Assembly: GCF_000316645.1 (NCBI RefSeq) | Contig: NC_019684.1 | Span: 310,001 to 374,000, forward strand | Reading direction: 5' to 3' | DNA: 64,000 nt | Source: Nostoc sp. PCC 7524 | Lineage (GTDB): Bacteria > Cyanobacteriota > Cyanobacteriia > Cyanobacteriales > Nostocaceae | Shown: in pieces, positions 1-64,000 of the stretch | How the letters are laid out: each line of letters starts with the position of its first letter | Numbering within the stretch: the first letter of the stretch is position 1 | The notes under the pieces: generated by a model | Database searches by the model: none | What the model saw: the letters and a program-made list of their open reading frames with translations, nothing else | Told to the model about the DNA's origin: nothing | Program-made: the position numbers and the translations under genes

Positions 1-779
1 TATACAATCTGGTAGTTACTTCGGCTAACAATTTGGGGCAGTAAATGATTAGAAAATTTATAAATACTGCCAGAACTGCAACCATAATAACAACCACCAC
101 AACTTTGACAATGATGAGCGACTTCTGGACGTGTTTCGACAGCTTTCCGATTGGGAATAGCTTTGATATTTACTCCCCTAACTTTCTTTACTGCTTCCAT
201 CACAATTGTGTCAGCAGGACGGAGTGGTTTAGCTGGGATAAATTCTCCATCAGGCAAACAATCAAGACCCTCTTTAGTACCACAAACACCTATTAATCTT
301 TCAACTGCTGTGTAGTGATTTTCAATATCTGCATAGCTAATTGGCCAATTTGAATCAGAATCTCCGTAATCTTGACCGCGAAAATCTCTTTCTGAATATC
401 TTAGACAAACACCATCCCATAGATTCTGCTTCCCATTAAGTCGAAAAATCTGATAGTTATGAAAAACTTCTGCGGAACGGGATGAAGTCGATAATATATC
501 ATTTTTGGCATAGAGCTGGTTTGCTTGAAAATTGTCATAGTGAAATGATTCTGATTGTTGTAAAGGCCAAGGCATATCAGCAGCAATTCCAAAATTCTGC
601 TCATGTTCGGGATTTAATTGGTTGGAGAAGTAGTTGTTATCAATTTTCTCTCCTTGCTCTAAAGAAAGTACCGATAAATTATTAATAGCTAACGTATGTG
701 CTAATATTCCTCCTGCTGCACCAGTACCGACAATACAAATGTCCCATTTTCTTACCAAAAAATTATTATCTAGGCTCAT
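1..779 (-). CDS. GMC-family FAD oxidoreductase, N-terminal part (runs off left edge)
   Basis: I see an open frame on the minus strand from ATG at 779 to the window edge with no stop, so about 259 residues are visible. Near the N-terminus is a Rossmann FAD-binding motif (CIVGTGAAGG), followed by an acidic residue ending strand 2 (SLEQGE). Around residue 235 is a cysteine cluster, CQSCGGCYYGC, of the kind found in long-chain alcohol oxidase-like and related GMC flavoproteins. By family it should oxidise an alcohol with FAD; the cysteine cluster hints at a lipophilic long-chain substrate, which is inference. It begins 8 bases after the SDR gene stop, so it is probably the last visible gene of the devBCA-SDR operon. 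The substrate-binding half lies outside the window. Confidence 0.85.
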   Translation of the reverse strand, partial: MSLDNNFLVRKWDICIVGTGAAGGILAHTLAINNLSVLSLEQGEKIDNNYFSNQLNPEHEQNFGIAADMPWPLQQSESFHYDNFQANQLYAKNDILSTSSRSAEVFHNYQIFRLNGKQNLWDGVCLRYSERDFRGQDYGDSDSNWPISYADIENHYTAVERLIGVCGTKEGLDCLPDGEFIPAKPLRPADTIVMEAVKKVRGVNIKAIPNRKAVETRPEVAHHCQSCGGCYYGCSSGSIYKFSNHLLPQIVSRSNYQIV

Positions 780-787
780 ATGCACAC

Positions 788-2113
788 TCACAATACTTCT
801 GTCAGAAAATCATCGGACGCAAAATAGATATATTCAAAAAGCTTGTTAAGAGTTTTCTGGTATTGTTGATAGTTAGATTTATTTAAATGAAATTTACCCT
901 TTTTGTAGTTAAAGTTGCTATTAGCTAATAAATCTATTAAAAGATTATTTAAATAATAGTTAGATTCACAAATTCTATAAATTTTAGAAATTCTTGGTAG
1001 GAGAGAATGGGAGAATGGGTGATACCTTGCCATCTCTCGAAGATAAGCGATCGCTTGGATGTTACTATTATTCATGGCTTCTAAAAAAGATATATCTTCA
1101 GATATCAGCCCTTGGTTATAAAAGTATTGAATTGTCTCTAAAAGAGTTGTTTTAATTGGAGTGATATTATAGCCAAGCTCACTGATGCTTTTTTTAGATT
1201 CACCGTAATAATAAAGGCCAGAAGATTTGACAAAATCTGGATGATATGAAGATGTCAATCTCTTGACAGCCAATGAAGATAATTTATCAAGCAGCAACGA
1301 CAGTGAATATGCTATGTTAACAGGTAATTCCCTAGGACTGCTCAAGCCAGTGATCATCACCATGAGATGATAAATTTCTGTCATGGTGAGATTATGTCCA
1401 GCTACAATATAGCGATCGCCACGATGTCCACGAGTAAGTGCTGCAACATGAGCTTTTGCAACATCCCGGACATCGCAAAATGAATGTCCTCCATTCACGT
1501 AAAATGGGAAATTATTCTGACAAAACCTCAAAACCAAGCCTGATGTAGTAATCTTGGAATGGCTAAAAGCTCCCGGCCCCAACATTAAACCTGGATTGAG
1601 TATCACAATGTTATGATTTTTGCTGGCGTAGTCAAGTGCTATTTGTTCACACTCTATTTTCGCCCAATCATCAGGACTTAGAGAATTTTTTTTAACATGG
1701 CTGCGATCGGAGTCTTCAGTAAATATTACCGGGGTCTTGCTACCAGCAATAGCAGACATAGAAGATGTATACACTACGCGCACATCTTGATGATTTTCGA
1801 GGGTTGTAAAAAATCTCTTCGTAATTTGAACATTGCCTCGAAAATATTCTGAAATAGCTAAACCAGGTTTCCAGTTACATTCTGCTGCAAAGATGATTGC
1901 ATCCATCCCTTCCAAGCATTTCTGGATATACTGACAGTCTTCTAGATCACCTTCATAGTAGGTTATTTGATGGTTTAATGTATCTCTGGAATATTTATGC
2001 TTAGTTCTTACAGCCGCATATACATGAAAATTGTTGTTTGCCAATTGCTGAATAATATGTTCACCAAGAAAACCTCCCGCACCAAAAACAATTACCTTGG
2101 GACATCCATTCAT
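788..2113 (-). CDS. Extended SDR / NAD-dependent epimerase-dehydratase with C-terminal extension
   Basis: A 441-residue protein. The N-terminus carries the NAD(P)-binding glycine motif GAGGFLG. A serine-rich stretch (YTSSMSAIAG) and a proline-containing NPGLMLGP segment are typical of the 3-beta-HSD/dihydroflavonol reductase branch of extended SDRs. The usual YxxxK is not obvious: DDWAKIECE sits where it is expected, with Trp in place of Tyr, so catalysis may be altered. Roughly the last 100 residues, after the SDR fold, match no domain I recognise. ATG at 2113 is preferred over a TTG five codons upstream because AGAGG lies just before it. Heterocyst glycolipid export in Anabaena involves an epimerase-like protein, HgdA, beside DevB/C-like HgdB/HgdC; the arrangement here is analogous. 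Confidence 0.85.
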   Translation of the reverse strand: MNGCPKVIVFGAGGFLGEHIIQQLANNNFHVYAAVRTKHKYSRDTLNHQITYYEGDLEDCQYIQKCLEGMDAIIFAAECNWKPGLAISEYFRGNVQITKRFFTTLENHQDVRVVYTSSMSAIAGSKTPVIFTEDSDRSHVKKNSLSPDDWAKIECEQIALDYASKNHNIVILNPGLMLGPGAFSHSKITTSGLVLRFCQNNFPFYVNGGHSFCDVRDVAKAHVAALTRGHRGDRYIVAGHNLTMTEIYHLMVMITGLSSPRELPVNIAYSLSLLLDKLSSLAVKRLTSSYHPDFVKSSGLYYYGESKKSISELGYNITPIKTTLLETIQYFYNQGLISEDISFLEAMNNSNIQAIAYLREMARYHPFSHSLLPRISKIYRICESNYYLNNLLIDLLANSNFNYKKGKFHLNKSNYQQYQKTLNKLFEYIYFASDDFLTEVL

Positions 2114-2225
2114 ATAACCTCTTGTCAAAATTACAATTTAATAACTACAAGGATTGTGTATTTTGTATATCTGTTTATTACAAATCACAAAGTTTTTATG
2201 GTTGAATACTAACGAAATATCACCA

Positions 2226-2936
2226 TCAATGAACCTGTTGCATCAGTCGTCCATCTTCCATATGAATTATGCGATCGGCAATATCTAAAATTCGGTTATC
2301 ATGAGTCACCATTAAAATAGAACAATGTTGTTCATAAGCTAATTTCTGCATCAAATTAACAACATCTCGTCCTGTTTTACTATCTAAAGCAGCCGTGGGT
2401 TCATCAGCTAAAACTAGCTTGGGATGGCTCACTAAAGCACGCGCGATCGCCACCCGTTGTTTTTGACCACCTGAGAGATCAGATGGATAATAATCAACTC
2501 TGTTGCCTAAATTTACAGCCGTTAGCATAGCTTCTGATTGCTTCTGGGCTTCTATTACGGAAATATGTTTGTGTAATTCCAGTGACATTTGCACATTTTG
2601 TTTAGCTGTTAAAAAATCTAGTAAATTGTGAGCCTGAAAAATATATCCAATATGGCGACGTATTTGTACTAAATCTTCATTACTAACGCCCTTAAGTTCC
2701 TGTCCTAAAAATTGCAGGCTTCCCTCTTGTACAGAACGTAAACCACCTATTAAAGTCAGTAAGGTTGTTTTACCTGACCCAGATGGCCCGGTCATGATTA
2801 CAATTTCTTGTGGGTAAATTGAGAAATTAATATCAAACAAAATTTGGCTTTTTAAGGCTTTATTACCAAAGTAATGGTTAAGATTTTGTATCTTAACTAT
2901 GCAGTTTTTTTTGTTGATTTGGCAACCATATTTCAT
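2226..2936 (-). CDS. devA: DevA-family ABC transporter ATP-binding protein
   Basis: A 236-residue ATPase of the MacB/LolD/DevA class. Visible are Walker A (GPSGSGKTT, about residue 50), the Q-loop (YIFQAHNLLDFLTA), the signature LSGGQKQRVAIARAL, Walker B (LVLADEPTAALD) and the H-loop (MVTHD). The asparagine- and leucine-rich Q-loop segment is typical of DevA. It would energise the DevC-like permease encoded 10 bases upstream, driving export through a DevB-TolC conduit. The original devBCA of Anabaena exports heterocyst glycolipid and has several paralogues; this copy sits beside a polyketide synthase and is probably dedicated to its product. The symbol denotes the family, not proven orthology. 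Confidence 0.93.
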   Translation of the reverse strand: MKYGCQINKKNCIVKIQNLNHYFGNKALKSQILFDINFSIYPQEIVIMTGPSGSGKTTLLTLIGGLRSVQEGSLQFLGQELKGVSNEDLVQIRRHIGYIFQAHNLLDFLTAKQNVQMSLELHKHISVIEAQKQSEAMLTAVNLGNRVDYYPSDLSGGQKQRVAIARALVSHPKLVLADEPTAALDSKTGRDVVNLMQKLAYEQHCSILMVTHDNRILDIADRIIHMEDGRLMQQVH

Positions 2937-2946
2937 ATGCTTTGAG

Positions 2947-4119
2947 TTAAAAAATATCGGCAGGATCTACATTGCGTAATTTATTAGTAGACAAGAAGCC
3001 AGAAAGTAAACACATTAAAACTGTAAAGCTAAAGATTAAAACTGCCTTATCTAAACTCATCATGATTGGTAATTTAGTCGCATCTTTGGCTATATCATAC
3101 ACACTGATAGATATCAACAATCCGGGAATATAACCTAGAGATGCTAAAATCAAAGCCTGTTGAAACACTACACCCAATAAGTAATTATTTTTGAAACCCA
3201 TAGCTTTGAGAGTTGCATACTCAGCCAAGTGATTAGAAATATTGCTATACAGGATTTGATAGACAACCACTACTCCCACAACAAATCCCATCCCTACCAT
3301 GAGATCAAACACAAATCCAATCGGTGTTCGCAAAGTCCAATAGTCTTTTTCTAAAGCTATAAATTCTTTTCGGGTAATCACTTTCACATCTTTGGGCAAT
3401 CTAGCTGATAAAGTTGCCAAAACAGTTTGGGGATTAGTACCAGGCTTGAGATTAATTAATCCTAAATCTATATTTTGTGCAGAACGGTCTTGAAATATCC
3501 GCAAGAAGGTTGAAGAACTAACAATTAAATTACCATCCACTCCAAAGGAAGGGCCTAGGCTAAATAGTCCGCCAATTCTAACTTTATATCCAACCAAACT
3601 GCTATAATTTAAAATCTCTACTTTAACCGGATTCCCTTGCAAAAATTCTTGAGCAATGGGGCCAAACTCTGGACGGGCAGCACGGTCAAAAAAAACTACA
3701 TTAGGCAGTTGTAGTAACTTTAAATTATCTTGAATTTCCGATAATGAGAAAACTGATTTAATCGGGTCAAAGCCAATAACATATATAGGAAACTTCCGCC
3801 CGTTTATAGGATTTCTTAACTTAGCAAATTGCAAATATAAGGGGCTAACTGATTCTACACTATCCAAACCTAATGCTTGATATAAACGCCAACGCGGAAA
3901 GCTTTGATTGGATGTCAAAGCTTGATATTGAGAACTGATTACAATTAAATCTGCCTGAAGATTATAATGTACCTGCGTAGCACTGGCATAGAGAGCATCT
4001 TGAAAGCCAATTTGAATAAACATCAGAACAGCAACAAGAGTAATTCCCGCCAAAGCGACAAGAAAGCGAACTCTTTGTCTAGCTAATTGTAACCAGGCCA
4101 GAGGGATATTGAGAATCAT
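2947..4119 (-). CDS. devC: DevC-family ABC transporter permease (FtsX-like)
   Basis: A 390-residue inner-membrane protein. The N-terminal membrane segment (VRFLVALAGITLVAVLMFIQ) is followed by a periplasmic domain of about 230 residues and three C-terminal helices, the FtsX/MacB topology used by DevC. The sequence around LAEYATLKAMGF is the usual coupling segment of this family. It ends 10 bases before devA and starts about 75 bases after devB, giving a devB-devC-devA order like the classical operon. As a mechanotransmission-type exporter it would pass force to the DevB adaptor rather than move substrate through itself; this is family knowledge. An exact match to the glycolipid exporter cannot be told from a paralogue by reading. 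Confidence 0.93.
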   Translation of the reverse strand: MILNIPLAWLQLARQRVRFLVALAGITLVAVLMFIQIGFQDALYASATQVHYNLQADLIVISSQYQALTSNQSFPRWRLYQALGLDSVESVSPLYLQFAKLRNPINGRKFPIYVIGFDPIKSVFSLSEIQDNLKLLQLPNVVFFDRAARPEFGPIAQEFLQGNPVKVEILNYSSLVGYKVRIGGLFSLGPSFGVDGNLIVSSSTFLRIFQDRSAQNIDLGLINLKPGTNPQTVLATLSARLPKDVKVITRKEFIALEKDYWTLRTPIGFVFDLMVGMGFVVGVVVVYQILYSNISNHLAEYATLKAMGFKNNYLLGVVFQQALILASLGYIPGLLISISVYDIAKDATKLPIMMSLDKAVLIFSFTVLMCLLSGFLSTNKLRNVDPADIF

Positions 4120-4193
4120 GGTTAAAGCCTTAATTAATCAAGATGAAATCACTCGATAAAATACTTTAATTACCATTTATGTAGTGATGTTGC

Positions 4194-5381
4194 TTATATA
4201 TTAATGATTACGTCAACTTGTAAGTCAGTCAGCGCAGCAACTTTCCTATTATCTTCCGGGCTATCAATCCGAATTCTGACATCAATAACTTTGTTATCCC
4301 TATCTACATTAGGATTATTATTGAAAATATTTTGTTGCCCAACTTGCAAACCAATTTCTATGACTGTTCCGCGCAATTCCCCTGAGAAAGCATTGCTAGT
4401 AATCATGGCTGATTGACCTGGGCGCACTTTTTTAATATCAGTCTCATAGACTTCTGCTACCACATACATTTGTTGGGTATTAGCTAAGTCAGCTATGCCT
4501 GCATTGCCAATGACTTCTCCCGCTCTAGTATGAATTTTGAGGACTTGGCCATTCATAGGCGCTCTAACAATGCTTAAATCTAAATCTGCGTGAGCCTGTT
4601 TAACTGAGGCTCTTGCAGTCTCCACATCAGTTTGGGCAGCTTGCACATCGGTAGGACGGATTTCTGCAATACTGTTAAGTCTGGCGTTGGCCTCGTATAA
4701 TTGCTTTTGCAGAGTTTCTACAGTTCGATTCAAAGCAGCTTTAGCCTCATTGAGTTGCTGTTGCACCGTATCAACCCGCAAACGTTTAGCATCAGCATCA
4801 GATGCTGATATTGCACCTTCTTTATATAACTGCTGATAACGTTGATTTTCTCTGTTAGCATTACGCAACTCTGCTGTTAAGCGAGCAATTGTTGCTTGTT
4901 GTGCAGACACTTCTCCACGCAACTGTGCTTCTAGGCGAGCAATTGTTGCTTGTTGTGCAAAGATGTCTCCGGTTTTTGCACCTGCTTGTACTTGGTTGAG
5001 AGCAGCTTGAGCAACTAGGACTTGCTTTTGGGCTTTTTCTAAGGCGGCGAGACGCGTATTATAACTATCAAGAATTGCAACTACTTGTCCCTGACGTACC
5101 AAGTCTCCTTTTTTGACCAAAATTCTATCAACCCGCGCACTTCCTAGTGAACCTGCGGCTGACAGACGAATAACTTCTCCTTGAGGTTCTAAACGTCCTA
5201 AAGCAGCAATAGCAGTGATGGTAGGAGAAGGTTTTGGTTCTTCTGGAAGTTGCAATCGCGACTGAGAGCGTGAAACAGTGTGGAGAGTAATTGCTCCAGG
5301 AACTATTGCCATCGCAAGCATCAACAATACTGTCCATTTACCTAGAGGTTTAGTTAATGACTGTTTTTGTTTTTGTACCAT
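4194..5381 (-). CDS. devB: DevB/HlyD-family membrane fusion protein
   Basis: A 395-residue periplasmic adaptor. It has an N-terminal membrane anchor (WTVLLMLAMAIVPGAITL), then a lipoyl/barrel-sandwich half (LGRLEPQGEVIRLSA) and a long alpha-helical hairpin with two copies of the heptad-like QQATIARLEA / QQATIARLTA. The second lipoyl half (IVRAPMNGQVLKIHTRAGE) and a beta-barrel follow. This is the DevB architecture that links DevCA to a TolC-type outer-membrane channel; no tolC is in this window. A TTG at 5435 would add 18 residues, but ATG 5381 gives the normal family N-terminus. It is the first gene of the leftward operon and faces the PKS genes across a long divergent promoter region. Confidence 0.92.
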   Translation of the reverse strand: MVQKQKQSLTKPLGKWTVLLMLAMAIVPGAITLHTVSRSQSRLQLPEEPKPSPTITAIAALGRLEPQGEVIRLSAAGSLGSARVDRILVKKGDLVRQGQVVAILDSYNTRLAALEKAQKQVLVAQAALNQVQAGAKTGDIFAQQATIARLEAQLRGEVSAQQATIARLTAELRNANRENQRYQQLYKEGAISASDADAKRLRVDTVQQQLNEAKAALNRTVETLQKQLYEANARLNSIAEIRPTDVQAAQTDVETARASVKQAHADLDLSIVRAPMNGQVLKIHTRAGEVIGNAGIADLANTQQMYVVAEVYETDIKKVRPGQSAMITSNAFSGELRGTVIEIGLQVGQQNIFNNNPNVDRDNKVIDVRIRIDSPEDNRKVAALTDLQVDVIINI

Positions 5382-6543
5382 AATGATGTTTTTTGATTTA
5401 AAATCATCGCTTTGGCGTGATTTAGTAAATAGCAATTAGCTGGAATAAAGCCATTAAATTCTAGTGAATTTGAGTTGTGTATTGGGTAGATATGCGGGCT
5501 ATTGCTATAGATATTGCGTCATGCGATCGCCTGTTGAAAATCAATTATTTTCATACTAAAAAAGTATCAAGTATTATGACATTAGTTTTTGATGTTTGCA
5601 TTGTCCTAATATTAAGAATAATCCCATTGAACTTTTGAAAAATCCAGCTGGCTGAAAGCTGGACTATAGAGATTGTTGCTCAGTAAACCTAGTAAGCAAG
5701 CCTCTAGTCAGAATCTGAGAGTTCTGAATTCAAGATAAATAGAACATTAGGTCAGTAAGGTAAATATGTTTGTTGTGTTGGTCTATATATCTAGACTGCA
5801 TAAACTTCAAAACTTCAGATTAGATTACTTTGCATCAACAATAAACTGATTGATACTCAATTACAACTCATATGCAACGCCATTGATACTGATTGAGTAA
5901 TTATTGTAAAAACAGGAATTATCCGTCGGTTAATTAAACTTCTTACACAATTTTCTCTGTGCGGGTGAATTTATTTAGTAAAAACTTTAACCCTGGTTCA
6001 TTTTTATATATATCTCTATATTTAGATAGAGTAGTTGTAGTTAGACTTACATATTTTCAAATTAATTCACATCAATCTTTGGATAGATGCAGAATATAGT
6101 TAACAAACTCAAGCCTTGAAAAATTTATCTTTTTTGAGATGATATTTATCATCAACATCAAGCTGATTGGATCAGATGAGGAAGCTTTTACAAAGCTATT
6201 CTAGTTACAGGTGATACGTTAAATATCAGATAGATCAGGACATAATTGTGTACATTGTAAAATGTAATTATTTGATAAAGGTAAGCTTTTAAACCTCCAA
6301 GTTTATGGCTTTGTAGCAAAAGATATCAATTAGGAGGCATAATTATTACAACAAGTATCCACTAAATTTACTTAATTCAACAATAATTTCAGATATAAAG
6401 CCAGCAAAAGTAGAAGATATCCAGCAGAAGCCATGCAATTTATATGCAGCTTGTGTAACAAAATTCTCGAAATTAAGGTATTAATAAACTAAGACTATTA
6501 ATAGCTATTGAGTGACACTCATTGCCACAGAGAATTAGAGAAG
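5382..6543. promoter_or_regulatory. Long divergent intergenic region between exporter and PKS operons
   Basis: About 1.16 kb without a convincing gene, AT-rich, lying between the divergent devB-like gene and the small gene at 6544. It contains a perfect GTA-N8-TAC site (6037-6050). It also holds a short hairpin-forming repeat (CAGCTGGCTGAAAGCTGG region near 5645) and a TACATT-GTAA-AATGTA inverted repeat near 6252. Its length suggests long leaders or several promoters. No small ORF with a good ribosome binding site was found. Confidence 0.6.
6037..6050. promoter_or_regulatory. Candidate NtcA binding site (GTA-N8-TAC)
   Basis: The bases read GTAGTTAGACTTAC, a perfect match to the palindromic NtcA consensus GTA(N8)TAC. 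It lies in the divergent region about 500 bases before the small gene at 6544 and 655 bases before devB. NtcA is the global nitrogen regulator of cyanobacteria and activates the classical devBCA operon. I did not find a perfect TAN3T box at the ideal 22-base distance on the plus side, so activation in either direction is only a suggestion. Confidence 0.45.
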
Positions 6544-6879
6544 ATGAAACTAAAGCGATTTATGCTTTCATTAACAAGCTTTGATCACCAGAGACTGATT
6601 TTTCATGCGGCTCGCCAAACACTTCGCAAAGCTGAGATGGCCCGCCTAGCATTACATGGATGGTTAAATCAACATGATGCGGAATTGGAGAAATGGAAAG
6701 CTAAAAAAGCTGATGAGATTGGTATTAGTGTGAGTGAGCTTGAGCAGGAGCTATTAGCTAATGCTCAGTGTCAGGAAGTAATGAAAAAAGAAGACGACAA
6801 GCTTGATGGAGCAACAAATCCTGTAGATTCTAATTCCTGCACCCCATCAAAATCAGTAAATGACCAAGCAGAAACCTAA
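6544..6879 (+). CDS. Small helical hypothetical protein, first gene of PKS operon
   Basis: A 111-residue protein that I do not recognise. ATG 6544 is preferred over a TTG 12 codons upstream, because GAGAAG lies directly before it. Residues 1-80 are strongly helical and charged (QTLRKAEMARLALHGWL, then EKWKAKKADE and SVSELEQELLA). The last 30 residues are polar and probably disordered. No signal peptide or membrane segment is seen. It lies 306 bases before the large synthase in the same direction, so it may be an accessory, docking or regulatory partner of the PKS. That role rests on position only. Confidence 0.6.
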   Translation: MKLKRFMLSLTSFDHQRLIFHAARQTLRKAEMARLALHGWLNQHDAELEKWKAKKADEIGISVSELEQELLANAQCQEVMKKEDDKLDGATNPVDSNSCTPSKSVNDQAET

Positions 6880-7185
6880 TCTTTTGAATGAGAAGCTACA
6901 TACAATCATCCCAAAAAGATTTTTCTTCGCAAAATTTATTCAGTTGCACAGAAGTTGCATATCAATTGTCATAGCAGATTAACCAAGTTAAGATAAGCGA
7001 AACTTTCAATTGGATAGGATGAAGCAGAGTTAAATCAACTCATCTTAGAGCGATTAAAGTATTCAAAATCTTCTGGTTTTAAGCAGTATTTCTCCTAACA
7101 TCTAATACTCATTTACCTCATGAATTGAGGGAATTAACTTCTCACCATCTCCCAATTTCACAAACAAAATAGTGAAGATGAAATC
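6880..7185. other. Gap between small gene and PKS gene
   Basis: 306 bases with no coding evidence, moderately AT-rich. It probably carries the leader of the synthase gene. I see no strong hairpin followed by a T-run, so read-through from the small gene is possible. Confidence 0.4.
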
Positions 7186-10100
7186 ATGGCTGCTTCTAGA
7201 ATCGAAGTTGGCTTGGCACAATTGCAAGACGAAGTGAGCAATTGTGAAAATGCTTTGCTCAAGCTGATAAAAGTGAAAAAAACTATGGTTGACAATACAC
7301 CGCTCACCAACACAAAAAATACGTATATCCAACACAACGAGATGGCAATCCACCGCCCACAAACCAATATTGCGATTATTGGGATGGCTTCTATCTTTCC
7401 TCAATCCCAAAATTTGCAGGAATATTGGCAAAAGATTATTCATAAAGTAGATTGTATTACTGATGTTCCCCCTTCCCGTTGGAGCATAGAGGATTACTAT
7501 GATCCCAACCCCAAAACACCTGACAAAACCTACTGCAAACGTGGTGGATTCATCCCAGACATTGATTTTAATCCCCTGGAATTTGGATTACCACCGAACA
7601 CCTTAGAAGTCACAGACATTTCGCAGTTGCTAGGTTTGGTGGTGGCGAAAGCTGCAATGGAAGATGCTGGCTATGGTGAATCCCGCCAGTTTAATCGCGA
7701 TATCTACGATAAGCTACGCGATCGCACTGGTGTAGTATTAGGTGTAGCCCTGGCTAGACAACTGGCAGTTCCCCTAAGTACAAGATTGCAGTACCCAATT
7801 TGGGAAAAAGCCCTCAAAAGCAGTGGCTTATCCGATGCAGAAACCCAAAAAATCATTGAGAAAATCAAAGCTGCATATGTGCAGTGGGACGAAAACGCCT
7901 TTCCGGGAATGCTAGCCAATGTGGTGGCTGGACGCATTGCCAACCGCCTTGATTTGGGGGGAATGAATTGTGTAGTTGATGCTGCCTGTGCTAGTTCTTT
8001 GGGGGCGCTGCAAGTAGCCATTAGTGAGCTAGTTGAAGGCCGAGCCGACATGATGATTACTGGCGGCGTTGACACCGACAACTCAATTTTGGCTTATGTA
8101 TGTTTCAGCAAAACCCCGGCTGTTTCTCCTGGAGAGAATGTCAAACCTTTCGATGCTGAATCCGATGGGATGATGCTGGGTGAAGGTGTGGGGATGTTAG
8201 TCCTGAAACGCCTAGAAGATGCCCAAAGAGATAATGACCGCATCTATGCAGTCATCAAAGGTATTGGTAGTTCTAGTGATGGTCGCTATAAAAGCATTTA
8301 TGCACCCCGTTCAGAAGGGCAAATCAAAGCCTTACGTCGTGCTTATGAAGATGCAGGATTTGCACCTGCCAGTGTCGGTTTGATCGAAGCACACGGTACA
8401 GGTACAATGGTGGGAGATCCTACCGAATTCGCATCAATTAAAGAATTTTTTGGCGAAAACAATTCTAAAAAACAATATATTGCCCTAGGCAGCGTCAAGT
8501 CACAGATTGGACATACAAAAGCGGCTGCGGGTGCGGCGAGTCTGATTAAAACCGCATTAGCTCTGCACCATAAAGTATTGCCACCGACAATTAATGTCAC
8601 TAAACCCCATCCTAAACTTGAGATTGATAATTCTGCATTTTATTTAAATACAGAAACTAGACCTTGGATTAGCCCTGAAAACCAACCCAGACGTGCGGGA
8701 GTCAGTTCCTTTGGCTTTGGTGGGACAAATTATCATGTGGTTCTAGAAGAATATCATCAGGAACACCATCAACCCTATCGTTTACACGAAACTGCCCAGT
8801 CAATACTGCTGTTGGCATCCACACCTGAGCAATTGTTGTCACGCTGTCAAGAAGTCTACAATCAATTGCAATCTGATGTGGGAGAGCAACATTATAGAGA
8901 ATTGGTTTCAGCATCTCAATCGGGTGAAATGCCGATGGCCAATGCCAGAGTTGGGTTTGTTGCCGATTCTCTCAAACAGGCTAGGGAATTATTGCAATTA
9001 ACCATTAACTTACTGAAAAACCAGCCCCAAGCAGAGTCCTGGGAGCATCCCCAAGGCATTTATTACCGTAAAACCGGGATGGCTATAGGGAAGGTAGTGG
9101 CGCTATTTACTGGACAAGGCTCACAATACTTAGATATGGGTCGGGAGTTGGTGATTAACTTTCCTTGTCTGCGCCAAACCTATGCTCAGATGGACAGCCT
9201 GTTGTCTCAAGATGGTTTACAACCCATTTCCGAAGTAGTTTTTCCTGCCCCTGTATTTGATCCGGCGCAAAAAGCTGCCCAATTAGAAAGATTGCAGCTC
9301 ACCGAATATGCACAGCCAGCGATTGGGGCATTTAGTGCTGGTTTGTACAAGATATTACAACAAGCAGGATTTAAGCCTGATTTTGTCGCCGGACATAGCT
9401 TTGGAGAACTGACAGCACTGTGGGCGGCTGGGGTTTTGAGCGAAGCCGATTATTGTTTCCTGGTGAAAGCTAGGGGACAAGCGATGGCTGCACCCAAAGA
9501 TCCCCAATTTGAAGCAGGAAGTATGTTAGCGGTGAAGGGGGATGTAGATCAGATTAAAGAACTGATCAAAAATTACCCGCAAGTCAGCATTGCTAACTTC
9601 AATTCCCATCGCCAGGTAGTGTTGGCAGGGACAAAAGCTGAAATTGCCAAAGTAGAAGAGGCTCTAAAAACTCAAGGTTTCTCTACTATCTTGCTGGGTG
9701 TTTCCGCAGCTTTTCACACATCCCTAGTAGCTCATGCCCAAAAACCCTTTGCTCAAGCCATTGAGAGAGTTACTTTCAACCAGCCCCAAATTCCTGTTTA
9801 CAGCAATTTTACCGCCCAACCTTACCCAACCGAACCACAAGAGATTCAAAATATCCTCACACAACACTTGATCAATCAGGTGCTGTTTAAGCAGGAGATT
9901 GAGAATATATATGCTGAAGGCGGTGCTTGCTTTGTTGAGTTTGGTCCACGTAAAGTTCTCACCAACTTAGTGAACGAGATTTTAAGCGATCGCCCCCATC
10001 TCGCTGTAGCCTTAAATGCCAATCCTGCCAAAGATAGCGATCGCACTCTGCGAGAAGCTGTTGTTCAGTTACGGGTTGCTGGGTTAGCTTTGCCAAATAT

Positions 10101-12495
10101 AGACTCTTACCAACTAGAAAGCGAAATCCCCAAAGTTACGACCAACAAAGGCTTGAATTTCCGCTTAAACAGCAATAACTATGTTTCTGAAAAAACAAAA
10201 CAAGCCTTTGAAAAAGCACTGCAAAATGAAGTGCTAGTCAAACCAACAGTTAACAACGGCAATCAACCTGAAAAAGTTACCGCATCTCACCCAGCACCAT
10301 TAACCCCACCTTCACATTCTCCAGACAGAACTACAGTTAACGATTTTCTTACCCATACCTCTGAAACACAAAACAGAGTACCAATCAATAATGGAGTGAA
10401 GATGTCATCTGCTAAAAATGGGCAACTGGACAAATTGCTGATCCAGCCTATACAATCTAGTTCGGAACTTAGTACGAGTTATCAAAAAATCATAGATAGC
10501 TTAGAGTACACACTGATAGAATTTAATCGTCATCAACGTAGTGTCTTACAGGTTCATGAACAATCTTTAAAACATCAGACAGAATATACCAAAACCTTCT
10601 TCCAACTAATGCAGCAACAGCAAGCGTTGTGGGGAAATGCTAAATTCACTGATCAACACGCACAAACACAGCAACTGGCAATTTCCAGTTCTGAACGTAG
10701 CATGATGCGGTTTCACGATCATCAAGCTGAAAGCCTCCGCATCCATGAACAATATCTGAACTATCAGCAGGAATACACCAACCAATTTTTCCAGTTAATC
10801 AACCACAATAATCTCGTATCACTGCTGGATGAGCCAGAAATTCCTGTCACCCACAGTACCCACACTGCTGTAGAGAATCATCCACTTCTGGTAACAACCG
10901 CATCGATTTCTGTAGCCAGTAACGATGTTTTCACCAAATCTGAGCCATTATCAACTAATGGTAATGGTCATGGCACAAATAATGGTGCAAATCATCAAGC
11001 AAAACAAGTTCCAGAAATTATCACGCCTCAAGAAAATCATCCTACAACCACGACGGTAGCAGCTCCATCACCAGTAGCCATTGATGAAGCCATCTTGAGT
11101 CAAACTCTGCTCAATGTTGTTAGTGATAAAACTGGCTACCCAATTGAGATGTTAGAGCTATCGATGGATATCGAGGCAGATTTGGGGATTGATTCTATCA
11201 AACGCGTAGAAATTTTAGGAGGATTACTCGAACTTTACCCTGATTTACCCAAACCAAATCCCGAAGAACTAGGACAGTTACGCACTCTAGGCCAAATAGT
11301 CGAGTATATAGGAACTTTAGTAACAGGGATTGCAGGGGATGAGAAAGATGTAGAAGTAACATCTGATTCTTCTTCCACCCTACAAGAAGCTAACCCTACA
11401 TCCCCCCCATCCCCCATCGACTTAGCCAACCTCAGTCCCAATTTACTCAACATCGTCAGCGATAAAACAGGCTATCCCACAGAGATGTTAGATATGTCGA
11501 TGGATATTGAGGCCGATTTGGGGATTGATTCCATCAAACGGGTAGAAATCCTGGGAGCATTACTAGAACTTTATCCCGAACTGCCCAAACCGAATCCAGA
11601 AGAACTAGGTCAACTGCGGACTCTGGGAGAGATTGTTGCATATATAGAGCAACAGGTTGAAGGGGGGGAAAAAAAAAGGCTGTTGATAGAGACACAACAA
11701 AATACGTCCTGGCAACATCAGCCGCCTGAAATGAAGGAACTGGGGGAAGAATCTGTCCCATCCCCCATCCCTAATCCCCAATCTCTGATTCTTCGCAGTC
11801 CCGTCAGACTGAAATTTCTTCCAAAACCAGATGTTTTAGAGTGCGCCTTACCTGATCAACATATCGCTTTGTTGACTGATGATGGTTCACTGACAACTGC
11901 AAAACTAGCTGAAGCTCTTTGTCAGCATGGTTGGAAAACCGTTGTCTTAACTTTTCCGCAAACCCTAATTCACCAACAGTCTCCTTTACCTGAAGGGATT
12001 AGTCGGGTAGTGCTGACAGATTTAAGTGAAGAACATTTGCAACAACAGTTAAGTGCGATCGCTAGTAATTATGGTCAGATTGGTGCTTTTATCTACTTGC
12101 ATCCTGCCAACCACCCAGAGATAAGCGGTGTCCATTATCTGGAATCAGAAAAAGCCCTCCTGCGCCATGTCTTCCTTATCGCCAAACATCTCAAACAGCC
12201 GTTGAACCAAGCCGCACTGTTAGGGCGTAGTTGCTTTCTCACCATTGCTCGCCTAGATGGAGAGTTTGGGTTAGGACAAAAGACTAACTTTGGAGCGATT
12301 AGTGGCGGTTTGTTCGGACTAACTAAAACTGTAAACCAGGAATGGGAATCGGTATTTTGTCGAGCTATAGATCTCAGTCCAAATTTAGATGAGCCAACAT
12401 CGGTAGAGTGCATCCTGGCGGAACTTTACGATCCCAACAGATTAATTGTGGAAGTGGGATATAGCACACAGGGACGAGTGACTTTGGTTTGTTGA
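7186..12495 (+). CDS. PfaA/HglE-type polyketide synthase: KS-AT-ACP-ACP-truncated KR
   Basis: A 1769-residue iterative type I synthase. After a helical N-terminus comes a ketosynthase with the full triad: Cys268 (DAACASS), His403 (EAHGTGT) and His443 (IGHTKAA). An acyltransferase follows (FTGQGSQ near 640; GHSFGE with Ser738). Next is a Q/H-rich helical linker with two related HQ...EYT repeats near 1116 and 1179. Two tandem ACPs carry GIDSIKRVEIL with phosphopantetheine sites at Ser1337 and Ser1449. The C-terminal 230 residues look like the structural, non-catalytic half of a ketoreductase. The domain order matches PfaA (PUFA synthase) and HglE (heterocyst glycolipid). The catalytic KR half is in the next gene, in the same frame, past a TGA and a repeat. 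Start codons at 7285 or 7342 are possible alternatives. Confidence 0.92.
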   Translation: MAASRIEVGLAQLQDEVSNCENALLKLIKVKKTMVDNTPLTNTKNTYIQHNEMAIHRPQTNIAIIGMASIFPQSQNLQEYWQKIIHKVDCITDVPPSRWSIEDYYDPNPKTPDKTYCKRGGFIPDIDFNPLEFGLPPNTLEVTDISQLLGLVVAKAAMEDAGYGESRQFNRDIYDKLRDRTGVVLGVALARQLAVPLSTRLQYPIWEKALKSSGLSDAETQKIIEKIKAAYVQWDENAFPGMLANVVAGRIANRLDLGGMNCVVDAACASSLGALQVAISELVEGRADMMITGGVDTDNSILAYVCFSKTPAVSPGENVKPFDAESDGMMLGEGVGMLVLKRLEDAQRDNDRIYAVIKGIGSSSDGRYKSIYAPRSEGQIKALRRAYEDAGFAPASVGLIEAHGTGTMVGDPTEFASIKEFFGENNSKKQYIALGSVKSQIGHTKAAAGAASLIKTALALHHKVLPPTINVTKPHPKLEIDNSAFYLNTETRPWISPENQPRRAGVSSFGFGGTNYHVVLEEYHQEHHQPYRLHETAQSILLLASTPEQLLSRCQEVYNQLQSDVGEQHYRELVSASQSGEMPMANARVGFVADSLKQARELLQLTINLLKNQPQAESWEHPQGIYYRKTGMAIGKVVALFTGQGSQYLDMGRELVINFPCLRQTYAQMDSLLSQDGLQPISEVVFPAPVFDPAQKAAQLERLQLTEYAQPAIGAFSAGLYKILQQAGFKPDFVAGHSFGELTALWAAGVLSEADYCFLVKARGQAMAAPKDPQFEAGSMLAVKGDVDQIKELIKNYPQVSIANFNSHRQVVLAGTKAEIAKVEEALKTQGFSTILLGVSAAFHTSLVAHAQKPFAQAIERVTFNQPQIPVYSNFTAQPYPTEPQEIQNILTQHLINQVLFKQEIENIYAEGGACFVEFGPRKVLTNLVNEILSDRPHLAVALNANPAKDSDRTLREAVVQLRVAGLALPNIDSYQLESEIPKVTTNKGLNFRLNSNNYVSEKTKQAFEKALQNEVLVKPTVNNGNQPEKVTASHPAPLTPPSHSPDRTTVNDFLTHTSETQNRVPINNGVKMSSAKNGQLDKLLIQPIQSSSELSTSYQKIIDSLEYTLIEFNRHQRSVLQVHEQSLKHQTEYTKTFFQLMQQQQALWGNAKFTDQHAQTQQLAISSSERSMMRFHDHQAESLRIHEQYLNYQQEYTNQFFQLINHNNLVSLLDEPEIPVTHSTHTAVENHPLLVTTASISVASNDVFTKSEPLSTNGNGHGTNNGANHQAKQVPEIITPQENHPTTTTVAAPSPVAIDEAILSQTLLNVVSDKTGYPIEMLELSMDIEADLGIDSIKRVEILGGLLELYPDLPKPNPEELGQLRTLGQIVEYIGTLVTGIAGDEKDVEVTSDSSSTLQEANPTSPPSPIDLANLSPNLLNIVSDKTGYPTEMLDMSMDIEADLGIDSIKRVEILGALLELYPELPKPNPEELGQLRTLGEIVAYIEQQVEGGEKKRLLIETQQNTSWQHQPPEMKELGEESVPSPIPNPQSLILRSPVRLKFLPKPDVLECALPDQHIALLTDDGSLTTAKLAEALCQHGWKTVVLTFPQTLIHQQSPLPEGISRVVLTDLSEEHLQQQLSAIASNYGQIGAFIYLHPANHPEISGVHYLESEKALLRHVFLIAKHLKQPLNQAALLGRSCFLTIARLDGEFGLGQKTNFGAISGGLFGLTKTVNQEWESVFCRAIDLSPNLDEPTSVECILAELYDPNRLIVEVGYSTQGRVTLVC

Positions 12496-12617
12496 GGGGC
12501 TGGGGATTGGGGACTGGGGACTGGGGACTGGGAACTGGTTAAAAATTCTCCCTTGTCTCCTCTGCTCCTCTGCTCCCCCTACTCCCCCTGCTCCCCCCAC
12601 TCCCCTCCCCTGCCTCC
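12496..12617 (+). repeat. STRR-type repeat dividing the ketoreductase
   Basis: G-rich heptamer-like units (GGGGATT, GGGGACT) fill 12496-12538, followed by GGTTAAAAATTCTCCC and then CT-rich units (CTGCTCC, CCCACTC) to about 12617. The same three-part arrangement, including TAAAAATTCTCCC, recurs at 30130-30220. Heptanucleotide STRR repeats are known from heterocystous cyanobacteria. Except for the TGA at 12493-12495, the repeat is open in the PKS frame. Confidence 0.8.
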
Positions 12618-12651
12618 AAAAAATACACCTACCTATTTCAGAAAGATAACA

Positions 12652-14355
12652 ATGATTGATAATACTTGCGTTTTTCTTGTCAGTGGTGGTGCAAAAGGGA
12701 TAACTGCTGAGTGCGTCATCAAACTAGCACAGCGTTATCAATGCAAATTTATTCTCCTAGGCCGTTCTACCCCCGAACCGGAACCTGTATGGGCTGAGGG
12801 TTGCTTGGGTGAAGCAGAATTGAAAAAGCGGATTATGGATTATTTCCTCGCTCAAGGAGAAAGGCCGACACCTGCGATGGTGCAGAAAAAGTTTCAGGCG
12901 ATTTCATCTCAGCGAAAAATTGAAAAAACTCTCAAGGCGGTTGAGCAAGCAGGTGGAAAAGCTGAGTATTTGAGTGTGGATGTCACGGATACACTCACTT
13001 TATCAGAACAGCTCACTGGTCCAGTTGAGCGTCTAGGCGCAGTGACAGGAATTATTCATGGCGCTGGTAATCTTGCCGATAAGCGGATTGAGAAAAAAAC
13101 CATTCAGGATTTTGAAACAGTTTACGCTGCTAAAGTCAAAGGTTTAGAAAACTTACTGCGGTGCGTACCACCTCAGCAACTGCGTTATTTAGTCCTGTTT
13201 TCTTCTGTGGTGGGTTTCTATGGCAATGTAGGACAGGCTGATTATGCGATCGCTAATGAAATTCTCAACAAATCAGCCCATCTTGTCAAGCTCAACCATC
13301 CTAATTGTCAAGTAGTAGCAATTAATTGGGGGCCTTGGGACAGTGGGATGGTATCCCCAGAGTTAAAGAAAGCTTTTGCTGAACGCAATATTCACACAAT
13401 TCCGATTGAGGTGGGAACACAAATGCTAGTTGATGAACTTGTGCCAACAAATCACAACACTGTACAAGTAGTGATTGGTAGCCCCCTTACACATACACCA
13501 GAAGTATTAGATCCTCAGTTGAAAACCTATCGTATCCAGCGACAGCTAGAAGTAGGAGCAAATCCCTTTTTACAAGATCATGTAATTGCTGGTCATCCCG
13601 TCCTGCCGGCTACTTGTGCCATTGCCTGGGTTGCTAATGCTTGTGAACAACTATATCCTGGTTATAAATTCTTGAGTTGCTCGCAGTTTAAAGTTTTAAA
13701 GGGCATAGTTTTTGATAGCAATCAGGCAAATGAATACATTTTGGAATTGACAGAAATTGCTAAAAGTGAACAAGACGAAATTGAGTTTAATGCTCAAATC
13801 TGGAGTAGTCAATCTGGAAAAATTCGTTACCATTTTAAAATTCAAATTAAGCTGAAGTGGCAAATGCCAACTCCACCTGTTTATCAGTCATTTAATCAGG
13901 AGTTTATAGCCTCTCAAAACAGTAGATCGTTTTATCAAAATGGGGCATCTAGTCTATTTCATGGTCCTATTTTCCAGGGTGTAAAAAATTTATTGAATAT
14001 AAATCATGATAAGATAACTATAGAATGCTTTTTGCCTAGCTTGGACGAAAGAAAACAAGGGCAATTTCCAGTCCAGACTTTCAACCCTTTCATTGTGGAT
14101 GTGCAAATTCATGCTTTGTGGTTATGGACACAGCATTTTTATCAACTGGGTTGTTTACCTTCAGAAATTATCAAGCTAGAACAGTTTGCGCCTCTACCAT
14201 TTGATGAAAAATTTTATATTTCCTGTGAGATTAAATCAAACACAGAATCAGCCGTAATTGGTGATGTTATAGCACACGATTGTGAAGGGAAAATATATTA
14301 CCAACTGCTGGGTGCAAAAGGAACTATTTTACCAAAACCGTTAGCTAAAGTTTAA
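12652..14355 (+). CDS. Ketoreductase (catalytic half) plus dehydratase protein
   Basis: A 567-residue protein. It starts with the NADPH-binding catalytic half of a PKS ketoreductase: FLVSGGAKGITA, then FSSVVG with Ser185, and ADYAIANE with Tyr198 and Asn202. That is the normal S-12-Y-3-N spacing. Residues about 300-560 form a double-hotdog dehydratase: His310 in HVIAGHPVLP fits the HxxxGxxxxP motif, and Asp483/His487 in DVQIH fits the second-hotdog DxxxH/Q motif. The C-terminus is normal for the domain. ATG 12652 has AGAAAG before it; an upstream in-frame TTG at 12553 would translate repeat DNA. The KR structural half is the end of the preceding protein, so the two probably assemble. If the TGA were read through, both would form one PfaA-like chain. 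Confidence 0.9.
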   Translation: MIDNTCVFLVSGGAKGITAECVIKLAQRYQCKFILLGRSTPEPEPVWAEGCLGEAELKKRIMDYFLAQGERPTPAMVQKKFQAISSQRKIEKTLKAVEQAGGKAEYLSVDVTDTLTLSEQLTGPVERLGAVTGIIHGAGNLADKRIEKKTIQDFETVYAAKVKGLENLLRCVPPQQLRYLVLFSSVVGFYGNVGQADYAIANEILNKSAHLVKLNHPNCQVVAINWGPWDSGMVSPELKKAFAERNIHTIPIEVGTQMLVDELVPTNHNTVQVVIGSPLTHTPEVLDPQLKTYRIQRQLEVGANPFLQDHVIAGHPVLPATCAIAWVANACEQLYPGYKFLSCSQFKVLKGIVFDSNQANEYILELTEIAKSEQDEIEFNAQIWSSQSGKIRYHFKIQIKLKWQMPTPPVYQSFNQEFIASQNSRSFYQNGASSLFHGPIFQGVKNLLNINHDKITIECFLPSLDERKQGQFPVQTFNPFIVDVQIHALWLWTQHFYQLGCLPSEIIKLEQFAPLPFDEKFYISCEIKSNTESAVIGDVIAHDCEGKIYYQLLGAKGTILPKPLAKV

Positions 14356-14410
14356 CCAAATATTTGCGCTTGAAAAATAGATGCTAACCGCCAGTATTAG
14401 GAGCTAGGTG

Positions 14411-17400
14411 ATGCAAGATTTTACCCAGAATAAAATCCCTAAAATAGCAATTGTGGGTATGGATTGCTATTTGGGGGGGAACTGCAAAGATTTGGATACT
14501 TTTGAACGCAGTATTTATGAGGGAAGGCAACATTTTACTTCTGTACCTCCTGACAAATCGCCAGATAAATTACCCCAAGAAAATCAACTTGCTATTAACA
14601 CACCACCATTAGGTGCGTATATTCAAGATTGTGAAATTGATACTTTAGGATTGCAAATACCACCAGAGGAAGTAGATAATTTTCATTTTCACGAACTGTT
14701 GATGCTGAAGGTAGCTGATCAGGCTCTAAAAGATGCAGATTTACCTCAAGGAATCAGAATCGCAGTAGTCATCACTACTTCTAAAGACCTGGCGCAAGGT
14801 CAATTTACAACTACTACCAAAGGCAGCGCATACCCAATTTATCTAGAAAATAAAATCGCTGACCAGATTGCCAAACTGTGGAATTTTGCTGGCCCTACAT
14901 TCACACTCACAGCTGAACAAAATTCTGTTTTCAAAGCTTTAGAAATTGCCCAGAAATTACTCCATCTGAAAGAAGTAGATGCTGTTTTGGTGGGCGCGGT
15001 GGAGTTAGCTGAGGGTAATTCTAGCGTTTTACATCAAAATCACAATACAGGTGTAAATACTCTGTCTTATGATCAAAATGTCAATGGCTGGATGGTAGGT
15101 GAAGGTGCGGCGGCTGTGGTGTTAAAACTCCACGAAACTGCAAAGCAAGATCACAGTCGCATCTATGCAGTGATTGATGCTCTCAGCCTGATAGAAGATG
15201 CCAAGTCTAAAATTTACTCAATTCCTCCTATCCCAAATGGGGAAGCGGTAACACAAGCTTGTCAACAGGCGTTTCGTCTAGCAAATATCCAACCCACAGA
15301 TATCAACTATTTGGAAGTTGTGGGGAGTGGCATTCCTCAGCAAGATGAGTCAGAAATTCAGGGTTTGCTCCAGGCTTATCAGACTGGTGAACTCAGTCTC
15401 AGTTGTGCCATTGGCAGCGTGAAAGCCAATATTGGTCATACCTATGGTGCATCGGGAATAGTCAGTCTGATGAAAACAGCACTGTGTCTTTATCACCGCT
15501 ACATTCCCGCAGTTCCCCAGTGGTCTAGTCCCAAAATGCCAGAGGTGTGGCAGGGTAGCCCTTTTTATGTGGCTACTGAATCAAAACCCTGGTTTTTAGA
15601 AACAGAAGATACCAGAAGAACAGCCGCTATTAACGGTATCGAGATAGATGGCAGTTATGCCCATGTAATTTTGTCAGAGGAAGTGAGTCAGACAAATTAC
15701 AGCAGCAGATATTTAGAGCAAATGCCTTATTATATGTTTGCGATCGCGGCTGATGATCGAGCTACTCTATTAGAGCAAATCCATACTCTGGAGCAAACTA
15801 TCGAAGATTGCTCTTCGTTATCAGATGCTGCGCGCCTCACTTTTATAGCTTATCAACAGCGTCAGCAGTCAACTTATGCCCTAGCCATTCTCGGACGGAA
15901 TAAACAGGAATTAACACGAGAAATTCAACGGGCAATTCAGGGTGTTGCGACTGCCTTTGAGACGGGTAAAGACTGGCAAACTCCTGTAGGTAGTTACTTT
16001 AGTCCCAAACCATTAGGTGAACAAAGTCAAGTCAGTTTTGTTTACCCTGGTTCCTTCAGTTCTTACATAGGATTAGCTCGTGATCTGTTCCGTTTATTTC
16101 CTGAAATTTATGATGATCTGGTAATTAAGAGCGTTTACAATCGTGTCGCTAATATAGAAAAACTTATCTATCCCAGAAGTTTGCCAAAACTTTCTAAAAA
16201 GCAACTGGAAGTGCTGGAACGGCAGTTGATAGATGATCCAGTCACTATGCTGGAATTTGAAATTGCGATCGCCGGATTACTGACAGGTATTCTGAGGAAT
16301 TATTTCCAACTGCAACCTCAGAGTGTCTTTGGCTATAGTCTAGGCGAAAATAGCATGATGTTTGCTCAAGGTATCTGGAATGAATTTAACCAAAGTAGTC
16401 AGGGTATAAATACATCTTCTCTCTTTAAAACTCGGCTATCTGGCCCCAAAAATGCGGTGCGTGAACATTGGGATTTGCCCTTGATGCCAGATGATTACCA
16501 AGACAAAACATTTTGGAGTAACTATGTAGTTTTATGTCCAATATCACGTATTCAAGAAGCTATTCAACAGGAAAAACGTGTTTATTTGACTTTAATTAAT
16601 ACACCAGAAGAGGCTGTGATTGCAGGTGAGACAGAAGCTTGTCAAAGAGTAATTAAAGCCCTAAATTGTCATGCTCAAGAAGCCCCTATCAATCATGTGA
16701 TCCATTGCGAGCCAATGCACTCTGAGTACAATGAACTCGTTAAAATGAACTCTTTACCTGTTCAAAATGTACCAAATACAATTTTTTATTCCGCCGCAGA
16801 ATACGCACCTATTACTCTTAATAGCCAGTCTATTGGTCACAACCTTGCTAAAACTTTATGTCAACAACTAGACTTTCCCAAGCTAATTAACCGCGTCTAC
16901 AATGATGGCTGCCAAATATTTATGGAAGTAGGTATTGGTAGCAACTGTTCCAGATGGATTGGTGAAACTCTCAAGCAAAAAGCACACCTTGCAGTTTCTC
17001 TCCATAGAAGAGGTATGGACTTTCATACTTCTATTCTCAGAGCCTTGGCAAAGCTATTTAGCCATCGGGTGAGTCTAGATTTATCGCCACTATATGGTCT
17101 TTCGCAAGTGATTTATGATCAATGCCAGCTACCTATAAATTTAGATGATAGCAAAGCTGGTAACACGTTCTTAGAGTCAAAAAATCAGCCAATCACTGAA
17201 CATAAATTTTCTAACTTGCTGATGAATGCTGCTCCTCAACAGCAGCAGGAACTACTGATATCCAAAAATACTGAACAAGTGAATTTTGCTGTAGGTCAAA
17301 ATACTATGAACACTTTACAAACCAACTTAACACTTAACTTGGCTGCTGAAGATATACAAGACCAAAGTCATGTCCAAAATAGTAGTCAATCTCTTGGTTT

Positions 17401-17719
17401 ATTGGTATATGAGCGTGATTTTGAACAGGATGATCATACACAACCAAATGATTTTCTCCAAACAGTAGGAGAAGATGATATACATTCTGTGAATTATGGT
17501 TGGAATACACACAACTTTGATGATAAAAAATCCTTACCCAATTTACGCAGTCCTTACTATCAAAAACTTAAAGAGAACGTTGAGAGCATGACTAAAGCCC
17601 ATGCTACTTTTTTGCATAATCGACAAGAATCTCTCCAACAAATTAGCAATATTGTTCAGCAACAGCTAGCTTTATCACAAAAGTTGTTGGAATTAGAGGT
17701 AAAACAATTAAGTAACTAA
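14411..17719 (+). CDS. Chain-length-factor-like KS (Cys to Gln) plus AT protein, HglD/PfaB-C type
   Basis: A 1102-residue protein; ATG 14411 follows TAGGAG. Residues 10-430 are a ketosynthase fold with a degenerate active site. The nucleophile position reads TAEQNS with Gln170 in place of Cys, the first His is replaced by Val304 (EVVGSG), and only His343 (IGHTYGA) remains. Cys to Gln is the hallmark of chain-length factors (KS-beta) and loading KSQ domains. From about 535 there is an acyltransferase-like domain (FVYPGSFSS), with the nucleophile elbow GYSLGE at Ser643 and a later histidine in HCEPMHSEY. The tail (1040-1102) is a coiled coil with HNRQESLQQ, resembling the linker repeats of the first synthase. 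It is probably the partner that sets chain length. Confidence 0.88.
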   Translation: MQDFTQNKIPKIAIVGMDCYLGGNCKDLDTFERSIYEGRQHFTSVPPDKSPDKLPQENQLAINTPPLGAYIQDCEIDTLGLQIPPEEVDNFHFHELLMLKVADQALKDADLPQGIRIAVVITTSKDLAQGQFTTTTKGSAYPIYLENKIADQIAKLWNFAGPTFTLTAEQNSVFKALEIAQKLLHLKEVDAVLVGAVELAEGNSSVLHQNHNTGVNTLSYDQNVNGWMVGEGAAAVVLKLHETAKQDHSRIYAVIDALSLIEDAKSKIYSIPPIPNGEAVTQACQQAFRLANIQPTDINYLEVVGSGIPQQDESEIQGLLQAYQTGELSLSCAIGSVKANIGHTYGASGIVSLMKTALCLYHRYIPAVPQWSSPKMPEVWQGSPFYVATESKPWFLETEDTRRTAAINGIEIDGSYAHVILSEEVSQTNYSSRYLEQMPYYMFAIAADDRATLLEQIHTLEQTIEDCSSLSDAARLTFIAYQQRQQSTYALAILGRNKQELTREIQRAIQGVATAFETGKDWQTPVGSYFSPKPLGEQSQVSFVYPGSFSSYIGLARDLFRLFPEIYDDLVIKSVYNRVANIEKLIYPRSLPKLSKKQLEVLERQLIDDPVTMLEFEIAIAGLLTGILRNYFQLQPQSVFGYSLGENSMMFAQGIWNEFNQSSQGINTSSLFKTRLSGPKNAVREHWDLPLMPDDYQDKTFWSNYVVLCPISRIQEAIQQEKRVYLTLINTPEEAVIAGETEACQRVIKALNCHAQEAPINHVIHCEPMHSEYNELVKMNSLPVQNVPNTIFYSAAEYAPITLNSQSIGHNLAKTLCQQLDFPKLINRVYNDGCQIFMEVGIGSNCSRWIGETLKQKAHLAVSLHRRGMDFHTSILRALAKLFSHRVSLDLSPLYGLSQVIYDQCQLPINLDDSKAGNTFLESKNQPITEHKFSNLLMNAAPQQQQELLISKNTEQVNFAVGQNTMNTLQTNLTLNLAAEDIQDQSHVQNSSQSLGLLVYERDFEQDDHTQPNDFLQTVGEDDIHSVNYGWNTHNFDDKKSLPNLRSPYYQKLKENVESMTKAHATFLHNRQESLQQISNIVQQQLALSQKLLELEVKQLSN

Positions 17720-17726
17720 GATAAAA

Positions 17727-17792
17727 CCAATTCGCAATGGACTAACGCCCCGCTCCACTCTAAGCGCAGCTATGCCGTAGGCTTTACGCAAT
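17727..17792 (+). repeat. Short copy of interspersed repeat (CCAATTCGCAAT...TTTACGCAAT)
   Basis: The sequence from CCAATTCGCAAT through GCCCCGCTCC and AAGCGCAGCTATGCCGTAG to TTTACGCAA matches the reverse complement of 38613-38706. The internal segment present in the longer copy is missing here. Related GCCCCGCTCCGCTAA pieces are at 23760-23777 and 51077-51095. Confidence 0.7.
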
Positions 17793-17953
17793 AAAAAAAT
17801 ATCCAATATGTAGTGTGCGTCAGTACGAATAATTTCTCGGTATGTCAAAGGCTTATCTGATTGATGCACCCTATGAACAGTCAATTTGGGATAATTTATT
17901 TTTTTGTGTTCCCTAACTTAATACGATTCAGTGAGTGAAATTCAAACATTGGA

Positions 17954-18054
17954 GATCCCCCTAAATCTCCCCTTCAACAAGCTCAGGGCATCGCTTCAAA
18001 AGGGGGACTTCAAGATTATGATTCCCCCCTTTTGAAGGGGGGCTAGGGGGGATC
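17954..18054. repeat. MITE-like inverted-repeat element
   Basis: The ends are GATCCCCCTAAATCTCCCC on the left and GGGGGGCTAGGGGGGATC on the right, imperfect inverted repeats about 20 bases long enclosing about 60 bases. No transposase is encoded. Elements with GATCCCCCTA...AGGGGGATC ends are common in Nostocales genomes. Confidence 0.65.
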
Positions 18055-18150
18055 AAAACCTTAACTGAACAGTATTGTTCCCTAAACACACAGCAATCCT
18101 GAGCCTATTATTGACAAATTTCCACCGAAAACTATGAGAGGTCTAAAAAA

Positions 18151-19815
18151 GTGATTATCTCAAATAATTCCACAAAACAGTATTATAACCGTTTAAAAAT
18201 ACCCAAATCATTTGATAGTAAAAATCAAGTTTGGCAAGGTAATTTAGATACTTTAGCTTTTGATGATACAGGCATCAAAACAAAGCTCTTAAATTTACAT
18301 AAACCATGCTATATTATTAGAATTGAAGGGAAGATAGGAGTTACTAATGAAGGTTATTGGAGTCATTCCAATAATGGTAAAAGCGAGGAAATAGAACTGC
18401 TATTAGCTGTTCCACCTTTAACCAGTCAACAGTTAGGTGATCCAAATTTCTTGAATTTTCACAATGTGAAGTATGCCTATGCTGCTGGTGCAATGGCTCA
18501 TGGGATTGCTTCAGAAGAACTGGTGATTGCTCTTGGCAAAGAAAGTATTTTGAGTTCCTTTGGCGCTGGTGGATTGTCTCCTGCTCGTGTCGAGTCTGCT
18601 ATTAACCGCATTCAACAAGCTCTACCCCAAGGGCCTTACGCTTTTAACTTACTTCATAGTCCTAGTGAACCGGCTATTGAACGCAGAGTTGTTGATTTGT
18701 ATCTCAAACATCAGGTAAGAACAATAGAAGCCTCTGCTTTTTTAGATTTAACTGAAAATATTGTCTATTACCGGGCAGCTGGACTAAGTTTAAATTCAGC
18801 CAATCAAATTGTCATCAATAATAAAGTTATTGCCAAAATTTCCAGAAGAGAAGTAGCAACTAAATTTTTACAACCTGCTCCAACAAAAATTCTGAAACAA
18901 TTAGTAGAGCAAGGTCTAATTAGTGAATTACAAGCCAATCTCGCCGAAAAAGTCCCAATGGCTGATGATATCACTGTTGAAGCCGATTCTGGTGGACATA
19001 CAGATAATCGTCCTCTGGTGTGTTTATTATCTTCCATCTTGGAATTAAGAGATTATATTCAAAGCAAATATGGTTATGAGCAACCTGTCAGAATTGGTGC
19101 AGCTGGAGGTATAGCAACGCCACAATCAGCACTAGCAGCTTTTATGATGGGGGCTGCTTATATTGTGACTGGTTCTATTAACCAATCTTGCATAGAAGCT
19201 GGTACTTCTGAACATACTAAGCAATTGTTAGCTCAGGCGGAAATGGCTGATGTAATGATGGCTCCCGCCGCAGATATGTTTGAAATGGGTGTGAAAGTTC
19301 AAGTTCTCAAAAGAGGAACTTTCTTTCCTTTACGCGCACAAAAACTGTTTGATTTATACAAAAGCTATGAATCAATTGCAGAAATTCCCTTAGCTGAGAG
19401 AGAGAAATTAGAAAAACAAGTTTTTCAAAAGAGTTTAGAAGCGGTTTGGCAAGAGACAGTAGCTTATCTTTCCCAACGTAATCCTGTGAAACTTGCCCAA
19501 GCAATCAATAAACCTAAATTGCAGATGGCTTTGATTTTTCGTTGGTATCTTGGTTTATCATCTCGTTGGTCTAATTCTGGGGAAAAAGGCCGAGAAATGG
19601 ATTATCAAATCTGGTGTGGGCCAGCGATGGGTAGTTTTAATGATTGGGTAAGAGGTTCATATTTAGAAGCACCAAATAATCGCCAAGTAGTTGATGTTGC
19701 TCACCACATGATGACAGGGGCTGCTTTTTTATACCGCATTCAAAGTCTAAAATTTCAAGGGCTACAAATGCCAAATGAATACAGTCAATATTCTCCTATG
19801 ATGAAATTTAATTAA
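18151..19815 (+). CDS. PfaD-type enoyl reductase (FMN-dependent, nitronate monooxygenase fold)
   Basis: A 554-residue protein matching the PfaD enoyl reductase of PUFA synthases. Diagnostic motifs are FGAGGLSPARVESAI, the EADSGGHTDNRP block starting at Glu277, and IGAAGGIATPQSALAAFMMG in the phosphate-binding part of the FMN TIM barrel. The C-terminal QIWCGPAMGSFNDWV segment is also PfaD-specific. It would reduce enoyl-ACP intermediates in trans during iterative chain extension, allowing saturated or selectively reduced products. GTG 18151 follows GAGAGG at good spacing. Its presence beside a PfaA-like synthase, KR-DH and CLF-AT completes a beta-carbon processing set. The substrate chain length cannot be read from sequence. 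Confidence 0.92.
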   Translation: MIISNNSTKQYYNRLKIPKSFDSKNQVWQGNLDTLAFDDTGIKTKLLNLHKPCYIIRIEGKIGVTNEGYWSHSNNGKSEEIELLLAVPPLTSQQLGDPNFLNFHNVKYAYAAGAMAHGIASEELVIALGKESILSSFGAGGLSPARVESAINRIQQALPQGPYAFNLLHSPSEPAIERRVVDLYLKHQVRTIEASAFLDLTENIVYYRAAGLSLNSANQIVINNKVIAKISRREVATKFLQPAPTKILKQLVEQGLISELQANLAEKVPMADDITVEADSGGHTDNRPLVCLLSSILELRDYIQSKYGYEQPVRIGAAGGIATPQSALAAFMMGAAYIVTGSINQSCIEAGTSEHTKQLLAQAEMADVMMAPAADMFEMGVKVQVLKRGTFFPLRAQKLFDLYKSYESIAEIPLAEREKLEKQVFQKSLEAVWQETVAYLSQRNPVKLAQAINKPKLQMALIFRWYLGLSSRWSNSGEKGREMDYQIWCGPAMGSFNDWVRGSYLEAPNNRQVVDVAHHMMTGAAFLYRIQSLKFQGLQMPNEYSQYSPMMKFN

Positions 19816-20055
19816 CTGAGAATATTCTGACTTATTCTTCAAACTAATCACGGGAAAAACCCACAACCAAATATCAAAAAGTTTTTCCCCTCCAGCCTGA
19901 TAGCTGTAGAGATGAGGACATGATTAAAAGCTCAAACTAATTCATAGCATTGATTTGATTATTGCCTATTGCCTTCTGCTATACCTCACTCACCACTCCC
20001 TTTTTAACATCAACGGACTCCTAATCACTCTTAATTTTCTAGGAGCTAAATTAAT

Positions 20056-21420
20056 ATGAGTTTCGACAGGAATTTAGGTCGGCTTGAGCAAGCTATGGAA
20101 ATTTTAAATACTCGTGCTACTACTTGGAATGTAGTAACGATTAGTCGGATTAATGGGTCTGTTAATGAAGACGTTATTAGACAATCTCTAGACCTTATTC
20201 AGTGCCGCCATCCTCGACTCAATTCGCACATTGTTAGTAGCAGAAATGGTTGGAAATTTCAGACTGAAGGTACAGATAAAATACCTTTACGAGTTGTCAA
20301 AAAGTTAGATAGTAAGCAATGGCTAGAGGTGTTTTATGAAGAAATGAACAATAAAATTGATAGTAATAAATATTTACTGCGGGTGGTACTTGTTCATATC
20401 TTAAGTGATAGGCACGTAAGTTTTTTGATCACAACAGCACATCATGCGATCGCAGATGCGTTATCATGTATCCGACTACACTCAGAAATCTTGACTTACT
20501 ATCAGGAAATTTCGGTTGGTGAAGCAATCAAGCCATTGATTAACTTAACTCCTCTCCCACCAACAGAGGAACTAATACCTCAAGATAAAAAGGGATTAAA
20601 AGGGAAGATAAATAGTTTATTTTTCTTGTTGCATTTGGCTTGGCAGAAACTTTGGTATCGACCAGAAACATTAGGTTTTGAAAAATACTTACCCATTGCA
20701 CAACGTTATAGTGATGTTATTCACAGACAACTTGAGCCAGAATTAACACAACAGTTAGTAAATCGTTGTCGGCAGGAAAATACCACAGTGAATAGTGCTT
20801 TATGTGCTGCCATGATGTTTACAGTCGCACAAAAACTACTGAAAAATAATAAAAAATTTGTGCGTTTAAGTTGCTTATCCTACCTGGATGTGAGAAGACA
20901 TATCAACCCTGCAATTAGTGATGAAAATATGGCTGTGTTGGCTACATCAAATATGGGATTTCATGCCATACATACCAACACAAATTTTTGGCAATTAGCA
21001 CGAGAGGTAAAACAAAAGCTAGAGGCTAGTCTCAAGCAAGGTAATATTTTTAAAATGATATTGATTGCCAAATACCTGATAGACTTTTGCTTTATTTATC
21101 CTAAACAAGTAGCTGCTACGGTATCTGTTTCCAATGTTGGTAAAGTCAATATACCCAAAGTTTATGGAGAATTAGAAGTGGAAGAAATTAGTTTTGCTGG
21201 CACTCATGCTTTATATGGAGGACTTTTTACTATCCATGCTTCAACTTTCCAAGGGAAGATGTTATTAAATTTTGTCTTTTCTCGCCCTTCCATCAGTCCA
21301 GAAACTATGGAAGCTCTTGTAAATACTTTCATCACCTATATTTTGAATATTTCTCAGTGTCAGCATGATTTTTGCTTGCATGATATTCCACAAAGAGATT
21401 ATTACCCTGTGAAACAATAA
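20056..21420 (+). CDS. Condensation-domain-fold acyltransferase (PapA/WS-DGAT-like)
   Basis: A 454-residue stand-alone protein with the HHxxxD motif of condensation domains and CoA/ACP-dependent acyltransferases: His129-His130-Ala-Ile-Ala-Asp134 in the context TAHHAIADALS. The second half has the usual floor-loop region (VSVSNVGKVNIP and GTHALYGGLFTIHA). Such free-standing enzymes (PapA5, phthiocerol diester synthase type) move an ACP-bound acyl chain onto an alcohol or amine. Here it is followed by a free ACP gene, and no thioesterase or reductase release domain is present in the cluster. My inference is that it releases or transfers the finished chain by ester or amide formation. AGGAGC precedes ATG 20056. 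A 240-base gap separates it from the PfaD gene. Confidence 0.85.
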   Translation: MSFDRNLGRLEQAMEILNTRATTWNVVTISRINGSVNEDVIRQSLDLIQCRHPRLNSHIVSSRNGWKFQTEGTDKIPLRVVKKLDSKQWLEVFYEEMNNKIDSNKYLLRVVLVHILSDRHVSFLITTAHHAIADALSCIRLHSEILTYYQEISVGEAIKPLINLTPLPPTEELIPQDKKGLKGKINSLFFLLHLAWQKLWYRPETLGFEKYLPIAQRYSDVIHRQLEPELTQQLVNRCRQENTTVNSALCAAMMFTVAQKLLKNNKKFVRLSCLSYLDVRRHINPAISDENMAVLATSNMGFHAIHTNTNFWQLAREVKQKLEASLKQGNIFKMILIAKYLIDFCFIYPKQVAATVSVSNVGKVNIPKVYGELEVEEISFAGTHALYGGLFTIHASTFQGKMLLNFVFSRPSISPETMEALVNTFITYILNISQCQHDFCLHDIPQRDYYPVKQ

Positions 21421-21485
21421 TTAAAAATCACATATCAGTAAGGTTGAGATATTCAGGGCAATTTATTTACTTCAGAGGTACATTA

Positions 21486-21794
21486 ATGACTCAAGATCCA
21501 CCCAATAATACAACTAATAAGTCCCATCACACAGCAGAAGAAATTCAACTGTGGCTACTCTCTAATATTGCCACACAGATGGGAATTGAGCCTGATGAAA
21601 TAGATATTCGAGAGCCTTTAGATACCTATGGATTGGATTCTGTGCAGGCAATTATTCTGATAAAGAAAGCGGAAAAATTATTGGGATTTAAGCTTTCTCC
21701 TATGCTGCTTTGGCATTATCCCACTATTGCATCACTAGCGGAACGTTTAGCAGAAGAATTGGCAACTTCAGAATCAGAAACTTTTCAAATTTAA
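21486..21794 (+). CDS. Free-standing acyl carrier protein
   Basis: A 102-residue protein with a single carrier domain. The phosphopantetheine site is Ser52 in YGLDSVQAI, and the preceding segment (IREPLDTYGLDS) is typical of PKS-associated ACPs. ATG 21486 is preceded by AGAGG; a start at 21444 would add residues from a non-conserved leader. It lies between the condensation-fold acyltransferase and the TubC-domain protein, so it probably carries the acyl chain for one of them. The phosphopantetheinyl transferase needed for its activation (HetI in Anabaena) is not in this window. Confidence 0.92.
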   Translation: MTQDPPNNTTNKSHHTAEEIQLWLLSNIATQMGIEPDEIDIREPLDTYGLDSVQAIILIKKAEKLLGFKLSPMLLWHYPTIASLAERLAEELATSESETFQI

Positions 21795-21835
21795 CTACTG
21801 CAAATAATTTTCAAGATTTGGGAGATTTGGTAACT

Positions 21836-23707
21836 ATGAACGCATCAGAATTAGTGGCAAACCTCAATAAACAGGGTGTTCATTTGTGGGTTGATAACGA
21901 CAAACTAAATATTCGTTCCCCCAAAGGAGTAATCACACCTGACATTCAGGAAAAATTGGCTGTCCACAAAGCTGAGATTCTGGCTTTTGTCCGGGAAATG
22001 GATATTGCTACAAACTCTGTATCTATATCCTTTAATCAAGGATTAAGCCTGCAAACTATTGGACGTTTAATTGGAGGATTTATTGATAACTCAATTGAAG
22101 ATTTTCAGCCGCCAATTATTGATGCCAAACTTATGGCTCAAAAGCTGATAATGACATTTAAACCCTTACCTAGTAATTATAGAAATCAAGAAGTCTTAAA
22201 ATTTCGGCAAGAACTAGAGGAGATACTCAGAAATTATGGAGTTAAACTTTTACCTTGGGCAGAAGCAACGCGAGAATTTATTTATGACATATCTATCCCT
22301 GTAATTAATCAAAAGAGAAGTTTGAAATTGAGAGGAGTTAAGGCAGAAGTCAATGCAGTTATTGATGTAGAAAATCCTCCTTCTTGCCTACGCAAGATGG
22401 GTATTTTAGTGGCAGAGAATTTTTATAAATTTTATTCTCAAGTGGTTTTAAAAAATCGCAATCTTCCTGTGATGAAAATTGCCAAGTTGAGCAGTTGGGC
22501 TGAGGAACACGCCGCTAAATATGTGGAAGATCCTACCAATACACAAGTAATAATTCTTACTGATATAGACCATGAATTTATTAACCCTAAAATTTCATAT
22601 AAGGAAAAGATAAATATTGGCTTAAAAACTTTGGTTAGGACATTTTCAGAAATTGTCATTGGAGTTTCAAGTGATAAGATTTCCATATTAAACATGAATT
22701 TATCAGACTCTATATTCTCAAAAAAAGATATAGAATCTTTTGTCTTAAAATCATTAATCCCTAAAGTTTTTGTCCCAATTACTCCTCTGTTATTGAGCCG
22801 ATTTCAATTAGGACAGTACAATCCTCAAGAATCTAGTTACGCGGCAAATTTAGTCAGGTTGGGGCAAGAACTAGCATCAACAGGTTTATTTCCATCTGGT
22901 TTTAAACTTGATGACGTAATTAAACGAAAATCCCATAGAGATATTGTCAACGTTATAGTCAATGGTAGAACAGGCGTTTCTTATGGATTTGTCGCCTATG
23001 CTGAACCGCCACAATATATAGGCGCTGTAGAAATCACTGCTACTGAATGGGAAAACCTGTCACCGATTGAGGGATTTAGTAGTGATGAAATCCGTAAGAA
23101 TGGGCAAAATAGACGTTATCTCAAAATCAAGGTTGGCGATGAATATTTATTTAAGCAAATTCCTGATATTTGGTTGGTAAGTTCTCGTTCAGGTGCCAAT
23201 AAAACCGATTTAAATCTTACCAGTGATATTATCCGCATTGGTTTGCAAGAGAGGTTATTGCTAGAATTACCAGAAGGTATTGAAGCAGAAATGGTAGACA
23301 TTAAACCTTCTTATGATATTTATGTGATGCTTGCTATTAGTTTAGCGGCTGCGTTGTATACACCAGAATTGATTAAAAATGGTGCGCCAATGGTTCATTT
23401 CCACGGCTACCCTGCATTTGATTGGTTTGAAAAAAATGAATACTGCGTTGGAGTCAATAATCCTTCTGTACCTTGTGGCACTTATGAATCTGGGGTGTTT
23501 AACTTTTTAGGTATTTCTAGTTTAGCTAAAAATTCCAAGGAAACTATAGATTTAGTTGGATTAGTAGAACCAGATCATGGTACAAATTTCATAGCCAGTG
23601 ATATGGAGTATTTAGTTGCTAGATTAAAAGCTGGATGTGCAGAAGGCCAAATTGAGCTAGGCGGAAAACATTTTGCTTCTTTGAAAGTCAACTCTAGTGA
23701 AGTTTAA
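21836..23707 (+). CDS. Unrecognised protein with N-terminal TubC-type docking domain
   Basis: A 623-residue protein. Residues 1-55 match the TubC N-terminal docking domain used between NRPS/PKS subunits: NASELVANLNKQGVHLWV, then IRSPKGVITPDIQ and KAEILAFVRE. The remaining 560 residues are unlike anything I recognise: a helical segment to about 200, a mixed alpha/beta core, and a conserved-looking C-terminus with MVHFHGYPAFDWF, NNPSVPCGTYESGVFNF and GLVEPDHGTNFIA. The His/Cys/Asp-rich motifs suggest an enzyme rather than a scaffold, but I assign no reaction. ATG 21836 follows GGAG and lies 42 bases after the ACP stop, so it is probably co-transcribed with the ACP. It may receive the ACP-bound chain for a final modification. 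Confidence 0.85.
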   Translation: MNASELVANLNKQGVHLWVDNDKLNIRSPKGVITPDIQEKLAVHKAEILAFVREMDIATNSVSISFNQGLSLQTIGRLIGGFIDNSIEDFQPPIIDAKLMAQKLIMTFKPLPSNYRNQEVLKFRQELEEILRNYGVKLLPWAEATREFIYDISIPVINQKRSLKLRGVKAEVNAVIDVENPPSCLRKMGILVAENFYKFYSQVVLKNRNLPVMKIAKLSSWAEEHAAKYVEDPTNTQVIILTDIDHEFINPKISYKEKINIGLKTLVRTFSEIVIGVSSDKISILNMNLSDSIFSKKDIESFVLKSLIPKVFVPITPLLLSRFQLGQYNPQESSYAANLVRLGQELASTGLFPSGFKLDDVIKRKSHRDIVNVIVNGRTGVSYGFVAYAEPPQYIGAVEITATEWENLSPIEGFSSDEIRKNGQNRRYLKIKVGDEYLFKQIPDIWLVSSRSGANKTDLNLTSDIIRIGLQERLLLELPEGIEAEMVDIKPSYDIYVMLAISLAAALYTPELIKNGAPMVHFHGYPAFDWFEKNEYCVGVNNPSVPCGTYESGVFNFLGISSLAKNSKETIDLVGLVEPDHGTNFIASDMEYLVARLKAGCAEGQIELGGKHFASLKVNSSEV

Positions 23708-23772
23708 ATTCAGCTGAATTAGGGGGCTGGGAAGTAGGATTTTACTCGGTACGCACCTCACGCCCCGCTCCG

Positions 23773-25131
23773 CTAACTCAACTCAGCACTGAGCTTACTT
23801 TTACCAGGGTTCATTAAACCATAGGGATCAACCATTTCCTTAAATTTTAGCTGTTCAGGATCAATAACTTTCCTGCCTCCATCTTCAATAATATAAGTGT
23901 GAGGATTAGCAATAAACACACCCTGCTCTTCGTGGTAGCGGATAATCTCATTGAGGCGTTCTTCTGTGGTGTAGCGTACCAGTTGCAAAGCAGCAGTAAC
24001 TACTACACCATTCATCCTGATAAATTCTAAGTGCATCATAACTTCATCACCAAAGTGATGATACAAATGCTCCACTAATGGCAAACCTTTGTCAGATGGA
24101 ATAATACTTTGCAGGTATGTAATAGATGTGTCTACACTGCGAGCGTGTAAGGTGGTGTGGTTCCAAGTAAATTCTGCTAAATTTATCCCTTTACCTGCTT
24201 CTTGGGCTGGTTTTTGGTAGGTAATTTGTCCACCAAATTGCTGCACTAACCCTGGTAATAATTCTAAGCTGGGTTCAGCCAAGAGTAAAAATGCTGGGTG
24301 AGTACCTTCCGGGATATATGGCTGTAGGGGGTGGAAGTATTGGGGAATGGGGGACGCAAAGACGCTAATTAGCTTTTTCATCATGCCATCGGCGTTACCG
24401 AGACTCTGCCCAAATTTGGTGGCTGTGATGAAGTCGTCAAAGGTGATAATGACTTCTGCCCAAGGATGTGCGGCTCCCAAGGGGATTTCGACTTCTGTAA
24501 TGATGCCGTTAATACCCCAGGCGTGGTTGACTTTTTGTACATCGTCACCGCGCAACTCAATGACACGGGGTTCTGATTCTAAGGTGACAACTCGCAATGC
24601 TAATAGATTACCGCGATCGCCTAATAATCCATACTGAATTGAACCAATACCCCCGCTCCCTCCAGCCACAAACCCGGCAATAGTAGCTGTACGATAGGTA
24701 GAAGGAGCCATCCGCATTTCCCAACCGATATCTCGCGCTTTTTTATCTAAGGCTGCCAATTTCACCCCAGCTGCTACCCGTGCTACCCCCGGCTTTACCC
24801 AGAGAATATCTTGCATTTTGGTCATATCTAAAACTACGCCGCCGTGCATGGGTACGCATTGCCCATAATTCCCGGTTCCCGCACCCCTGACAGTGATAGG
24901 TATGCGGTGTTTAGCACAGAGGGCGGCGACTTTGATGACTTCTTGTTCGTTGGCGGGACGTATGACGATATCCCCGACTTTGCCAGCTAGCAGTGGAACT
25001 AGGACTGGGCTAAAGGTGTGGTAATCTTGGGATAACTTTGCGACTTGATGGGGATCGGTAATAGTTTCTATATCTGCTAGGGAGTTAATGAGGGTATTTA
25101 AGTTTGATATTGTCATGGGTTTAATATCCAT
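23773..25131 (-). CDS. GlcD-type FAD-binding oxidase/dehydrogenase
   Basis: A 452-residue flavoprotein of the VAO/PCMH family. The N-terminal FAD-binding domain shows VIRPANEQEVIKVAALC, RGAGTGNYGQCVP and AGGSGGIGSIQYG. The C-terminal cap follows and ends with DPYGLMNPGKSKL. These motifs are those of glycolate oxidase subunit GlcD and D-lactate-type dehydrogenases. No iron-sulfur subunit (GlcF) is adjacent, so the substrate is uncertain. It lies directly before an ABC importer on the same strand, separated by a small repeat; a shared pathway is possible but not shown. An in-frame ATG five codons downstream (25116) could also be the start. Confidence 0.85.
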   Translation of the reverse strand: MDIKPMTISNLNTLINSLADIETITDPHQVAKLSQDYHTFSPVLVPLLAGKVGDIVIRPANEQEVIKVAALCAKHRIPITVRGAGTGNYGQCVPMHGGVVLDMTKMQDILWVKPGVARVAAGVKLAALDKKARDIGWEMRMAPSTYRTATIAGFVAGGSGGIGSIQYGLLGDRGNLLALRVVTLESEPRVIELRGDDVQKVNHAWGINGIITEVEIPLGAAHPWAEVIITFDDFITATKFGQSLGNADGMMKKLISVFASPIPQYFHPLQPYIPEGTHPAFLLLAEPSLELLPGLVQQFGGQITYQKPAQEAGKGINLAEFTWNHTTLHARSVDTSITYLQSIIPSDKGLPLVEHLYHHFGDEVMMHLEFIRMNGVVVTAALQLVRYTTEERLNEIIRYHEEQGVFIANPHTYIIEDGGRKVIDPEQLKFKEMVDPYGLMNPGKSKLSAELS

Positions 25132-25135
25132 TTTT

Positions 25136-25215
25136 TAACGCAGAGTTACGCAGAGGTTCACGCGGAGGTACGCGGAGTTTTTGCGTTACTTTGCGTTTAC
25201 CTCAGCGTACCTTGG
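25136..25215. repeat. Degenerate ACGCAGAG-type inverted repeat
   Basis: ACGCAGAGTTACGCAGAGGTTCACGCGGAGGTACGCGGAG is followed by TTGCGTTACTTTGCGTTTACCTCAGCGTACC, forming an imperfect hairpin from short tandem units. Repeats of this ACGCAGAG class are common between genes in Nostocales. It sits between the oxidase start and the permease stop and could attenuate or terminate transcription. Confidence 0.55.
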
Positions 25216-25218
25216 CGT

Positions 25219-26052
25219 TTAGTTTTCATGGTGAATGGCGCTATCATGCCATTTACTTAATATAAAGTCAGATAAGGCACTCAAGCTAACGAAGATTAGT
25301 ACACCTAAACCTGTGGTGAGTAATAGGGCGGCAAACATCCGGGGTATTTGCAGATTATAACTGGAGATGAGTATGCGGTAAGCTATGCCAGATTTTGCGC
25401 CCCCGGTACCAGCAACAAACTCCGCGACGACTGCCCCAATTAATGCTAAACCACCGCTAATTTTTAACCCTCCTAGAAAGTAGGGCATGGCACTAGGTAA
25501 ACGAAGATAGATTAATGTTTGCCAACGGGAAGCTTTGTATAGTTGGAAAAGATTGAGTAAGTTCCTGTCTACACTTTTTAAGCCTAGGGTAGTGTTCGAG
25601 ACTATGGGAAAAAAGGCGACTATCCAAGCGCAAACTACTAGGGCAGCAAAGGTATTGTTTTTCAGCCAAAGAATAATGAGGGGTGCGATCGCTACTATCG
25701 GTGTTGTTTGTAAAATGACTGCATAGGGAAATAAACTGCGCTCAATCCATTTACTTTGAGTAAACAAAATGGCGGTAAGTAAGCCGGAAATCGCCGCCGC
25801 TATAAAGGCAATCACTGTAATTTGTAGTGTAATTAACAAGGAAGGAAACAGTTCGTTCCAGTCAGTAATTAAGGTTTGAAATACTAATAGGGGACTAGGC
25901 AAAATATAGGGTGGTAATTGTGTCACCCGCACAAATACATCCCACAAAATTATTGCGAAAATACCTACTAATATCGGGGCAGAAACCTCGGCAGAGGTGG
26001 ATTTTTGATATTTCTTTTTGGAATCAGGAGAACGAATAAACAACATCTTCAT
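25219..26052 (-). CDS. ABC transporter permease, SsuC/TauC/NMT1-associated family
   Basis: A 277-residue inner-membrane protein with about six predicted transmembrane helices of the BPD_transp_1 type. The coupling EAA-like loop is visible at LFQLYKASRWQTLIYLRLPSAMPYFLGGLKIS. The C-terminal GAVVAEFVAGTGGAKSGI segment is typical of the sulfonate/nitrate/taurine/pyrimidine importer class. It forms an operon with the ATPase and substrate-binding protein on the same strand. The ligand is not determined: sulfonates, nitrate, riboflavin and hydroxymethylpyrimidine all use relatives of this permease. Confidence 0.9.
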   Translation of the reverse strand: MKMLFIRSPDSKKKYQKSTSAEVSAPILVGIFAIILWDVFVRVTQLPPYILPSPLLVFQTLITDWNELFPSLLITLQITVIAFIAAAISGLLTAILFTQSKWIERSLFPYAVILQTTPIVAIAPLIILWLKNNTFAALVVCAWIVAFFPIVSNTTLGLKSVDRNLLNLFQLYKASRWQTLIYLRLPSAMPYFLGGLKISGGLALIGAVVAEFVAGTGGAKSGIAYRILISSYNLQIPRMFAALLLTTGLGVLIFVSLSALSDFILSKWHDSAIHHEN

Positions 26053-26147
26053 TGTTATTAGCGTTTATTTGGCTGTCTATACATAATATTCTTACTCCCT
26101 ACTCCCCACTCCCTGCCCAAGTTACTATCTTTGACTGCAACTCGGTA

Positions 26148-26903
26148 TTAGAATCTCATCGCTGCTGCTAAATGCTGTGAAACCTGCCGACAATATTCGT
26201 TATATAAAGACGAGGTACGAAAATCTTCATCGCGAGGATAAGGGACATCAATATTGATATCTGCTACTACTCGTCCGGGATTGGTTCCCATAACTAACAC
26301 CCGATTTGATAAGTACACCGCTTCATAAATATTATGGGTGACAAACACCACTGTCCAATGATGTTGTAGCCACAAATCTAGTAAATCGCTGTTGAGTTTA
26401 CTACGGGTAATTTCGTCTAATGCCCCAAAGGGTTCATCCATTAATAAAATATTCGGTTGAGTCACCAATGCCCTAGCAATGGAGACGCGCATTTTCATTC
26501 CCCCGGATAACTCACGAGGATAGCTACTCTCAAAGTTTTCCAAACCTACCAGTTTTAATACCTGCTGTACCAAAGTTTGGGAATTATGCGGCGACATTCC
26601 CCCTAACTTTAATGGTAGATAGACATTATCTGTCACCGTTGCCCAAGGCATGAGGGCAGCATCTTGAAATACAAAGGCGAGTTTGCGTTGTGCGGCGGTG
26701 ATTCCCCAATCAATAGTCCCTGAACTGGCGTGTCCTAGTCCCGCTATTAACCGCAAAACTGTACTTTTACCACAACCTGAAGCCCCCACTAAACTGACAA
26801 ATTGCGATTGTGGAATACTTAAATTTAAGTCTTGAAGGGCAACTGTACCGTTATTGTAGACTTTGCTTACCTGAGTGAGTTGAATAGCAGGATGATCCAT
26901 CAT
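26148..26903 (-). CDS. ABC transporter ATP-binding protein, SsuB/TauB type
   Basis: A 251-residue ATPase with Walker A (GASGCGKST), Q-loop (FVFQDAALMPWATV), signature (LSGGMKMRVSIARAL), Walker B (ILLMDEPFGALDE) and H-loop (VFVTHN). The MPWATV after the Q-loop is characteristic of nitrate/sulfonate/taurine importers. It starts 7 bases downstream of the binding-protein stop, so both are translated from one message. It pairs with the permease 95 bases further on; that gap contains CTCC-rich repeat-like sequence. Confidence 0.92.
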   Translation of the reverse strand: MMDHPAIQLTQVSKVYNNGTVALQDLNLSIPQSQFVSLVGASGCGKSTVLRLIAGLGHASSGTIDWGITAAQRKLAFVFQDAALMPWATVTDNVYLPLKLGGMSPHNSQTLVQQVLKLVGLENFESSYPRELSGGMKMRVSIARALVTQPNILLMDEPFGALDEITRSKLNSDLLDLWLQHHWTVVFVTHNIYEAVYLSNRVLVMGTNPGRVVADINIDVPYPRDEDFRTSSLYNEYCRQVSQHLAAAMRF

Positions 26904-26909
26904 ACCCCT

Positions 26910-27992
26910 CTACCCCTGCACCCCTACAGCCTTTTTTCGATAATACTCTACCCCTTTATTGACAAATTGTAAGGTGTAAGCATCTTGATAGTTGAGGTGA
27001 GGTTGATACAGCCCGACATTCACCATGCTATCAAAGAGCGATCGCCATCTTTCCTGACTCATGGAACCAATACCCTGCTTTTCGGCTGTTCCTGAGACAA
27101 TGATCCCATATTCCTTGAGTTTTGCTAGACCATAAGCTAATTGCTCGTCTGTCATTTCGGGATTATCTTGTTTAATTAGTTGATTACCCGGTTGGGGATT
27201 TTCTAAGTAACTGTACCAACCCCGAATGGAGGCATCAACAAATCTCTGTACTAAATCTGGATTTTTTTCTACTAATTCTTTCTGAGTTTCCAAAGTAGTC
27301 GCATAAGGTGAATAACCATAATCTGCTAATAAAAATACTGTCGGCTCAAACCCGCCTTGCTTTTTTATAGCAAAGGGTTCAGAGGTAATATAACCTTGTT
27401 GGGCAGAGGTTTTATCTGTCAAAAAAGGAGCAGGATTAAAATTGTAAGGGCGCTTTTGTTCGTCTGTAAAACCATACTTAGCTTTTAATATCGGCCAATA
27501 AGTCACATTCGCAGCCGCAGAAATATAAATCGGTTTGCCTTTGAGATCGGCAAGAGTTTTTGCTGTGTTGGGATGGGTGATGAGACACTGCGGATCTTTT
27601 TGAAAGATAGCTGCTACTGTAACTTTGGGGATTCCTTGTGCTACGGCGTTGAGGGCATCAATGCCATAACCCATAAAAAAATCTACCGCGCCGCCTATCA
27701 ACAGTTGTGTACCACTCGGTACTTGTGGCCCGCCCATTTTAATAGTTACATCTAAGCCGTGGTCTTGATAAATACCCGTAGCAATGGCTTGATAAAATCC
27801 TCCGTGTTCTGCTTGGGCTAACCAGTTTGATCCCAAGGTGACTTTATCTAACCCAGAGTTAGAGGTAGATGCTTGGTTGCTATTGACACAAGCAGCAACC
27901 ACACTGCTACTTATACAAATTGCACCATATTGAATAAACCGACGGCGATGCAGGCGAGGATTAGCTGTTGATGCAGATGGGACAGGATTCAT
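26910..27992 (-). CDS. NMT1/THI5-like ABC substrate-binding lipoprotein
   Basis: A 360-residue periplasmic binding protein. The N-terminus has a twin-arginine stretch (HRRRFIQYG), a hydrophobic segment and a lipobox-like VAAC at about residue 35. It is therefore probably exported by Tat and lipidated. The mature part begins VTLGSNWLAQAEHGGFYQA and contains LIGGAVDFFMGYGIDAL, hallmarks of the NMT1/THI5-like fold used for sulfonates, riboflavin and pyrimidine precursors. It is the first gene of a three-gene importer operon. No riboswitch-like structure or biosynthetic neighbour identifies the ligand; the GlcD-type oxidase downstream is the only hint. Confidence 0.88.
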   Translation of the reverse strand: MNPVPSASTANPRLHRRRFIQYGAICISSSVVAACVNSNQASTSNSGLDKVTLGSNWLAQAEHGGFYQAIATGIYQDHGLDVTIKMGGPQVPSGTQLLIGGAVDFFMGYGIDALNAVAQGIPKVTVAAIFQKDPQCLITHPNTAKTLADLKGKPIYISAAANVTYWPILKAKYGFTDEQKRPYNFNPAPFLTDKTSAQQGYITSEPFAIKKQGGFEPTVFLLADYGYSPYATTLETQKELVEKNPDLVQRFVDASIRGWYSYLENPQPGNQLIKQDNPEMTDEQLAYGLAKLKEYGIIVSGTAEKQGIGSMSQERWRSLFDSMVNVGLYQPHLNYQDAYTLQFVNKGVEYYRKKAVGVQG

Positions 27993-28044
27993 AGAATAAT
28001 AGAATGTCCTCCTATGAGGTCAGCAATCACAACTCTATGCTGTT

Positions 28045-28515
28045 TTAGCTGAGTCTGAATGTACATTCTAAAATCAATTTTTGATTGACTAAAGAGTAGG
28101 GTTGAATATCTAAAGCCCGTTTAAAAGCCTTGATAGCTTTACTATACTTTCCTAAAGCGGCGTAACACAAACCCATACCATGTAACGCCCCAAAATGTAC
28201 TGAGTTAATTTGAATCACCATCTGGCAATCGGCTAAAGATTTCTGATACTCGCCGATACTGTAGTAGAGAAAAGCACGGCGATTCCAAGCCTCAGCAAAA
28301 TCAGGTTGTTCTTTGATTAATTCTGTCAAAATTGCTTCGGCTTCAGTAGTTTCTCCAGAATCCAGCAATTTTTGGCTTTTGTCAATTTTTTCCAGTCCGT
28401 ACACTCCCTTTTGCTGAAACCAAATCCGCCAGAGTTTCTTTGTTGCTTGCTCCCGGACTAAAGCATCAGGATTTTTCAAATCTTCAAGTAAGGTGTTGAT
28501 TAATAAAGAATCCAT
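28045..28515 (-). CDS. Tetratricopeptide repeat protein
   Basis: A 156-residue soluble protein. Residues 60-150 form about three TPR units (AEAILTELIKEQPDFAEAW, YSIGEYQKSLADCQMVI, AALGKYSKAIKAFKRALDI). The first 45 residues are helical and resemble a HEAT-like lead-in (DALVREQATKKLW). TPRs mediate protein-protein contacts, and no catalytic motif is present. No signal peptide is seen. It is separated from the importer operon by 52 bases and may be transcribed ahead of it. Function unknown. Confidence 0.8.
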   Translation of the reverse strand: MDSLLINTLLEDLKNPDALVREQATKKLWRIWFQQKGVYGLEKIDKSQKLLDSGETTEAEAILTELIKEQPDFAEAWNRRAFLYYSIGEYQKSLADCQMVIQINSVHFGALHGMGLCYAALGKYSKAIKAFKRALDIQPYSLVNQKLILECTFRLS

Positions 28516-29020
28516 GAATTTTTGATTAGCGAATTTCAGTAATTGTCTCCTTGTATCAAGGTATCAAGTTTCTCTCAAAAATGTTTAATCGATTTTTAAA
28601 TTCCTGGTAAAAATTCTGTAGACAAAATTGGCAATTCAGCAGTTAATTGAGAATTTACTGTATTCAGGGATACTATTAATCCGTACTTAAGTAGATAAAC
28701 TCATCCATTATGGATGATGGAAATACCACAGTCTCAAAAACAACAACTAACTGTGGGCAGATGACAAATGCTCAGTAATTAATAGTTCATAAAAACATCA
28801 TAAAAACTCGTAATTATGCCAAAGCAAAACAGTGGTTCTCGGCATGAAGTAGAGGAGGCTGGGTAGACAAGGTAGACAAGGGGGAATATCAATAAGTTCT
28901 TTCCAATCCCCAATCCCCAATCCCCAATCCCCAGTCCCCAATCCCCAGTCCCTAAAAAATACAGCAACCGTGACAGGGTGTGATACGCTATCTGCGTCAG
29001 GAGTGTAAAGGTACTAAAAA
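28516..29020. other. Intergenic region upstream of ddl
   Basis: 505 bases without a gene, separating the leftward TPR gene from rightward ddl. The left 390 bases are AT-rich and probably promoter sequence for both sides. Near 28860 are GGGTAGACAAGGTAGACAAG direct repeats, followed by the CCCCAATC heptamer block. ddl has a short leader after the repeats. Confidence 0.6.
28903..28952 (-). repeat. STRR heptamer block (CCCCAAT/CCCCAGT)n
   Basis: Seven tandem units alternating CCAATCC and CCAGTCC. It is the reverse complement of the GGGGATT/GGGGACT blocks at 12496 and 30130 and is followed by TAAAAAAT. It lies 68 bases before the ddl start, so it is likely within or close to the ddl leader. Confidence 0.85.
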
Positions 29021-30130
29021 ATGACTAAACTGCGGGTAGGACTGCTATTTGGTGGTTGTTCTGGGGAACATGAAGTTTCAATAAGTTCAGCACGGGCGAT
29101 CGCTACAGCCCTAAGTGCCGAGGAAAATTCCCATAAATATGAAATATTGCCTTTTTACATTCAAAAGGATGGGCGATGGTTAGCAGGAGAAGCACCCCAA
29201 CAGGTGCTTAAATCTGGTTTACCTCTGTTAAACTCGCAAAACTCCACATCTCCAGAGTCTGATGATTTGGCATCTAACCCCCAACAACAAGCCCTAGAAC
29301 GTTGGCAATCACCCTCCCAAGTTGCACAAGTCGATGTCTGGTTTCCCATTCTGCATGGCCCTAATGGAGAAGACGGCACAATTCAAGGCTTACTCACCTT
29401 AATGCAAGTGCCATTTGTGGGTTCTGGTGTCTTAGGTTCTGCCTTGGGGATGGATAAGATAGCCATGAAAATGGCCTTTGAGCAAGCAGGCATACCCCAA
29501 GTCAAGTACAAAGTTATAACGAGAGCGCAAGTATGGTCAAATCCTTGCGTATTTCCGAAATTGTGCGATGAAATCGAGGCCGCATTAGGCTATCCCTGTT
29601 TTATTAAACCTGCTAACCTTGGCTCTTCTGTGGGAATTAGCAAAGCGCGATCGCGGCAAGAATTAGAAGATGCTTTAGATCAAGCCGCCAGTTATGACCG
29701 TCGGATTATTGTAGAGGCTGGTGTTGTTGCCAGAGAAGTCGAGTGTGCCGTTTTAGGTAATGACCAACCCCAAGCCTCTATCGTAGGGGAGATTACATAC
29801 AACAGCGATTTTTATGATTATGAAACCAAATATACTCCCGGTAAAGCAGATTTACTGATTCCAGCCATGATCCCAGACGAAATCAGCCGTAAAATTCAGG
29901 ACATGGCGTTGCAAGCCTTTGCAGCTGTTGACGCAGCCGGGTTAGCCAGAGTAGACTTTTTCTACGTAGAAGCCACAGGAGAAGTTTTGATTAATGAGAT
30001 CAACACCTTACCAGGCTTCACCGCTACCAGTATGTATCCCCAACTCTGGTCTCATAGCGGTATCCCTTTCCCAGAATTGGTAGATAGATTGATTCAACTT
30101 GCCTTAGAAAGACATAATGTAACTCAATAG
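29021..30130 (+). CDS. ddl: D-alanine-D-alanine ligase
   Basis: A 369-residue ATP-grasp enzyme that joins two D-alanines for peptidoglycan precursors in the cytoplasm. Visible motifs are the N-terminal [33 protein letters not shown], the ATP-grasp segment [29 protein letters not shown] in the omega loop, and the metal and dipeptide site [17 protein letters not shown]. The length is normal for the VanA/DdlA-type branch. It appears monocistronic: heptamer repeats flank it on both sides and the next gene starts 437 bases later. Confidence 0.97.
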
Positions 30131-30220
30131 GGATTGGGGACTGGGGATTGGGGATTGGGGACTGGGTAAAAATTCTCCCCTACCTCCCCTGCCTCCCCTA
30201 CCTCCCCTGCCCTCTGCCTC
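30130..30220 (+). repeat. STRR repeat, G-rich then CT-rich, same layout as 12496-12617
   Basis: GGGGATT/GGGGACT units (30130-30166) are followed by TAAAAATTCTCCCC and then CTACCTCCCCTGCCTCC units to 30220. It begins at the ddl stop codon. The shared TAAAAATTCTCCC core with 12541-12553 shows one repeat family with a composite structure. Confidence 0.8.
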
Positions 30221-30352
30221 ATATAGCTGTAGCCAATGAGATTAGGACATCAGGAAATCATATAACCATTACCATCAGAGGCTTTTAAACCTGTCACCCC
30301 TAAAGGGGTTCACCACTTGCTATATGCCGGGGAACCCGTCCACCGCAGTGGC

Positions 30353-30415
30353 TCACCTGTCACCTGTCACCTGTCACCTGTCACCTGTCACCTCTCCCCT
30401 CTCCCCTCTCCCCTT
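30353..30415 (+). repeat. Tandem heptamers (TCACCTG)n and (CTCTCCC)n
   Basis: Five exact TCACCTG units from 30353, then a partial one, then about three CTCTCCC/CCCTCTC units. This is a clean STRR array 150-210 bases before the next gene. The rest of the 437-base gap (30131-30567) shows no gene. Confidence 0.9.
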
Positions 30416-30567
30416 CTATAAAACAGCAATTTGAGACAAAAAATCAAATTCTGTAGCTTATGTACCACAAAAAAGCTACTAGCATCTGCAAATCACCTAC
30501 GGATACCTGATAGCTCACCCCTTTAGTACAATCTATGGACTAGAGGGGAAATAATCTGTAAGGGATC

Positions 30568-31197
30568 ATGGAAAACAGTCAAAGCATAAAGCATGAGCTA
30601 ACCCAGGTAAAAAGACCCACAGCAGAGCCGAAAAAAAGTAACTCAAATATTTTCGTTTATCTGCTGACACGTCATCCTTGGCTGTTATTAACCGGGTTAT
30701 TCACAACATTTTTGGGAACGGCTGCCCTTGCCCTGTACAACCTAACTCATGTTGGTGATGTGGAACAGTTCGACTCGGAACCAATTCCGGCTGTAGTGGA
30801 AGCACCAATTGCAACCACCCCTGAAGGAAGCAATCCTCTACCTTTATGGATGGTAGTAGCGATCGCTCTCAGTTGTGGCAGTGGTTGTTGGGTAATTCTG
30901 CGTTTAGTTAATTCGCCAACCAAGCGTCAAAAAGTGCAAAGGAAACACGTCTCTGCTTCTAGAGGTTCATGGCAACCAACCCGTCATCAAAAAGTAGGAT
31001 CGCAAACTCTCAACCATCAACCAGTATTTGCACCAGTGCCACCTTTGAAGCCGATGGTGTCAAAGCAATCTATAAACAAACCTTTGGTGACAATTCTGCC
31101 AAAAGAACAAAAATATCCCTTAGATAACAACAAAGAATCTTTGGCAGACTTAATGGATTTGCGTAGACATAATTCTTTGTCTACCTTTTTACGGTGA
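30568..31197 (+). CDS. Two-helix membrane protein, unknown function
   Basis: A 209-residue protein that I do not recognise. Two hydrophobic helices (LLLTGLFTTFLGTAALALY near 37-55 and LWMVVAIALSCGSGCWVIL near 93-112) flank a short acidic loop. The C-terminal 90 residues are basic and polar (SPTKRQKVQRKHVSASRGS), probably cytoplasmic and disordered. Both termini are hydrophilic. AAGGGATC lies before ATG 30568. It has no clear operon partners. Confidence 0.75.
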   Translation: MENSQSIKHELTQVKRPTAEPKKSNSNIFVYLLTRHPWLLLTGLFTTFLGTAALALYNLTHVGDVEQFDSEPIPAVVEAPIATTPEGSNPLPLWMVVAIALSCGSGCWVILRLVNSPTKRQKVQRKHVSASRGSWQPTRHQKVGSQTLNHQPVFAPVPPLKPMVSKQSINKPLVTILPKEQKYPLDNNKESLADLMDLRRHNSLSTFLR

Positions 31198-31423
31198 TTG
31201 CAGAAGGCACTTCTCAGGAAACGAATTTCAACGCCAATAAGTAGGGTGCGTCAGTCTGACGCATCCTACTAACTCACCACGCTGTTCAATGCCCTGCTAC
31301 GCTATTTTCATTCCTAAATTCTGAATTCTGGCGATCGCTCTGATACTATTTTCTGTAATTTCCTGCTTGCAAGGAAAACTGATTGAATAAACATCAGGCA
31401 CTGTGAAATTAAGGAGGAGTGAA

Positions 31424-31861
31424 ATGGCACTTAGCGACGGACTCGTAGACTCTCACAAAAGGGCAATGGTTGTAGATGACTGCTGCACTATGATCGACAA
31501 TCAGCTGGCTGCCAAGTCAGGACTCAGTGGAATGGCTCTAAAAGCAGCCTTCGCCGCCTTGAAAGGAGTCAAACCAGGGTATATTCCCTATGTTGTTGAG
31601 CAATTGTTACCATCATGCTTCACTGCCATTGATCCCATTTGGAGTGAGGGCATCAAAAATGGCGATCCTGTAGGACATTTAGCTGCCAATCGTTCTCGTA
31701 CAGCAGACGCACTGCTGAGTATTACCGATGAGCGGGTTAAGAATACCAAGCGGGCGATCGTACGTGGGACATATGAAAAACTGCGTGGTTCAGCTAAACA
31801 ACACGTAGAGGAAGCTGTACCAGACTTAGCTCAAGTAATTGATAAATATACAAAAGCTTAA
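31424..31861 (+). CDS. DUF6918-like conserved protein
   Basis: A 145-residue soluble protein. ATG 31424 is fixed by a perfect AAGGAGGAG four bases upstream; a GTG at 31403 is less likely. The sequence is helical and alanine-rich (KAAFAALKGVKPGYIPYVVEQLLP), with GHLAANRSRTADALLSITDERV in the middle. It resembles the small family named DUF6918, found widely in bacteria with no known function. No signal peptide is seen. A strong hairpin terminator follows. The strong ribosome site suggests high expression. Confidence 0.85.
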   Translation: MALSDGLVDSHKRAMVVDDCCTMIDNQLAAKSGLSGMALKAAFAALKGVKPGYIPYVVEQLLPSCFTAIDPIWSEGIKNGDPVGHLAANRSRTADALLSITDERVKNTKRAIVRGTYEKLRGSAKQHVEEAVPDLAQVIDKYTKA

Positions 31862-31953
31862 TTGAGAAAGAACAAGCACAGTAGAACCTAACAGATAGAG
31901 ATAGGAAATCACCTACTTCCCCAATTCCTCTATAGATATCTGGTGAAAAAAAT

Positions 31954-31981
31954 GTAGAGACGTTCCAGGGAACGTCTCTAC
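31954..31981. terminator. Shared hairpin between convergent genes
   Basis: GTAGAGACGTT and AACGTCTCTAC form a perfect 11-base-pair stem with a six-base loop. It lies between the DUF6918-like gene and the cysteine-rich gene, which converge here. The same GTAGAGACGTT hairpin is a common Nostoc intergenic repeat. Confidence 0.75.
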
Positions 31982-31993
31982 TGGAAAACGCTT

Positions 31994-32173
31994 TTATTCT
32001 TCTTCATTGCCGAAGGACACACAAGGACTATCAACTGGCTGTGCTGGTTGGAATGAATTACAAAAAATGACAGTAGAACAGTTCACCCCCATTTCGTCAG
32101 GGTGAATACACTCTGTTACTTCTTGCACCTTGATATGAAAAGCACAGTCATGGCACATAGTCTGACATAGCAT
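31994..32173 (-). CDS. Small cysteine-rich protein
   Basis: A 59-residue protein with seven cysteines (MLCQTMCHDCAFHIKVQEV, then ECIHPDEMGVNC, FCNSFQP and SPCVSF). The spacing suggests metal binding or disulfides, possibly a small zinc or iron-sulfur protein. ATG 32173 has AAGGAG 11 bases upstream; an upstream ATG at 32197 with adjacent GGGGAG is also possible and would add eight residues. I do not recognise the family. The acidic C-terminus ends NEEE. Confidence 0.6.
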   Translation of the reverse strand: MLCQTMCHDCAFHIKVQEVTECIHPDEMGVNCSTVIFCNSFQPAQPVDSPCVSFGNEEE

Positions 32174-32457
32174 GGTAGCAAACACTCCTTGGCTCATCTC
32201 CCCAGCCGTTTGAAATCAAGCAGACGTAGCTTTGTTGTAATTCTTTATCTTCAATTTATAAAATTTCTGAAGAAAACACTACCTATTTTCCATACATTTG
32301 CTGTATCCTAGATTTCCTTGGGTAAATTTTTCAACACTTACTTCATAAAACTTTCTTACGGATCTATCTCATGATTCTTGAAGAACTTTATTATCTCTCC
32401 AAGAATCCAAGTGTAGACGCTCTTTTTTCTGTCAATCTTTCACACTGAGAAAATCAA

Positions 32458-32727
32458 ATGGATATAAGACTCATCAAAAAATCGGAAAAAATCCTGATGG
32501 AGAAGATGAAGATGATGGAGGAAGCAGAAGAAGAAAATCTTCAAGCTGATACTCTTGATGTTTCAGAGCCGATAATTGAAGAACAATCAAATTTATCTAT
32601 TGCAGCTAAAGCACCATCCTATATTCCACAACGCGACTATCCTGTAGTGCAATCAGTTTGCAATTCAGGATGGCAGGTTTCTGATATTTGGCGGGATATC
32701 AGAGTAGATAACTTTTGTAATTATTAG
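32458..32727 (+). CDS. Small acidic hypothetical protein
   Basis: An 89-residue reading frame with a charged, methionine-rich helical N-terminus (EKILMEKMKMMEEAEEENL), an acidic middle and a C-terminus rich in aromatic residues (SYIPQRDYPVVQSVC, SGWQVSDIWRD). Its composition is protein-like, but the ribosome binding site is weak. A downstream in-frame ATG is possible. No family recognised. A hairpin at 32869-32907 follows, consistent with a transcript ending there. Confidence 0.45.
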   Translation: MDIRLIKKSEKILMEKMKMMEEAEEENLQADTLDVSEPIIEEQSNLSIAAKAPSYIPQRDYPVVQSVCNSGWQVSDIWRDIRVDNFCNY

Positions 32728-32868
32728 TAATCTTAATTCATCCATCCAAAAATGGGTTATTGTGAGCAAACAAAAATCATTACTGTAATAATGGTTTTGT
32801 TTGCTGATTGCGTCTTGATCACAGGTCAGAATTTTTTACCCACTTTTAAGCAAGCAACCAATTGTTTT

Positions 32869-32907
32869 ACTGTGAGTGTCAGAGGAATTGCTTCTAGCAC
32901 TCACAGT
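32869..32907. terminator. Hairpin between convergent genes
   Basis: ACTGTGAGTG and CACTCACAGT form a 10-base-pair stem around a 19-base loop. It lies 44 bases past the miaB stop and 140 bases past the small acidic gene, so it could end transcription from either side. Confidence 0.5.
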
Positions 32908-32950
32908 AGGCGATCGCCTGAAAGTACATTCTGCTACAACAAAGTTTTAA

Positions 32951-34315
32951 TTAAACTGGCAAAGCTTGCCGCACTTCTACAGGTTCACCAGTCAAGCTAA
33001 AAGCGCGAACTTCGGTAATTTTCACCTTCACCAATTGCCCTTTTAACTCATTGATATCCCCCGTGAAGAATGTCAGACGATTACCCCGTGTGCGTCCCAT
33101 GACTTGGGTTTTATCTTTGGGGTTTTGGTCTTCTACCAGCACTTCCTCAATGCGTCCTTGGTAACGTTGCGATCGCTCGGCTGCTTTTACGTTCACTAAA
33201 TGGTTTAATCTTTGTAGGCGATCGCTTTTCACTTCTTCACTTAGTTGATTTGACCACAAGGCGGCGGGTGTGCCGGGACGGGGAGAATAGGCGGCCGTAT
33301 TCAACTGGTCAAAGCCGATATCATCCACCAATTTCAAGGTATTTTCAAACTGTGCTTCCGTCTCCCCAGGGAAACCAACAATGGCATCAGCACTAATTGA
33401 CGCATCCGGCATATAGTGGCGAATGGTGTCAATAATCCGGCGGTATTTCTCATGAGTGTAACCCCGCGCCATTGCTTTTAATAGTTCGTTATCCCCAGAT
33501 TGGAACGGAATATGGAAGTGTTCGCAGACCTTGGGTAATTCGGCACAAGCTTTAATTAATCTCTCCGTAAAATAACGGGGGTGACTGGTAGCAAATCTCA
33601 GACGTTCCACTCCCGGCACATCATGGACGTAATACAGCAAATCGGTGAAGGTGTGCAGATGTCGTCCTTCTGGTGTGGCTCCGGGTAAATCTCGTCCGTA
33701 AGCGTCAATATTTTGACCGAGGAGGGTAATTTCTTTGTAACCTTGCTGTCCTAATTGTTCCATTTCGGTGCGGATAGCTTCTGGCGTGCGGGACTGCTCT
33801 ACACCACGCACATTGGGAACTACACAATAAGTACAGCGTTCGTTACAGCCATAAATCACATTTACCCAAGCTGTCACAGTACTATCTCGCCGTGCTTGGG
33901 TGATATCTTCCATAATGTGGACTGCTTCAGTGGCCACAACTTGATTGCCAGCAAAGACTGACTCTAATAAATCCTTGAGGCGGTTGGCGTGTTGTGGCCC
34001 CATGACTAAATCTAATTCTGGCACTCGCCGTAATAGTGCTTCCCCTTCTTGTTGGGCGACGCAACCAGCCACAACTAAAGTTAAGTCTGGCTGTTCGTGT
34101 TTGCGCTTGGCTTGTCTGCCGAGGTAAGAATAGACTTTCTGCTCGGCATTATCCCGAATAGTGCAGGTATTGTAGAGAATGACATCTGCATGGTTAGGAT
34201 CTTCACAAAACTCAAAGCCCATGTCTTCTAATATGCCAGCCATGCGCTCTGAGTCGGCTTTATTCATTTGGCAACCGAAGGTAGTAATGTGATAGCGGCG
34301 GTTAGAAGTGGTCAT
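32951..34315 (-). CDS. miaB: tRNA-2-methylthio-N6-dimethylallyladenosine synthase
   Basis: A 454-residue radical-SAM methylthiotransferase that modifies A37 of tRNAs reading UNN codons. The N-terminal UPF0004 domain has its three cluster cysteines in [27 protein letters not shown] and [11 protein letters not shown]. The radical-SAM cluster is [16 protein letters not shown]. The C-terminal TRAM domain ends the protein ([19 protein letters not shown]). Length and motif order are standard for MiaB, and the QMNKADSE motif separates it from RimO and MtaB. It appears to be transcribed alone. Confidence 0.97.
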
Positions 34316-34460
34316 GGGAAATTGTGCTGAGTTAGCTGGATGTTAAATATGTTTTGTGTTCTTCTTTATTCTATCTGAATAGAGCAAGAGCAATTGCCAG
34401 GTTTTAACCTGCCAATTGCTTTTCATCCCCTGGCTAAAGTACGAAAAACGCAACTGCGTT

Positions 34461-34624
34461 ATTGTTTCTCAGGGGTTTTCACGTTATGTGGAAAAGTTAA
34501 CGTCAGACCTAACCCCCCAGCCCCCTTCCCTTCAAGGGAAGGGGCAGAAATCAAAGCCTCTCTCCTACAAGGAGAGAGGTCTTCCAGATCCCGTGAAAAG
34601 TCAGATTGTTTCTCAGGGGTTTTC
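34461..34624. repeat. 20-base direct repeats flanking palindromic repeat DNA
   Basis: ATTGTTTCTCAGGGGTTTTC occurs exactly at 34461-34480 and 34605-34624. Between the copies lies C/G-rich DNA with hairpins (CCCTTCAAGGG; CTCTCTCCTACAAGGAGAGAG). The layout resembles a mobile palindromic element bounded by a duplication. The second copy ends 10 bases before the stop of the PEP-CTERM gene. Confidence 0.7.
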
Positions 34625-34634
34625 CAGCTAACCT

Positions 34635-35327
34635 TTATGCTGATGCTTTAGCTTTTTTTGACTTACCAGAAGTTTTCTTCCACCTCATGAAACCGTATCC
34701 AACCATAATTCCTGCGATCGTAGTTGGTTCGGGAACAGGAGTTACTGCTTCGGTGACGTTGATCTGGAAACTGTTGAGGACATTGCTATTAACGAAAGAC
34801 ACACCACTGTTAGTACTGTACCGGTTTCCAGCCAAAGTCGCTATTCCTGTCATAGTTTGAGCCGGAAAGGAACCACGAAAATCAAAATCACCAAAGTTGT
34901 TACTAACGTATAACCAGTATTTCGTATTTGCGAGGAACGTGAATGCGCTAGTGGGAGTAAATGTGTAATCAAAGATTCCCGAACCTTGGGAGGCTGGATT
35001 GATGAAACTGGCAAGAACGGTATTACCTGGATTCAAACCTCCCACATCATTCCGAATCTGGACGATCGGCTGTTCACCAGGATTATAGTCCTCTAGCCGC
35101 AGTATCACGTTGGTGAGGGTGTAATCACTGCCCGTGGGTAGGGTAAAACCCAATGCTTTCACTGAGACTTCAGAGCCTACTCTTGCAATCTGGCTTCGCA
35201 CCAGATCATTTGTTTGTGGGAGATTACCAATTAAAGTGATGGCACTAGCAGGGCTAATCTGACTCATGAATACAAGGGAGCCACTAATGCCTGCTAATGC
35301 CAAAGAAGTAGATAAACTTTTGATCAT
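34635..35327 (-). CDS. PEP-CTERM sorting domain protein
   Basis: A 230-residue exported protein. It has a signal peptide (MIKSLSTSLALAGISGSLVF, cleavage after SPASA) and a C-terminal VPEPTTIAGIMVGYGFMRWKK sorting tail: a PEP motif, a hydrophobic helix and basic residues. The body is beta-rich with a choice-of-anchor look (TNVILRLEDYNPGEQPIV, TKYWLYVSNNFGDFDF). Such proteins are thought to be sorted to the cell surface by exosortase; no exosortase gene is in this window. Function unknown. Confidence 0.88.
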   Translation of the reverse strand: MIKSLSTSLALAGISGSLVFMSQISPASAITLIGNLPQTNDLVRSQIARVGSEVSVKALGFTLPTGSDYTLTNVILRLEDYNPGEQPIVQIRNDVGGLNPGNTVLASFINPASQGSGIFDYTFTPTSAFTFLANTKYWLYVSNNFGDFDFRGSFPAQTMTGIATLAGNRYSTNSGVSFVNSNVLNSFQINVTEAVTPVPEPTTIAGIMVGYGFMRWKKTSGKSKKAKASA

Positions 35328-35445
35328 GTTGTAAAAAGAATTAGATACTATGCAAAGGATTACATACGTAAAATTACCATAGCTCTAAGTATTATTAATG
35401 ATTTAAGTATTAAATTTCTGTGAAGCGTCAAAACGCTCATCAGCC

Positions 35446-35562
35446 TTAAAAATGTGAGAATTGTGGAAGGAGCAATTGTTTCATATGTGCTAGTTCTGCC
35501 TCCAAAGTTGCGACTCGTGCTTCGAGTTGTGGAGAACTTTGTTCAAGTTGCTCGGAGGTCAT
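35446..35562 (-). pseudogene. Short coiled-coil remnant
   Basis: A 38-residue frame (MTSEQLEQSSPQLEARVATL, then EAELAHMKQLLLP) whose open frame extends slightly upstream as CSYLPWVP without a start. It looks like the C-terminal coiled coil of a longer cyanobacterial protein whose front has been lost. The rest of the 269-base gap between the PEP-CTERM and carotenoid oxygenase genes shows nothing else. A real micro-protein is possible but less likely. Confidence 0.35.
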
Positions 35563-35596
35563 AGGAACCCAAGGTAAATAAGAGCATTGTAGCAAT

Positions 35597-37009
35597 TTAT
35601 GCAGTTCGCCAAGTGCCGTGGAAACTGTGGGGGATGACGCTGGGTAATTCTAGTTGGCAAACAGGCTCTTGGTCTAGGCGATCGCCATCATATACCCAAA
35701 CTTCGCTACGATGAAAATTGCCGTCATATACCACTGTTAACACCCAATCGTCTACAGGGATGGGTTCGGAAGGATAGCGATTTTCTCCTAGGTTGGCTTC
35801 GGTAAGGATTTGGGTCTTGTGGTCGAACCGGGCGATCGCGTTTAATATTTCTTGGCTAATATCTGTACCTGGGCGAAATCCCGACATATAGGTGTAACGC
35901 GACATTTGCCCAACGTTTTGCTGTGGTACACCCGGAAATTCACAATGTCTATCTAACAATTGCTCAATGGCTGTAACTTTACCAGTTTGGGGATTCAGCG
36001 TCACTCGTGAAAGTGTACTCTGAGCAGGGGTATGAGTTTCACCTGCGGCTACTTCTTGAAGATATTGGTTGGTTTGAAAGTCTTGGTAACGGGCGACATC
36101 GACAATGACTGCACCACTATCATCAACATAACCGTTACCGAAGTGCCACTGATACCAAGGTTCTGTTTCGCCACGGCTAACCAAGGATAAGGTTTCACGG
36201 TTAATTACGATAATTTGAGTACCTAATTGTGGTTGCCACTTTAAGGAATCACTATAGTTATCTACCCCTACCAATACAGGTAGCATATTTAGCCTGACTG
36301 GGGGGATGAAAAATATTAGGTACTGTCCGGCTAGGACAAAATCATGCACCAATGGCACACCATTGAGTGGGTATGCGGCTTTTTGGATAATCTTACCTGT
36401 GGAGTCACTTTTATAAACATTGAGTGTGCCATTGACTCCCGGATTGATACCAAAATTAAAAATTTCACCTGTGTGGGGGTCTTGTTTATAGTGTGCAGAA
36501 TAGTTTAAGCCATTAGTTAAACCCCCTAAACTGTCTTCACCCCAAGTTTCTAAGGTTTGTAAATCTAGGGCATGAGGTTGACCACCTTCCCACAATGCCA
36601 AGAGTTTATCAGGTAACGCCAAGACAGAAGTATTGGCTGCATTCTTGACTGGTTTAAGCCATTGATTCCAAATGGGGCCGGGTGCAGTCATGCCATAATT
36701 ACCGTACAAGAATTTACCGGCGGCGGTTTCTTGTTGATAGCCAGCAGTCTGCACGTAGCGATAAACTGCACTAGCGCCTGCATCGGTAAAATTGACAGCG
36801 AGAATTGCCCCATCACCATCAAACCAGTGTCCGACACCCATACCACCGCGTTCTAGTCGGGCGGGGCCATTACGGTAGAGTGTACCACGCAAGCCTGTGG
36901 GGATTTTGCCGGAGATAATTGGCAATGGTGTCAGAGGAAATTCTTTGGCTGGTTCAGCTATTGCCCCTGCCCAGGCTCTTTTAGTTGACTTCTTATCAAT
37001 TGTCTGCAT
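35597..37009 (-). CDS. Carotenoid cleavage oxygenase (RPE65 family)
   Basis: A 470-residue non-heme iron dioxygenase that cleaves carotenoids or apocarotenoids. The four iron-binding histidines of the seven-bladed propeller are visible in context: LNYSAHYK, PLVHDFVL, YQWHFGNGY and SFHGTW at the C-terminus. N-terminal FPLTPLPIISGKIPTGLRGT and LYRNGPARLERGG are family signatures. No signal peptide is present. Nostoc species carry several paralogues with different cleavage positions; this one cannot be assigned to a position by reading. It diverges from the alkaline-phosphatase-like gene, separated by 114 bases. Confidence 0.95.
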   Translation of the reverse strand: MQTIDKKSTKRAWAGAIAEPAKEFPLTPLPIISGKIPTGLRGTLYRNGPARLERGGMGVGHWFDGDGAILAVNFTDAGASAVYRYVQTAGYQQETAAGKFLYGNYGMTAPGPIWNQWLKPVKNAANTSVLALPDKLLALWEGGQPHALDLQTLETWGEDSLGGLTNGLNYSAHYKQDPHTGEIFNFGINPGVNGTLNVYKSDSTGKIIQKAAYPLNGVPLVHDFVLAGQYLIFFIPPVRLNMLPVLVGVDNYSDSLKWQPQLGTQIIVINRETLSLVSRGETEPWYQWHFGNGYVDDSGAVIVDVARYQDFQTNQYLQEVAAGETHTPAQSTLSRVTLNPQTGKVTAIEQLLDRHCEFPGVPQQNVGQMSRYTYMSGFRPGTDISQEILNAIARFDHKTQILTEANLGENRYPSEPIPVDDWVLTVVYDGNFHRSEVWVYDGDRLDQEPVCQLELPSVIPHSFHGTWRTA

Positions 37010-37123
37010 ATAAAATTACTGGTTGATAAATTAAATCAAGTGATTTCACAACCTTTGTAGAGATGCGAAACTTCGCGTCTATATGATTTTGCCTATTATT
37101 TCTATCATTACTCAAGAGAAACT

Positions 37124-38461
37124 ATGTTTAAGCCAATTCATCAACAGGTAATTGGGATTGCTGTTCTGGCTGTCATGCTTACCTTAATCTTGACATCACA
37201 GTTATCAGCTAAAACTTCTGGCTCAAGTAATGTGATATTCATTCATCCTGATGGTACAAGTGCAGCGCATTGGGGTGCGGCGCGGATGCTTTACAAAGGG
37301 CCAGATGGCAGGCTGAATTGGGATAAAATGTCTAATTTAGCTGTCTATCTCGGACACATGAAAAATCAACTCACCGCGACTTCTAACGGTGGGGCAGTGA
37401 CTCATGCTACAGGGGTGAAGGTAAATGCTGATTCCTTTGGTTTGGATGAAGCTGGTAAGCCAGTGGTGGCGTTGTCTGGGAAACCACAAACAATTATGGA
37501 AGAAGCGATCGCAGCTGGCAAAGCCACAGCTATCATCAATTCTGGGATGATTCACGAACCAGGGACGGGGGCATTTGTCGCTAAGTCACCTAACCGGCGC
37601 AACTTTGCAGACATCACCAAACAAATCGTTGAGTCTGGAGCAGATGTAATTTTCGGCGGCGGTGAAAAGTGGTATCTTCCCAAAGGTACAGCCGGAAGAC
37701 ACTCCACAGCCCAACAAAGTCAACGCACCGATGGCATAAATTTGGTAGATTTGGCGAAGAAAAAGGGTTACACCGTGGTTTATACCCGTGATGAACTGCT
37801 GAAACTACCCACCAACACCAAAAAAGTCTTAGGCATTTTCGCCGCCGATGACACTTACAACGACGACACAGAGGAGAATTTAAAAAAGCAGGGTTTACCG
37901 TTGTATGTTAAAAGCGCCCCGACAGTTGCCGAACAGTTGCAAGTGACTTTAAGGCTGTTGTCTGGAAAGCAAAATGGCTTTTTGATTGTCTTGGAAGAAG
38001 AGGGAACTGATAACTTTGGTAACTTTAATAATGCTGTGGGTTGTTTAGAGGCTCTGAAACGTGCCGATGATGCAGTTGGGGTAGCGATGAATTTTATTCA
38101 GAAAAACCCTAATACCTTGTTAGTCACCGCCGCCGATAGTGATGCTGGTGGTTTAGAAGTGGTGGGAGTTACAGAGAAAGATTTTCCCTTTGATAAGCCC
38201 TTACCAGCACAAGGAAAGAATGGCGCACCGTGGGATGGGAGAAACGGCACTGGTAGCTTACCGTTTATTTCTGCACCAGACAAACAAGGTAAACGCTTTC
38301 CGTTTGCGATCGCTTGGTCTGGTTTCGGCGATAATACAGGAGCGATCGTTGCTAAAGCTCATGGGTTGAATGCTCAACTATTGCATGGCACAGTCGATAA
38401 CACCGATATTTATCGTCTGATGTACCGCACGCTTTTTGGTAAGCAGCCAGCAAACAAGTAG
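37124..38461 (+). CDS. Alkaline-phosphatase-fold protein with altered metal site
   Basis: A 445-residue exported protein (hydrophobic N-terminus VIGIAVLAVMLTLILTSQL). Its fold matches alkaline phosphatase. IFIHPDGTS holds the Asp equivalent to E. coli PhoA Asp51. TSNGGAVTHATGVK holds a Ser at the nucleophile position, and LEEEGTDNF holds the equivalents of Glu322 and Asp327. By my hand alignment the three zinc-binding histidines are replaced: His331 by Asn (DNFGN), His370 by Ser (AADSDAGG) and His412 by Asn (GDNTG). The enzyme may use another metal set or another substrate. It is annotated by fold, and phosphatase activity is uncertain. No Pho box was looked for quantitatively. Confidence 0.85.
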   Translation: MFKPIHQQVIGIAVLAVMLTLILTSQLSAKTSGSSNVIFIHPDGTSAAHWGAARMLYKGPDGRLNWDKMSNLAVYLGHMKNQLTATSNGGAVTHATGVKVNADSFGLDEAGKPVVALSGKPQTIMEEAIAAGKATAIINSGMIHEPGTGAFVAKSPNRRNFADITKQIVESGADVIFGGGEKWYLPKGTAGRHSTAQQSQRTDGINLVDLAKKKGYTVVYTRDELLKLPTNTKKVLGIFAADDTYNDDTEENLKKQGLPLYVKSAPTVAEQLQVTLRLLSGKQNGFLIVLEEEGTDNFGNFNNAVGCLEALKRADDAVGVAMNFIQKNPNTLLVTAADSDAGGLEVVGVTEKDFPFDKPLPAQGKNGAPWDGRNGTGSLPFISAPDKQGKRFPFAIAWSGFGDNTGAIVAKAHGLNAQLLHGTVDNTDIYRLMYRTLFGKQPANK

Positions 38462-38777
38462 CAAAATCATCTTCTTAGAGCCTATTTATCACGTAAATAT
38501 TCAGTAGGGTGCATCAGTCACATAAATCTGGGATTACCCTACTAATACCATTTCACGAAAAACCTGATACAGATGTAAACCCTGAAAGCTTTGCTACATC
38601 TAAGTTTTTTAATTGCGTAAAGCCTACGGCATAGCTGCGCTTAGAGCGGAGCGGGGCGGGAGCATCGTTGCGTAGGCGTTAGCCTTGCCGTAGGCTATTG
38701 CGAATTGGTGTAGCACCCCCACTTTCTAGATTGATGAAAGTAGGGGCAATGTCGAACTAATTTAGATATTTTTAATC
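38462..38777. other. Repeat-rich intergenic region
   Basis: 316 bases without a gene. It contains an AGTAGGGTGCATCAGTCAC-type repeat (38503-38545) and the long interspersed repeat at 38613-38706. Nothing else of note. Confidence 0.6.
38613..38706 (-). repeat. Long copy of interspersed repeat
   Basis: The sequence runs from TTGCGTAAAGCCTACGGCAT through GGAGCGGGGCGGGAGCATCG to GGCTATTGCGAATTGG. Its reverse complement matches 17727-17792 at both ends but has an extra central part of about 30 bases. Confidence 0.7.
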
Positions 38778-39017
38778 TTACATCTTACCGTGTTGCATCA
38801 CTTGTTGCAGATGATTACGAATCTCTTGTGCTTGCTCAATTTCAGACTGGCGTAATCTTTGGAATAAATCTACACAAGGCTGAGAATTAACAGATTTTGC
38901 ATCTTCGATGTAAGTTTCATAAGCTCTCACGGCTTCTGCTTTGTTCTGTAGCACTGTGAGAAAGTCGTATTCTAAGTTGCTAATAGGCTCTTGGGAATGT
39001 CCGTTACCTTGAGTCAT
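38778..39017 (-). CDS. Small helical hypothetical protein
   Basis: A 79-residue soluble protein predicted to be two amphipathic helices (NLEYDFLTVLQNKAEAVRAY and CVDLFQRLRQSEIEQAQEI). The pattern of conserved-looking Glu/His residues recalls a small ferritin-like hairpin, but this is only an impression. AACAGGAGAG lies nine bases before ATG 39017, which supports translation. Transcribed alone. No family recognised. Confidence 0.7.
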   Translation of the reverse strand: MTQGNGHSQEPISNLEYDFLTVLQNKAEAVRAYETYIEDAKSVNSQPCVDLFQRLRQSEIEQAQEIRNHLQQVMQHGKM

Positions 39018-39529
39018 TATTTTACTCTCCTGTTAGGCTGTTAATTCATTTCTACTCATGTTTACGGAGTCATTCATCCACCCAAAAGCGTAGGAAAAAG
39101 TACAAAGATTATTCATGTTATTGATTTATTCATATTCTTGAGAAATAATTTGCTGGTATCATAAAGCACTATTGTGACATAAATTAATAATTTAGATTAT
39201 TTACTCTGCTCAGAATAAATAATCTAGTGGTAAACTTGCAAAAAATATGTAAAATTTATGTTCGTTAATTACCTGTACGCACTTAGGGTGAAAAGTAAAT
39301 TTTCTTGCCTAATTGTTGATGGCTGTTTGTTGATCACACTGCAAAAATGTGACTAAGTTATGAAAATTAGAAATGTTCTGTGAATCAGCCAGCAAAAAAT
39401 ATAATAAGTTTAAAAAAATATTAAAAATGTTTTCTACTAAGTAATAAAATAAAATATTTTTTCTATGAATTTTCAGCAAAGAATTTACTGATTTTTTATC
39501 AATTACAGCATTTTAGTAACCAAATTATC
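39018..39529. other. AT-rich divergent intergenic region
   Basis: 512 very AT-rich bases between the leftward small gene and the rightward epimerase. It probably holds both promoters. No ORF, inverted repeat or known motif stands out. Confidence 0.5.
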
Positions 39530-40462
39530 ATGACAAAACCCAAGCTAGTTTTAGTGACAGGAGCCAGTGGATTTATTGGTCGCTATGTTGTACATCACTT
39601 CACCAGAATGTCATGGACAGTGGTTGGCATAGGTAAGTCTTCTCCTGAGAATGCCCCTCTATCTAACCTTCAAGCTTATCATTGTCTTGAACTACCTAAT
39701 AATGAATTGAATAATTTACTGGAAAAATACCGTCCTGACTTACTTATTCACTGTGCAGGCAGAGCTTCAGTAAATTTATCAATGACTGTGCCGCAAGAAG
39801 ATTTTTATGCAAATACTGTACTGACTTTTGAGGTTTTAAATTCCTTAAGAACCTGTGTTCCTCAGTGTAGATTTATTTTTTTATCTAGTGCGGCAGTGTA
39901 TGGTAATCCTAGCTCCAGACCAGTGAGAGAAGATGAAGAACCATGTCCAATTTCACCTTATGGATTTCATAAATGGCAATCTGAAAAATTAGCCTTAGAG
40001 TTTGCCAAAGTTTACGACTTATCAACTGCTAGCATCAGAATTTTTTCAGCCTATGGTGCTGGATTACGTCGTCAAGTCCTTTGGGATATTTGCCATAAAG
40101 TCATACAAGAAAATTCTCTCATCCTCCGTGGTACAGGAACAGAAAGCAGAGATTTTATCCATGCTCTTGATATTGCTAAAGCCATTGAGATTGTTGCTAC
40201 TACCGCACCTATGTATGGTGAAGTTTACAATCTTGCTTCTGGACGTGAAACTACAATTAAACATATAGCGAACTTAGCTATAGATGCGTTGGGATATGAT
40301 TGTGTACCTCAGTTTGACGGTAGCATTCCTTCTGGAATTCCTATTAACTGGCAAGCTGACATTACTAAACTCCAATCATTAGGATTTGAACCTTCTGTTG
40401 TTTTAGAAAAGGGCGTTCAAGCTTTTGCTAACTGGTGTAAAGCTGAGTTGTACACCATCTAG
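39530..40462 (+). CDS. NAD-dependent epimerase/dehydratase (sugar nucleotide)
   Basis: A 310-residue extended SDR. The glycine motif GASGFIG is at residues 13-19. The catalytic set is SSAAVYG followed by SPYGFHK (YxxxK), and the substrate-side motif RIFSAYGAG follows. These are typical of GalE/RmlB-like enzymes that alter nucleotide sugars for polysaccharide or glycolipid synthesis. It converges on a GT4 glycosyltransferase gene with a shared terminator. This suggests a small surface-polysaccharide locus, but the two are not in one operon. Substrate not assigned. Confidence 0.9.
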   Translation: MTKPKLVLVTGASGFIGRYVVHHFTRMSWTVVGIGKSSPENAPLSNLQAYHCLELPNNELNNLLEKYRPDLLIHCAGRASVNLSMTVPQEDFYANTVLTFEVLNSLRTCVPQCRFIFLSSAAVYGNPSSRPVREDEEPCPISPYGFHKWQSEKLALEFAKVYDLSTASIRIFSAYGAGLRRQVLWDICHKVIQENSLILRGTGTESRDFIHALDIAKAIEIVATTAPMYGEVYNLASGRETTIKHIANLAIDALGYDCVPQFDGSIPSGIPINWQADITKLQSLGFEPSVVLEKGVQAFANWCKAELYTI

Positions 40463-40472
40463 AATGATCAAT

Positions 40473-40503
40473 CACCTCCCTCTCACGGGAGTGTAGGGAG
40501 GTG
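40473..40503. terminator. Bidirectional hairpin terminator
   Basis: CACCTCCCT and AGGGAGGTG form a nine-base-pair stem around CTCACGGGAGTGT, with an additional inner CTC/GAG pairing. It sits exactly between the convergent epimerase and glycosyltransferase stops. Confidence 0.75.
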
Positions 40504-40519
40504 AATTCAGCAAGCTTAG

Positions 40520-41722
40520 TTAAACCGATAGACTACTTAGAGATTTATCGGCTAACTCATAGTAGAGATTACGGGTCTGGTTACAAGTATATTCCACACG
40601 GAAGCGATCGCGGGCAATCTCTCGACCCCTAGCACCTAAGCGTTTAGCTTCTTCCGGGTTGGCTAATAACTTAATCATAGCTTTGCTCAAGGCTTCAGGA
40701 TCTCCATAGGGAACTAGCAACCCAGTCTTACCGTCCTCCACTAAGTAAGGTACTCCTCCCACAGCAGTTGCCACCACAGACTTACCTACAGCCATTGCCT
40801 GTTGTATCACCATCGGGGATACTTCTTCTTGGGAAGGCAATACTAGCATTTGGCACTCGGCAAAAGCCTGATGAAGTTCCTCATCATTTAGGTGTCCTCG
40901 GAAGATGATGTACTTTTCCAATTGATGAGTTTGAACGTAGGACTTGAGCATGGCTTCATATTCAGACTCATATACCTTACCTACTACGTGTAGCTCAACA
41001 TCAGGCTCTACCTGACGCACCAATTCAATAGCCTTAATCAGAGTGAGTATTCCCTTGCGCGCATGAATAATACCCGCAAATAGTATGCGATTAGGTTGGG
41101 AACGGTCTTCTAGTTGAAAGTAAGGCTCATCTACAGGATTATTGATGAAGTGAAGGTTTTCGATGTGGTAATTCTTCAGTACATCAGTTACATAGGGTGA
41201 GATAATAATCACATGACGAGCATTTTTTAAACTCTCAACTTCAAAGTATGTATTGAAGTAGCTTTTTGTTTTTCTATAAAGGCGATGAAATAGTCCTACT
41301 TCTTGATAGTTGACAAACTTATTTTCTGTTTGCGTTACACCATGCACACTAAATACTGTGGGAAAATCCCAAGTTTGGGCTGCATAGGCATAAAAATTTG
41401 TTCCGTGAATATGCACCACATCCGGTTTAATTTCTTTTACAGTTCGAGTTACCCACTGACGATCCAGATAGTATAAGAGAAATTGATTCAATCCTTGACT
41501 AGATTTACGAATGTGAAACTGTATAGCAGGTTGGGGGACTAACTCATTTTGTCCGTCAAAATCTACCGTCACAACATGAAGTTCTAAATCCTCAAAGTTC
41601 TTGAGTCCGTTAACTTGGTTTCTGACTGCTGCTTGAATCCCGCCGACAACTTTGCTGGGATTGAGGGGATAAGGCCCAACTACAGCTACTCGCAGTTTTT
41701 GAGAATTGTTGATTTTCATCAT
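40520..41722 (-). CDS. GT4-family glycosyltransferase
   Basis: A 400-residue GT-B enzyme. N-terminal VVGGIQAAVRNQVNGL is the acceptor-side glycine loop. FAGIIHARKGILTLIKAIEL begins the nucleotide-sugar domain, and the C-terminal signature is LPSQEEVSPMVIQQAMAVG followed by VGGVPYLVEDGKTGLLVP. In the usual E-x7-E signature the second Glu is Gln here. It would transfer a sugar from a nucleotide donor onto a lipid or polysaccharide at the cytoplasmic face. Start ATG 41722 has another ATG three bases downstream. Partner genes other than the convergent epimerase are not seen. Confidence 0.92.
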   Translation of the reverse strand: MMKINNSQKLRVAVVGPYPLNPSKVVGGIQAAVRNQVNGLKNFEDLELHVVTVDFDGQNELVPQPAIQFHIRKSSQGLNQFLLYYLDRQWVTRTVKEIKPDVVHIHGTNFYAYAAQTWDFPTVFSVHGVTQTENKFVNYQEVGLFHRLYRKTKSYFNTYFEVESLKNARHVIIISPYVTDVLKNYHIENLHFINNPVDEPYFQLEDRSQPNRILFAGIIHARKGILTLIKAIELVRQVEPDVELHVVGKVYESEYEAMLKSYVQTHQLEKYIIFRGHLNDEELHQAFAECQMLVLPSQEEVSPMVIQQAMAVGKSVVATAVGGVPYLVEDGKTGLLVPYGDPEALSKAMIKLLANPEEAKRLGARGREIARDRFRVEYTCNQTRNLYYELADKSLSSLSV

Positions 41723-42031
41723 ATTAATTAAAATGATAATGCCCGGATTACATGAGTTCAGACAATTGTTTTAAATGCAAAAATTACGAGGAATTTAGTT
41801 TAGTGATGTGAGCAATTTTGCTCTTTACTGAACTTTTTTTTGTAATTTAGATAAAAGTTTTTGATTATACTGGTGTATTTTACCGCACAATTACGTGGAT
41901 TACAATACTAAAACCCATTCGTTTTTCAACGTACTGGCTGGGGTAAATCTTTAGTATATTTTTTAGCAAGTTGATGACGCAGAGAGCAATGTACTGATTT
42001 TACTCTATTGATATCACCTCTAATAGCTGTA
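41723..42031. other. Intergenic region
   Basis: 309 AT-rich bases upstream of the glycosyltransferase gene, probably its promoter. No other feature seen. Confidence 0.4.
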
Positions 42032-42226
42032 ATGGGCAACCAAATTACAGCCTCATTGCATGTTAAGGGAATTATTGCAGAGCTAATTACTAGAAAAAAT
42101 AAATACTTTGCATATATTAAAAGGTTCATCGTTGAGTTTAACTTAAAAGATACAGGTGAAGATTATCATCTCTCTGTTGCATCAATTGACTTTGATTTAA
42201 ATCCAGAAGAAATGGCACAATCGTAA
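42032..42226 (+). CDS. Possible small protein
   Basis: A 64-residue frame with protein-like composition (MGNQITASLHVKGIIAELI, then YFAYIKRFIVEFNLKDTGED, ending in an acidic FDLNPEEMAQS). There is no good ribosome binding site, and a GTG/ATG start further upstream is possible. It could be a small gene or the tail of a decayed one. No family recognised. Confidence 0.35.
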   Translation: MGNQITASLHVKGIIAELITRKNKYFAYIKRFIVEFNLKDTGEDYHLSVASIDFDLNPEEMAQS

Positions 42227-42270
42227 GATTTTTGGCTTAATATTCAGTCATAATCTATAGTTTTATAGAC

Positions 42271-42924
42271 TTATAAGCCGTGATTAAACTCAGTTAAATC
42301 AGAAGATTTAGTCAGAATAAATAAACTGTCTTCACCTCCCCGTCCAATTCTCAATGTTTCATCCAGATAAGTAATATCAAGGGTAGCAACTCTGCCTTGA
42401 GGATTATTAGCTGGCACTACCTTAAATGGGTTGAGTTTAGGGGTATTAATATTGACAATTTTCTCAATTGATAGATAGCGTTTGTCAAAATAGACGTTGA
42501 TACGCTTGTTGGGTACAGGTGAGGAATTTTCTATGGCGGGTTCAAAGCTAGCTGTTACTTTTACATATCCCGATAGTAAACCCAGAGAATGTTTGACAAA
42601 AGCTAAATTAAAAAATTGTTTATTAGAGACATCAATCACTTGATAGACTTTACCTAACTTCAATCCCAATGGCAGAGAATCTAAATTACGGATTTCTCTA
42701 GCAGTGGAGTATTGCAGTTGCCAAGCTCCTTCTAGTAAAGCAGTAGCATACAAAAGAGGGCTAGGATTAGGATTGCAGCTTTCAAGTTCCGCCGTCAATT
42801 GTTCAAGTTCTGCGGCTACGGTTTTATCTATCTGCAAATTGGTGACAGGAGAACCATTGCTGTTAATTTGGAGTTTCTCCAGTTGCGCTTGTAATTTCTC
42901 TTTTAATACAAGTCGATTATTCAA
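42271..42924 (-). CDS. PAP/fibrillin family lipid-associated protein
   Basis: A 217-residue soluble protein of the plastid-lipid-associated protein (fibrillin) family shared by cyanobacteria and plastids. Recognisable stretches are LLEGAWQLQYSTAREIRNL near residue 65, VYQVIDVSNKQFFNLA in the lipocalin-like barrel, and the C-terminal TLDITYLDETLRIGRGGED. These proteins bind lipophilic molecules at thylakoids or lipid droplets. It is divergent from the gene at 43094; the intervening 169 bases contain a 42-base perfect palindrome. No signal peptide. Confidence 0.9.
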   Translation of the reverse strand: MNNRLVLKEKLQAQLEKLQINSNGSPVTNLQIDKTVAAELEQLTAELESCNPNPSPLLYATALLEGAWQLQYSTAREIRNLDSLPLGLKLGKVYQVIDVSNKQFFNLAFVKHSLGLLSGYVKVTASFEPAIENSSPVPNKRINVYFDKRYLSIEKIVNINTPKLNPFKVVPANNPQGRVATLDITYLDETLRIGRGGEDSLFILTKSSDLTEFNHGL

Positions 42925-43007
42925 GGGTTAAATACCTCCTGTCACATAGCCTATTAATTGTATTAAGCCCTATTTCGGTGCTGTCTGGGAATTAAATTTT
43001 TGAGAAG

Positions 43008-43049
43008 GTTTGGTTTTGAGGCTAGCGATCGCTAGCCTCAAAACCAAAC
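43008..43049. repeat. Perfect 42-base palindrome centred on HIP1
   Basis: The sequence GTTTGGTTTTGAGGCTAGC, then GATC, then its reverse complement forms a perfect palindrome whose centre is GCGATCGC (HIP1). It lies between the divergent fibrillin and 43094 genes, ending 45 bases before the GTG start. It could fold as a 5'-leader hairpin or cruciform. Confidence 0.85.
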
Positions 43050-43093
43050 TAAAATTAAATACGCAACTCGCACTTGCCTAGGAGTATCCAGTT

Positions 43094-43759
43094 GTGCAGC
43101 CGGACTTGATAGGTTTGGAAATTAGCAAGGGTGAACTCAGGCGCTTAACTGAGGTGTCTCCCGATACAGTTCTGCGATCGGCAACGATCGCCACCCCAGA
43201 AAACCGCTTAAAATTTTGGCAAAATGAAATCTTAGTATCGCTGCTCATCACATCCGTGATTGTTGGCTTGGGTTATGGCTTAATCATTCTGCCTACCATT
43301 GGTACAGCGATGCCATTGGGAATTATTCTCTTCATTATAGTCTTGATTGTAGTCTTACTAGGGCGATCGCTTTGGCCGCGTGCCAAGAGTCCCAAATCCC
43401 TCAAAAAGCTTTTAGAGGCAGTGGATCAGTATCAAGGCTTAATTGTCGCGGTGGATGTCAATGACCAATTGGCAGTATCTGGGGAACTAGATGATAGTCT
43501 CCATAATAGAGATAAAGTTATCACTGCCCTGCAACTACTGCGAGAAGATTTAGTCCACGCTTTCAAAACAGAGCGTCTTTTGCGGGATAATAAAAAACTG
43601 CTTGCCGAAAACCAAGATTTATCTGTCAAGAGTTTAAACAATATCCCAGCTTTACAAGCCAATTCTCAGGCTAGTGAATACACTCTACTTTTAAATCAAG
43701 CATTGCAGATTGCCTTGGATGTGCAAGCGCAACTCAGAAACCTACAATCTTCCCGTTGA
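43094..43759 (+). CDS. Two-helix membrane protein, possible CCB-type assembly factor
   Basis: A 221-residue protein; GTG 43094 is preceded by AGGAG at nine bases. Two adjacent transmembrane helices (ILVSLLITSVIVGLGYGLII and PLGIILFIIVLIVVLLGRSL, residues about 47-97) follow a hydrophilic N-terminus. The C-terminal 120 residues are soluble and helical (VDVNDQLAVSGELDD, then a heptad region). The layout recalls cyanobacterial proteins annotated as cofactor assembly of complex C subunit B, but I am not sure. It overlaps or abuts the DUF1537 kinase, so the two are probably co-transcribed. Confidence 0.75.
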   Translation: MQPDLIGLEISKGELRRLTEVSPDTVLRSATIATPENRLKFWQNEILVSLLITSVIVGLGYGLIILPTIGTAMPLGIILFIIVLIVVLLGRSLWPRAKSPKSLKKLLEAVDQYQGLIVAVDVNDQLAVSGELDDSLHNRDKVITALQLLREDLVHAFKTERLLRDNKKLLAENQDLSVKSLNNIPALQANSQASEYTLLLNQALQIALDVQAQLRNLQSSR

Positions 43760-43764
43760 CTTTC

Positions 43765-45090
43765 ATGAGCAACAAACCAAAAATAATCGTCTTAGATGAT
43801 GATCCTACCGGTTCTCAAACAGTCCATAGCTGTTTGCTGCTAATGCGTTGGGATGTGGATACTTTACGCCTGGGGTTGCGGGATGATTCGCCGATTTTCT
43901 TCGTGTTGACAAATACCAGATCCCTACCACCAGAGTCAGCCGCAGCCGTCACTAAAGAAGTGTGTCAGAACTTAAAGCTAGCTATAGCGGCAGAAGGTGT
44001 AACAGATTTTTTGGTTGTCAGCCGTTCTGATTCCACCTTGCGGGGACATTATCCCATTGAAACCGATGCGATCGCCCAGGAACTCGGCTCATTTGATGCT
44101 CATTTTCTCGTCCCTGCCTTTTTTGAAGGAGGACGCATCACCCGCGATAGCATACATTACTTGATAATTGATGGTGTACCCACCCCAGTCCATGAAACTG
44201 AATTTGCCCGTGATTCAGTTTTCGGCTACCATCACAGCTACTTACCCAAGTATGTAGAAGAAAAAACCCAAGGACGAATTCCAGAGTCAGCTGTAGCCAG
44301 GTTCTTATTAGCTGATATTCGTGCCGGCAGTTTAGAACGCCTACTGCAACTCACAGGTAATCAGTGCGCTGTGGTTGATGGTGAAACCCAAGCGGATCTC
44401 AATCGCTTTGCTGTAGACTTGTTAGCCGCCGCCAGTCAAGGTAAACGCTTTTTATTTCGCAGTGCCGCCAGCATCTTAACCGCCTTAGCCGCCTTACCTC
44501 CCCAACCCATTGCGGCGGAAAATATGGCTGAGTATGTGCGTCAAGGTAAGCCAGGTGCAGTCATCGTTGGTTCCCATGTGAAAAAGACAACGCAGCAACT
44601 AGAGGCGTTGTTAAAGGTTGAGGGAACCGTGGGCATTGAAGTAGATGTAGCACGATTACTGGACAACCAGCCAGATACAGCTGCTAAACTGCTGACGGAG
44701 ATTCAAGATAGGGTTTATACAGTACACAACGCTGGTAAAACACCAGTAGTTTACACTAGCCGCCAAGAACTGACATTTCCTGATGTCAAAACCCGCTTGC
44801 AATTTGGCATTCAAGTCTCCGCCTTATTAATGGATATTGTACGCGGCTTACCTGCTGATATTGGATTTCTGATCAGCAAGGGAGGTATTACTTCCAATGA
44901 TGTGTTGAGTAGTGGTTTGGCATTAACTTCAGCGCGGTTACTCGGACAGATTTTAGCTGGTTGTTCAATGGTAATCACCCCAGATGATCATCCCCAATTC
45001 CCTAACTTGCCAGTGGTGCTGTTTCCAGGTAACGTTGGTGATGCTGATGCCTTGGGGATAAGTTACAAAAGATTAACGAAAAATACTTAA
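43765..45090 (+). CDS. Four-carbon acid sugar kinase family (DUF1537)
   Basis: A 441-residue protein of the DUF1537 kinase family, which phosphorylates four-carbon sugar acids such as erythronate or threonate. N-terminal IIVLDDDPTGSQTVH, then RSDSTLRGHYPIE, and the C-terminal ATP-binding FLISKGGITSNDVLS are family signatures. ATG 43765 is chosen over an overlapping TTG nine bases earlier. No OtnK/DenD partner genes are adjacent, so the physiological substrate is open. It starts five bases after the preceding membrane protein gene. Confidence 0.88.
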   Translation: MSNKPKIIVLDDDPTGSQTVHSCLLLMRWDVDTLRLGLRDDSPIFFVLTNTRSLPPESAAAVTKEVCQNLKLAIAAEGVTDFLVVSRSDSTLRGHYPIETDAIAQELGSFDAHFLVPAFFEGGRITRDSIHYLIIDGVPTPVHETEFARDSVFGYHHSYLPKYVEEKTQGRIPESAVARFLLADIRAGSLERLLQLTGNQCAVVDGETQADLNRFAVDLLAAASQGKRFLFRSAASILTALAALPPQPIAAENMAEYVRQGKPGAVIVGSHVKKTTQQLEALLKVEGTVGIEVDVARLLDNQPDTAAKLLTEIQDRVYTVHNAGKTPVVYTSRQELTFPDVKTRLQFGIQVSALLMDIVRGLPADIGFLISKGGITSNDVLSSGLALTSARLLGQILAGCSMVITPDDHPQFPNLPVVLFPGNVGDADALGISYKRLTKNT

Positions 45091-45290
45091 GTGAAGATAC
45101 TGTTGAATTTTGCATCTAGTTTAAGGTTGGTTAGTTTAATATTGGTAGTTACACCAATTCTTCCCTAGAAAGCTACAGATGCTAACTCTGAAGTCTCAGA
45201 GAAAATCTCACAAAGACGTAGCTGGTTGACCATAGGGGATAACGAATTGGTAATTACCGGGTGTATACCTTTAATTTTGGCTAGAGCCAC

Positions 45291-46382
45291 ATGAGTTCTG
45301 ATTCTGCTGTCCCCAATTTAAAGCCAAATGCTGCACTTCCTGATGCAGATGTTGATGTAGATATGACTGAGCAAGAGTTAAATTCTGTTGTAGAAGCAGA
45401 ATCTAATTCGATAATTCCCGATGCCGAGCTAGATTCTGTGCTGCTGTTTCTCAAGTCCAATTCGGAATCTACAGATGAAGCATCTGATGCTGCTAGTGTA
45501 GAGGTACCGCCAACTCCTACTATCGTCAAATCAGATACTGTTAGCCAGGATTTAACTGCGATTTCGCTGTTGCTAGATCCAGATGTCGATTTAGATGCTG
45601 ATTCTAGTTTATTGACTCTTGATGATGCTGACTCAGCAGCCAAAAATAACGTCCAAGTGCAATTCAAAACTGAGGACGGGCGATTATTAGTAATTTTACC
45701 GACAGAATTACAAATACCAGCATCAGAATTTGCTTGGTCTGAGATTTGGCAACAGTTAAAATTCCGTTTGATGGCAGGCGATCGCCTACGTACACCAAAT
45801 ACAGCAGTGCATCTTGTCGCCCATGATCGTCTCTTGGATGCCAGGCAACTACAACAACTAGCGGAAACCTTTAGCGAGGTGCAACTGCATCTCCAATCTG
45901 TGGCTACCAGTCGGCGACAAACAGCGATCGCGGCTGTGACATCCGGCTATTCTGTAGAACAATTACAGCCAACAACTTCCCTCTCTTCAGAGCCAAAAGC
46001 CACCCCAAACCCCCAAGCCGATGCTCTTTATCTGGAAATGACAGTCCGTTCGGGAGTAGAAATTCGTCACCCTGGTACTGTAATTTTATTAGGAGATATC
46101 AATCCAGGTGGTATTGTAGTGGCAGATGGGGATATCTTAGTTTGGGGTCGTCTACGTGGTGTGGCTCATGCAGGTGCGGCTGGTAATCGTGAGTGCCTAA
46201 TTATGGCACTGCACATGGAACCAACCCAGTTACGAATCGCTGATGCTGTAGCTAGGTCGCCCGAAAAATTACCGACGCAGTTTTTCCCCGAAGTAGCACA
46301 TATTACCCCAAGAGGAATTCGCATCGTCAGAAATACTGATTTTTCGAGAAACCTTTTAACTAGGATTAATCAAACGTCATAA
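45291..46382 (+). CDS. minC: Septum site-determining protein MinC
   Basis: A 363-residue FtsZ polymerisation inhibitor. The first 110 residues are an unusually acidic, low-complexity extension (DADVDVDMTEQELNSVVEAE). The MinC N-terminal domain follows (about 120-215). A linker precedes the C-terminal beta-helix domain, with EIRHPGTVILLGDINPGGIV, GDILVWGRLRGVAHAGAAGN and RIADAVARSPEK. That C-terminal part binds MinD. The gene is first in minCDE. No ribosome site of note: GCCAC precedes ATG. Confidence 0.95.
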   Translation: MSSDSAVPNLKPNAALPDADVDVDMTEQELNSVVEAESNSIIPDAELDSVLLFLKSNSESTDEASDAASVEVPPTPTIVKSDTVSQDLTAISLLLDPDVDLDADSSLLTLDDADSAAKNNVQVQFKTEDGRLLVILPTELQIPASEFAWSEIWQQLKFRLMAGDRLRTPNTAVHLVAHDRLLDARQLQQLAETFSEVQLHLQSVATSRRQTAIAAVTSGYSVEQLQPTTSLSSEPKATPNPQADALYLEMTVRSGVEIRHPGTVILLGDINPGGIVVADGDILVWGRLRGVAHAGAAGNRECLIMALHMEPTQLRIADAVARSPEKLPTQFFPEVAHITPRGIRIVRNTDFSRNLLTRINQTS

Positions 46383-46428
46383 ATACATTTAATATATTTC
46401 TTTAACCCTAATCCAGCACACTTTTATC

Positions 46429-47235
46429 ATGACTCGCATTATTGTAATTACCTCCGGTAAAGGAGGTGTGGGGAAAACAACAGTTTCGGCAAATCTGGGC
46501 ATGGCGATCGCTAAAATGGGTCGTCAAGTTGCCCTAGTAGATGCGGATTTTGGTTTGCGGAATTTGGATTTGCTACTAGGGTTAGAAAACCGCATTGTCT
46601 ATACGGCAGTGGAAGTTTTAGCTAGAGAATGTCGGTTAGAACAAGCTTTAGTTAAAGATAAGCGTCAACCTAACTTGGTACTACTACCAGCCGCCCAAAA
46701 TCGTACCAAAGATGCTGTCACACCAGAACAGATGAAGTTACTGGTAAATGCACTGGCGCAAAAGTATCAGTATGTGATTATTGATAGCCCGGCTGGGATT
46801 GAAAATGGCTTTAAAAATGCGATCGCTCCCGCCAAAGAAGCTCTAATTGTCACCACTCCCGAAATTTCTGCCGTGCGGGATGCTGACCGAGTAGTGGGGT
46901 TATTAGAAGCACAAGGTATTAAGCGGGTGCATTTAATCATTAACCGTATCAGACCAGCAATGGTGCGGGCGAATGATATGATGTCTGTCCAAGATGTCCA
47001 GGAACTTTTGGCGATACCTTTAATTGGGGTTATCCCCGATGATGAACGTGTAATTGTCTCCACCAATCGCGGCGAACCTTTAGTTTTAGGGGAAACCCCC
47101 TCTCTAGCTGCCGTAGCTTTTGAAAATATTACTCGGAGATTGGAAGGAGAAACCGTCGAATTTCTCGACCTCGATGCACCCCAAGAAAACATCTTCACTC
47201 GTCTACGAAGGTTGTTACGCACTAAAATCGTTTAA
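46429..47235 (+). CDS. minD: Septum site-determining ATPase MinD
   Basis: A 268-residue deviant-Walker ATPase that recruits MinC to the membrane. ITSGKGGVGKTT at the N-terminus is the deviant P-loop with its signature Lys, followed by DADFGLRNLDLLLGLENR and IIDSPAGIE. The C-terminal amphipathic membrane-targeting helix is FTRLRRLLRTKIV. Length and motifs are standard. It lies 46 bases after minC and 31 before minE, in one operon. Confidence 0.98.
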   Translation: MTRIIVITSGKGGVGKTTVSANLGMAIAKMGRQVALVDADFGLRNLDLLLGLENRIVYTAVEVLARECRLEQALVKDKRQPNLVLLPAAQNRTKDAVTPEQMKLLVNALAQKYQYVIIDSPAGIENGFKNAIAPAKEALIVTTPEISAVRDADRVVGLLEAQGIKRVHLIINRIRPAMVRANDMMSVQDVQELLAIPLIGVIPDDERVIVSTNRGEPLVLGETPSLAAVAFENITRRLEGETVEFLDLDAPQENIFTRLRRLLRTKIV

Positions 47236-47266
47236 TTAATTCTCCAGTCTCCTCATACTACCAGCA

Positions 47267-47566
47267 ATGATCATTGAACTCATAGACAAGCTGTTTTCCC
47301 GTACTCCTGATACCAGTCGTTCTCAAGTCAAACGTCGCCTGCAATTGGTAATTGCTCATGATCGCGCTGACTTAGATCCCCAGACTTTAGAAAAAATGCG
47401 GCAAGAAATTTTAGAAATCGTCTGCCGTTATGTAGAAGTTGAAACAGATGGTTTAGAGTTTTCTCTAGAAAGTAATCAACGCACAACAGCTTTGATTGCT
47501 AATTTACCCATCCGTCGGGTGAAAGAAACTATTCCTGAGTTGGAGAGGACTGAAACATCTCAGTAG
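47267..47566 (+). CDS. minE: Cell division topological specificity factor MinE
   Basis: A 99-residue regulator of MinD. The N-terminus is the membrane/MinD-contacting segment ([20 protein letters not shown]), then [20 protein letters not shown] and [20 protein letters not shown]. It stimulates MinD ATPase and confines MinCD to set the division site. It is the last gene of minCDE. A GAGTGT/ACACTC hairpin follows after 25 bases. Confidence 0.96.
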
Positions 47567-47591
47567 ATTTTGATGCACAGCGTCTATTAAG

Positions 47592-47614
47592 GAGTGTGAC
47601 ATTTGACGACACTC
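47592..47614 (+). terminator. Candidate minCDE terminator
   Basis: GAGTGT and ACACTC form a short stem around GACATTTGACG, followed by TGTAATTATTTAT. A second hairpin (GTAGGGG...CCCCTAC, 47657-47684) lies just beyond and is a common intergenic repeat that could also stop transcription from the other side. Confidence 0.5.
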
Positions 47615-47694
47615 TGTAATTATTTATGGCAATTATTCCATGAATATAATATGCGCGTAGGGGCGCAAAACCTTGCACCCCTACTAATTTGGCT

Positions 47695-47755
47695 ATTTAG
47701 GATGTATCAGTCCGGGAAATTATTTGTACTGGCGCACCCTAGCAACTCTACAATT
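47695..47755 (-). repeat. Copy of the GTGCGTCAGTA interspersed repeat
   Basis: The reverse complement reads AGGGTGCGCCAGTACAAATAATTTCCCGGAC, related to copies at 17814-17845 and 51168-51246. It lies just before the stop of the 47764 gene. Confidence 0.55.
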
Positions 47756-47763
47756 CGGCATCA

Positions 47764-49068
47764 CTAACGAGATGCCACTTGTGGCCCTGACCAAATTTCC
47801 GTCGCCTTGTCACCATAGGTTACGGGCTGATCAGCATCTGTGGTGGCTCCAGTTTTACCATCCACAGCTACTTTGACCAAAGGCCAGTTTTCTTCCCCCA
47901 TTTCCCCTGCACGGAACAGGACATGATCGGGTTCGTTTTTACTCCAACCTAACAAGACGGCAATTTTTTCATGCTCATCTTCGTTTTGTGCAGGCGCAAC
48001 TGTATTAGTTTGGTTTTTCTCGCGATCCCAAATTACGGCCTGATCTGTAGAATCACCTGTGTTAAACACCCCTTCAAACTTGCGTGCTAGGAAGCGATCG
48101 CTCTTCTCTGACCAACTCACAGGCACTAATACGCCGATTTTCCCATCTCTAGGGGATTGTGCTGCTAATTTCTCCTGCCTACTTAATAACGGATCTTTCA
48201 CAGTAGTTGTAGCTGCCATGATCCGTAATTTCTTAGTTGCCCTCTCTTCGACAAACAAAACACTATTAACTTTACTGTTGTACATTTCCGGTTTAATTTC
48301 GAGTTCCACTCTGCTATAAACCGCATACTTACCATCAGGAGACACCACCGGTAAACTACGGTAATAACGCACCCTCGAATTACCTTGAGAACCAATAGCT
48401 TGTTGTGTAGATACAATCCACTTCCAAGGAATAGGATGAGGACTACCAATGGGATCGTTTTCTCCTGTTGCTGCTTGCTCTGGTTGTTCAACTATAGGAA
48501 CATCTTCAGCAGCATCAGGTTGTGATTCTCGAAGAGTTGGCATAGCTTGAGTTGCTGCCAATAAATTCTCATCAAGTGTTTCCCTCTGGATAATATTGCT
48601 GTTCTCTTTTATTGAATAAAGATCAACTTCATTAATTTTTTTATAGGCACTTAATTGACTATCAGGTGTTTTTGGCAGTGGTGCTAGTTCTACAGCTGCT
48701 AATGAATCATTAACAGGAATATCACTGTCGGAACGGATATATTCTTTAGCTAGCAAAGACTCAAAATTGTCTGTTGGTAAAGCAACCACTGTTTCCTGTG
48801 GTAAAGTTTCCAGTTCTCTGGTGCTGGAATTTTTTTGAGGTGTGATTAATACTTCAACTAAATCTGATTCACGAACAGTAGCTATCTCCTGTGGTAAAGC
48901 ATCAGATTCTTCCGTTTCAGTAGCAACTTTGCTGACGACTTTTGATTGCTTGGCTGAACTAGAATGAGCCGATGCTGCCACTAGAGGCGCAATTAGCATA
49001 ACAAGAACAAAATAATTAAGAAATGGTTGGACGCGGAACCATCCTGACAGCAAGAGGGGTTTAAGCAT
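47764..49068 (-). CDS. Secreted/anchored hypothetical protein
   Basis: A 434-residue protein that I do not recognise. A hydrophobic N-terminal segment (FLNYFVLVMLIAPLVAA) could be a signal peptide or anchor. Residues 40-200 are low-complexity, acidic and threonine/proline-rich, probably disordered. The C-terminal 230 residues are globular and beta-rich (SPDGKYAVYSRVELEIKPEM, LLGWSKNEPDHVLFRAGEM), suggesting a propeller-like or sensor domain outside the membrane. No operon partner. The 933-base region upstream may hold long regulatory sequence. Confidence 0.75.
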   Translation of the reverse strand: MLKPLLLSGWFRVQPFLNYFVLVMLIAPLVAASAHSSSAKQSKVVSKVATETEESDALPQEIATVRESDLVEVLITPQKNSSTRELETLPQETVVALPTDNFESLLAKEYIRSDSDIPVNDSLAAVELAPLPKTPDSQLSAYKKINEVDLYSIKENSNIIQRETLDENLLAATQAMPTLRESQPDAAEDVPIVEQPEQAATGENDPIGSPHPIPWKWIVSTQQAIGSQGNSRVRYYRSLPVVSPDGKYAVYSRVELEIKPEMYNSKVNSVLFVEERATKKLRIMAATTTVKDPLLSRQEKLAAQSPRDGKIGVLVPVSWSEKSDRFLARKFEGVFNTGDSTDQAVIWDREKNQTNTVAPAQNEDEHEKIAVLLGWSKNEPDHVLFRAGEMGEENWPLVKVAVDGKTGATTDADQPVTYGDKATEIWSGPQVASR

Positions 49069-50001
49069 GGGGGGACTCTCCAGAGGGGCGGTTGCTGTGT
49101 GAGGAGCAATATTTATCTGACAAGGAAACAGGTGATGATTACAGGTATAACAACAAACTCAAAGGTTTAACGAGATCAAGAAGAAAATTTTTTTAAATTT
49201 GGGGATTTTTACAGAAAAATAGTTTCATCCTTCACACCTTGTCATGAAAATTAAGGAGTTTTACGGAAAAATCTGCCAACCTAAAAACCAGCAGATCCAC
49301 TGTCAAATGACTGCCTGAAAAAAACATATTACTGCGCCCAAGACTTAACCACTGGCAAAAAGTGGCATTGCCTAGACAACACTAAATCTATATGTTGGGC
49401 TAAAAACATAGATAGCCCAAAGATAGAGCTTTATAACTGAACTGTTGAGAGTAACATCAGCCAGATTAAGCTTACCTGTTGACACTTGTAACAACAGTAC
49501 AGACCCCGATAACGGTTTGAGTGAGGCGTTACTTTAAAACTTGGGAAAGCTGACGCACAACATATAATACCTGAAAAACACCTTTAGCATCTACCATGAG
49601 GCAGAAATTTCTATGGGATGTTTCACAATTGCCATTACCTACTGCACAACATAGCCACTAAGGCAATGTTGTTAAAAAACGCAACTACACACTAAGCCGA
49701 ATCAAGGGGCAGAATATTTCCTGGGAGTTACTTGGTAGATGTAGCTAAATTATTAGAAATACTAGCAACAGACACAGTTGATATCTGCTTATCTGCTTGC
49801 TAAGTTAGTTACAAGTCTATCAAGAAAATCTCGATTTTGTCACGCTCAATTCAGTTTTTGATGACTTAGATAAGGACTGATGTAGTTCCCCCAGGAAAGA
49901 GGAATTATTTGATCAGTATTTTATCTATTGAGTATGTACAAATTCAATAATCAACAGATTACCATTAACTCTTGACGAAATAATTAATTACATAAAAATT
50001 A
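49069..50001. other. Large intergenic region upstream of fmt
   Basis: 933 bases with no convincing ORF. It separates the leftward 47764 gene from rightward fmt and so holds both promoters. I looked for a small RNA: a GTGTGAGGAGCAAT stretch near 49096 is close to the Yfr1 core on the opposite strand but lacks the flanking hairpins. No tRNA or clear terminator seen. A short inverted ATGTTGGGCTA...TAGCCCA pairing is at 49391-49416. Confidence 0.5.
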
Positions 50002-51006
50002 ATGAAAGTTGTATTTTTTGGCACACCTGAATTTGCTGTTCCCACCCTAGAAAAATTGCTGTGTCACAGAGAATTTGAAGTTTTGGCAGTTGTCACCCAA
50101 CCAGATAAACGTCGAGAGCGTGGTAACAAACTTACACCATCACCCGTAAAAATTGTCGCCAATCATTACAATATCCCAGTATGGCAACCGCAGCGAGTGA
50201 AAAAAAATACGGAAACTTTGACACATCTCCAGCAACTAGATGCAGATGTGTTTGTGGTGGTTGCTTATGGGCAAATTTTGTCACAAAAGATTTTGGATAT
50301 GCCAAAGTTAGGTTGTGTTAACGTGCATGGCTCGATTTTACCAAAATATCGTGGTGCTGCTCCTATTCAATGGTGTTTGTACCACGGGGAACAGGAAACC
50401 GGAATCACTACGATGCTGATGGATGTAGGGATGGATACTGGAGCCATGCTACTCAAGGCTACTACACCAATTGGCTTGTTAGACAATGCTCAGGATGTAG
50501 CTAAGAGGTTATCTGAAATTGGTGGCGATTTATTGATAGAAACATTAATCAAGCTGCAACGCCAGGAAATTCAACCCATTCCTCAAGATGATGATGCAGC
50601 CACCTACGCATCCTTAATTCAAAAGCAAGATTATGGTTTAGATTGGTCAAAGAGTGCTATACAATTGCACAATCAAATTAGAGGTTTTTACCCCAATTGC
50701 ACTGCTATCTTTCGTGACCAGACTTTAAAGATTATAGCTGCCCTTCCCCTTGGTGCTACTTACAGAGATGAGCTACCACCGGAATTACAGAAAATTTATC
50801 AAAAATTACCTGATTTATCCAATATATCCGGTAGCCCAGGAGAAGTAGTAAGCATCGCCAAGGGAATAGGCGCAGTCATCCAAACTGGTGAGGGACTTTT
50901 GCTATTGCGAGAGATTCAGCTAGCTGGGAAACGTCCCCAGTCAGGATGGGATTTTGTGAATGGTACGCGTCTAACTGTAGGAGAAGTGCTAGGTAATGGA
51001 AGTTAG
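50002..51006 (+). CDS. fmt: Methionyl-tRNA formyltransferase
   Basis: A 334-residue enzyme that formylates initiator Met-tRNA using 10-formyl-THF. The N-terminal hydrolase domain shows [38 protein letters not shown] and the catalytic [33 protein letters not shown] follows, and the C-terminal OB-like domain ends in [16 protein letters not shown]. Length and motifs are standard. Transcribed alone; repeats follow its stop. Confidence 0.97.
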
Positions 51007-51074
51007 TATCCGAAGACAGTAATTGAGGGTGGGAGTAGGGAATGGGGAATAGGGAGTAGATATTCTAAGATGTT

Positions 51075-51246
51075 AACGCCCCGCTCCGCTAACAGCACCT
51101 GCTAAACGCTGCGCTACCGCTAAGAGAACACCAAAAAATAAATAATCCGAAATTGCTGGTTTGGTAGGGTGCGTCAGTATGAATAATTTCTGGGTATAGT
51201 TAGGTTCTATCGCACTGACGCACCATACATTATTGGATATTTTTTT
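51075..51246. repeat. Interspersed repeats downstream of fmt
   Basis: Two families lie side by side. The first is AACGCCCCGCTCCGCTAACAG with GCTGCGCTACCGC (51075-51122). The second is a hairpin element with arms GGTGCGTCAGT (51168-51178) and ACTGACGCACC (51214-51224) plus a tail TTATTGGATATTTTTT. Head and tail of the second match 17793-17845. A STRR-like GGGAGTAGGGAATGGGG run precedes them at 51028-51060. Confidence 0.7.
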
Positions 51247-51259
51247 GATCTGGAAGTCC

Positions 51260-51631
51260 CTAACAGCAATCAACACTGTCTGATATTTCATAAAAACGGC
51301 AAGATTCGCAAGGGCCGTTGGGGTTAACTGCACAGCGAATGATTTCAGAATGGGCATTATATTTACAGCTAGCATCCCCAACTACCCAACGTCCTGCGAC
51401 TAAAGTTTTTTCTGCTGGCCTTTGAGCAGATTGGACGTAAACGGCTATGTTGTGCAAGCGATAACGCCCTGATTTAAATTGATATCTATGGCGGCGTTCT
51501 AAAACTGCGTAGGTTTTGCCTTGGAAATCAAGATAGTTTCCGGGTTGAGGTGTCCAATCGAGTTGAACTTTACCGAGGGAGCGACGTGGATGCGTCAGAA
51601 TTACCTCAGTTGGTAAAGAATCTGGCTCCAT
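51260..51631 (-). CDS. DUF6464 family protein
   Basis: A 123-residue cyanobacterial protein. The body contains NYLDFQGKTYAVLERRHRYQ and GRYRLHNIAVYVQSAQRP. The C-terminus is cysteine-rich (SCKYNAHSEIIRC, GPCESCRFYEIS, DCC). The set matches the small family annotated as DUF6464. Function unknown; the cysteines may bind metal. ATG 51631 is the natural start (MEPDSLPTEVILT). It appears monocistronic. Confidence 0.85.
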   Translation of the reverse strand: MEPDSLPTEVILTHPRRSLGKVQLDWTPQPGNYLDFQGKTYAVLERRHRYQFKSGRYRLHNIAVYVQSAQRPAEKTLVAGRWVVGDASCKYNAHSEIIRCAVNPNGPCESCRFYEISDSVDCC

Positions 51632-52422
<791 letters not shown>

Positions 52423-52485
52423 GGAATTCACTTCTAATTCCTGATTTGGCTTACCATTAAGTGTCTCGATAGCAAGCATCTTTAG

Positions 52486-52522
52486 CATTGTAGGGTGGGC
52501 GGCGATCGCCCATCCTACAATG
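52486..52522 (+). terminator. Hairpin terminator after psaC with HIP1 in the stem
   Basis: CATTGTAGGGTGGGC...GCCCATCCTACAATG forms a long, nearly perfect stem, with GGCGATCGCC at the top. It lies 64 bases after the psaC stop. A long T-run does not follow directly, so it may act in RNA stability as well as termination. Confidence 0.7.
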
Positions 52523-52654
52523 TCAAACTTCAAAAATAACAATATACCTAGTGGCAAAAGGGGCAATCTGCTCCTTTTTTTCTTGGTGCAACGCGACATT
52601 TTGACCAGCATCTATACTGGATTTAATTCTCCAGAACAAAGGGTGGTGTGAGTC

Positions 52655-54547
52655 ATGTGTGGCATTGTTGGGTATATAGGCACTCAAGCAGCAACAGAAA
52701 TTTTATTGGCAGGTTTAGAAAAACTAGAATATCGGGGTTATGACTCGGCAGGAGTTGCCACGGTTTGGGAAGGAGAGGTTAATTGTGTACGAGCCAAAGG
52801 GAAACTCTACAATTTACGTTCCAAACTGGAACAATTGGCAACTCCTGCCCAAATAGGAATCGGACATACACGCTGGGCAACTCATGGCAAGCCAGAGGAA
52901 CATAACGCCCATCCGCACATGGATACGGCTATGCGAATCGCCGTTGTCCAAAATGGGATTATTGAAAACTACCGTGAGTTACGTGAGGAACTGAAAACCA
53001 AAGGGCATCAATTCCGTTCTGAAACCGATACAGAAGTCATTCCCCACCTGATTGCAGAATATTTAAAAAATCTGCCCTCTCCCCCTCTTCCCCTGTCCCC
53101 CTCTCTCTTTTTAGAGGCAGTTCGTCAAGCCGCTAATCATCTGGAAGGGGCATTTGCGATCGCAGTCATTTCGGCTGACTACCCCGACGAGTTGATTGTA
53201 GTTCGCCAGCAAGCACCTTTAGTCATAGGATTTGGTCAAGGGGAGTTTTTCTGCGCCTCTGACACGCCAGCGATCGTAGCCTATACTCGCGCCGTCCTCC
53301 CCCTGGAAAATGGCGAAATTGCCCGTCTCACCCCCTTGGGAGTGGAGATTTATAATTTTGCTGGTGACAGGCTCAAAAAACAGCCTCGGATGCTCAACTT
53401 GAATCCCACGATGGTAGAGAAGCAGGGATTCAAACACTTCATGCTCAAAGAAATTTACGAACAGCCGGGAGTGGTAAGGGCAAGTTTAGAAGCATACTTT
53501 GAGCATGAGGCGAATGATCATCAATCTCCAGTGCATCTGGGCTTACCTGAAGAATTTTACTCAGACTTAGAACAAATTCACATCGTCGCCTGTGGTACAA
53601 GTTGGCACGCCGCATTAGTAGGCAAATACTTACTCGAACAATTAGCCGGAATTTCTACTCAGGTACATTACGCCTCTGAGTATCGCTATGCACCGTCACC
53701 CCTCACACCGAATACCTTAATTATTGGCGTTACCCAATCTGGGGAAACCGCCGATACCTTAGCGGCTTTAGCAATGGAAAAAGAACGCCGCCTAGGACTA
53801 GCCTCCGAATATAGAGCTAGACTGTTAGGGATTACCAATCGCCCAGAAAGTAGCCTTGGTTTAATGGTGTCTAATATCATCAATACCCTGGCAGGAATTG
53901 AAATCGGTGTAGCTGCGACTAAAACCTTTATTGCTCAACTCATGGCGTTTTATGCCTTAGCGTTAGATTTAGCTGCTCGCCGTCAGACAATAGCAGCAGA
54001 AAAACTAGCAGAAATTATCCAAGGTTTACGCCAGATTCCCCAAGCCATTGAAGATACATTAGAAAGCCAGGAAGAATTAACCGAACACCTAGCCCATGAA
54101 TTTGCTGATACTCAAGACTTCATCTTTTTGGGTAGAGGGATTAACTTCCCCATTGCTTTAGAAGGGGCATTGAAATTAAAAGAAATCAGCTACATTCACG
54201 CTGAAGGTTATCCGGCTGGAGAAATGAAACACGGCCCCATTGCTTTGTTAGATGCGAAAGTTCCTGTAGTGGCGATCGCAGTTCCCGGTAATGTATATGA
54301 AAAGGTAATTTCCAACGCCCAAGAAGCCAAAGCCAGAGATTCCAGGTTAATTGGTGTGACTCCTGTCAACGATGGCGAAGCAGCAGAAATATTTAATGAT
54401 TTACTACCTGTGTCATCAGTGGATGAATTATTATCACCCATCCTCACAGTTGTACCTTTGCAACTATTGGCTTATCATATCGCCGCCCGTCGCGGTTTGG
54501 ATGTTGATCAGCCTCGGAATTTAGCAAAATCAGTCACTGTTGAATAG
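52655..54547 (+). CDS. glmS: Glutamine-fructose-6-phosphate aminotransferase (isomerizing)
   Basis: A 630-residue enzyme that makes glucosamine-6-phosphate for peptidoglycan and lipids. MCGIVGYIG gives the N-terminal nucleophile Cys. The glutaminase domain includes GIGHTRWATHGKP. Two SIS domains follow (IVACGTSWHAALVGKYLLE; FIFLGRGINFPIALEGALK), and the C-terminus DQPRNLAKSVTVE is the canonical end. Residues about 141-153 (NLPSPPLPLSPSLF) are an unusual proline/serine/leucine insert encoded by CT-rich STRR-like DNA at 53076-53115. The insert replaces a surface loop in the glutaminase domain and keeps the frame. A GATCAC-free short leader precedes it. Confidence 0.97.
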   Translation: MCGIVGYIGTQAATEILLAGLEKLEYRGYDSAGVATVWEGEVNCVRAKGKLYNLRSKLEQLATPAQIGIGHTRWATHGKPEEHNAHPHMDTAMRIAVVQNGIIENYRELREELKTKGHQFRSETDTEVIPHLIAEYLKNLPSPPLPLSPSLFLEAVRQAANHLEGAFAIAVISADYPDELIVVRQQAPLVIGFGQGEFFCASDTPAIVAYTRAVLPLENGEIARLTPLGVEIYNFAGDRLKKQPRMLNLNPTMVEKQGFKHFMLKEIYEQPGVVRASLEAYFEHEANDHQSPVHLGLPEEFYSDLEQIHIVACGTSWHAALVGKYLLEQLAGISTQVHYASEYRYAPSPLTPNTLIIGVTQSGETADTLAALAMEKERRLGLASEYRARLLGITNRPESSLGLMVSNIINTLAGIEIGVAATKTFIAQLMAFYALALDLAARRQTIAAEKLAEIIQGLRQIPQAIEDTLESQEELTEHLAHEFADTQDFIFLGRGINFPIALEGALKLKEISYIHAEGYPAGEMKHGPIALLDAKVPVVAIAVPGNVYEKVISNAQEAKARDSRLIGVTPVNDGEAAEIFNDLLPVSSVDELLSPILTVVPLQLLAYHIAARRGLDVDQPRNLAKSVTVE

Positions 54548-54883
54548 TATAATTTTATACTTAAATGATTGAACGGCTTAATAATTCGCTTGAACAATAA
54601 ATAATTGGATTCAATGCTTAATAAAGCGATTGAACAATAACCTCTAAGAGAATATGATTGTACAAAGTAAAAGTGCAATCATTCCAAGAGGTTATTTTTA
54701 TTGTTAGGGTCAGAGGAAAATGCAGGAAAACTCAATTAAAGCGATACATGGAAAAAGGTTTTGGTCGAGGAAGTTGCAAAGACTGTAAAGAGTAGCTTAC
54801 AATACCAGACTTCTTATCAAAAGATAGTTTATTGAAAACACACGGCTGGAAACAAATTGAATAAATTGCAGTAGTAAAATCAA
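54548..54883. other. Intergenic region before the GHKL cassette, with long hairpin
   Basis: 336 AT-rich bases. The main feature is an imperfect inverted repeat: AACAATAACCTCT..ATGATTGTAC (54633-54663) pairs with GTGCAATCATTCCAAGAGGTTATT (54673-54696) around a short A-rich loop and is followed by a T-rich run. It may terminate glmS or be part of an element end. Downstream, 54713-54799 looks like decayed coding DNA (frame ending KGFGRGSCKDCKE). Confidence 0.55.
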
Positions 54884-56218
54884 ATGAGTGGTAATCAACG
54901 AGTAATTAATGCTGAACCTACTAAAGAGTTATTTATATATATGTTGGTGCGAGATATACCGCTTATTCGTGCGATTATTGATCTTGTTGACAACTCAGTT
55001 GATGGTGCAACTCAATTACAAAGCAATGAGAATTATGAAGGGCTTTGGATAAAAATTTTAGCTAACAAATATCAATTTGAAATTCAAGATAATTGTGGAG
55101 GAATAACGGTAAAGCAGGCAGAGGAGTACGCTTTCAAATTTGGAAGATCCAGTGATTCTGAATTAACACCAAAATCAATTGGAAGGTTCGGAATCGGGAT
55201 GAAGAGAGCTTTTTTCAAGATTGGAAAAAAATTTACAGTTGAATCAACTACCTCTAGCTCGAAATTTGTAGTTTCAGAAGATGTAGAGGAATGGAAGAAG
55301 AAGGATGAATGGACATTTGAGTTCTCAGAAGTTCAGGAAGGTATTGATTCTGATTCTGATGCTATTGGAACTCGAATATTGATTGAGAAATTGCATGAAA
55401 GTGTATCAGATGATTTAGGATTAGAAAATTTTTTAGCACAATTAAGACAAGAATTAACTATTGCATATTCGTTAAAAATAAAAAAAGGTTTAAGCATTAG
55501 CATAAATAATGAATATCTAATTGCTACTCCCCTTAATTTTCGTAGTTCTGACAAAATTCAAGTTGCAAAATTTGAAAAAGAATACAACTGCTTTGGAAAC
55601 CATGAAATAGATACACCAGTGCGCGTTAGATTGTATGCTGGTGTATCAGAGAGAAATTTAAATGAAGGTGGATGGTATATATTTTGCAATGAACGCATGG
55701 TTCTTGAAGCTGATCAAACTGAAATAACAGGTTGGGGCACAAAAGCTGGTTTTCCAAAATATCATGCTGATTTTGCATTCTTTAGAGGCTATGCTTTCTT
55801 CGAGTCTGATGATGCTGCTTATCTGCCTTGGACTACAACAAAAACAGGGATTGATTATGATTCACCAATTTATAAATCTGTCAAACAAGAAATATCTCAA
55901 TTAACGACTCCAGTGATCACATTTTTAAGACAAATGGCAGATGAAAAAAGCCGCGTAGAGCGTGGTGAGATATCTGAAAGCTTACTTGAGCAAGCATATT
56001 TGCAAACTTCACTTCACTCTGTATTTGACATTGATGATACAATTACCACCTTTCAGATTCCAGAAAAATCAGCAATTCCTCCTCGTGAAAAACGGGGCAA
56101 CATACAATATAGTAAACCTCTTGAAGAAATTGAGCTAGTTAAACAATTATTAAATGTTTCATCGAATAAAGAGGTTGGTGAAAAAACCTTTGATTACTAT
56201 TTAAACAACGAAGGATAA
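54884..56218 (+). CDS. GHKL (Hsp90/MORC-like) ATPase, putative defence protein
   Basis: A 444-residue protein with an N-terminal GHKL ATP-binding domain. The N-box is IIDLVDNSVDGA, the G1 box is IQDNCGGI, and the G2/lid is GRFGIGMKRAFFKIG. The region to about residue 320 continues a MORC/MutL-like transducer domain (GWYIFCNERMVLEADQTEI). The C-terminal 120 residues are helical and not recognised. Stand-alone GHKL ATPases with a partner gene are typical of prokaryotic MORC-like restriction or anti-phage systems, as described for MutL/MORC homologues. The partner starts 11 bases downstream. Codon use is AT-rich compared with glmS, suggesting acquisition. No membrane segment. Confidence 0.85.
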   Translation: MSGNQRVINAEPTKELFIYMLVRDIPLIRAIIDLVDNSVDGATQLQSNENYEGLWIKILANKYQFEIQDNCGGITVKQAEEYAFKFGRSSDSELTPKSIGRFGIGMKRAFFKIGKKFTVESTTSSSKFVVSEDVEEWKKKDEWTFEFSEVQEGIDSDSDAIGTRILIEKLHESVSDDLGLENFLAQLRQELTIAYSLKIKKGLSISINNEYLIATPLNFRSSDKIQVAKFEKEYNCFGNHEIDTPVRVRLYAGVSERNLNEGGWYIFCNERMVLEADQTEITGWGTKAGFPKYHADFAFFRGYAFFESDDAAYLPWTTTKTGIDYDSPIYKSVKQEISQLTTPVITFLRQMADEKSRVERGEISESLLEQAYLQTSLHSVFDIDDTITTFQIPEKSAIPPREKRGNIQYSKPLEEIELVKQLLNVSSNKEVGEKTFDYYLNNEG

Positions 56219-56228
56219 ATATAATATT

Positions 56229-57200
56229 ATGGCTGGTAGTTATTCAAGAATTAATTATCGTCTTCGTCCTGCAAAAGCAGTTGAAAGAAAGATGATATGT
56301 GATTCTCTCCGATGCTTAAGTCCGTTCGGAGAAGTTGCAACTTATAGGTATGTGGGTTTTGGCTCAACTTACTTTACTGATTTTATTCTTTTTCACAAAT
56401 TTTTACATATTGAGGATATGATAAGTATAGAAAAAGATCGTAACGCCAAACCTCGTTTTGAATATAATAAACCTTTTGGATGTATAAAAATAAAGTATGG
56501 AACTTCCTATGAAGTTCTGCCGACAATTGAGTGGAATAAGAAATCAATTGTATGGCTTGATTATGATAGCCCATTAGAAAAAACAATTTTAGATGATATT
56601 GATACTCTTATAAGCAAATTAGTATCTGGAAGTGTTTTAATTATTACGACTAGTGCAGAGCCAGAACGACCTCAAGATGAAGGTCTTACTAGAGAAGAAA
56701 TAAACAAATTTAGAGAAGATAAGTTACGAGAAAGACTTCCCAATGAAAAAATTCCTATAAATCTAAATTCAAGTGATTTAACTGGGAAGAATTTAGGAAA
56801 TCTTTATAAAAGAATAATTCATAATCAACTCGAACAAAGTATTAGTAACGTCAATTCAACACGCTCGGAATACGAAAAGCTTAATTATAAACAGATTTTT
56901 AATTTTCGTTATGCAGATGGTTGTCGTATGTTAACAGTTGGATGGCTTATTTTTGAACATAAATACTGTAATTTGGTAGAACAATGTAAGTTTAGGAAGA
57001 ATTTTCATACAGCAGAATTGGATAATCCTTATGAAATCAACGTACCAAATCTTACACCAAAGGAAATTCAGTATCTAGATAGCCAAATGCCCACAGATGA
57101 TTGCGATGCAGGGAAACAAATTTGTATCTCTGCCCAAGATGTTAAATCCTATGCAGAATTGTATAAATACTTTCCTTCTTTTGTGGAAATGCTCATGTAG
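56229..57200 (+). CDS. Rossmann-like (methyltransferase-fold) partner protein
   Basis: A 323-residue protein that I do not recognise as a named family. The first 150 residues look like a class I methyltransferase/Rossmann fold. A glycine loop YVGFGSTYFTDF fits strand 1, an acidic strand-2 end fits MISIEKDRNAKP, and the strand-4 acidic motif is IVWLDYDSPLEK. The middle is charged and helical (LTREEINKFREDKLRERLP). The C-terminal part (RYADGCRMLTVGWLIF) is mixed. It is translationally close to the GHKL ATPase gene, so the two act together. Whether it methylates DNA or protein, or only binds a nucleotide, cannot be told. AT-rich like its neighbour. Confidence 0.8.
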   Translation: MAGSYSRINYRLRPAKAVERKMICDSLRCLSPFGEVATYRYVGFGSTYFTDFILFHKFLHIEDMISIEKDRNAKPRFEYNKPFGCIKIKYGTSYEVLPTIEWNKKSIVWLDYDSPLEKTILDDIDTLISKLVSGSVLIITTSAEPERPQDEGLTREEINKFREDKLRERLPNEKIPINLNSSDLTGKNLGNLYKRIIHNQLEQSISNVNSTRSEYEKLNYKQIFNFRYADGCRMLTVGWLIFEHKYCNLVEQCKFRKNFHTAELDNPYEINVPNLTPKEIQYLDSQMPTDDCDAGKQICISAQDVKSYAELYKYFPSFVEMLM

Positions 57201-57646
57201 CTACGACAGAATTTTTCTTTTGATATAGTGTAATTCATTTGACCAAAAATTTTAAGATGAATAATTCAGATACCAATCAATCAGGTACGTTTGGTTTACC
57301 CATTGGCGGGTAAGTCCCTGAGAATTGGCAAGCATACAATTCGTTTGGGTATTCCCGACATATGTTTGCTTCAACCTGCGGAGAAACTGCGATCGCGCAT
57401 TGTGGTAATAAGAGGACATGAAGAACCTGAAACTTTATTTAGTCGTAGCGCAGCGTCAGCTAGAACAACTGGGTATCTAAGCAATTGCTAGCATTCCCAC
57501 CAAAGCCAATAGAAAACGAATACGTATAACTATCAAAATTAAAAAAAGGCAATAGCAATTACTTGAAAGCTAGACATCCAATTCCCACCCAGTATGAGGG
57601 AAGAATTAGCCGAGACAGGTTAAAATTCATGTAGGAGGTAAGCTAT
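57201..57646. pseudogene. Gap with decayed coding sequence
   Basis: 446 bases without an intact gene. A start at 57257 (MNNSDTNQSGTFGLPIGG) hits a stop, and the following frame at 57310-57480 (RIGKHTIRLGIPDICLLQ, then EKLRSRIVVIRGHEEPETL) continues with protein-like composition before drifting. It looks like a frameshifted small gene, unidentified. The last 40 bases carry AGGAGGT for the antitoxin gene. Confidence 0.4.
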
Positions 57647-57862
57647 ATGTTAAAAACAATTCAAGGAATTTATAAAAACGGCAAAATTGAACTAGCTGAA
57701 ACACCGCAGGGTATTACAGAAAGCTTAGTTTATGTCACCTTTCTAGAAACTAAACCCAGCGAATGGCCAGAAATGATCATGCAATATCAAGGTGTAACAG
57801 AAAGTATTATCTTTGAATCATATCGAGATGAACTGATACCACCTAACGAAATAGAACTTTAA
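57647..57862 (+). CDS. Antitoxin of AF2212/DUF104-like family
   Basis: A 71-residue protein starting MLKTIQGIYKNGKIELAETP, the typical beta-strand opening of AF2212/PG0164-like (DUF104) antitoxins. Its C-terminus is acidic and probably wraps the toxin. A perfect AGGAGGT lies before ATG 57647. It ends six bases before the PIN-domain toxin gene, forming a standard antitoxin-toxin pair. Confidence 0.85.
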   Translation: MLKTIQGIYKNGKIELAETPQGITESLVYVTFLETKPSEWPEMIMQYQGVTESIIFESYRDELIPPNEIEL

Positions 57863-57868
57863 TTATGT

Positions 57869-58273
57869 ATGGGTTATCTACTGGATACTTGCGTCATTAG
57901 TGATTTTGTCAAAGGAGAAGAAAACACCCTCAAGCGAATAAAATTAATCTCTCCTACAGAAATTTTTGTTTCATCTCTAACAGTGATGGAGGTGAAATAT
58001 GGATTAGCTATAAACCCACAGCGCGCTGTTAAAATTCAACCAGTTATTGCAACATTATTTAACTCAATAACAACTTTACCTTTTGACTCGAAGGAAGCAG
58101 AACAAGCAGCCGAAATCAGAAGCTTTCTCAAACAAGCAGGTTCGCCTATAGGTGCGTATGATGTACTCATCGCCGCCACCGCAGTCATCAATAATCACAT
58201 TATGGTGACATCTAATGTCCGAGAATTTCAAAGAATACCTAACTTGCAAATCGAAAATTGGCGTTCTGTGTGA
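57869..58273 (+). CDS. vapC: VapC-type PIN-domain ribonuclease toxin
   Basis: A 134-residue PIN protein. Acidic active-site residues are visible: Asp6 in YLLDTCVISDF, Glu in SSLTVMEVKYGLA, Asp in IGAYDVLIAATA, and the TSNVREF motif near the end. VapC toxins cleave specific RNAs such as initiator tRNA. The partner antitoxin is directly upstream. ATG 57869 is the natural start; an overlapping ATGT four bases earlier is out of frame. Confidence 0.92.
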   Translation: MGYLLDTCVISDFVKGEENTLKRIKLISPTEIFVSSLTVMEVKYGLAINPQRAVKIQPVIATLFNSITTLPFDSKEAEQAAEIRSFLKQAGSPIGAYDVLIAATAVINNHIMVTSNVREFQRIPNLQIENWRSV

Positions 58274-58392
58274 ATAGCCGACTTATCCCCCATGTTATCT
58301 GAGATAAAGTTTCCGTTGAAAACTTAAACATCAAAATTTCCCCAGCATAACTGAAGAACTAGAATAAATATTAAGATTTGGAATTTCCCCAG

Positions 58393-58638
58393 ATGAGCGT
58401 CACAATTCCCGATGATATCCTCAGAGCATCAAACATGACAGAAGATGAAATCAAATTAGAAATTGCTATCTTGCTTTACCAGCAAGGTAAAATTAGCAGT
58501 GCTAAAGTCCGAGCATGGACAGGAATCACAGTCCTGGAATTTCAGCATGAATTAGCCAAACGAGGTTTACATATTAACTATGATGTTGAAGATTTCCAAT
58601 CTGATATAGCGACACTGCAATCAATGGGTTTGCTGTGA
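58393..58638 (+). CDS. UPF0175 family antitoxin
   Basis: An 81-residue protein (MSVTIPDDILRASNMTEDEI, then EIAILLYQQGKISSAKVRAW), typical of UPF0175, a small helix-turn-helix antitoxin family. ATG 58393 is chosen over a TTG at 58378. The last four bases overlap the start of the following PIN gene (GTGA), showing translational coupling. Its role is to neutralise the DUF3368 partner and likely to autoregulate. Confidence 0.9.
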   Translation: MSVTIPDDILRASNMTEDEIKLEIAILLYQQGKISSAKVRAWTGITVLEFQHELAKRGLHINYDVEDFQSDIATLQSMGLL

Positions 58639-59123
58639 TTATAGTTAGCGATACATCACCAATCACAAACTTAGCAGCGATTGGTCAGTTAGATTTATTG
58701 CGACAGTTGTATGGTAGCGTTATCATCCCTGAAGCTGTATATAACGAGATGGTTGGTGTCAATAAGATTGTCCCTGGTGCAGTAGAGGTACAAACTTTAT
58801 CTTGGATTCAGACACAGACAGTTATTAATTCTCTACAAGTTACAGAAATTCAAGAAAATAATGAAAGTATTCACTTGGGAGAAGCGGAAGCAATTATTTT
58901 GTCCTTAGAAATGAAAGCTGACTTGCTGTTAATGGATGAACGCAGAGGACGAATAGTAGCTACCAATTATGGAATTAATGTAATAGGTCTGTTGGGAGTC
59001 TTGCTACAAGCCAAAAAACAGGGGCTAATTCCAGTTATTAAACTCTATGGTTGCAGTTTTAATCGCCTTATCCAAATCACTAGGGTTAAGTTTGCTCGTA
59101 ACACCACTCAGCATTTTAAGTAA
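58635..59123 (+). CDS. DUF3368 PIN-like toxin, probable altered C-terminus
   Basis: A 162-residue protein starting at GTG 58635. PIN features are SDTSPITNLAAI, IPEAVYNEMVG, HLGEAEAIILSLEM, LLLMDERRGR and NVIGLLGVLLQAKKQGLIP. After LIPVIK the sequence (LYGCSFNRLIQITRVKFARN) departs from the family pattern. A different frame (59047 onward, ALSKSLGLSLLVTPLSILSK) looks more like the expected leucine-rich end. A recent frameshift near 59045 is therefore possible, which may weaken the toxin. Partner: the UPF0175 antitoxin directly upstream. Confidence 0.85.
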   Translation: MIIVSDTSPITNLAAIGQLDLLRQLYGSVIIPEAVYNEMVGVNKIVPGAVEVQTLSWIQTQTVINSLQVTEIQENNESIHLGEAEAIILSLEMKADLLLMDERRGRIVATNYGINVIGLLGVLLQAKKQGLIPVIKLYGCSFNRLIQITRVKFARNTTQHFK

Positions 59124-59172
59124 ATACAAAATTAACCCTATTTACTACTGGCTTTTCCAGAAATTTTTGCGA

Positions 59173-60081
59173 TTATTTACTGGATTTAATAATACCTCTG
59201 TCAAAAACCCGATGATTAGTACCGATCGCACTGACATCGATTCTATCAGGGTAAACTTCATAGGCGGCGAAGCTTAAATTACTTGTAGAATATCCAGTCC
59301 ATTCTGAACGCCCCACAGGACGATTACCTGCACCCGCACCACAAATTAAATAGGTAGTCCCATCGATAGTGCGAGTACGTTCATAACTGTGTTCATGACC
59401 ATTGATATATAGTTGCACACCATATTTTTTAAATAATGGTGTAAAGGTTTTGATAAAAGCTTGATTACTACCGTAGACACCAGATGAATAAATTGGGTGA
59501 TGCCCAAATACTACTTTCCAAGGCGCATCACTACTACTTAATTCTCTTTCTAACCAAGGTATTTGATTTTTCCAATCGGCGTTACTGTTAGTATCTAAAG
59601 CAAAAAATTGCACGGAATTGCGGCGAAAAGTATAATACCTCCGTCCGTTCATATTAAAGCCAGGATATTTGACTTGTGGATCACCATTCTCAGTACGAAT
59701 ATCGTGATTACCTAAACAAGCTTGAAACTTCACACCTTGCTTGAGCAAATCTTGATAGGGACGCTCAAATACAGCATTAACTTTTTCAATTTCGCCATTA
59801 TTATAAATATTATCGCCAGCTAACACTACTAAATCATAGGGATTGCGCTTGTGATATAGCGTCATCGCCTTAGCGACAGCATACTGTCCTCTGGCTCCAG
59901 TTCCGGTATCAGCAACAGATACAAACCGCAGTAATAAGTCTTTTTTGGCTGGTGTGGCGGCGGTTGCTAACTCAACCAGGTTAGTTTCACCATGTTGATG
60001 AGCTAGTGTCAAAGCTAAAACACCTGTACCAACGGTGCTGAGACTGCTTAAAAATAAAAATTGACGACGCTTGAGTTTCAT
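59173..60081 (-). CDS. Exported metallophosphatase (purple acid phosphatase/ACP5-like)
   Basis: A 302-residue calcineurin-like phosphoesterase. The N-terminus is a Tat-like signal (KLKRRQFLFLSSLSTVGTG). Metal ligands are visible in order: VADTGTG, VVLAGDNIY, ACLGNHDIR, VFGHHPIYSSG and YINGHEHSYERT. The motif set fits purple acid phosphatase/tartrate-resistant acid phosphatases. It would hydrolyse phosphate esters in the periplasm. The 3' end converges on the DUF3368 toxin gene, 49 bases apart. Confidence 0.93.
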   Translation of the reverse strand: MKLKRRQFLFLSSLSTVGTGVLALTLAHQHGETNLVELATAATPAKKDLLLRFVSVADTGTGARGQYAVAKAMTLYHKRNPYDLVVLAGDNIYNNGEIEKVNAVFERPYQDLLKQGVKFQACLGNHDIRTENGDPQVKYPGFNMNGRRYYTFRRNSVQFFALDTNSNADWKNQIPWLERELSSSDAPWKVVFGHHPIYSSGVYGSNQAFIKTFTPLFKKYGVQLYINGHEHSYERTRTIDGTTYLICGAGAGNRPVGRSEWTGYSTSNLSFAAYEVYPDRIDVSAIGTNHRVFDRGIIKSSK

Positions 60082-60189
60082 AATTAACCAAATTTAATAA
60101 ATAGCCAGTTTAGCCCAAGCCATGAGTCATGAAGTGATACATTAGGGCAAGTTATCTGACTTTGATTCTCTGGTTTTGGTAAAAGTTCC

Positions 60190-61098
60190 ATGTCACAAGA
60201 CAATCCCCCTGAATCCCAACCTAATCAACCTCCCCAAAGGCGAGTTCAGCCTGCTTGGAAGGCGCTCATCATTCAACTTCTGCGGGGGACGATAGGAATA
60301 TTAGAAACCACTGTAGAGAAACTAGAGACAGCACCCCCTGCTGGTACGGAAGCAGCACCCGGATTTTGGCGATCGCTAGCATCTAAATGGAGTAGATTTT
60401 TACTTAAGCAAGTCCGTCCTTTTTTACCATCCAATTTGTCTACCAAGTTGACAGATACGGCTTTGACTGGCATCATTGCTAGCGTTACCGTGATTTTAAT
60501 TGGGACAACTGTAACAGTCTTGACTAACAAACCCACTCAGGTAGCAACATTCCCCCCAGTTGAGGAAGTTCCCACACCTACACCCACCCCAACACCAACA
60601 ATCACTATTCCACCAGAAGCAGAACCTACACCAAAACCACAGCCAACAGAGGAAATTACGCCGCTACCACCGGAAGTAGAAATTCCGCCCCCGTCACCAG
60701 AACCAGAACCTACACCAGAACCCACTCCTACGCCAACACCGACACCAAAACCTAAACCACAGTTAACCCCAGAACAAACTTTAATTGCAGCCATTGAAAA
60801 TCAAGTGGCAGAAATTAGCAATAAAATTGCTTCTGGACTCATACAATCAATTCAAGCTAACTTCCGCACCAGCAGTCTGACTGTCAAAATTAATGACGAC
60901 TGGTACAATCTCAAAGCCTCTGAGCAAAATCAACTAGCGACTGAGATATTGCAGCGTTCTCAAGAATTAGATTTTGCCCATTTAGAAATTATCGACTCTC
61001 AAGATAGGTTGGTAGCGCGTAACCCTGTTGTTGGGACTGAGATGATTATTTTTCAACGCAAAACAACAATTTTCAATGGAAGCGATCGCCTACAGTAG
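60190..61098 (+). CDS. Proline-rich single-pass membrane protein
   Basis: A 302-residue protein. One transmembrane helix (LTGIIASVTVILIGTTVTVL, about residues 94-113) separates an N-terminal cytoplasmic part from a long Pro-Thr-Glu linker (PTPTPTPTITIPPEAEPTPK and PEPTPEPTPTPTPTPKPKPQ). A C-terminal domain of about 110 residues follows (IQANFRTSSLTVKINDDWYN). The layout is like TonB or cell-wall-spanning anchors, but the TonB C-terminus is not evident. It likely crosses the peptidoglycan. Function unknown. Confidence 0.8.
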   Translation: MSQDNPPESQPNQPPQRRVQPAWKALIIQLLRGTIGILETTVEKLETAPPAGTEAAPGFWRSLASKWSRFLLKQVRPFLPSNLSTKLTDTALTGIIASVTVILIGTTVTVLTNKPTQVATFPPVEEVPTPTPTPTPTITIPPEAEPTPKPQPTEEITPLPPEVEIPPPSPEPEPTPEPTPTPTPTPKPKPQLTPEQTLIAAIENQVAEISNKIASGLIQSIQANFRTSSLTVKINDDWYNLKASEQNQLATEILQRSQELDFAHLEIIDSQDRLVARNPVVGTEMIIFQRKTTIFNGSDRLQ

Positions 61099-61101
61099 AT
61101 A

Positions 61102-61608
61102 TTAAAGCGTTTTTCCATCCTGTTCGAGTAACATAAGTAGCTTACGCAGCATTTGGATTGAGATTTGCGCTTCATCAGCTGTGAATTGGGATAACAGCTG
61201 TTTCTCTTTCTCAAAAAGAATAGGCATCACAGTATCCGCCAGCTGTACGCCTTTGGGAGTTAGGTGTACTATGACACTGCGCCGATCCTCTGCATCACGG
61301 ATACGGGTTACTATGCCGTCTTGTTCTAGGCGATCAATTCGGTTTGTCATTGCGCCTGAAGATAGCATGAGCAAACTATAGAGTTCTGTAGGTTTCAGGC
61401 GAAAAGGATGTCCTTGTCGTCGCAGTGTGGCTAACACATCAAATGACCACACGTTCAAGCCATACTCAGCCAGTATACTTTCCCTCTGCTTTTCCAAAAG
61501 ACGGGCAATTCGCAGTACCCGCCCAATTATCCCTAGTGCTGATGTGTCCAACTGCGGCAATTCCTGTTGCCATTCCTCAAGAATGATGTCAATTCGATCT
61601 TTGTTCAT
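61102..61608 (-). CDS. MarR-family transcriptional regulator
   Basis: A 168-residue winged-helix protein. The recognition region is RLKPTELYSLLMLSSGAMTN, followed by DRLEQDGIVTRIRDAEDRRS in the wing with the family-conserved DxR motif. N- and C-terminal helices form the dimer interface. MarR proteins usually repress a divergent gene, releasing on ligand binding; here the divergent genes are the two DMT/YdcZ proteins. Two CTTGA-containing inverted repeats lie just upstream of its start. Confidence 0.93.
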   Translation of the reverse strand: MNKDRIDIILEEWQQELPQLDTSALGIIGRVLRIARLLEKQRESILAEYGLNVWSFDVLATLRRQGHPFRLKPTELYSLLMLSSGAMTNRIDRLEQDGIVTRIRDAEDRRSVIVHLTPKGVQLADTVMPILFEKEKQLLSQFTADEAQISIQMLRKLLMLLEQDGKTL

Positions 61609-61621
61609 ATTGCCATTTTAA

Positions 61622-61675
61622 CTTGACATCGAGATTCTTGACATTTATCTTTATTTCAACTATCTTGATATCAAG
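61622..61675. promoter_or_regulatory. Paired MarR-type operators
   Basis: CTTGATATCAAG (61664-61675) is a perfect 12-base palindrome, and CTTGACATCGAG (61622-61633) is a near copy 42 bases away, four helical turns. Both lie between the divergent marR and DMT genes, which fits autoregulation and repression by the MarR protein. Confidence 0.6.
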
Positions 61676-61783
61676 CTAAATTTTGAACTGAGTTCTCATC
61701 GTTGGAATTTGAGCTATTGGAAATTATGAATTCTATGGGGGTGGACTATTTACACCCTCTATCCTCCTTATAAAACAACAGCC

Positions 61784-62275
61784 ATGACACCTATACGTTT
61801 CAGCCATCAGGGATCTGCCCCTAATGGTCACAGATACTTATATATACTGCTAGCGTTACTGAATGGTGCGGTATTGCCGATTCAAACTAATCTCAATGCC
61901 CAATTAGCGCGATCGCTCAATTCTGTACCGGTAGCTGCCAATATTTCCTACCTTGTCGGCTCAATTGCTTTGATTAGTTTATTATGCACAGGTCGGTTTG
62001 GTCATCCAGATTGGTCTGCTTTAGCCAAAGCCCCCCGATGGAGTTTGATGGGTGGTTTATTTGGAGCATGGTATATTGCCTCCAGTGCTTACTTCACCTC
62101 GATTTTGGGAACTACCTTAACTCAGGGGTTAGTGATATGTGGACAAGCGATCGCTGGCATGGTAACTGACCATTTTGGCTGGTTAGGAGTTAACCGCCGT
62201 CGTCTAACAGCTAATCGCCACCTTACCGTTGGACTATTGATCGTGGCAATTTTTTTGCTTTCGCTACCCACCTAA
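61784..62275 (+). CDS. DMT/YdcZ-family half transporter, subunit 1
   Basis: A 163-residue membrane protein of the DUF606 (YdcZ) branch of the drug/metabolite transporters. About five helices are seen, with the opening motif NGAVLPIQTNLNAQLARSL and GALFGAWYIASSAYFTSIL-like second motif (written here LMGGLFGAWYIAS). Half-size members act as pairs of two adjacent genes; the second starts 18 bases downstream. It is likely controlled by the divergent MarR protein. Substrate unknown. Confidence 0.88.
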   Translation: MTPIRFSHQGSAPNGHRYLYILLALLNGAVLPIQTNLNAQLARSLNSVPVAANISYLVGSIALISLLCTGRFGHPDWSALAKAPRWSLMGGLFGAWYIASSAYFTSILGTTLTQGLVICGQAIAGMVTDHFGWLGVNRRRLTANRHLTVGLLIVAIFLLSLPT

Positions 62276-62293
62276 TACTTTTCAATATCATCT

Positions 62294-62767
62294 ATGGATA
62301 TCCTCTTAGCACTGCTTGGCGCTGGCTCGGCTGGTGGTTTCTCAACAATTGGTGCAGCCACTAATGCCCAATTAAAGACTATACTCCACTCCCCAATAGC
62401 AGCAGCAACAATTAATTTTCTGGTTGGGTTTAGTATCCTCACCTTGCTGCTAACACTTGGCATTCTCAAACCCTACAAACTTGACTTGCTTTCTGTTACT
62501 CCTTGGTGGGCATTTTTAGGCGGCTTGTTAGGTGCAATCTTCGTGACCTTAAGTACATTAATAATTCCTAAATTGGGTTTAACCACAACTACTTTAGTTG
62601 TTGTATTTAGCCAGATGTTGATGTCATTGATCATTGATCAATTGGGATGGTTTGGTGCTATTAAATATCCCATCACCATACCCAAAGCATTAGGAATTGC
62701 CACATTAATAGTAGCGATCATCATTACTCAATTGGATAGAAATTATTCTGATCAAAATTTTAGGTAA
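62294..62767 (+). CDS. DMT/YdcZ-family half transporter, subunit 2
   Basis: A 157-residue membrane protein homologous to the preceding one: GFSTIGAATNAQLKTIL parallels its N-terminal motif, and WWAFLGGLLGAIFVTLSTLI parallels the second. The C-terminal helices include VFSQMLMSLIIDQLGWFG. The two half proteins probably insert with opposite orientation to form one transporter. It is co-transcribed with subunit 1. A STRR-like CTACTCCCTATTCCCC run follows at 62816-62835, overlapping the next gene's 3' end. Confidence 0.88.
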   Translation: MDILLALLGAGSAGGFSTIGAATNAQLKTILHSPIAAATINFLVGFSILTLLLTLGILKPYKLDLLSVTPWWAFLGGLLGAIFVTLSTLIIPKLGLTTTTLVVVFSQMLMSLIIDQLGWFGAIKYPITIPKALGIATLIVAIIITQLDRNYSDQNFR

Positions 62768-62816
62768 AGTTTGCATGGAATTGAGAAAATCATCTGGCAT
62801 GAATATTCACCACTTC

Positions 62817-64000
62817 CTACTCCCTATTCCCCATTACCTTTTGAGATGGTATCCAGATGGTAAAAATTGAACCAATACCTACTGTGGATTCTACTTCAAT
62901 TCGACCTCGGTGCAGTTCTACCAATTGTTTAGTTAATGCTAAACCCAATCCTGTTCCTTCGTAGCGGCGGCGATAGGGTGTATCGAGTTGCTGAAATTTC
63001 TCAAACAGTAATGGTAATTGATTTTCCGGGATGCCAATCCCAGTATCTTCAACTTGGAAGATAGCTGTATCATCTTCCACCCACAAACGCAACGTGACAC
63101 TGCCGCCTTCGGGGGTAAATTTAATGGCATTAGTTAAAAGATTCCAGAGAATTTGTTGTATCCGTGTGGTATCAGCCGTGAAGCGATCGCGTCTAGGATC
63201 AATTTGTAAATCCAACTTCAGGCTAACTTGTTCACTATGAGCTTTATCGAGCAGTGATTCTATCGTATTTTCTGCAATGTTGGCCAAGGAAAATTCTGTA
63301 ATATTTAAAACTGCTTTACCCGCCTCAATTTGTGACAAATCGAGGATGTCATTAATCATTTCTAATAAATGTTCGCCGCTATCGTGGATTGTTTGTAAAT
63401 AATCCCGTTGCCGTTGACTTAATTCACCCAAAGGCCAACGTAACAAAGTAGCCGACATCCCAATCACGTAAGTTAAAGGCGTGAGTAATTCGTGGCTAAT
63501 GGTAGCTAAAAATTCACTCCGGATGCGGCTAGCAGCTTCCGCCGCCACTAAAGCATCATGTAAAGCCATTGTCCGTTCAATGACTCGTTGTTCCAGAGTT
63601 TGCTTTTCTTGGGTGAGCGATCGCATTAATTCTGATTGATGAATTGCGATCGCTAATTGTTCAGCAATAGAAGTCAGTAAGCTTTTTTCACTTTCTTGCC
63701 ACTGACGCGGACTATAACATTGATGAGCAATTAGCAACCCCCATAATTTATCTTCAAACATAATGGGTGCTGCTAATTTAGCTTTGATTTGACTTTCTCT
63801 TAAAAAATTCAATAAACACTCTTCTAGAGCGTAAGTTTTTTCTACATCATCAACAACTAAAGTAAAACCTTGACGATATTTCTCCCAACATGGAGAATTT
63901 CTCACAAAACAAGCTTTTTCTTGGTAATGTAGTACAGACTTAATGGTATCTGTAGCACGAGCTTCATAGACTATACAACCCCCATGAATTTGGCTCTCTG
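62817..64000 (-). CDS. GAF-domain sensor histidine kinase (runs off right edge)
   Basis: At least 394 residues; the frame stays open to the window edge upstream of a GTG at 63905, reading GGCIVYEARATDTIKSVL, so the true N-terminus lies outside. The visible part begins in a GAF domain (WGLLIAHQCYSPRQW) of phytochrome-like type. A coiled coil follows, then HisKA with the phospho-acceptor in ATISHELLTPLTYV and an HATPase domain: N-box NLLTNAIKFTPEGG, G1 VEDTGIGIP, F-box FEKFQQ, G2 GTGLGLAL. The C-terminus is normal. No receiver domain or partner regulator is in view. Confidence 0.93.
   Translation of the reverse strand, partial: ESQIHGGCIVYEARATDTIKSVLHYQEKACFVRNSPCWEKYRQGFTLVVDDVEKTYALEECLLNFLRESQIKAKLAAPIMFEDKLWGLLIAHQCYSPRQWQESEKSLLTSIAEQLAIAIHQSELMRSLTQEKQTLEQRVIERTMALHDALVAAEAASRIRSEFLATISHELLTPLTYVIGMSATLLRWPLGELSQRQRDYLQTIHDSGEHLLEMINDILDLSQIEAGKAVLNITEFSLANIAENTIESLLDKAHSEQVSLKLDLQIDPRRDRFTADTTRIQQILWNLLTNAIKFTPEGGSVTLRLWVEDDTAIFQVEDTGIGIPENQLPLLFEKFQQLDTPYRRRYEGTGLGLALTKQLVELHRGRIEVESTVGIGSIFTIWIPSQKVMGNRE

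Follow-up and report, generated by a model that had tools for sequence, protein, structure and literature searches.

TubC-X, a putatively carrier-docked candidate for chain release in an hgl-like island of Nostoc sp. PCC 7524

The canonical hgl island of Anabaena sp. PCC 7120 comprises HglE-F-G-D-C-A-B, HgdBCA and HglT, of which HglB, a fused ACP-thioester reductase, is essential for production of the heterocyst glycolipid (HG). A related class, the hgl-like islands of heterocytous cyanobacteria, was described in 2025 by Perez Gallego et al. (PMC11804610) as seven hgl homologues in five ORFs; the text of that account assigns no product to these islands and ties no HG to them. Also comparable are the Pfa synthases of polyunsaturated fatty acids (PUFA) and secondary lipids, for which the relevant section of PMC3098273 gives four to six ACPs in the PfaA of Type A PUFA synthases, and the beta-hairpin docking domains of TubC, EpoB, AerJ and Kj12, a relative of which, according to the text of PMC6195595, recognises only the five C-terminal residues of the partner protein, bound in beta-strand form and through salt bridges.

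The window analysed here, the whole stretch of 64,000 nucleotides, carries DevBCA exporter genes facing a complete PfaA/HglE-type synthase gene set (Table 1), as claimed in an earlier note: profile searches confirmed that every gene named there was present on the strand given, and the curated models for PfaA, PfaD, DevA, DevB and DevC were all exceeded. A glycosyltransferase gene lies just to the left of the window (L001:12611-13885), its product 67% identical to this genome's own HglT.

Table 1. Features of the exporter and synthase locus, with positions in the window, strands and supporting matches
Feature	Position	Strand	Remarks
GMC-family flavoprotein oxidoreductase, C-terminal part	1..791	-	cut by window edge; GMC_N, GMC_C (Pfam); full gene L001:14109-15791, 560 aa
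SDR/HpnA-like protein, epimerase family	788..2128	-	
DevA-type ABC exporter ATPase	2226..2936	-	TIGR02982, 378.7 bits (cut-off 295.8)
DevC-type ABC permease	2947..4119	-	TIGR01185, 451 bits (cut-off 290.35)
DevB-type membrane fusion protein	4194..5435	-	TIGR02971, 367.9 bits (cut-off 129)
HglE/PfaA-type synthase, KS-AT-ACP-ACP plus structural KR half (by eye)	7186..12495	+	TIGR02813 PfaA, 1773 bits (cut-off 1010)
KR-DH subunit, HglF-like	12553..14355	+	
Cys-less KS (chain-length factor)-AT subunit, HglCA/PfaB-like	14408..17719	+	PfaB family, 151 bits (cut-off 144.3)
PfaD-type enoyl reductase, HglG-like	18151..19815	+	TIGR02814, 662.7 bits (cut-off 449.25)
PapA-like condensation-fold acyltransferase, HHxxxD	20056..21420	+	PapA_C, 77.9 bits, above cut-off
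Free ACP with C-terminal docking motif	21486..21794	+	
ACP C-terminal short linear motif SETFQI, predicted TubC_N ligand	21774..21791	+	
TubC-X, TubC_N-domain protein	21836..23707	+	
TubC-X predicted class II aldolase-fold domain	22817..23704	+	PSxD, HxH (H521, H523), PxGTxExG, DHG (H581)

Motif scans located the KS Cys, the AT Ser, both synthase ACP Ser, the KR Tyr and the DH HxxxGxxxxP, together with the HHxxxD of the PapA-like protein and the Ser of the free ACP, while the second KS lacked its Cys (AEQNS) in the fashion of a chain-length factor. Many relatives have a KS-bearing ORF of 2104-2485 aa, and the KR-DH is therefore probably fused to it there. Of 20 related stretches, 16 had the three genes DevB, DevC and DevA in divergent orientation, and the gene order recurred in dozens of genomes, far beyond chance.

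The locus is an hgl-like island and a paralogue of the heterocyst-glycolipid synthase. It has in common with the published islands the hgdCB-type exporter genes (DevC and DevB families, above cut-off, being the hgdC and hgdB homologues), homologues of hglE, F, G, C and A, and its standing as a second, smaller island beside hgl; HglE and HglF are split in the window, and the HglT homologue falls just outside it. The same genome also holds the canonical hgl island (L002/L125), with identities to its proteins of 56% for HglE, 56% for HglF, 47% for HglCA and 70.5% for HglG. In the KS tree the window grouped with other islands (24 rows, SH-aLRT 81), apart from this genome's own canonical hgl copy, and in the DevC tree, where DevC and HgdC share one 25-row clade (100/100), it fell in the hgl-like island clade, apart from the hgl/hgd copies of the same genome. 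KS and DevC thus stand beside rather than inside the hgl clades, so that direct orthology to the canonical hgl/hgd cluster, the result that the earlier note had named as counting against its reading, is ruled out. The reading itself was supported in part: a Pfa/Hgl-type pathway running in parallel to hgl and served by a DevBCA exporter of its own is supported, and the gene order is conserved across relatives, but the island type was already in print. The PapA-ACP-TubC-X end, the docking motif and the placement of TubC-X in an HglB slot, on the other hand, are not described in main-text sections of PMC11804610.

Compared with the canonical hgl island, the synthase logic and the DevBCA-family exporter are the same, whereas the window has no ACP-thioester reductase: HglB is absent from the end of its synthase genes, where an ACP and TubC-X are found instead, and the sole HglB found in this genome is located at G000:C2:6380716-6382242. 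The PfaA and PfaD families, above curated cut-offs, are common to the window and the Pfa synthases (PMC3098273), from which the window differs in having two ACPs, a DH on the KR-DH subunit, a transferase-ACP-TubC-X end and a dedicated exporter. The acyltransferase has the PapA_C domain and HHxxxD in common with PapA5 and the phthiocerol transferases, but missed the NCBIfam PapA cut-offs by far; a PapA-like gene lay upstream of TubC-X in 35 of 60 loci and downstream in eight, and there was none near TubC-X in L006, the nearest named relative of the window.

Of the differences from hgl proposed earlier, the free PapA-like acyltransferase, free ACP and TubC_N enzyme stand, but the SDR and GMC genes are local additions outside the conserved island. 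Neither had a match of at least 60 bits in any of the 20 related upstream stretches, a count to be read with the extent of those stretches in mind: outer genes were possibly missed where DevA stood no more than about 2 kb from the edge of the stretch (L097, L098, L100 and L109) or right at that edge (L099), or where the stretch was short (L103). An SDR-GMC pair as part of the conserved pathway was rejected on that count. The SDR was also rejected as an orthologue of HgdA, to which it is about 20% identical (E 0.13). Close homologues of the glycosyltransferase were found downstream of TubC-X in five of the 60 loci, and, besides the esterified or amidated product that the earlier note had thought possible, this HglT-like neighbour of the island suggests that in this genome the headgroup may be a sugar.

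The most informative part of the locus proved to be the putatively docked enzyme that the earlier note had named in passing. The TubC-X N-terminus matched TubC_N (PF18563) at 70.2 bits against a gathering cut-off of 26, and both a PDB sequence search and Foldseek matched it to the AerJ and TubC docking domains. In 59 of the 60 loci TubC-X was preceded by an ACP gene, either immediately or with one gene in between, and the remaining locus is cut at a contig edge. In the window, this ACP shares 55% identity with the ACP domain of the HglB encoded in the same genome. All 59 partner ACPs carried a SETFQI-type tail, which was found in none of the nine other ACP-like ORFs listed; a regular expression for the tail matched 58 of 877 ORFs, all of them ACP-bearing and one per locus. 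From this conserved tail and its TubC_N counterpart, TubC-X appears to dock on the ACP. TubC, EpoB, AerJ and Kj12 show the same arrangement, in which this domain stands at the N-terminus and the partner ends in a conserved tail, except that the docking domain here belongs to a lipid synthase and is borne by a protein with a predicted class II aldolase fold rather than by an NRPS module or a halogenase.

TubC-X comprises the docking domain (residues 3-55), a middle domain (about 97-325) and a predicted class II aldolase-like domain (about 328-623), with many residues invariant over 52 sequences. HxH and HG were present in all 52, their tentative assignment to the three metal-binding His following from motif order, and PSxD and PxGTxExG occur in an order resembling the PSSE and PGTxE of class II aldolases. 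Predicted fold, HxH and HG are thus common to TubC-X and class II aldolases (RhaD, FucA, NovR and pyruvic oxime dioxygenase, POD), although the superposition was loose (Foldseek TM-score 0.24 by query, rmsd 9.7), and TubC-X differs from them in its roughly 10% identity and its additional middle and docking domains. No Pfam aldolase model, PF00596 included, gave a match up to E 10, and profile-profile comparison with class II aldolases was not significant (probability 0.3%), so that the suggested relationship is one of predicted fold plus motif order. The middle domain was weakly CoaB-like, its best Foldseek match (E 0.018) not being significant. Flavodoxin matches of TubC-X from the PDB sequence search (E 0.006-0.023) were set aside, the docking domains alone being convincing.

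A survey covered 211 genomes, in 11 of which HglB was not found with at most seven candidates scored per genome. Six of the 11 kept the canonical HglE KS and had two TubC-X copies, and in these six genomes TubC-X occupies the HglB slot of the canonical hgl island: the order HglG-ACP-TubC-X-SDR, followed after at most two ORFs by a HetI-like PPTase, was recorded in L187, L251, L252, L043, L055 and L060, with the HglE KS and TubC-X on different contigs in G456 and G415, where just the HglG-ACP-TubC-X-SDR adjacency was seen. The corresponding order in L253 is HglG-HglB-SDR-PPTase, as it is in L188 with three ORFs between HglB and SDR. One of the six strains is Cylindrospermum sp. NIES-4074, and another Cylindrospermum genome (G452, presumably C. 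stagnale PCC 7417) has HglB in this slot. HglT was kept in all six genomes with the displaced slot; the SDR that follows TubC-X in their islands is absent from the window. In the tree, the displaced TubC-X copies fall together in a single clade that holds one other row besides, and the six cases are therefore not independent. Among the partly accessible literature, no account of the heterocyst glycolipids of these strains was found. In three further genomes (G421, G064 and G540) an hgl-like KS and TubC-X were present and HglB, the canonical HglE KS and HglT were not found; G508, 89% complete, had no matching KS and no HglB found; and G101, also with no HglB found, had its canonical HglE KS close to the end of a contig and a single TubC-X in a modular PKS cluster. 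In G432, a control, canonical KS and HglB were on different contigs and the result was ambiguous.

With related genomes treated as independent, which makes the tests descriptive, two TubC-X copies were present in 6 of the 11 HglB-lacking genomes against 8 of the 200 others (Fisher p 1e-5), and any TubC-X in 10 of the 11 against 98 of the 200 (Fisher p 0.01). Mutual exclusion of HglB and TubC-X as a genome-wide rule was ruled out by those 98 HglB-bearing genomes. The pattern holds for one slot of the canonical hgl island, not for the whole genome. TubC-X and an HglB homologue were also found side by side in two Symploca loci (L023, in which TubC-X has an in-frame stop, and L026) and in G199 (L254), and TubC-X is therefore not simply a substitute everywhere.

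Because the ACP and TubC-X pair occupies the position of an essential reductase in a few relatives, it may represent a new route by which chains are finished and released. The reading to which we lean, as slightly more probable than not, is that of an hgl-like island in which the chain ends on the free ACP, the docked TubC-X acts on it for release and export follows via the island's own DevBCA. The synthase would build a long, largely reduced acyl chain, to be handed to the free ACP, the tail motif of which would be bound by the TubC_N domain; at this last step a split module of ACP and TubC-X would take the place of the fused HglB. The class II aldolase-fold domain, presumed metal-dependent, would then act on the ACP-bound, probably 3-hydroxy, chain such that the chain leaves, preferably by cleavage to a fatty aldehyde, which in some islands the neighbouring SDR may reduce, or alternatively by direct reduction. 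For the window, esterification by the PapA-like acyltransferase and glycosylation by the HglT-like transferase could then follow, and the finished lipid would be exported by the DevBCA pump. A wider proposal, offered tentatively as possible, is that with TubC-X a new chain-release class begins, a metal-dependent class II aldolase fold that docks on a carrier tail (acting, for example, by retro-aldol cleavage of 3-hydroxyacyl-ACP), can replace HglB in heterocyst glycolipid synthesis and has been joined to three or more synthase types, among them hgl-like, canonical hgl and modular PKS.

In a somewhat unlikely alternative, TubC-X would dock for tailoring, as the AerJ halogenase with the same docking domain does, and would modify the chain on the ACP, perhaps as a NovR/POD-type Fe(II) oxygenase, with release left to PapA, a reductase or another enzyme. 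AerJ was indeed the best PDB match of the docking domain; NovR, POD and TqaM share the predicted fold of the C-terminal domain, POD being described in the text of PMC5216522 as a class II aldolase homologue that works with Fe(II); the coexistence with HglB in L023, L026 and L254 fits a tailoring role; and a PapA-like transferase, a possible releaser, is near in 43 of 60 loci. However, the six canonical hgl islands with TubC-X in the HglB position, and no HglB found elsewhere, therefore have no known release enzyme left, and a step that needs O2 would fit poorly with the interior of a heterocyst.

It is unlikely that TubC-X is instead an unrelated thioester reductase, its middle Rossmann-like domain binding NAD(P)H and its C-terminal domain the acyl-ACP, to yield the same primary alcohol as HglB. 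The middle domain had no significant Foldseek match, no NAD(P)-binding motif was noticed by eye, CoaB itself binds CTP according to database entry titles, and this reading offers no explanation for the metal-site motifs that the C-terminal domain carries. It is improbable that the product is an HG variant, for which HG chemistry would be used along with another, second glycosyltransferase: the HglT-like enzyme beside the island and its homologues after TubC-X in other loci would fit, whereas no HG is tied to hgl-like islands in the text of PMC11804610, no HglT was found in the three genomes with an hgl-like KS alone, and HglB is replaced. It is very improbable that the locus gives no distinct lipid and is simply an hgl island duplicate that is redundant or has decayed. 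Members of the family can do without the module, TubC-X having turned up in 108 of the 211 genomes, but the active-site motifs are present, the gene order is stable, TubC-X keeps its many invariant residues, and G421, G064 and G540 have the hgl-like KS and TubC-X where HglB, the canonical HglE KS and HglT were not found.

With release by the docked TubC-X as the preferred reading, the carrier-docked protein gives a concrete handle on the product of hgl-like islands, a product that bears on lipid biomarkers and on the origin of heterocysts. If TubC-X releases chains, the chemistry would be unlike that of the usual thioesterase or reductase; and if HglB has truly been replaced in some strains, a glycolipid step essential in Anabaena would have been reinvented there, and the glycolipids of those strains may differ.

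The gene content and strands assigned to the window by the earlier note were borne out, with curated gene models in agreement: in this 6.72 Mb genome the exporter genes run leftward and the synthase genes rightward from a gap of ~1.75 kb, and the GMC gene crosses the left edge of the window. A motif scan confirmed that the active-site motifs were kept, save the Cys of the second KS, which for that reason resembles a chain-length factor. HglE and KR-DH are two separate ORFs in the window; in many relatives the KS-bearing ORF measures 2104–2485 aa, so that there the two are probably fused as one ORF. Adjoining and related loci are collected in the table.

Features of the window and of comparison loci (L, sequence stretches; G000, the window's own genome)
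Feature	Location	Strand	Observation
TubC-X	window 21836-23707	+	TubC_N docking domain, middle domain weakly CoaB-like, predicted class II aldolase-like domain
Glycosyltransferase	L001:12611-13885	-	Just left of window, adjoining GMC; collinear with GMC/SDR/DevACB genes; 67% identity to HglT of own hgl island
Genes after island	window 23773-28515	-	Genes for an FAD-binding oxidoreductase and an NMT1-type ABC importer; no sign of island membership
Separate PKS	L003:7611-13990		1982-aa KS-containing PKS, then 144-aa thioesterase-like gene (by eye); outside hgl groups in KS tree
Third Pfa-like island, near 1.64 Mb	L004/L005 (G000:C2:1638001-1672000)		HglE-like KS (69% identity with the genome's own HglE); further ORFs, judged by eye: two resembling FAD proteins and one of 2005 aa whose start resembles an adenylating enzyme
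Further DevBCA set	L189/L190 (G000:C2:594001-612000)		DevC (67%) in hgl-like island clade; synthase gene not recognised within ~6-8 kb on either side
Pair between PfaD and ACP	L007:6305-7940		432-aa protein without Pfam match and 2Fe-2S ferredoxin; possible oxygenase pair
HglB copy, tailed ACP, TubC-X	L254:5352-9870 (genome G199)		In a row within one hgl-like island; ACP with docking tail

The same genome contains a canonical hgl island (L002 and L125) with homologues of HglE, HglF, a separate KS, HglCA, HglG and HglB followed by HgdB-, HgdC-, HgdA- and HglT-type genes, the names being assigned from gene order, domains and the cited papers; this makes the window copy a paralogue. The proposal that it represents a parallel pathway with its own transporter was supported by KS and DevC trees, both of which placed the window apart from the genome's canonical hgl/hgd copies. 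In the KS tree, built by a quick method from the 54 of 74 collected rows with at least 33% identity, 24 rows of window-type loci formed one group (SH-aLRT 81) beside a canonical hgl group of 10 rows (SH-aLRT 100); the latter included L110, the canonical-type island of genome G382, while L165, labelled canonical beforehand, fell outside both. The DevC tree (34 rows) placed the window in a 17-row clade (100/100) comprising 16 island DevCs plus L123, one more paralogue of the window's genome; the island DevC of L113 lay just outside, and the genome's own HgdC occupied a different branch.

Within the family, TubC-X was found in 108 of the 211 genomes searched. Phylum-wide, 67 of 386 genomes matched, 32 of them over most of the length (by count of the listing) and the remainder almost all through the docking domain. 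The expected conservation of gene order was likewise found, across 60 named TubC-X loci and 20 upstream stretches from 19 genomes. An ACP lay directly or one gene upstream of TubC-X at 59 of the 60 loci, the sixtieth (L065) being cut by a contig edge; that contig, which also carries an HgdA-like gene, is labelled Candidatus Gracilibacteria and is probably cyanobacterial contamination of that assembly. PfaD was situated within 9.5 kb of TubC-X at 47/60 loci, a PapA-like gene upstream at 35 and downstream at eight, an HgdA-like SDR downstream at 20, DarB nearby at six and HglB at two; in L006, whose TubC-X is the closest among the named relatives, the ranges scanned around TubC-X contained no PapA-like gene. 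DevB, DevC and DevA were all divergent beside the synthase in 16 of the 20 upstream stretches, the others being L110 (DevB and DevC), L103 (a DevB fragment only), and L114 and L115 (none); the SDR and GMC genes of the window recurred in none of the 20.

Several neighbourhoods varied. A StlD/DarB-family ketosynthase homologue preceded ACP-TubC-X in Fischerella, Chlorogloeopsis, Cyanomargarita and kin (L012, L017-L020, L046), hinting at resorcinol-type lipids, and the 432-aa protein of L007 recurred upstream of TubC-X at seven further loci (8/60 in all). At L048-L052 and L064 a modular-type PKS bore the same tail on its terminal ACP, followed by TubC-X and then an SDR, after which glycosyltransferase-, UDP-galactopyranose mutase- and MFS-like genes were seen by eye, unscanned, at L048.

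The partner ACP carried a characteristic C-terminal tail at 59/59 loci (e.g. SETFQI, SEIFEI, SEIIQI, SEVFEI; variants ESFEI, SDIIQM, SETFEF). A tail regex matched 58 of 877 ORFs from these loci, one per locus and every one with an ACP signature; at the fifty-ninth, L045, the tail was present on inspection, its ACP not being the ORF kept in the scan. Nine other listed ACP-like ORFs lacked the tail, which was kept both where the ACP ends a modular PKS (L048) and where PapA sits between ACP and TubC-X (eight loci, including L007). In a rhabdopeptide synthetase, a related docking domain is described as binding only the partner's last five residues, as a beta-strand with charged pairs, and TubC itself as possibly binding in a different manner (PMC6195595). 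TubC-X probably binds the tail of its partner ACP.

As to DISPLACEMENT of HglB, the ACP-thioester reductase, the search of the 211 family genomes found an orthologue (E at most 1e-150) in 200. Six of the 11 genomes without one (G382, G425, G426, G474, G456, G415) possess a canonical HglE KS (86–89% to the window genome's HglE), two TubC-X copies each and a retained HglT. In the first four, one TubC-X lies 13.2–13.9 kb downstream of the canonical KS; HglB lies 12.5–13.7 kb downstream of that KS in the window's genome and in seven of eight other two-TubC-X genomes, G432 being ambiguous. L253 shows the normal order HglG-HglB-SDR-PPTase, as does L188, where three ORFs separate HglB from SDR; a Nostoc cluster is listed with the succession HetI, SDR, HglB, PfaD (PMC8073705). 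In those first four genomes (L187, L251, L043, L252) the order was HglG-ACP-TubC-X-SDR with a PPTase next, where HetI would stand, two ORFs intervening in L251, and the broken contigs of G456 and G415 (L055, L060) display HglG-ACP-TubC-X-SDR. Scoring of all HglB candidates in five of the six genomes (not G425) returned only 46–50% matches within ORFs of at least 1045 aa. The displaced copies and that of L045 formed one clade (SH-aLRT 97), and two genomes within one genus differ, Cylindrospermum sp. NIES-4074 (G474) having the cassette and G452 having HglB. All six displaced islands also have a different SDR in the place of HetN, and since it is only ~27–30% identical to the usual one, a HetN-like gene may be missing there. 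In G101, HglB was not found, the canonical KS lies near a contig end and TubC-X belongs to a modular PKS cluster.

On family knowledge, the chain would be grown by KS/CLF with KR, DH and ER steps; the tail motif, constant pairing and HglB slot suggest that it would then pass to the free ACP, where docked TubC-X would act on it. The preferred reaction is a retro-aldol-type cleavage of 3-hydroxyacyl-ACP that would yield a fatty aldehyde, given that the predicted fold family performs such chemistry with a metal, that an SDR follows all six displaced TubC-X genes and that HG-type products are 1,3-diols (PMC11804610). Direct reduction by TubC-X and a role as a docked tailoring enzyme are possible alternatives; HglB alongside TubC-X in two Symploca loci (L023, L026) and in L254 counts against a simple swap.

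PapA suggests an ester in the putative product, and the HglT-like glycosyltransferase beside the island and near TubC-X at 5/60 loci suggests that in some strains it bears a sugar; HglT was not found in three genomes with hgl-like KS only, so that a sugar is not general. Islands termed 'hgl-like', comprising hgdCB and hglEAFGCA as five ORFs, are reported to be widespread and of unknown product, and are argued not to produce HGs (PMC11804610); hgl itself is listed as Type F, beside a second cyanobacterial type, Type G (PMC3098273), and Pfa-like hybrids are covered in PMC13291983. The window island is a real, conserved pathway of a recently described class and probably makes an exported lipid. 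Its ACP-TubC-X end module, found described nowhere in the open-access literature searched (titles and abstract openings of matching papers), renders the chemistry of the island testable.
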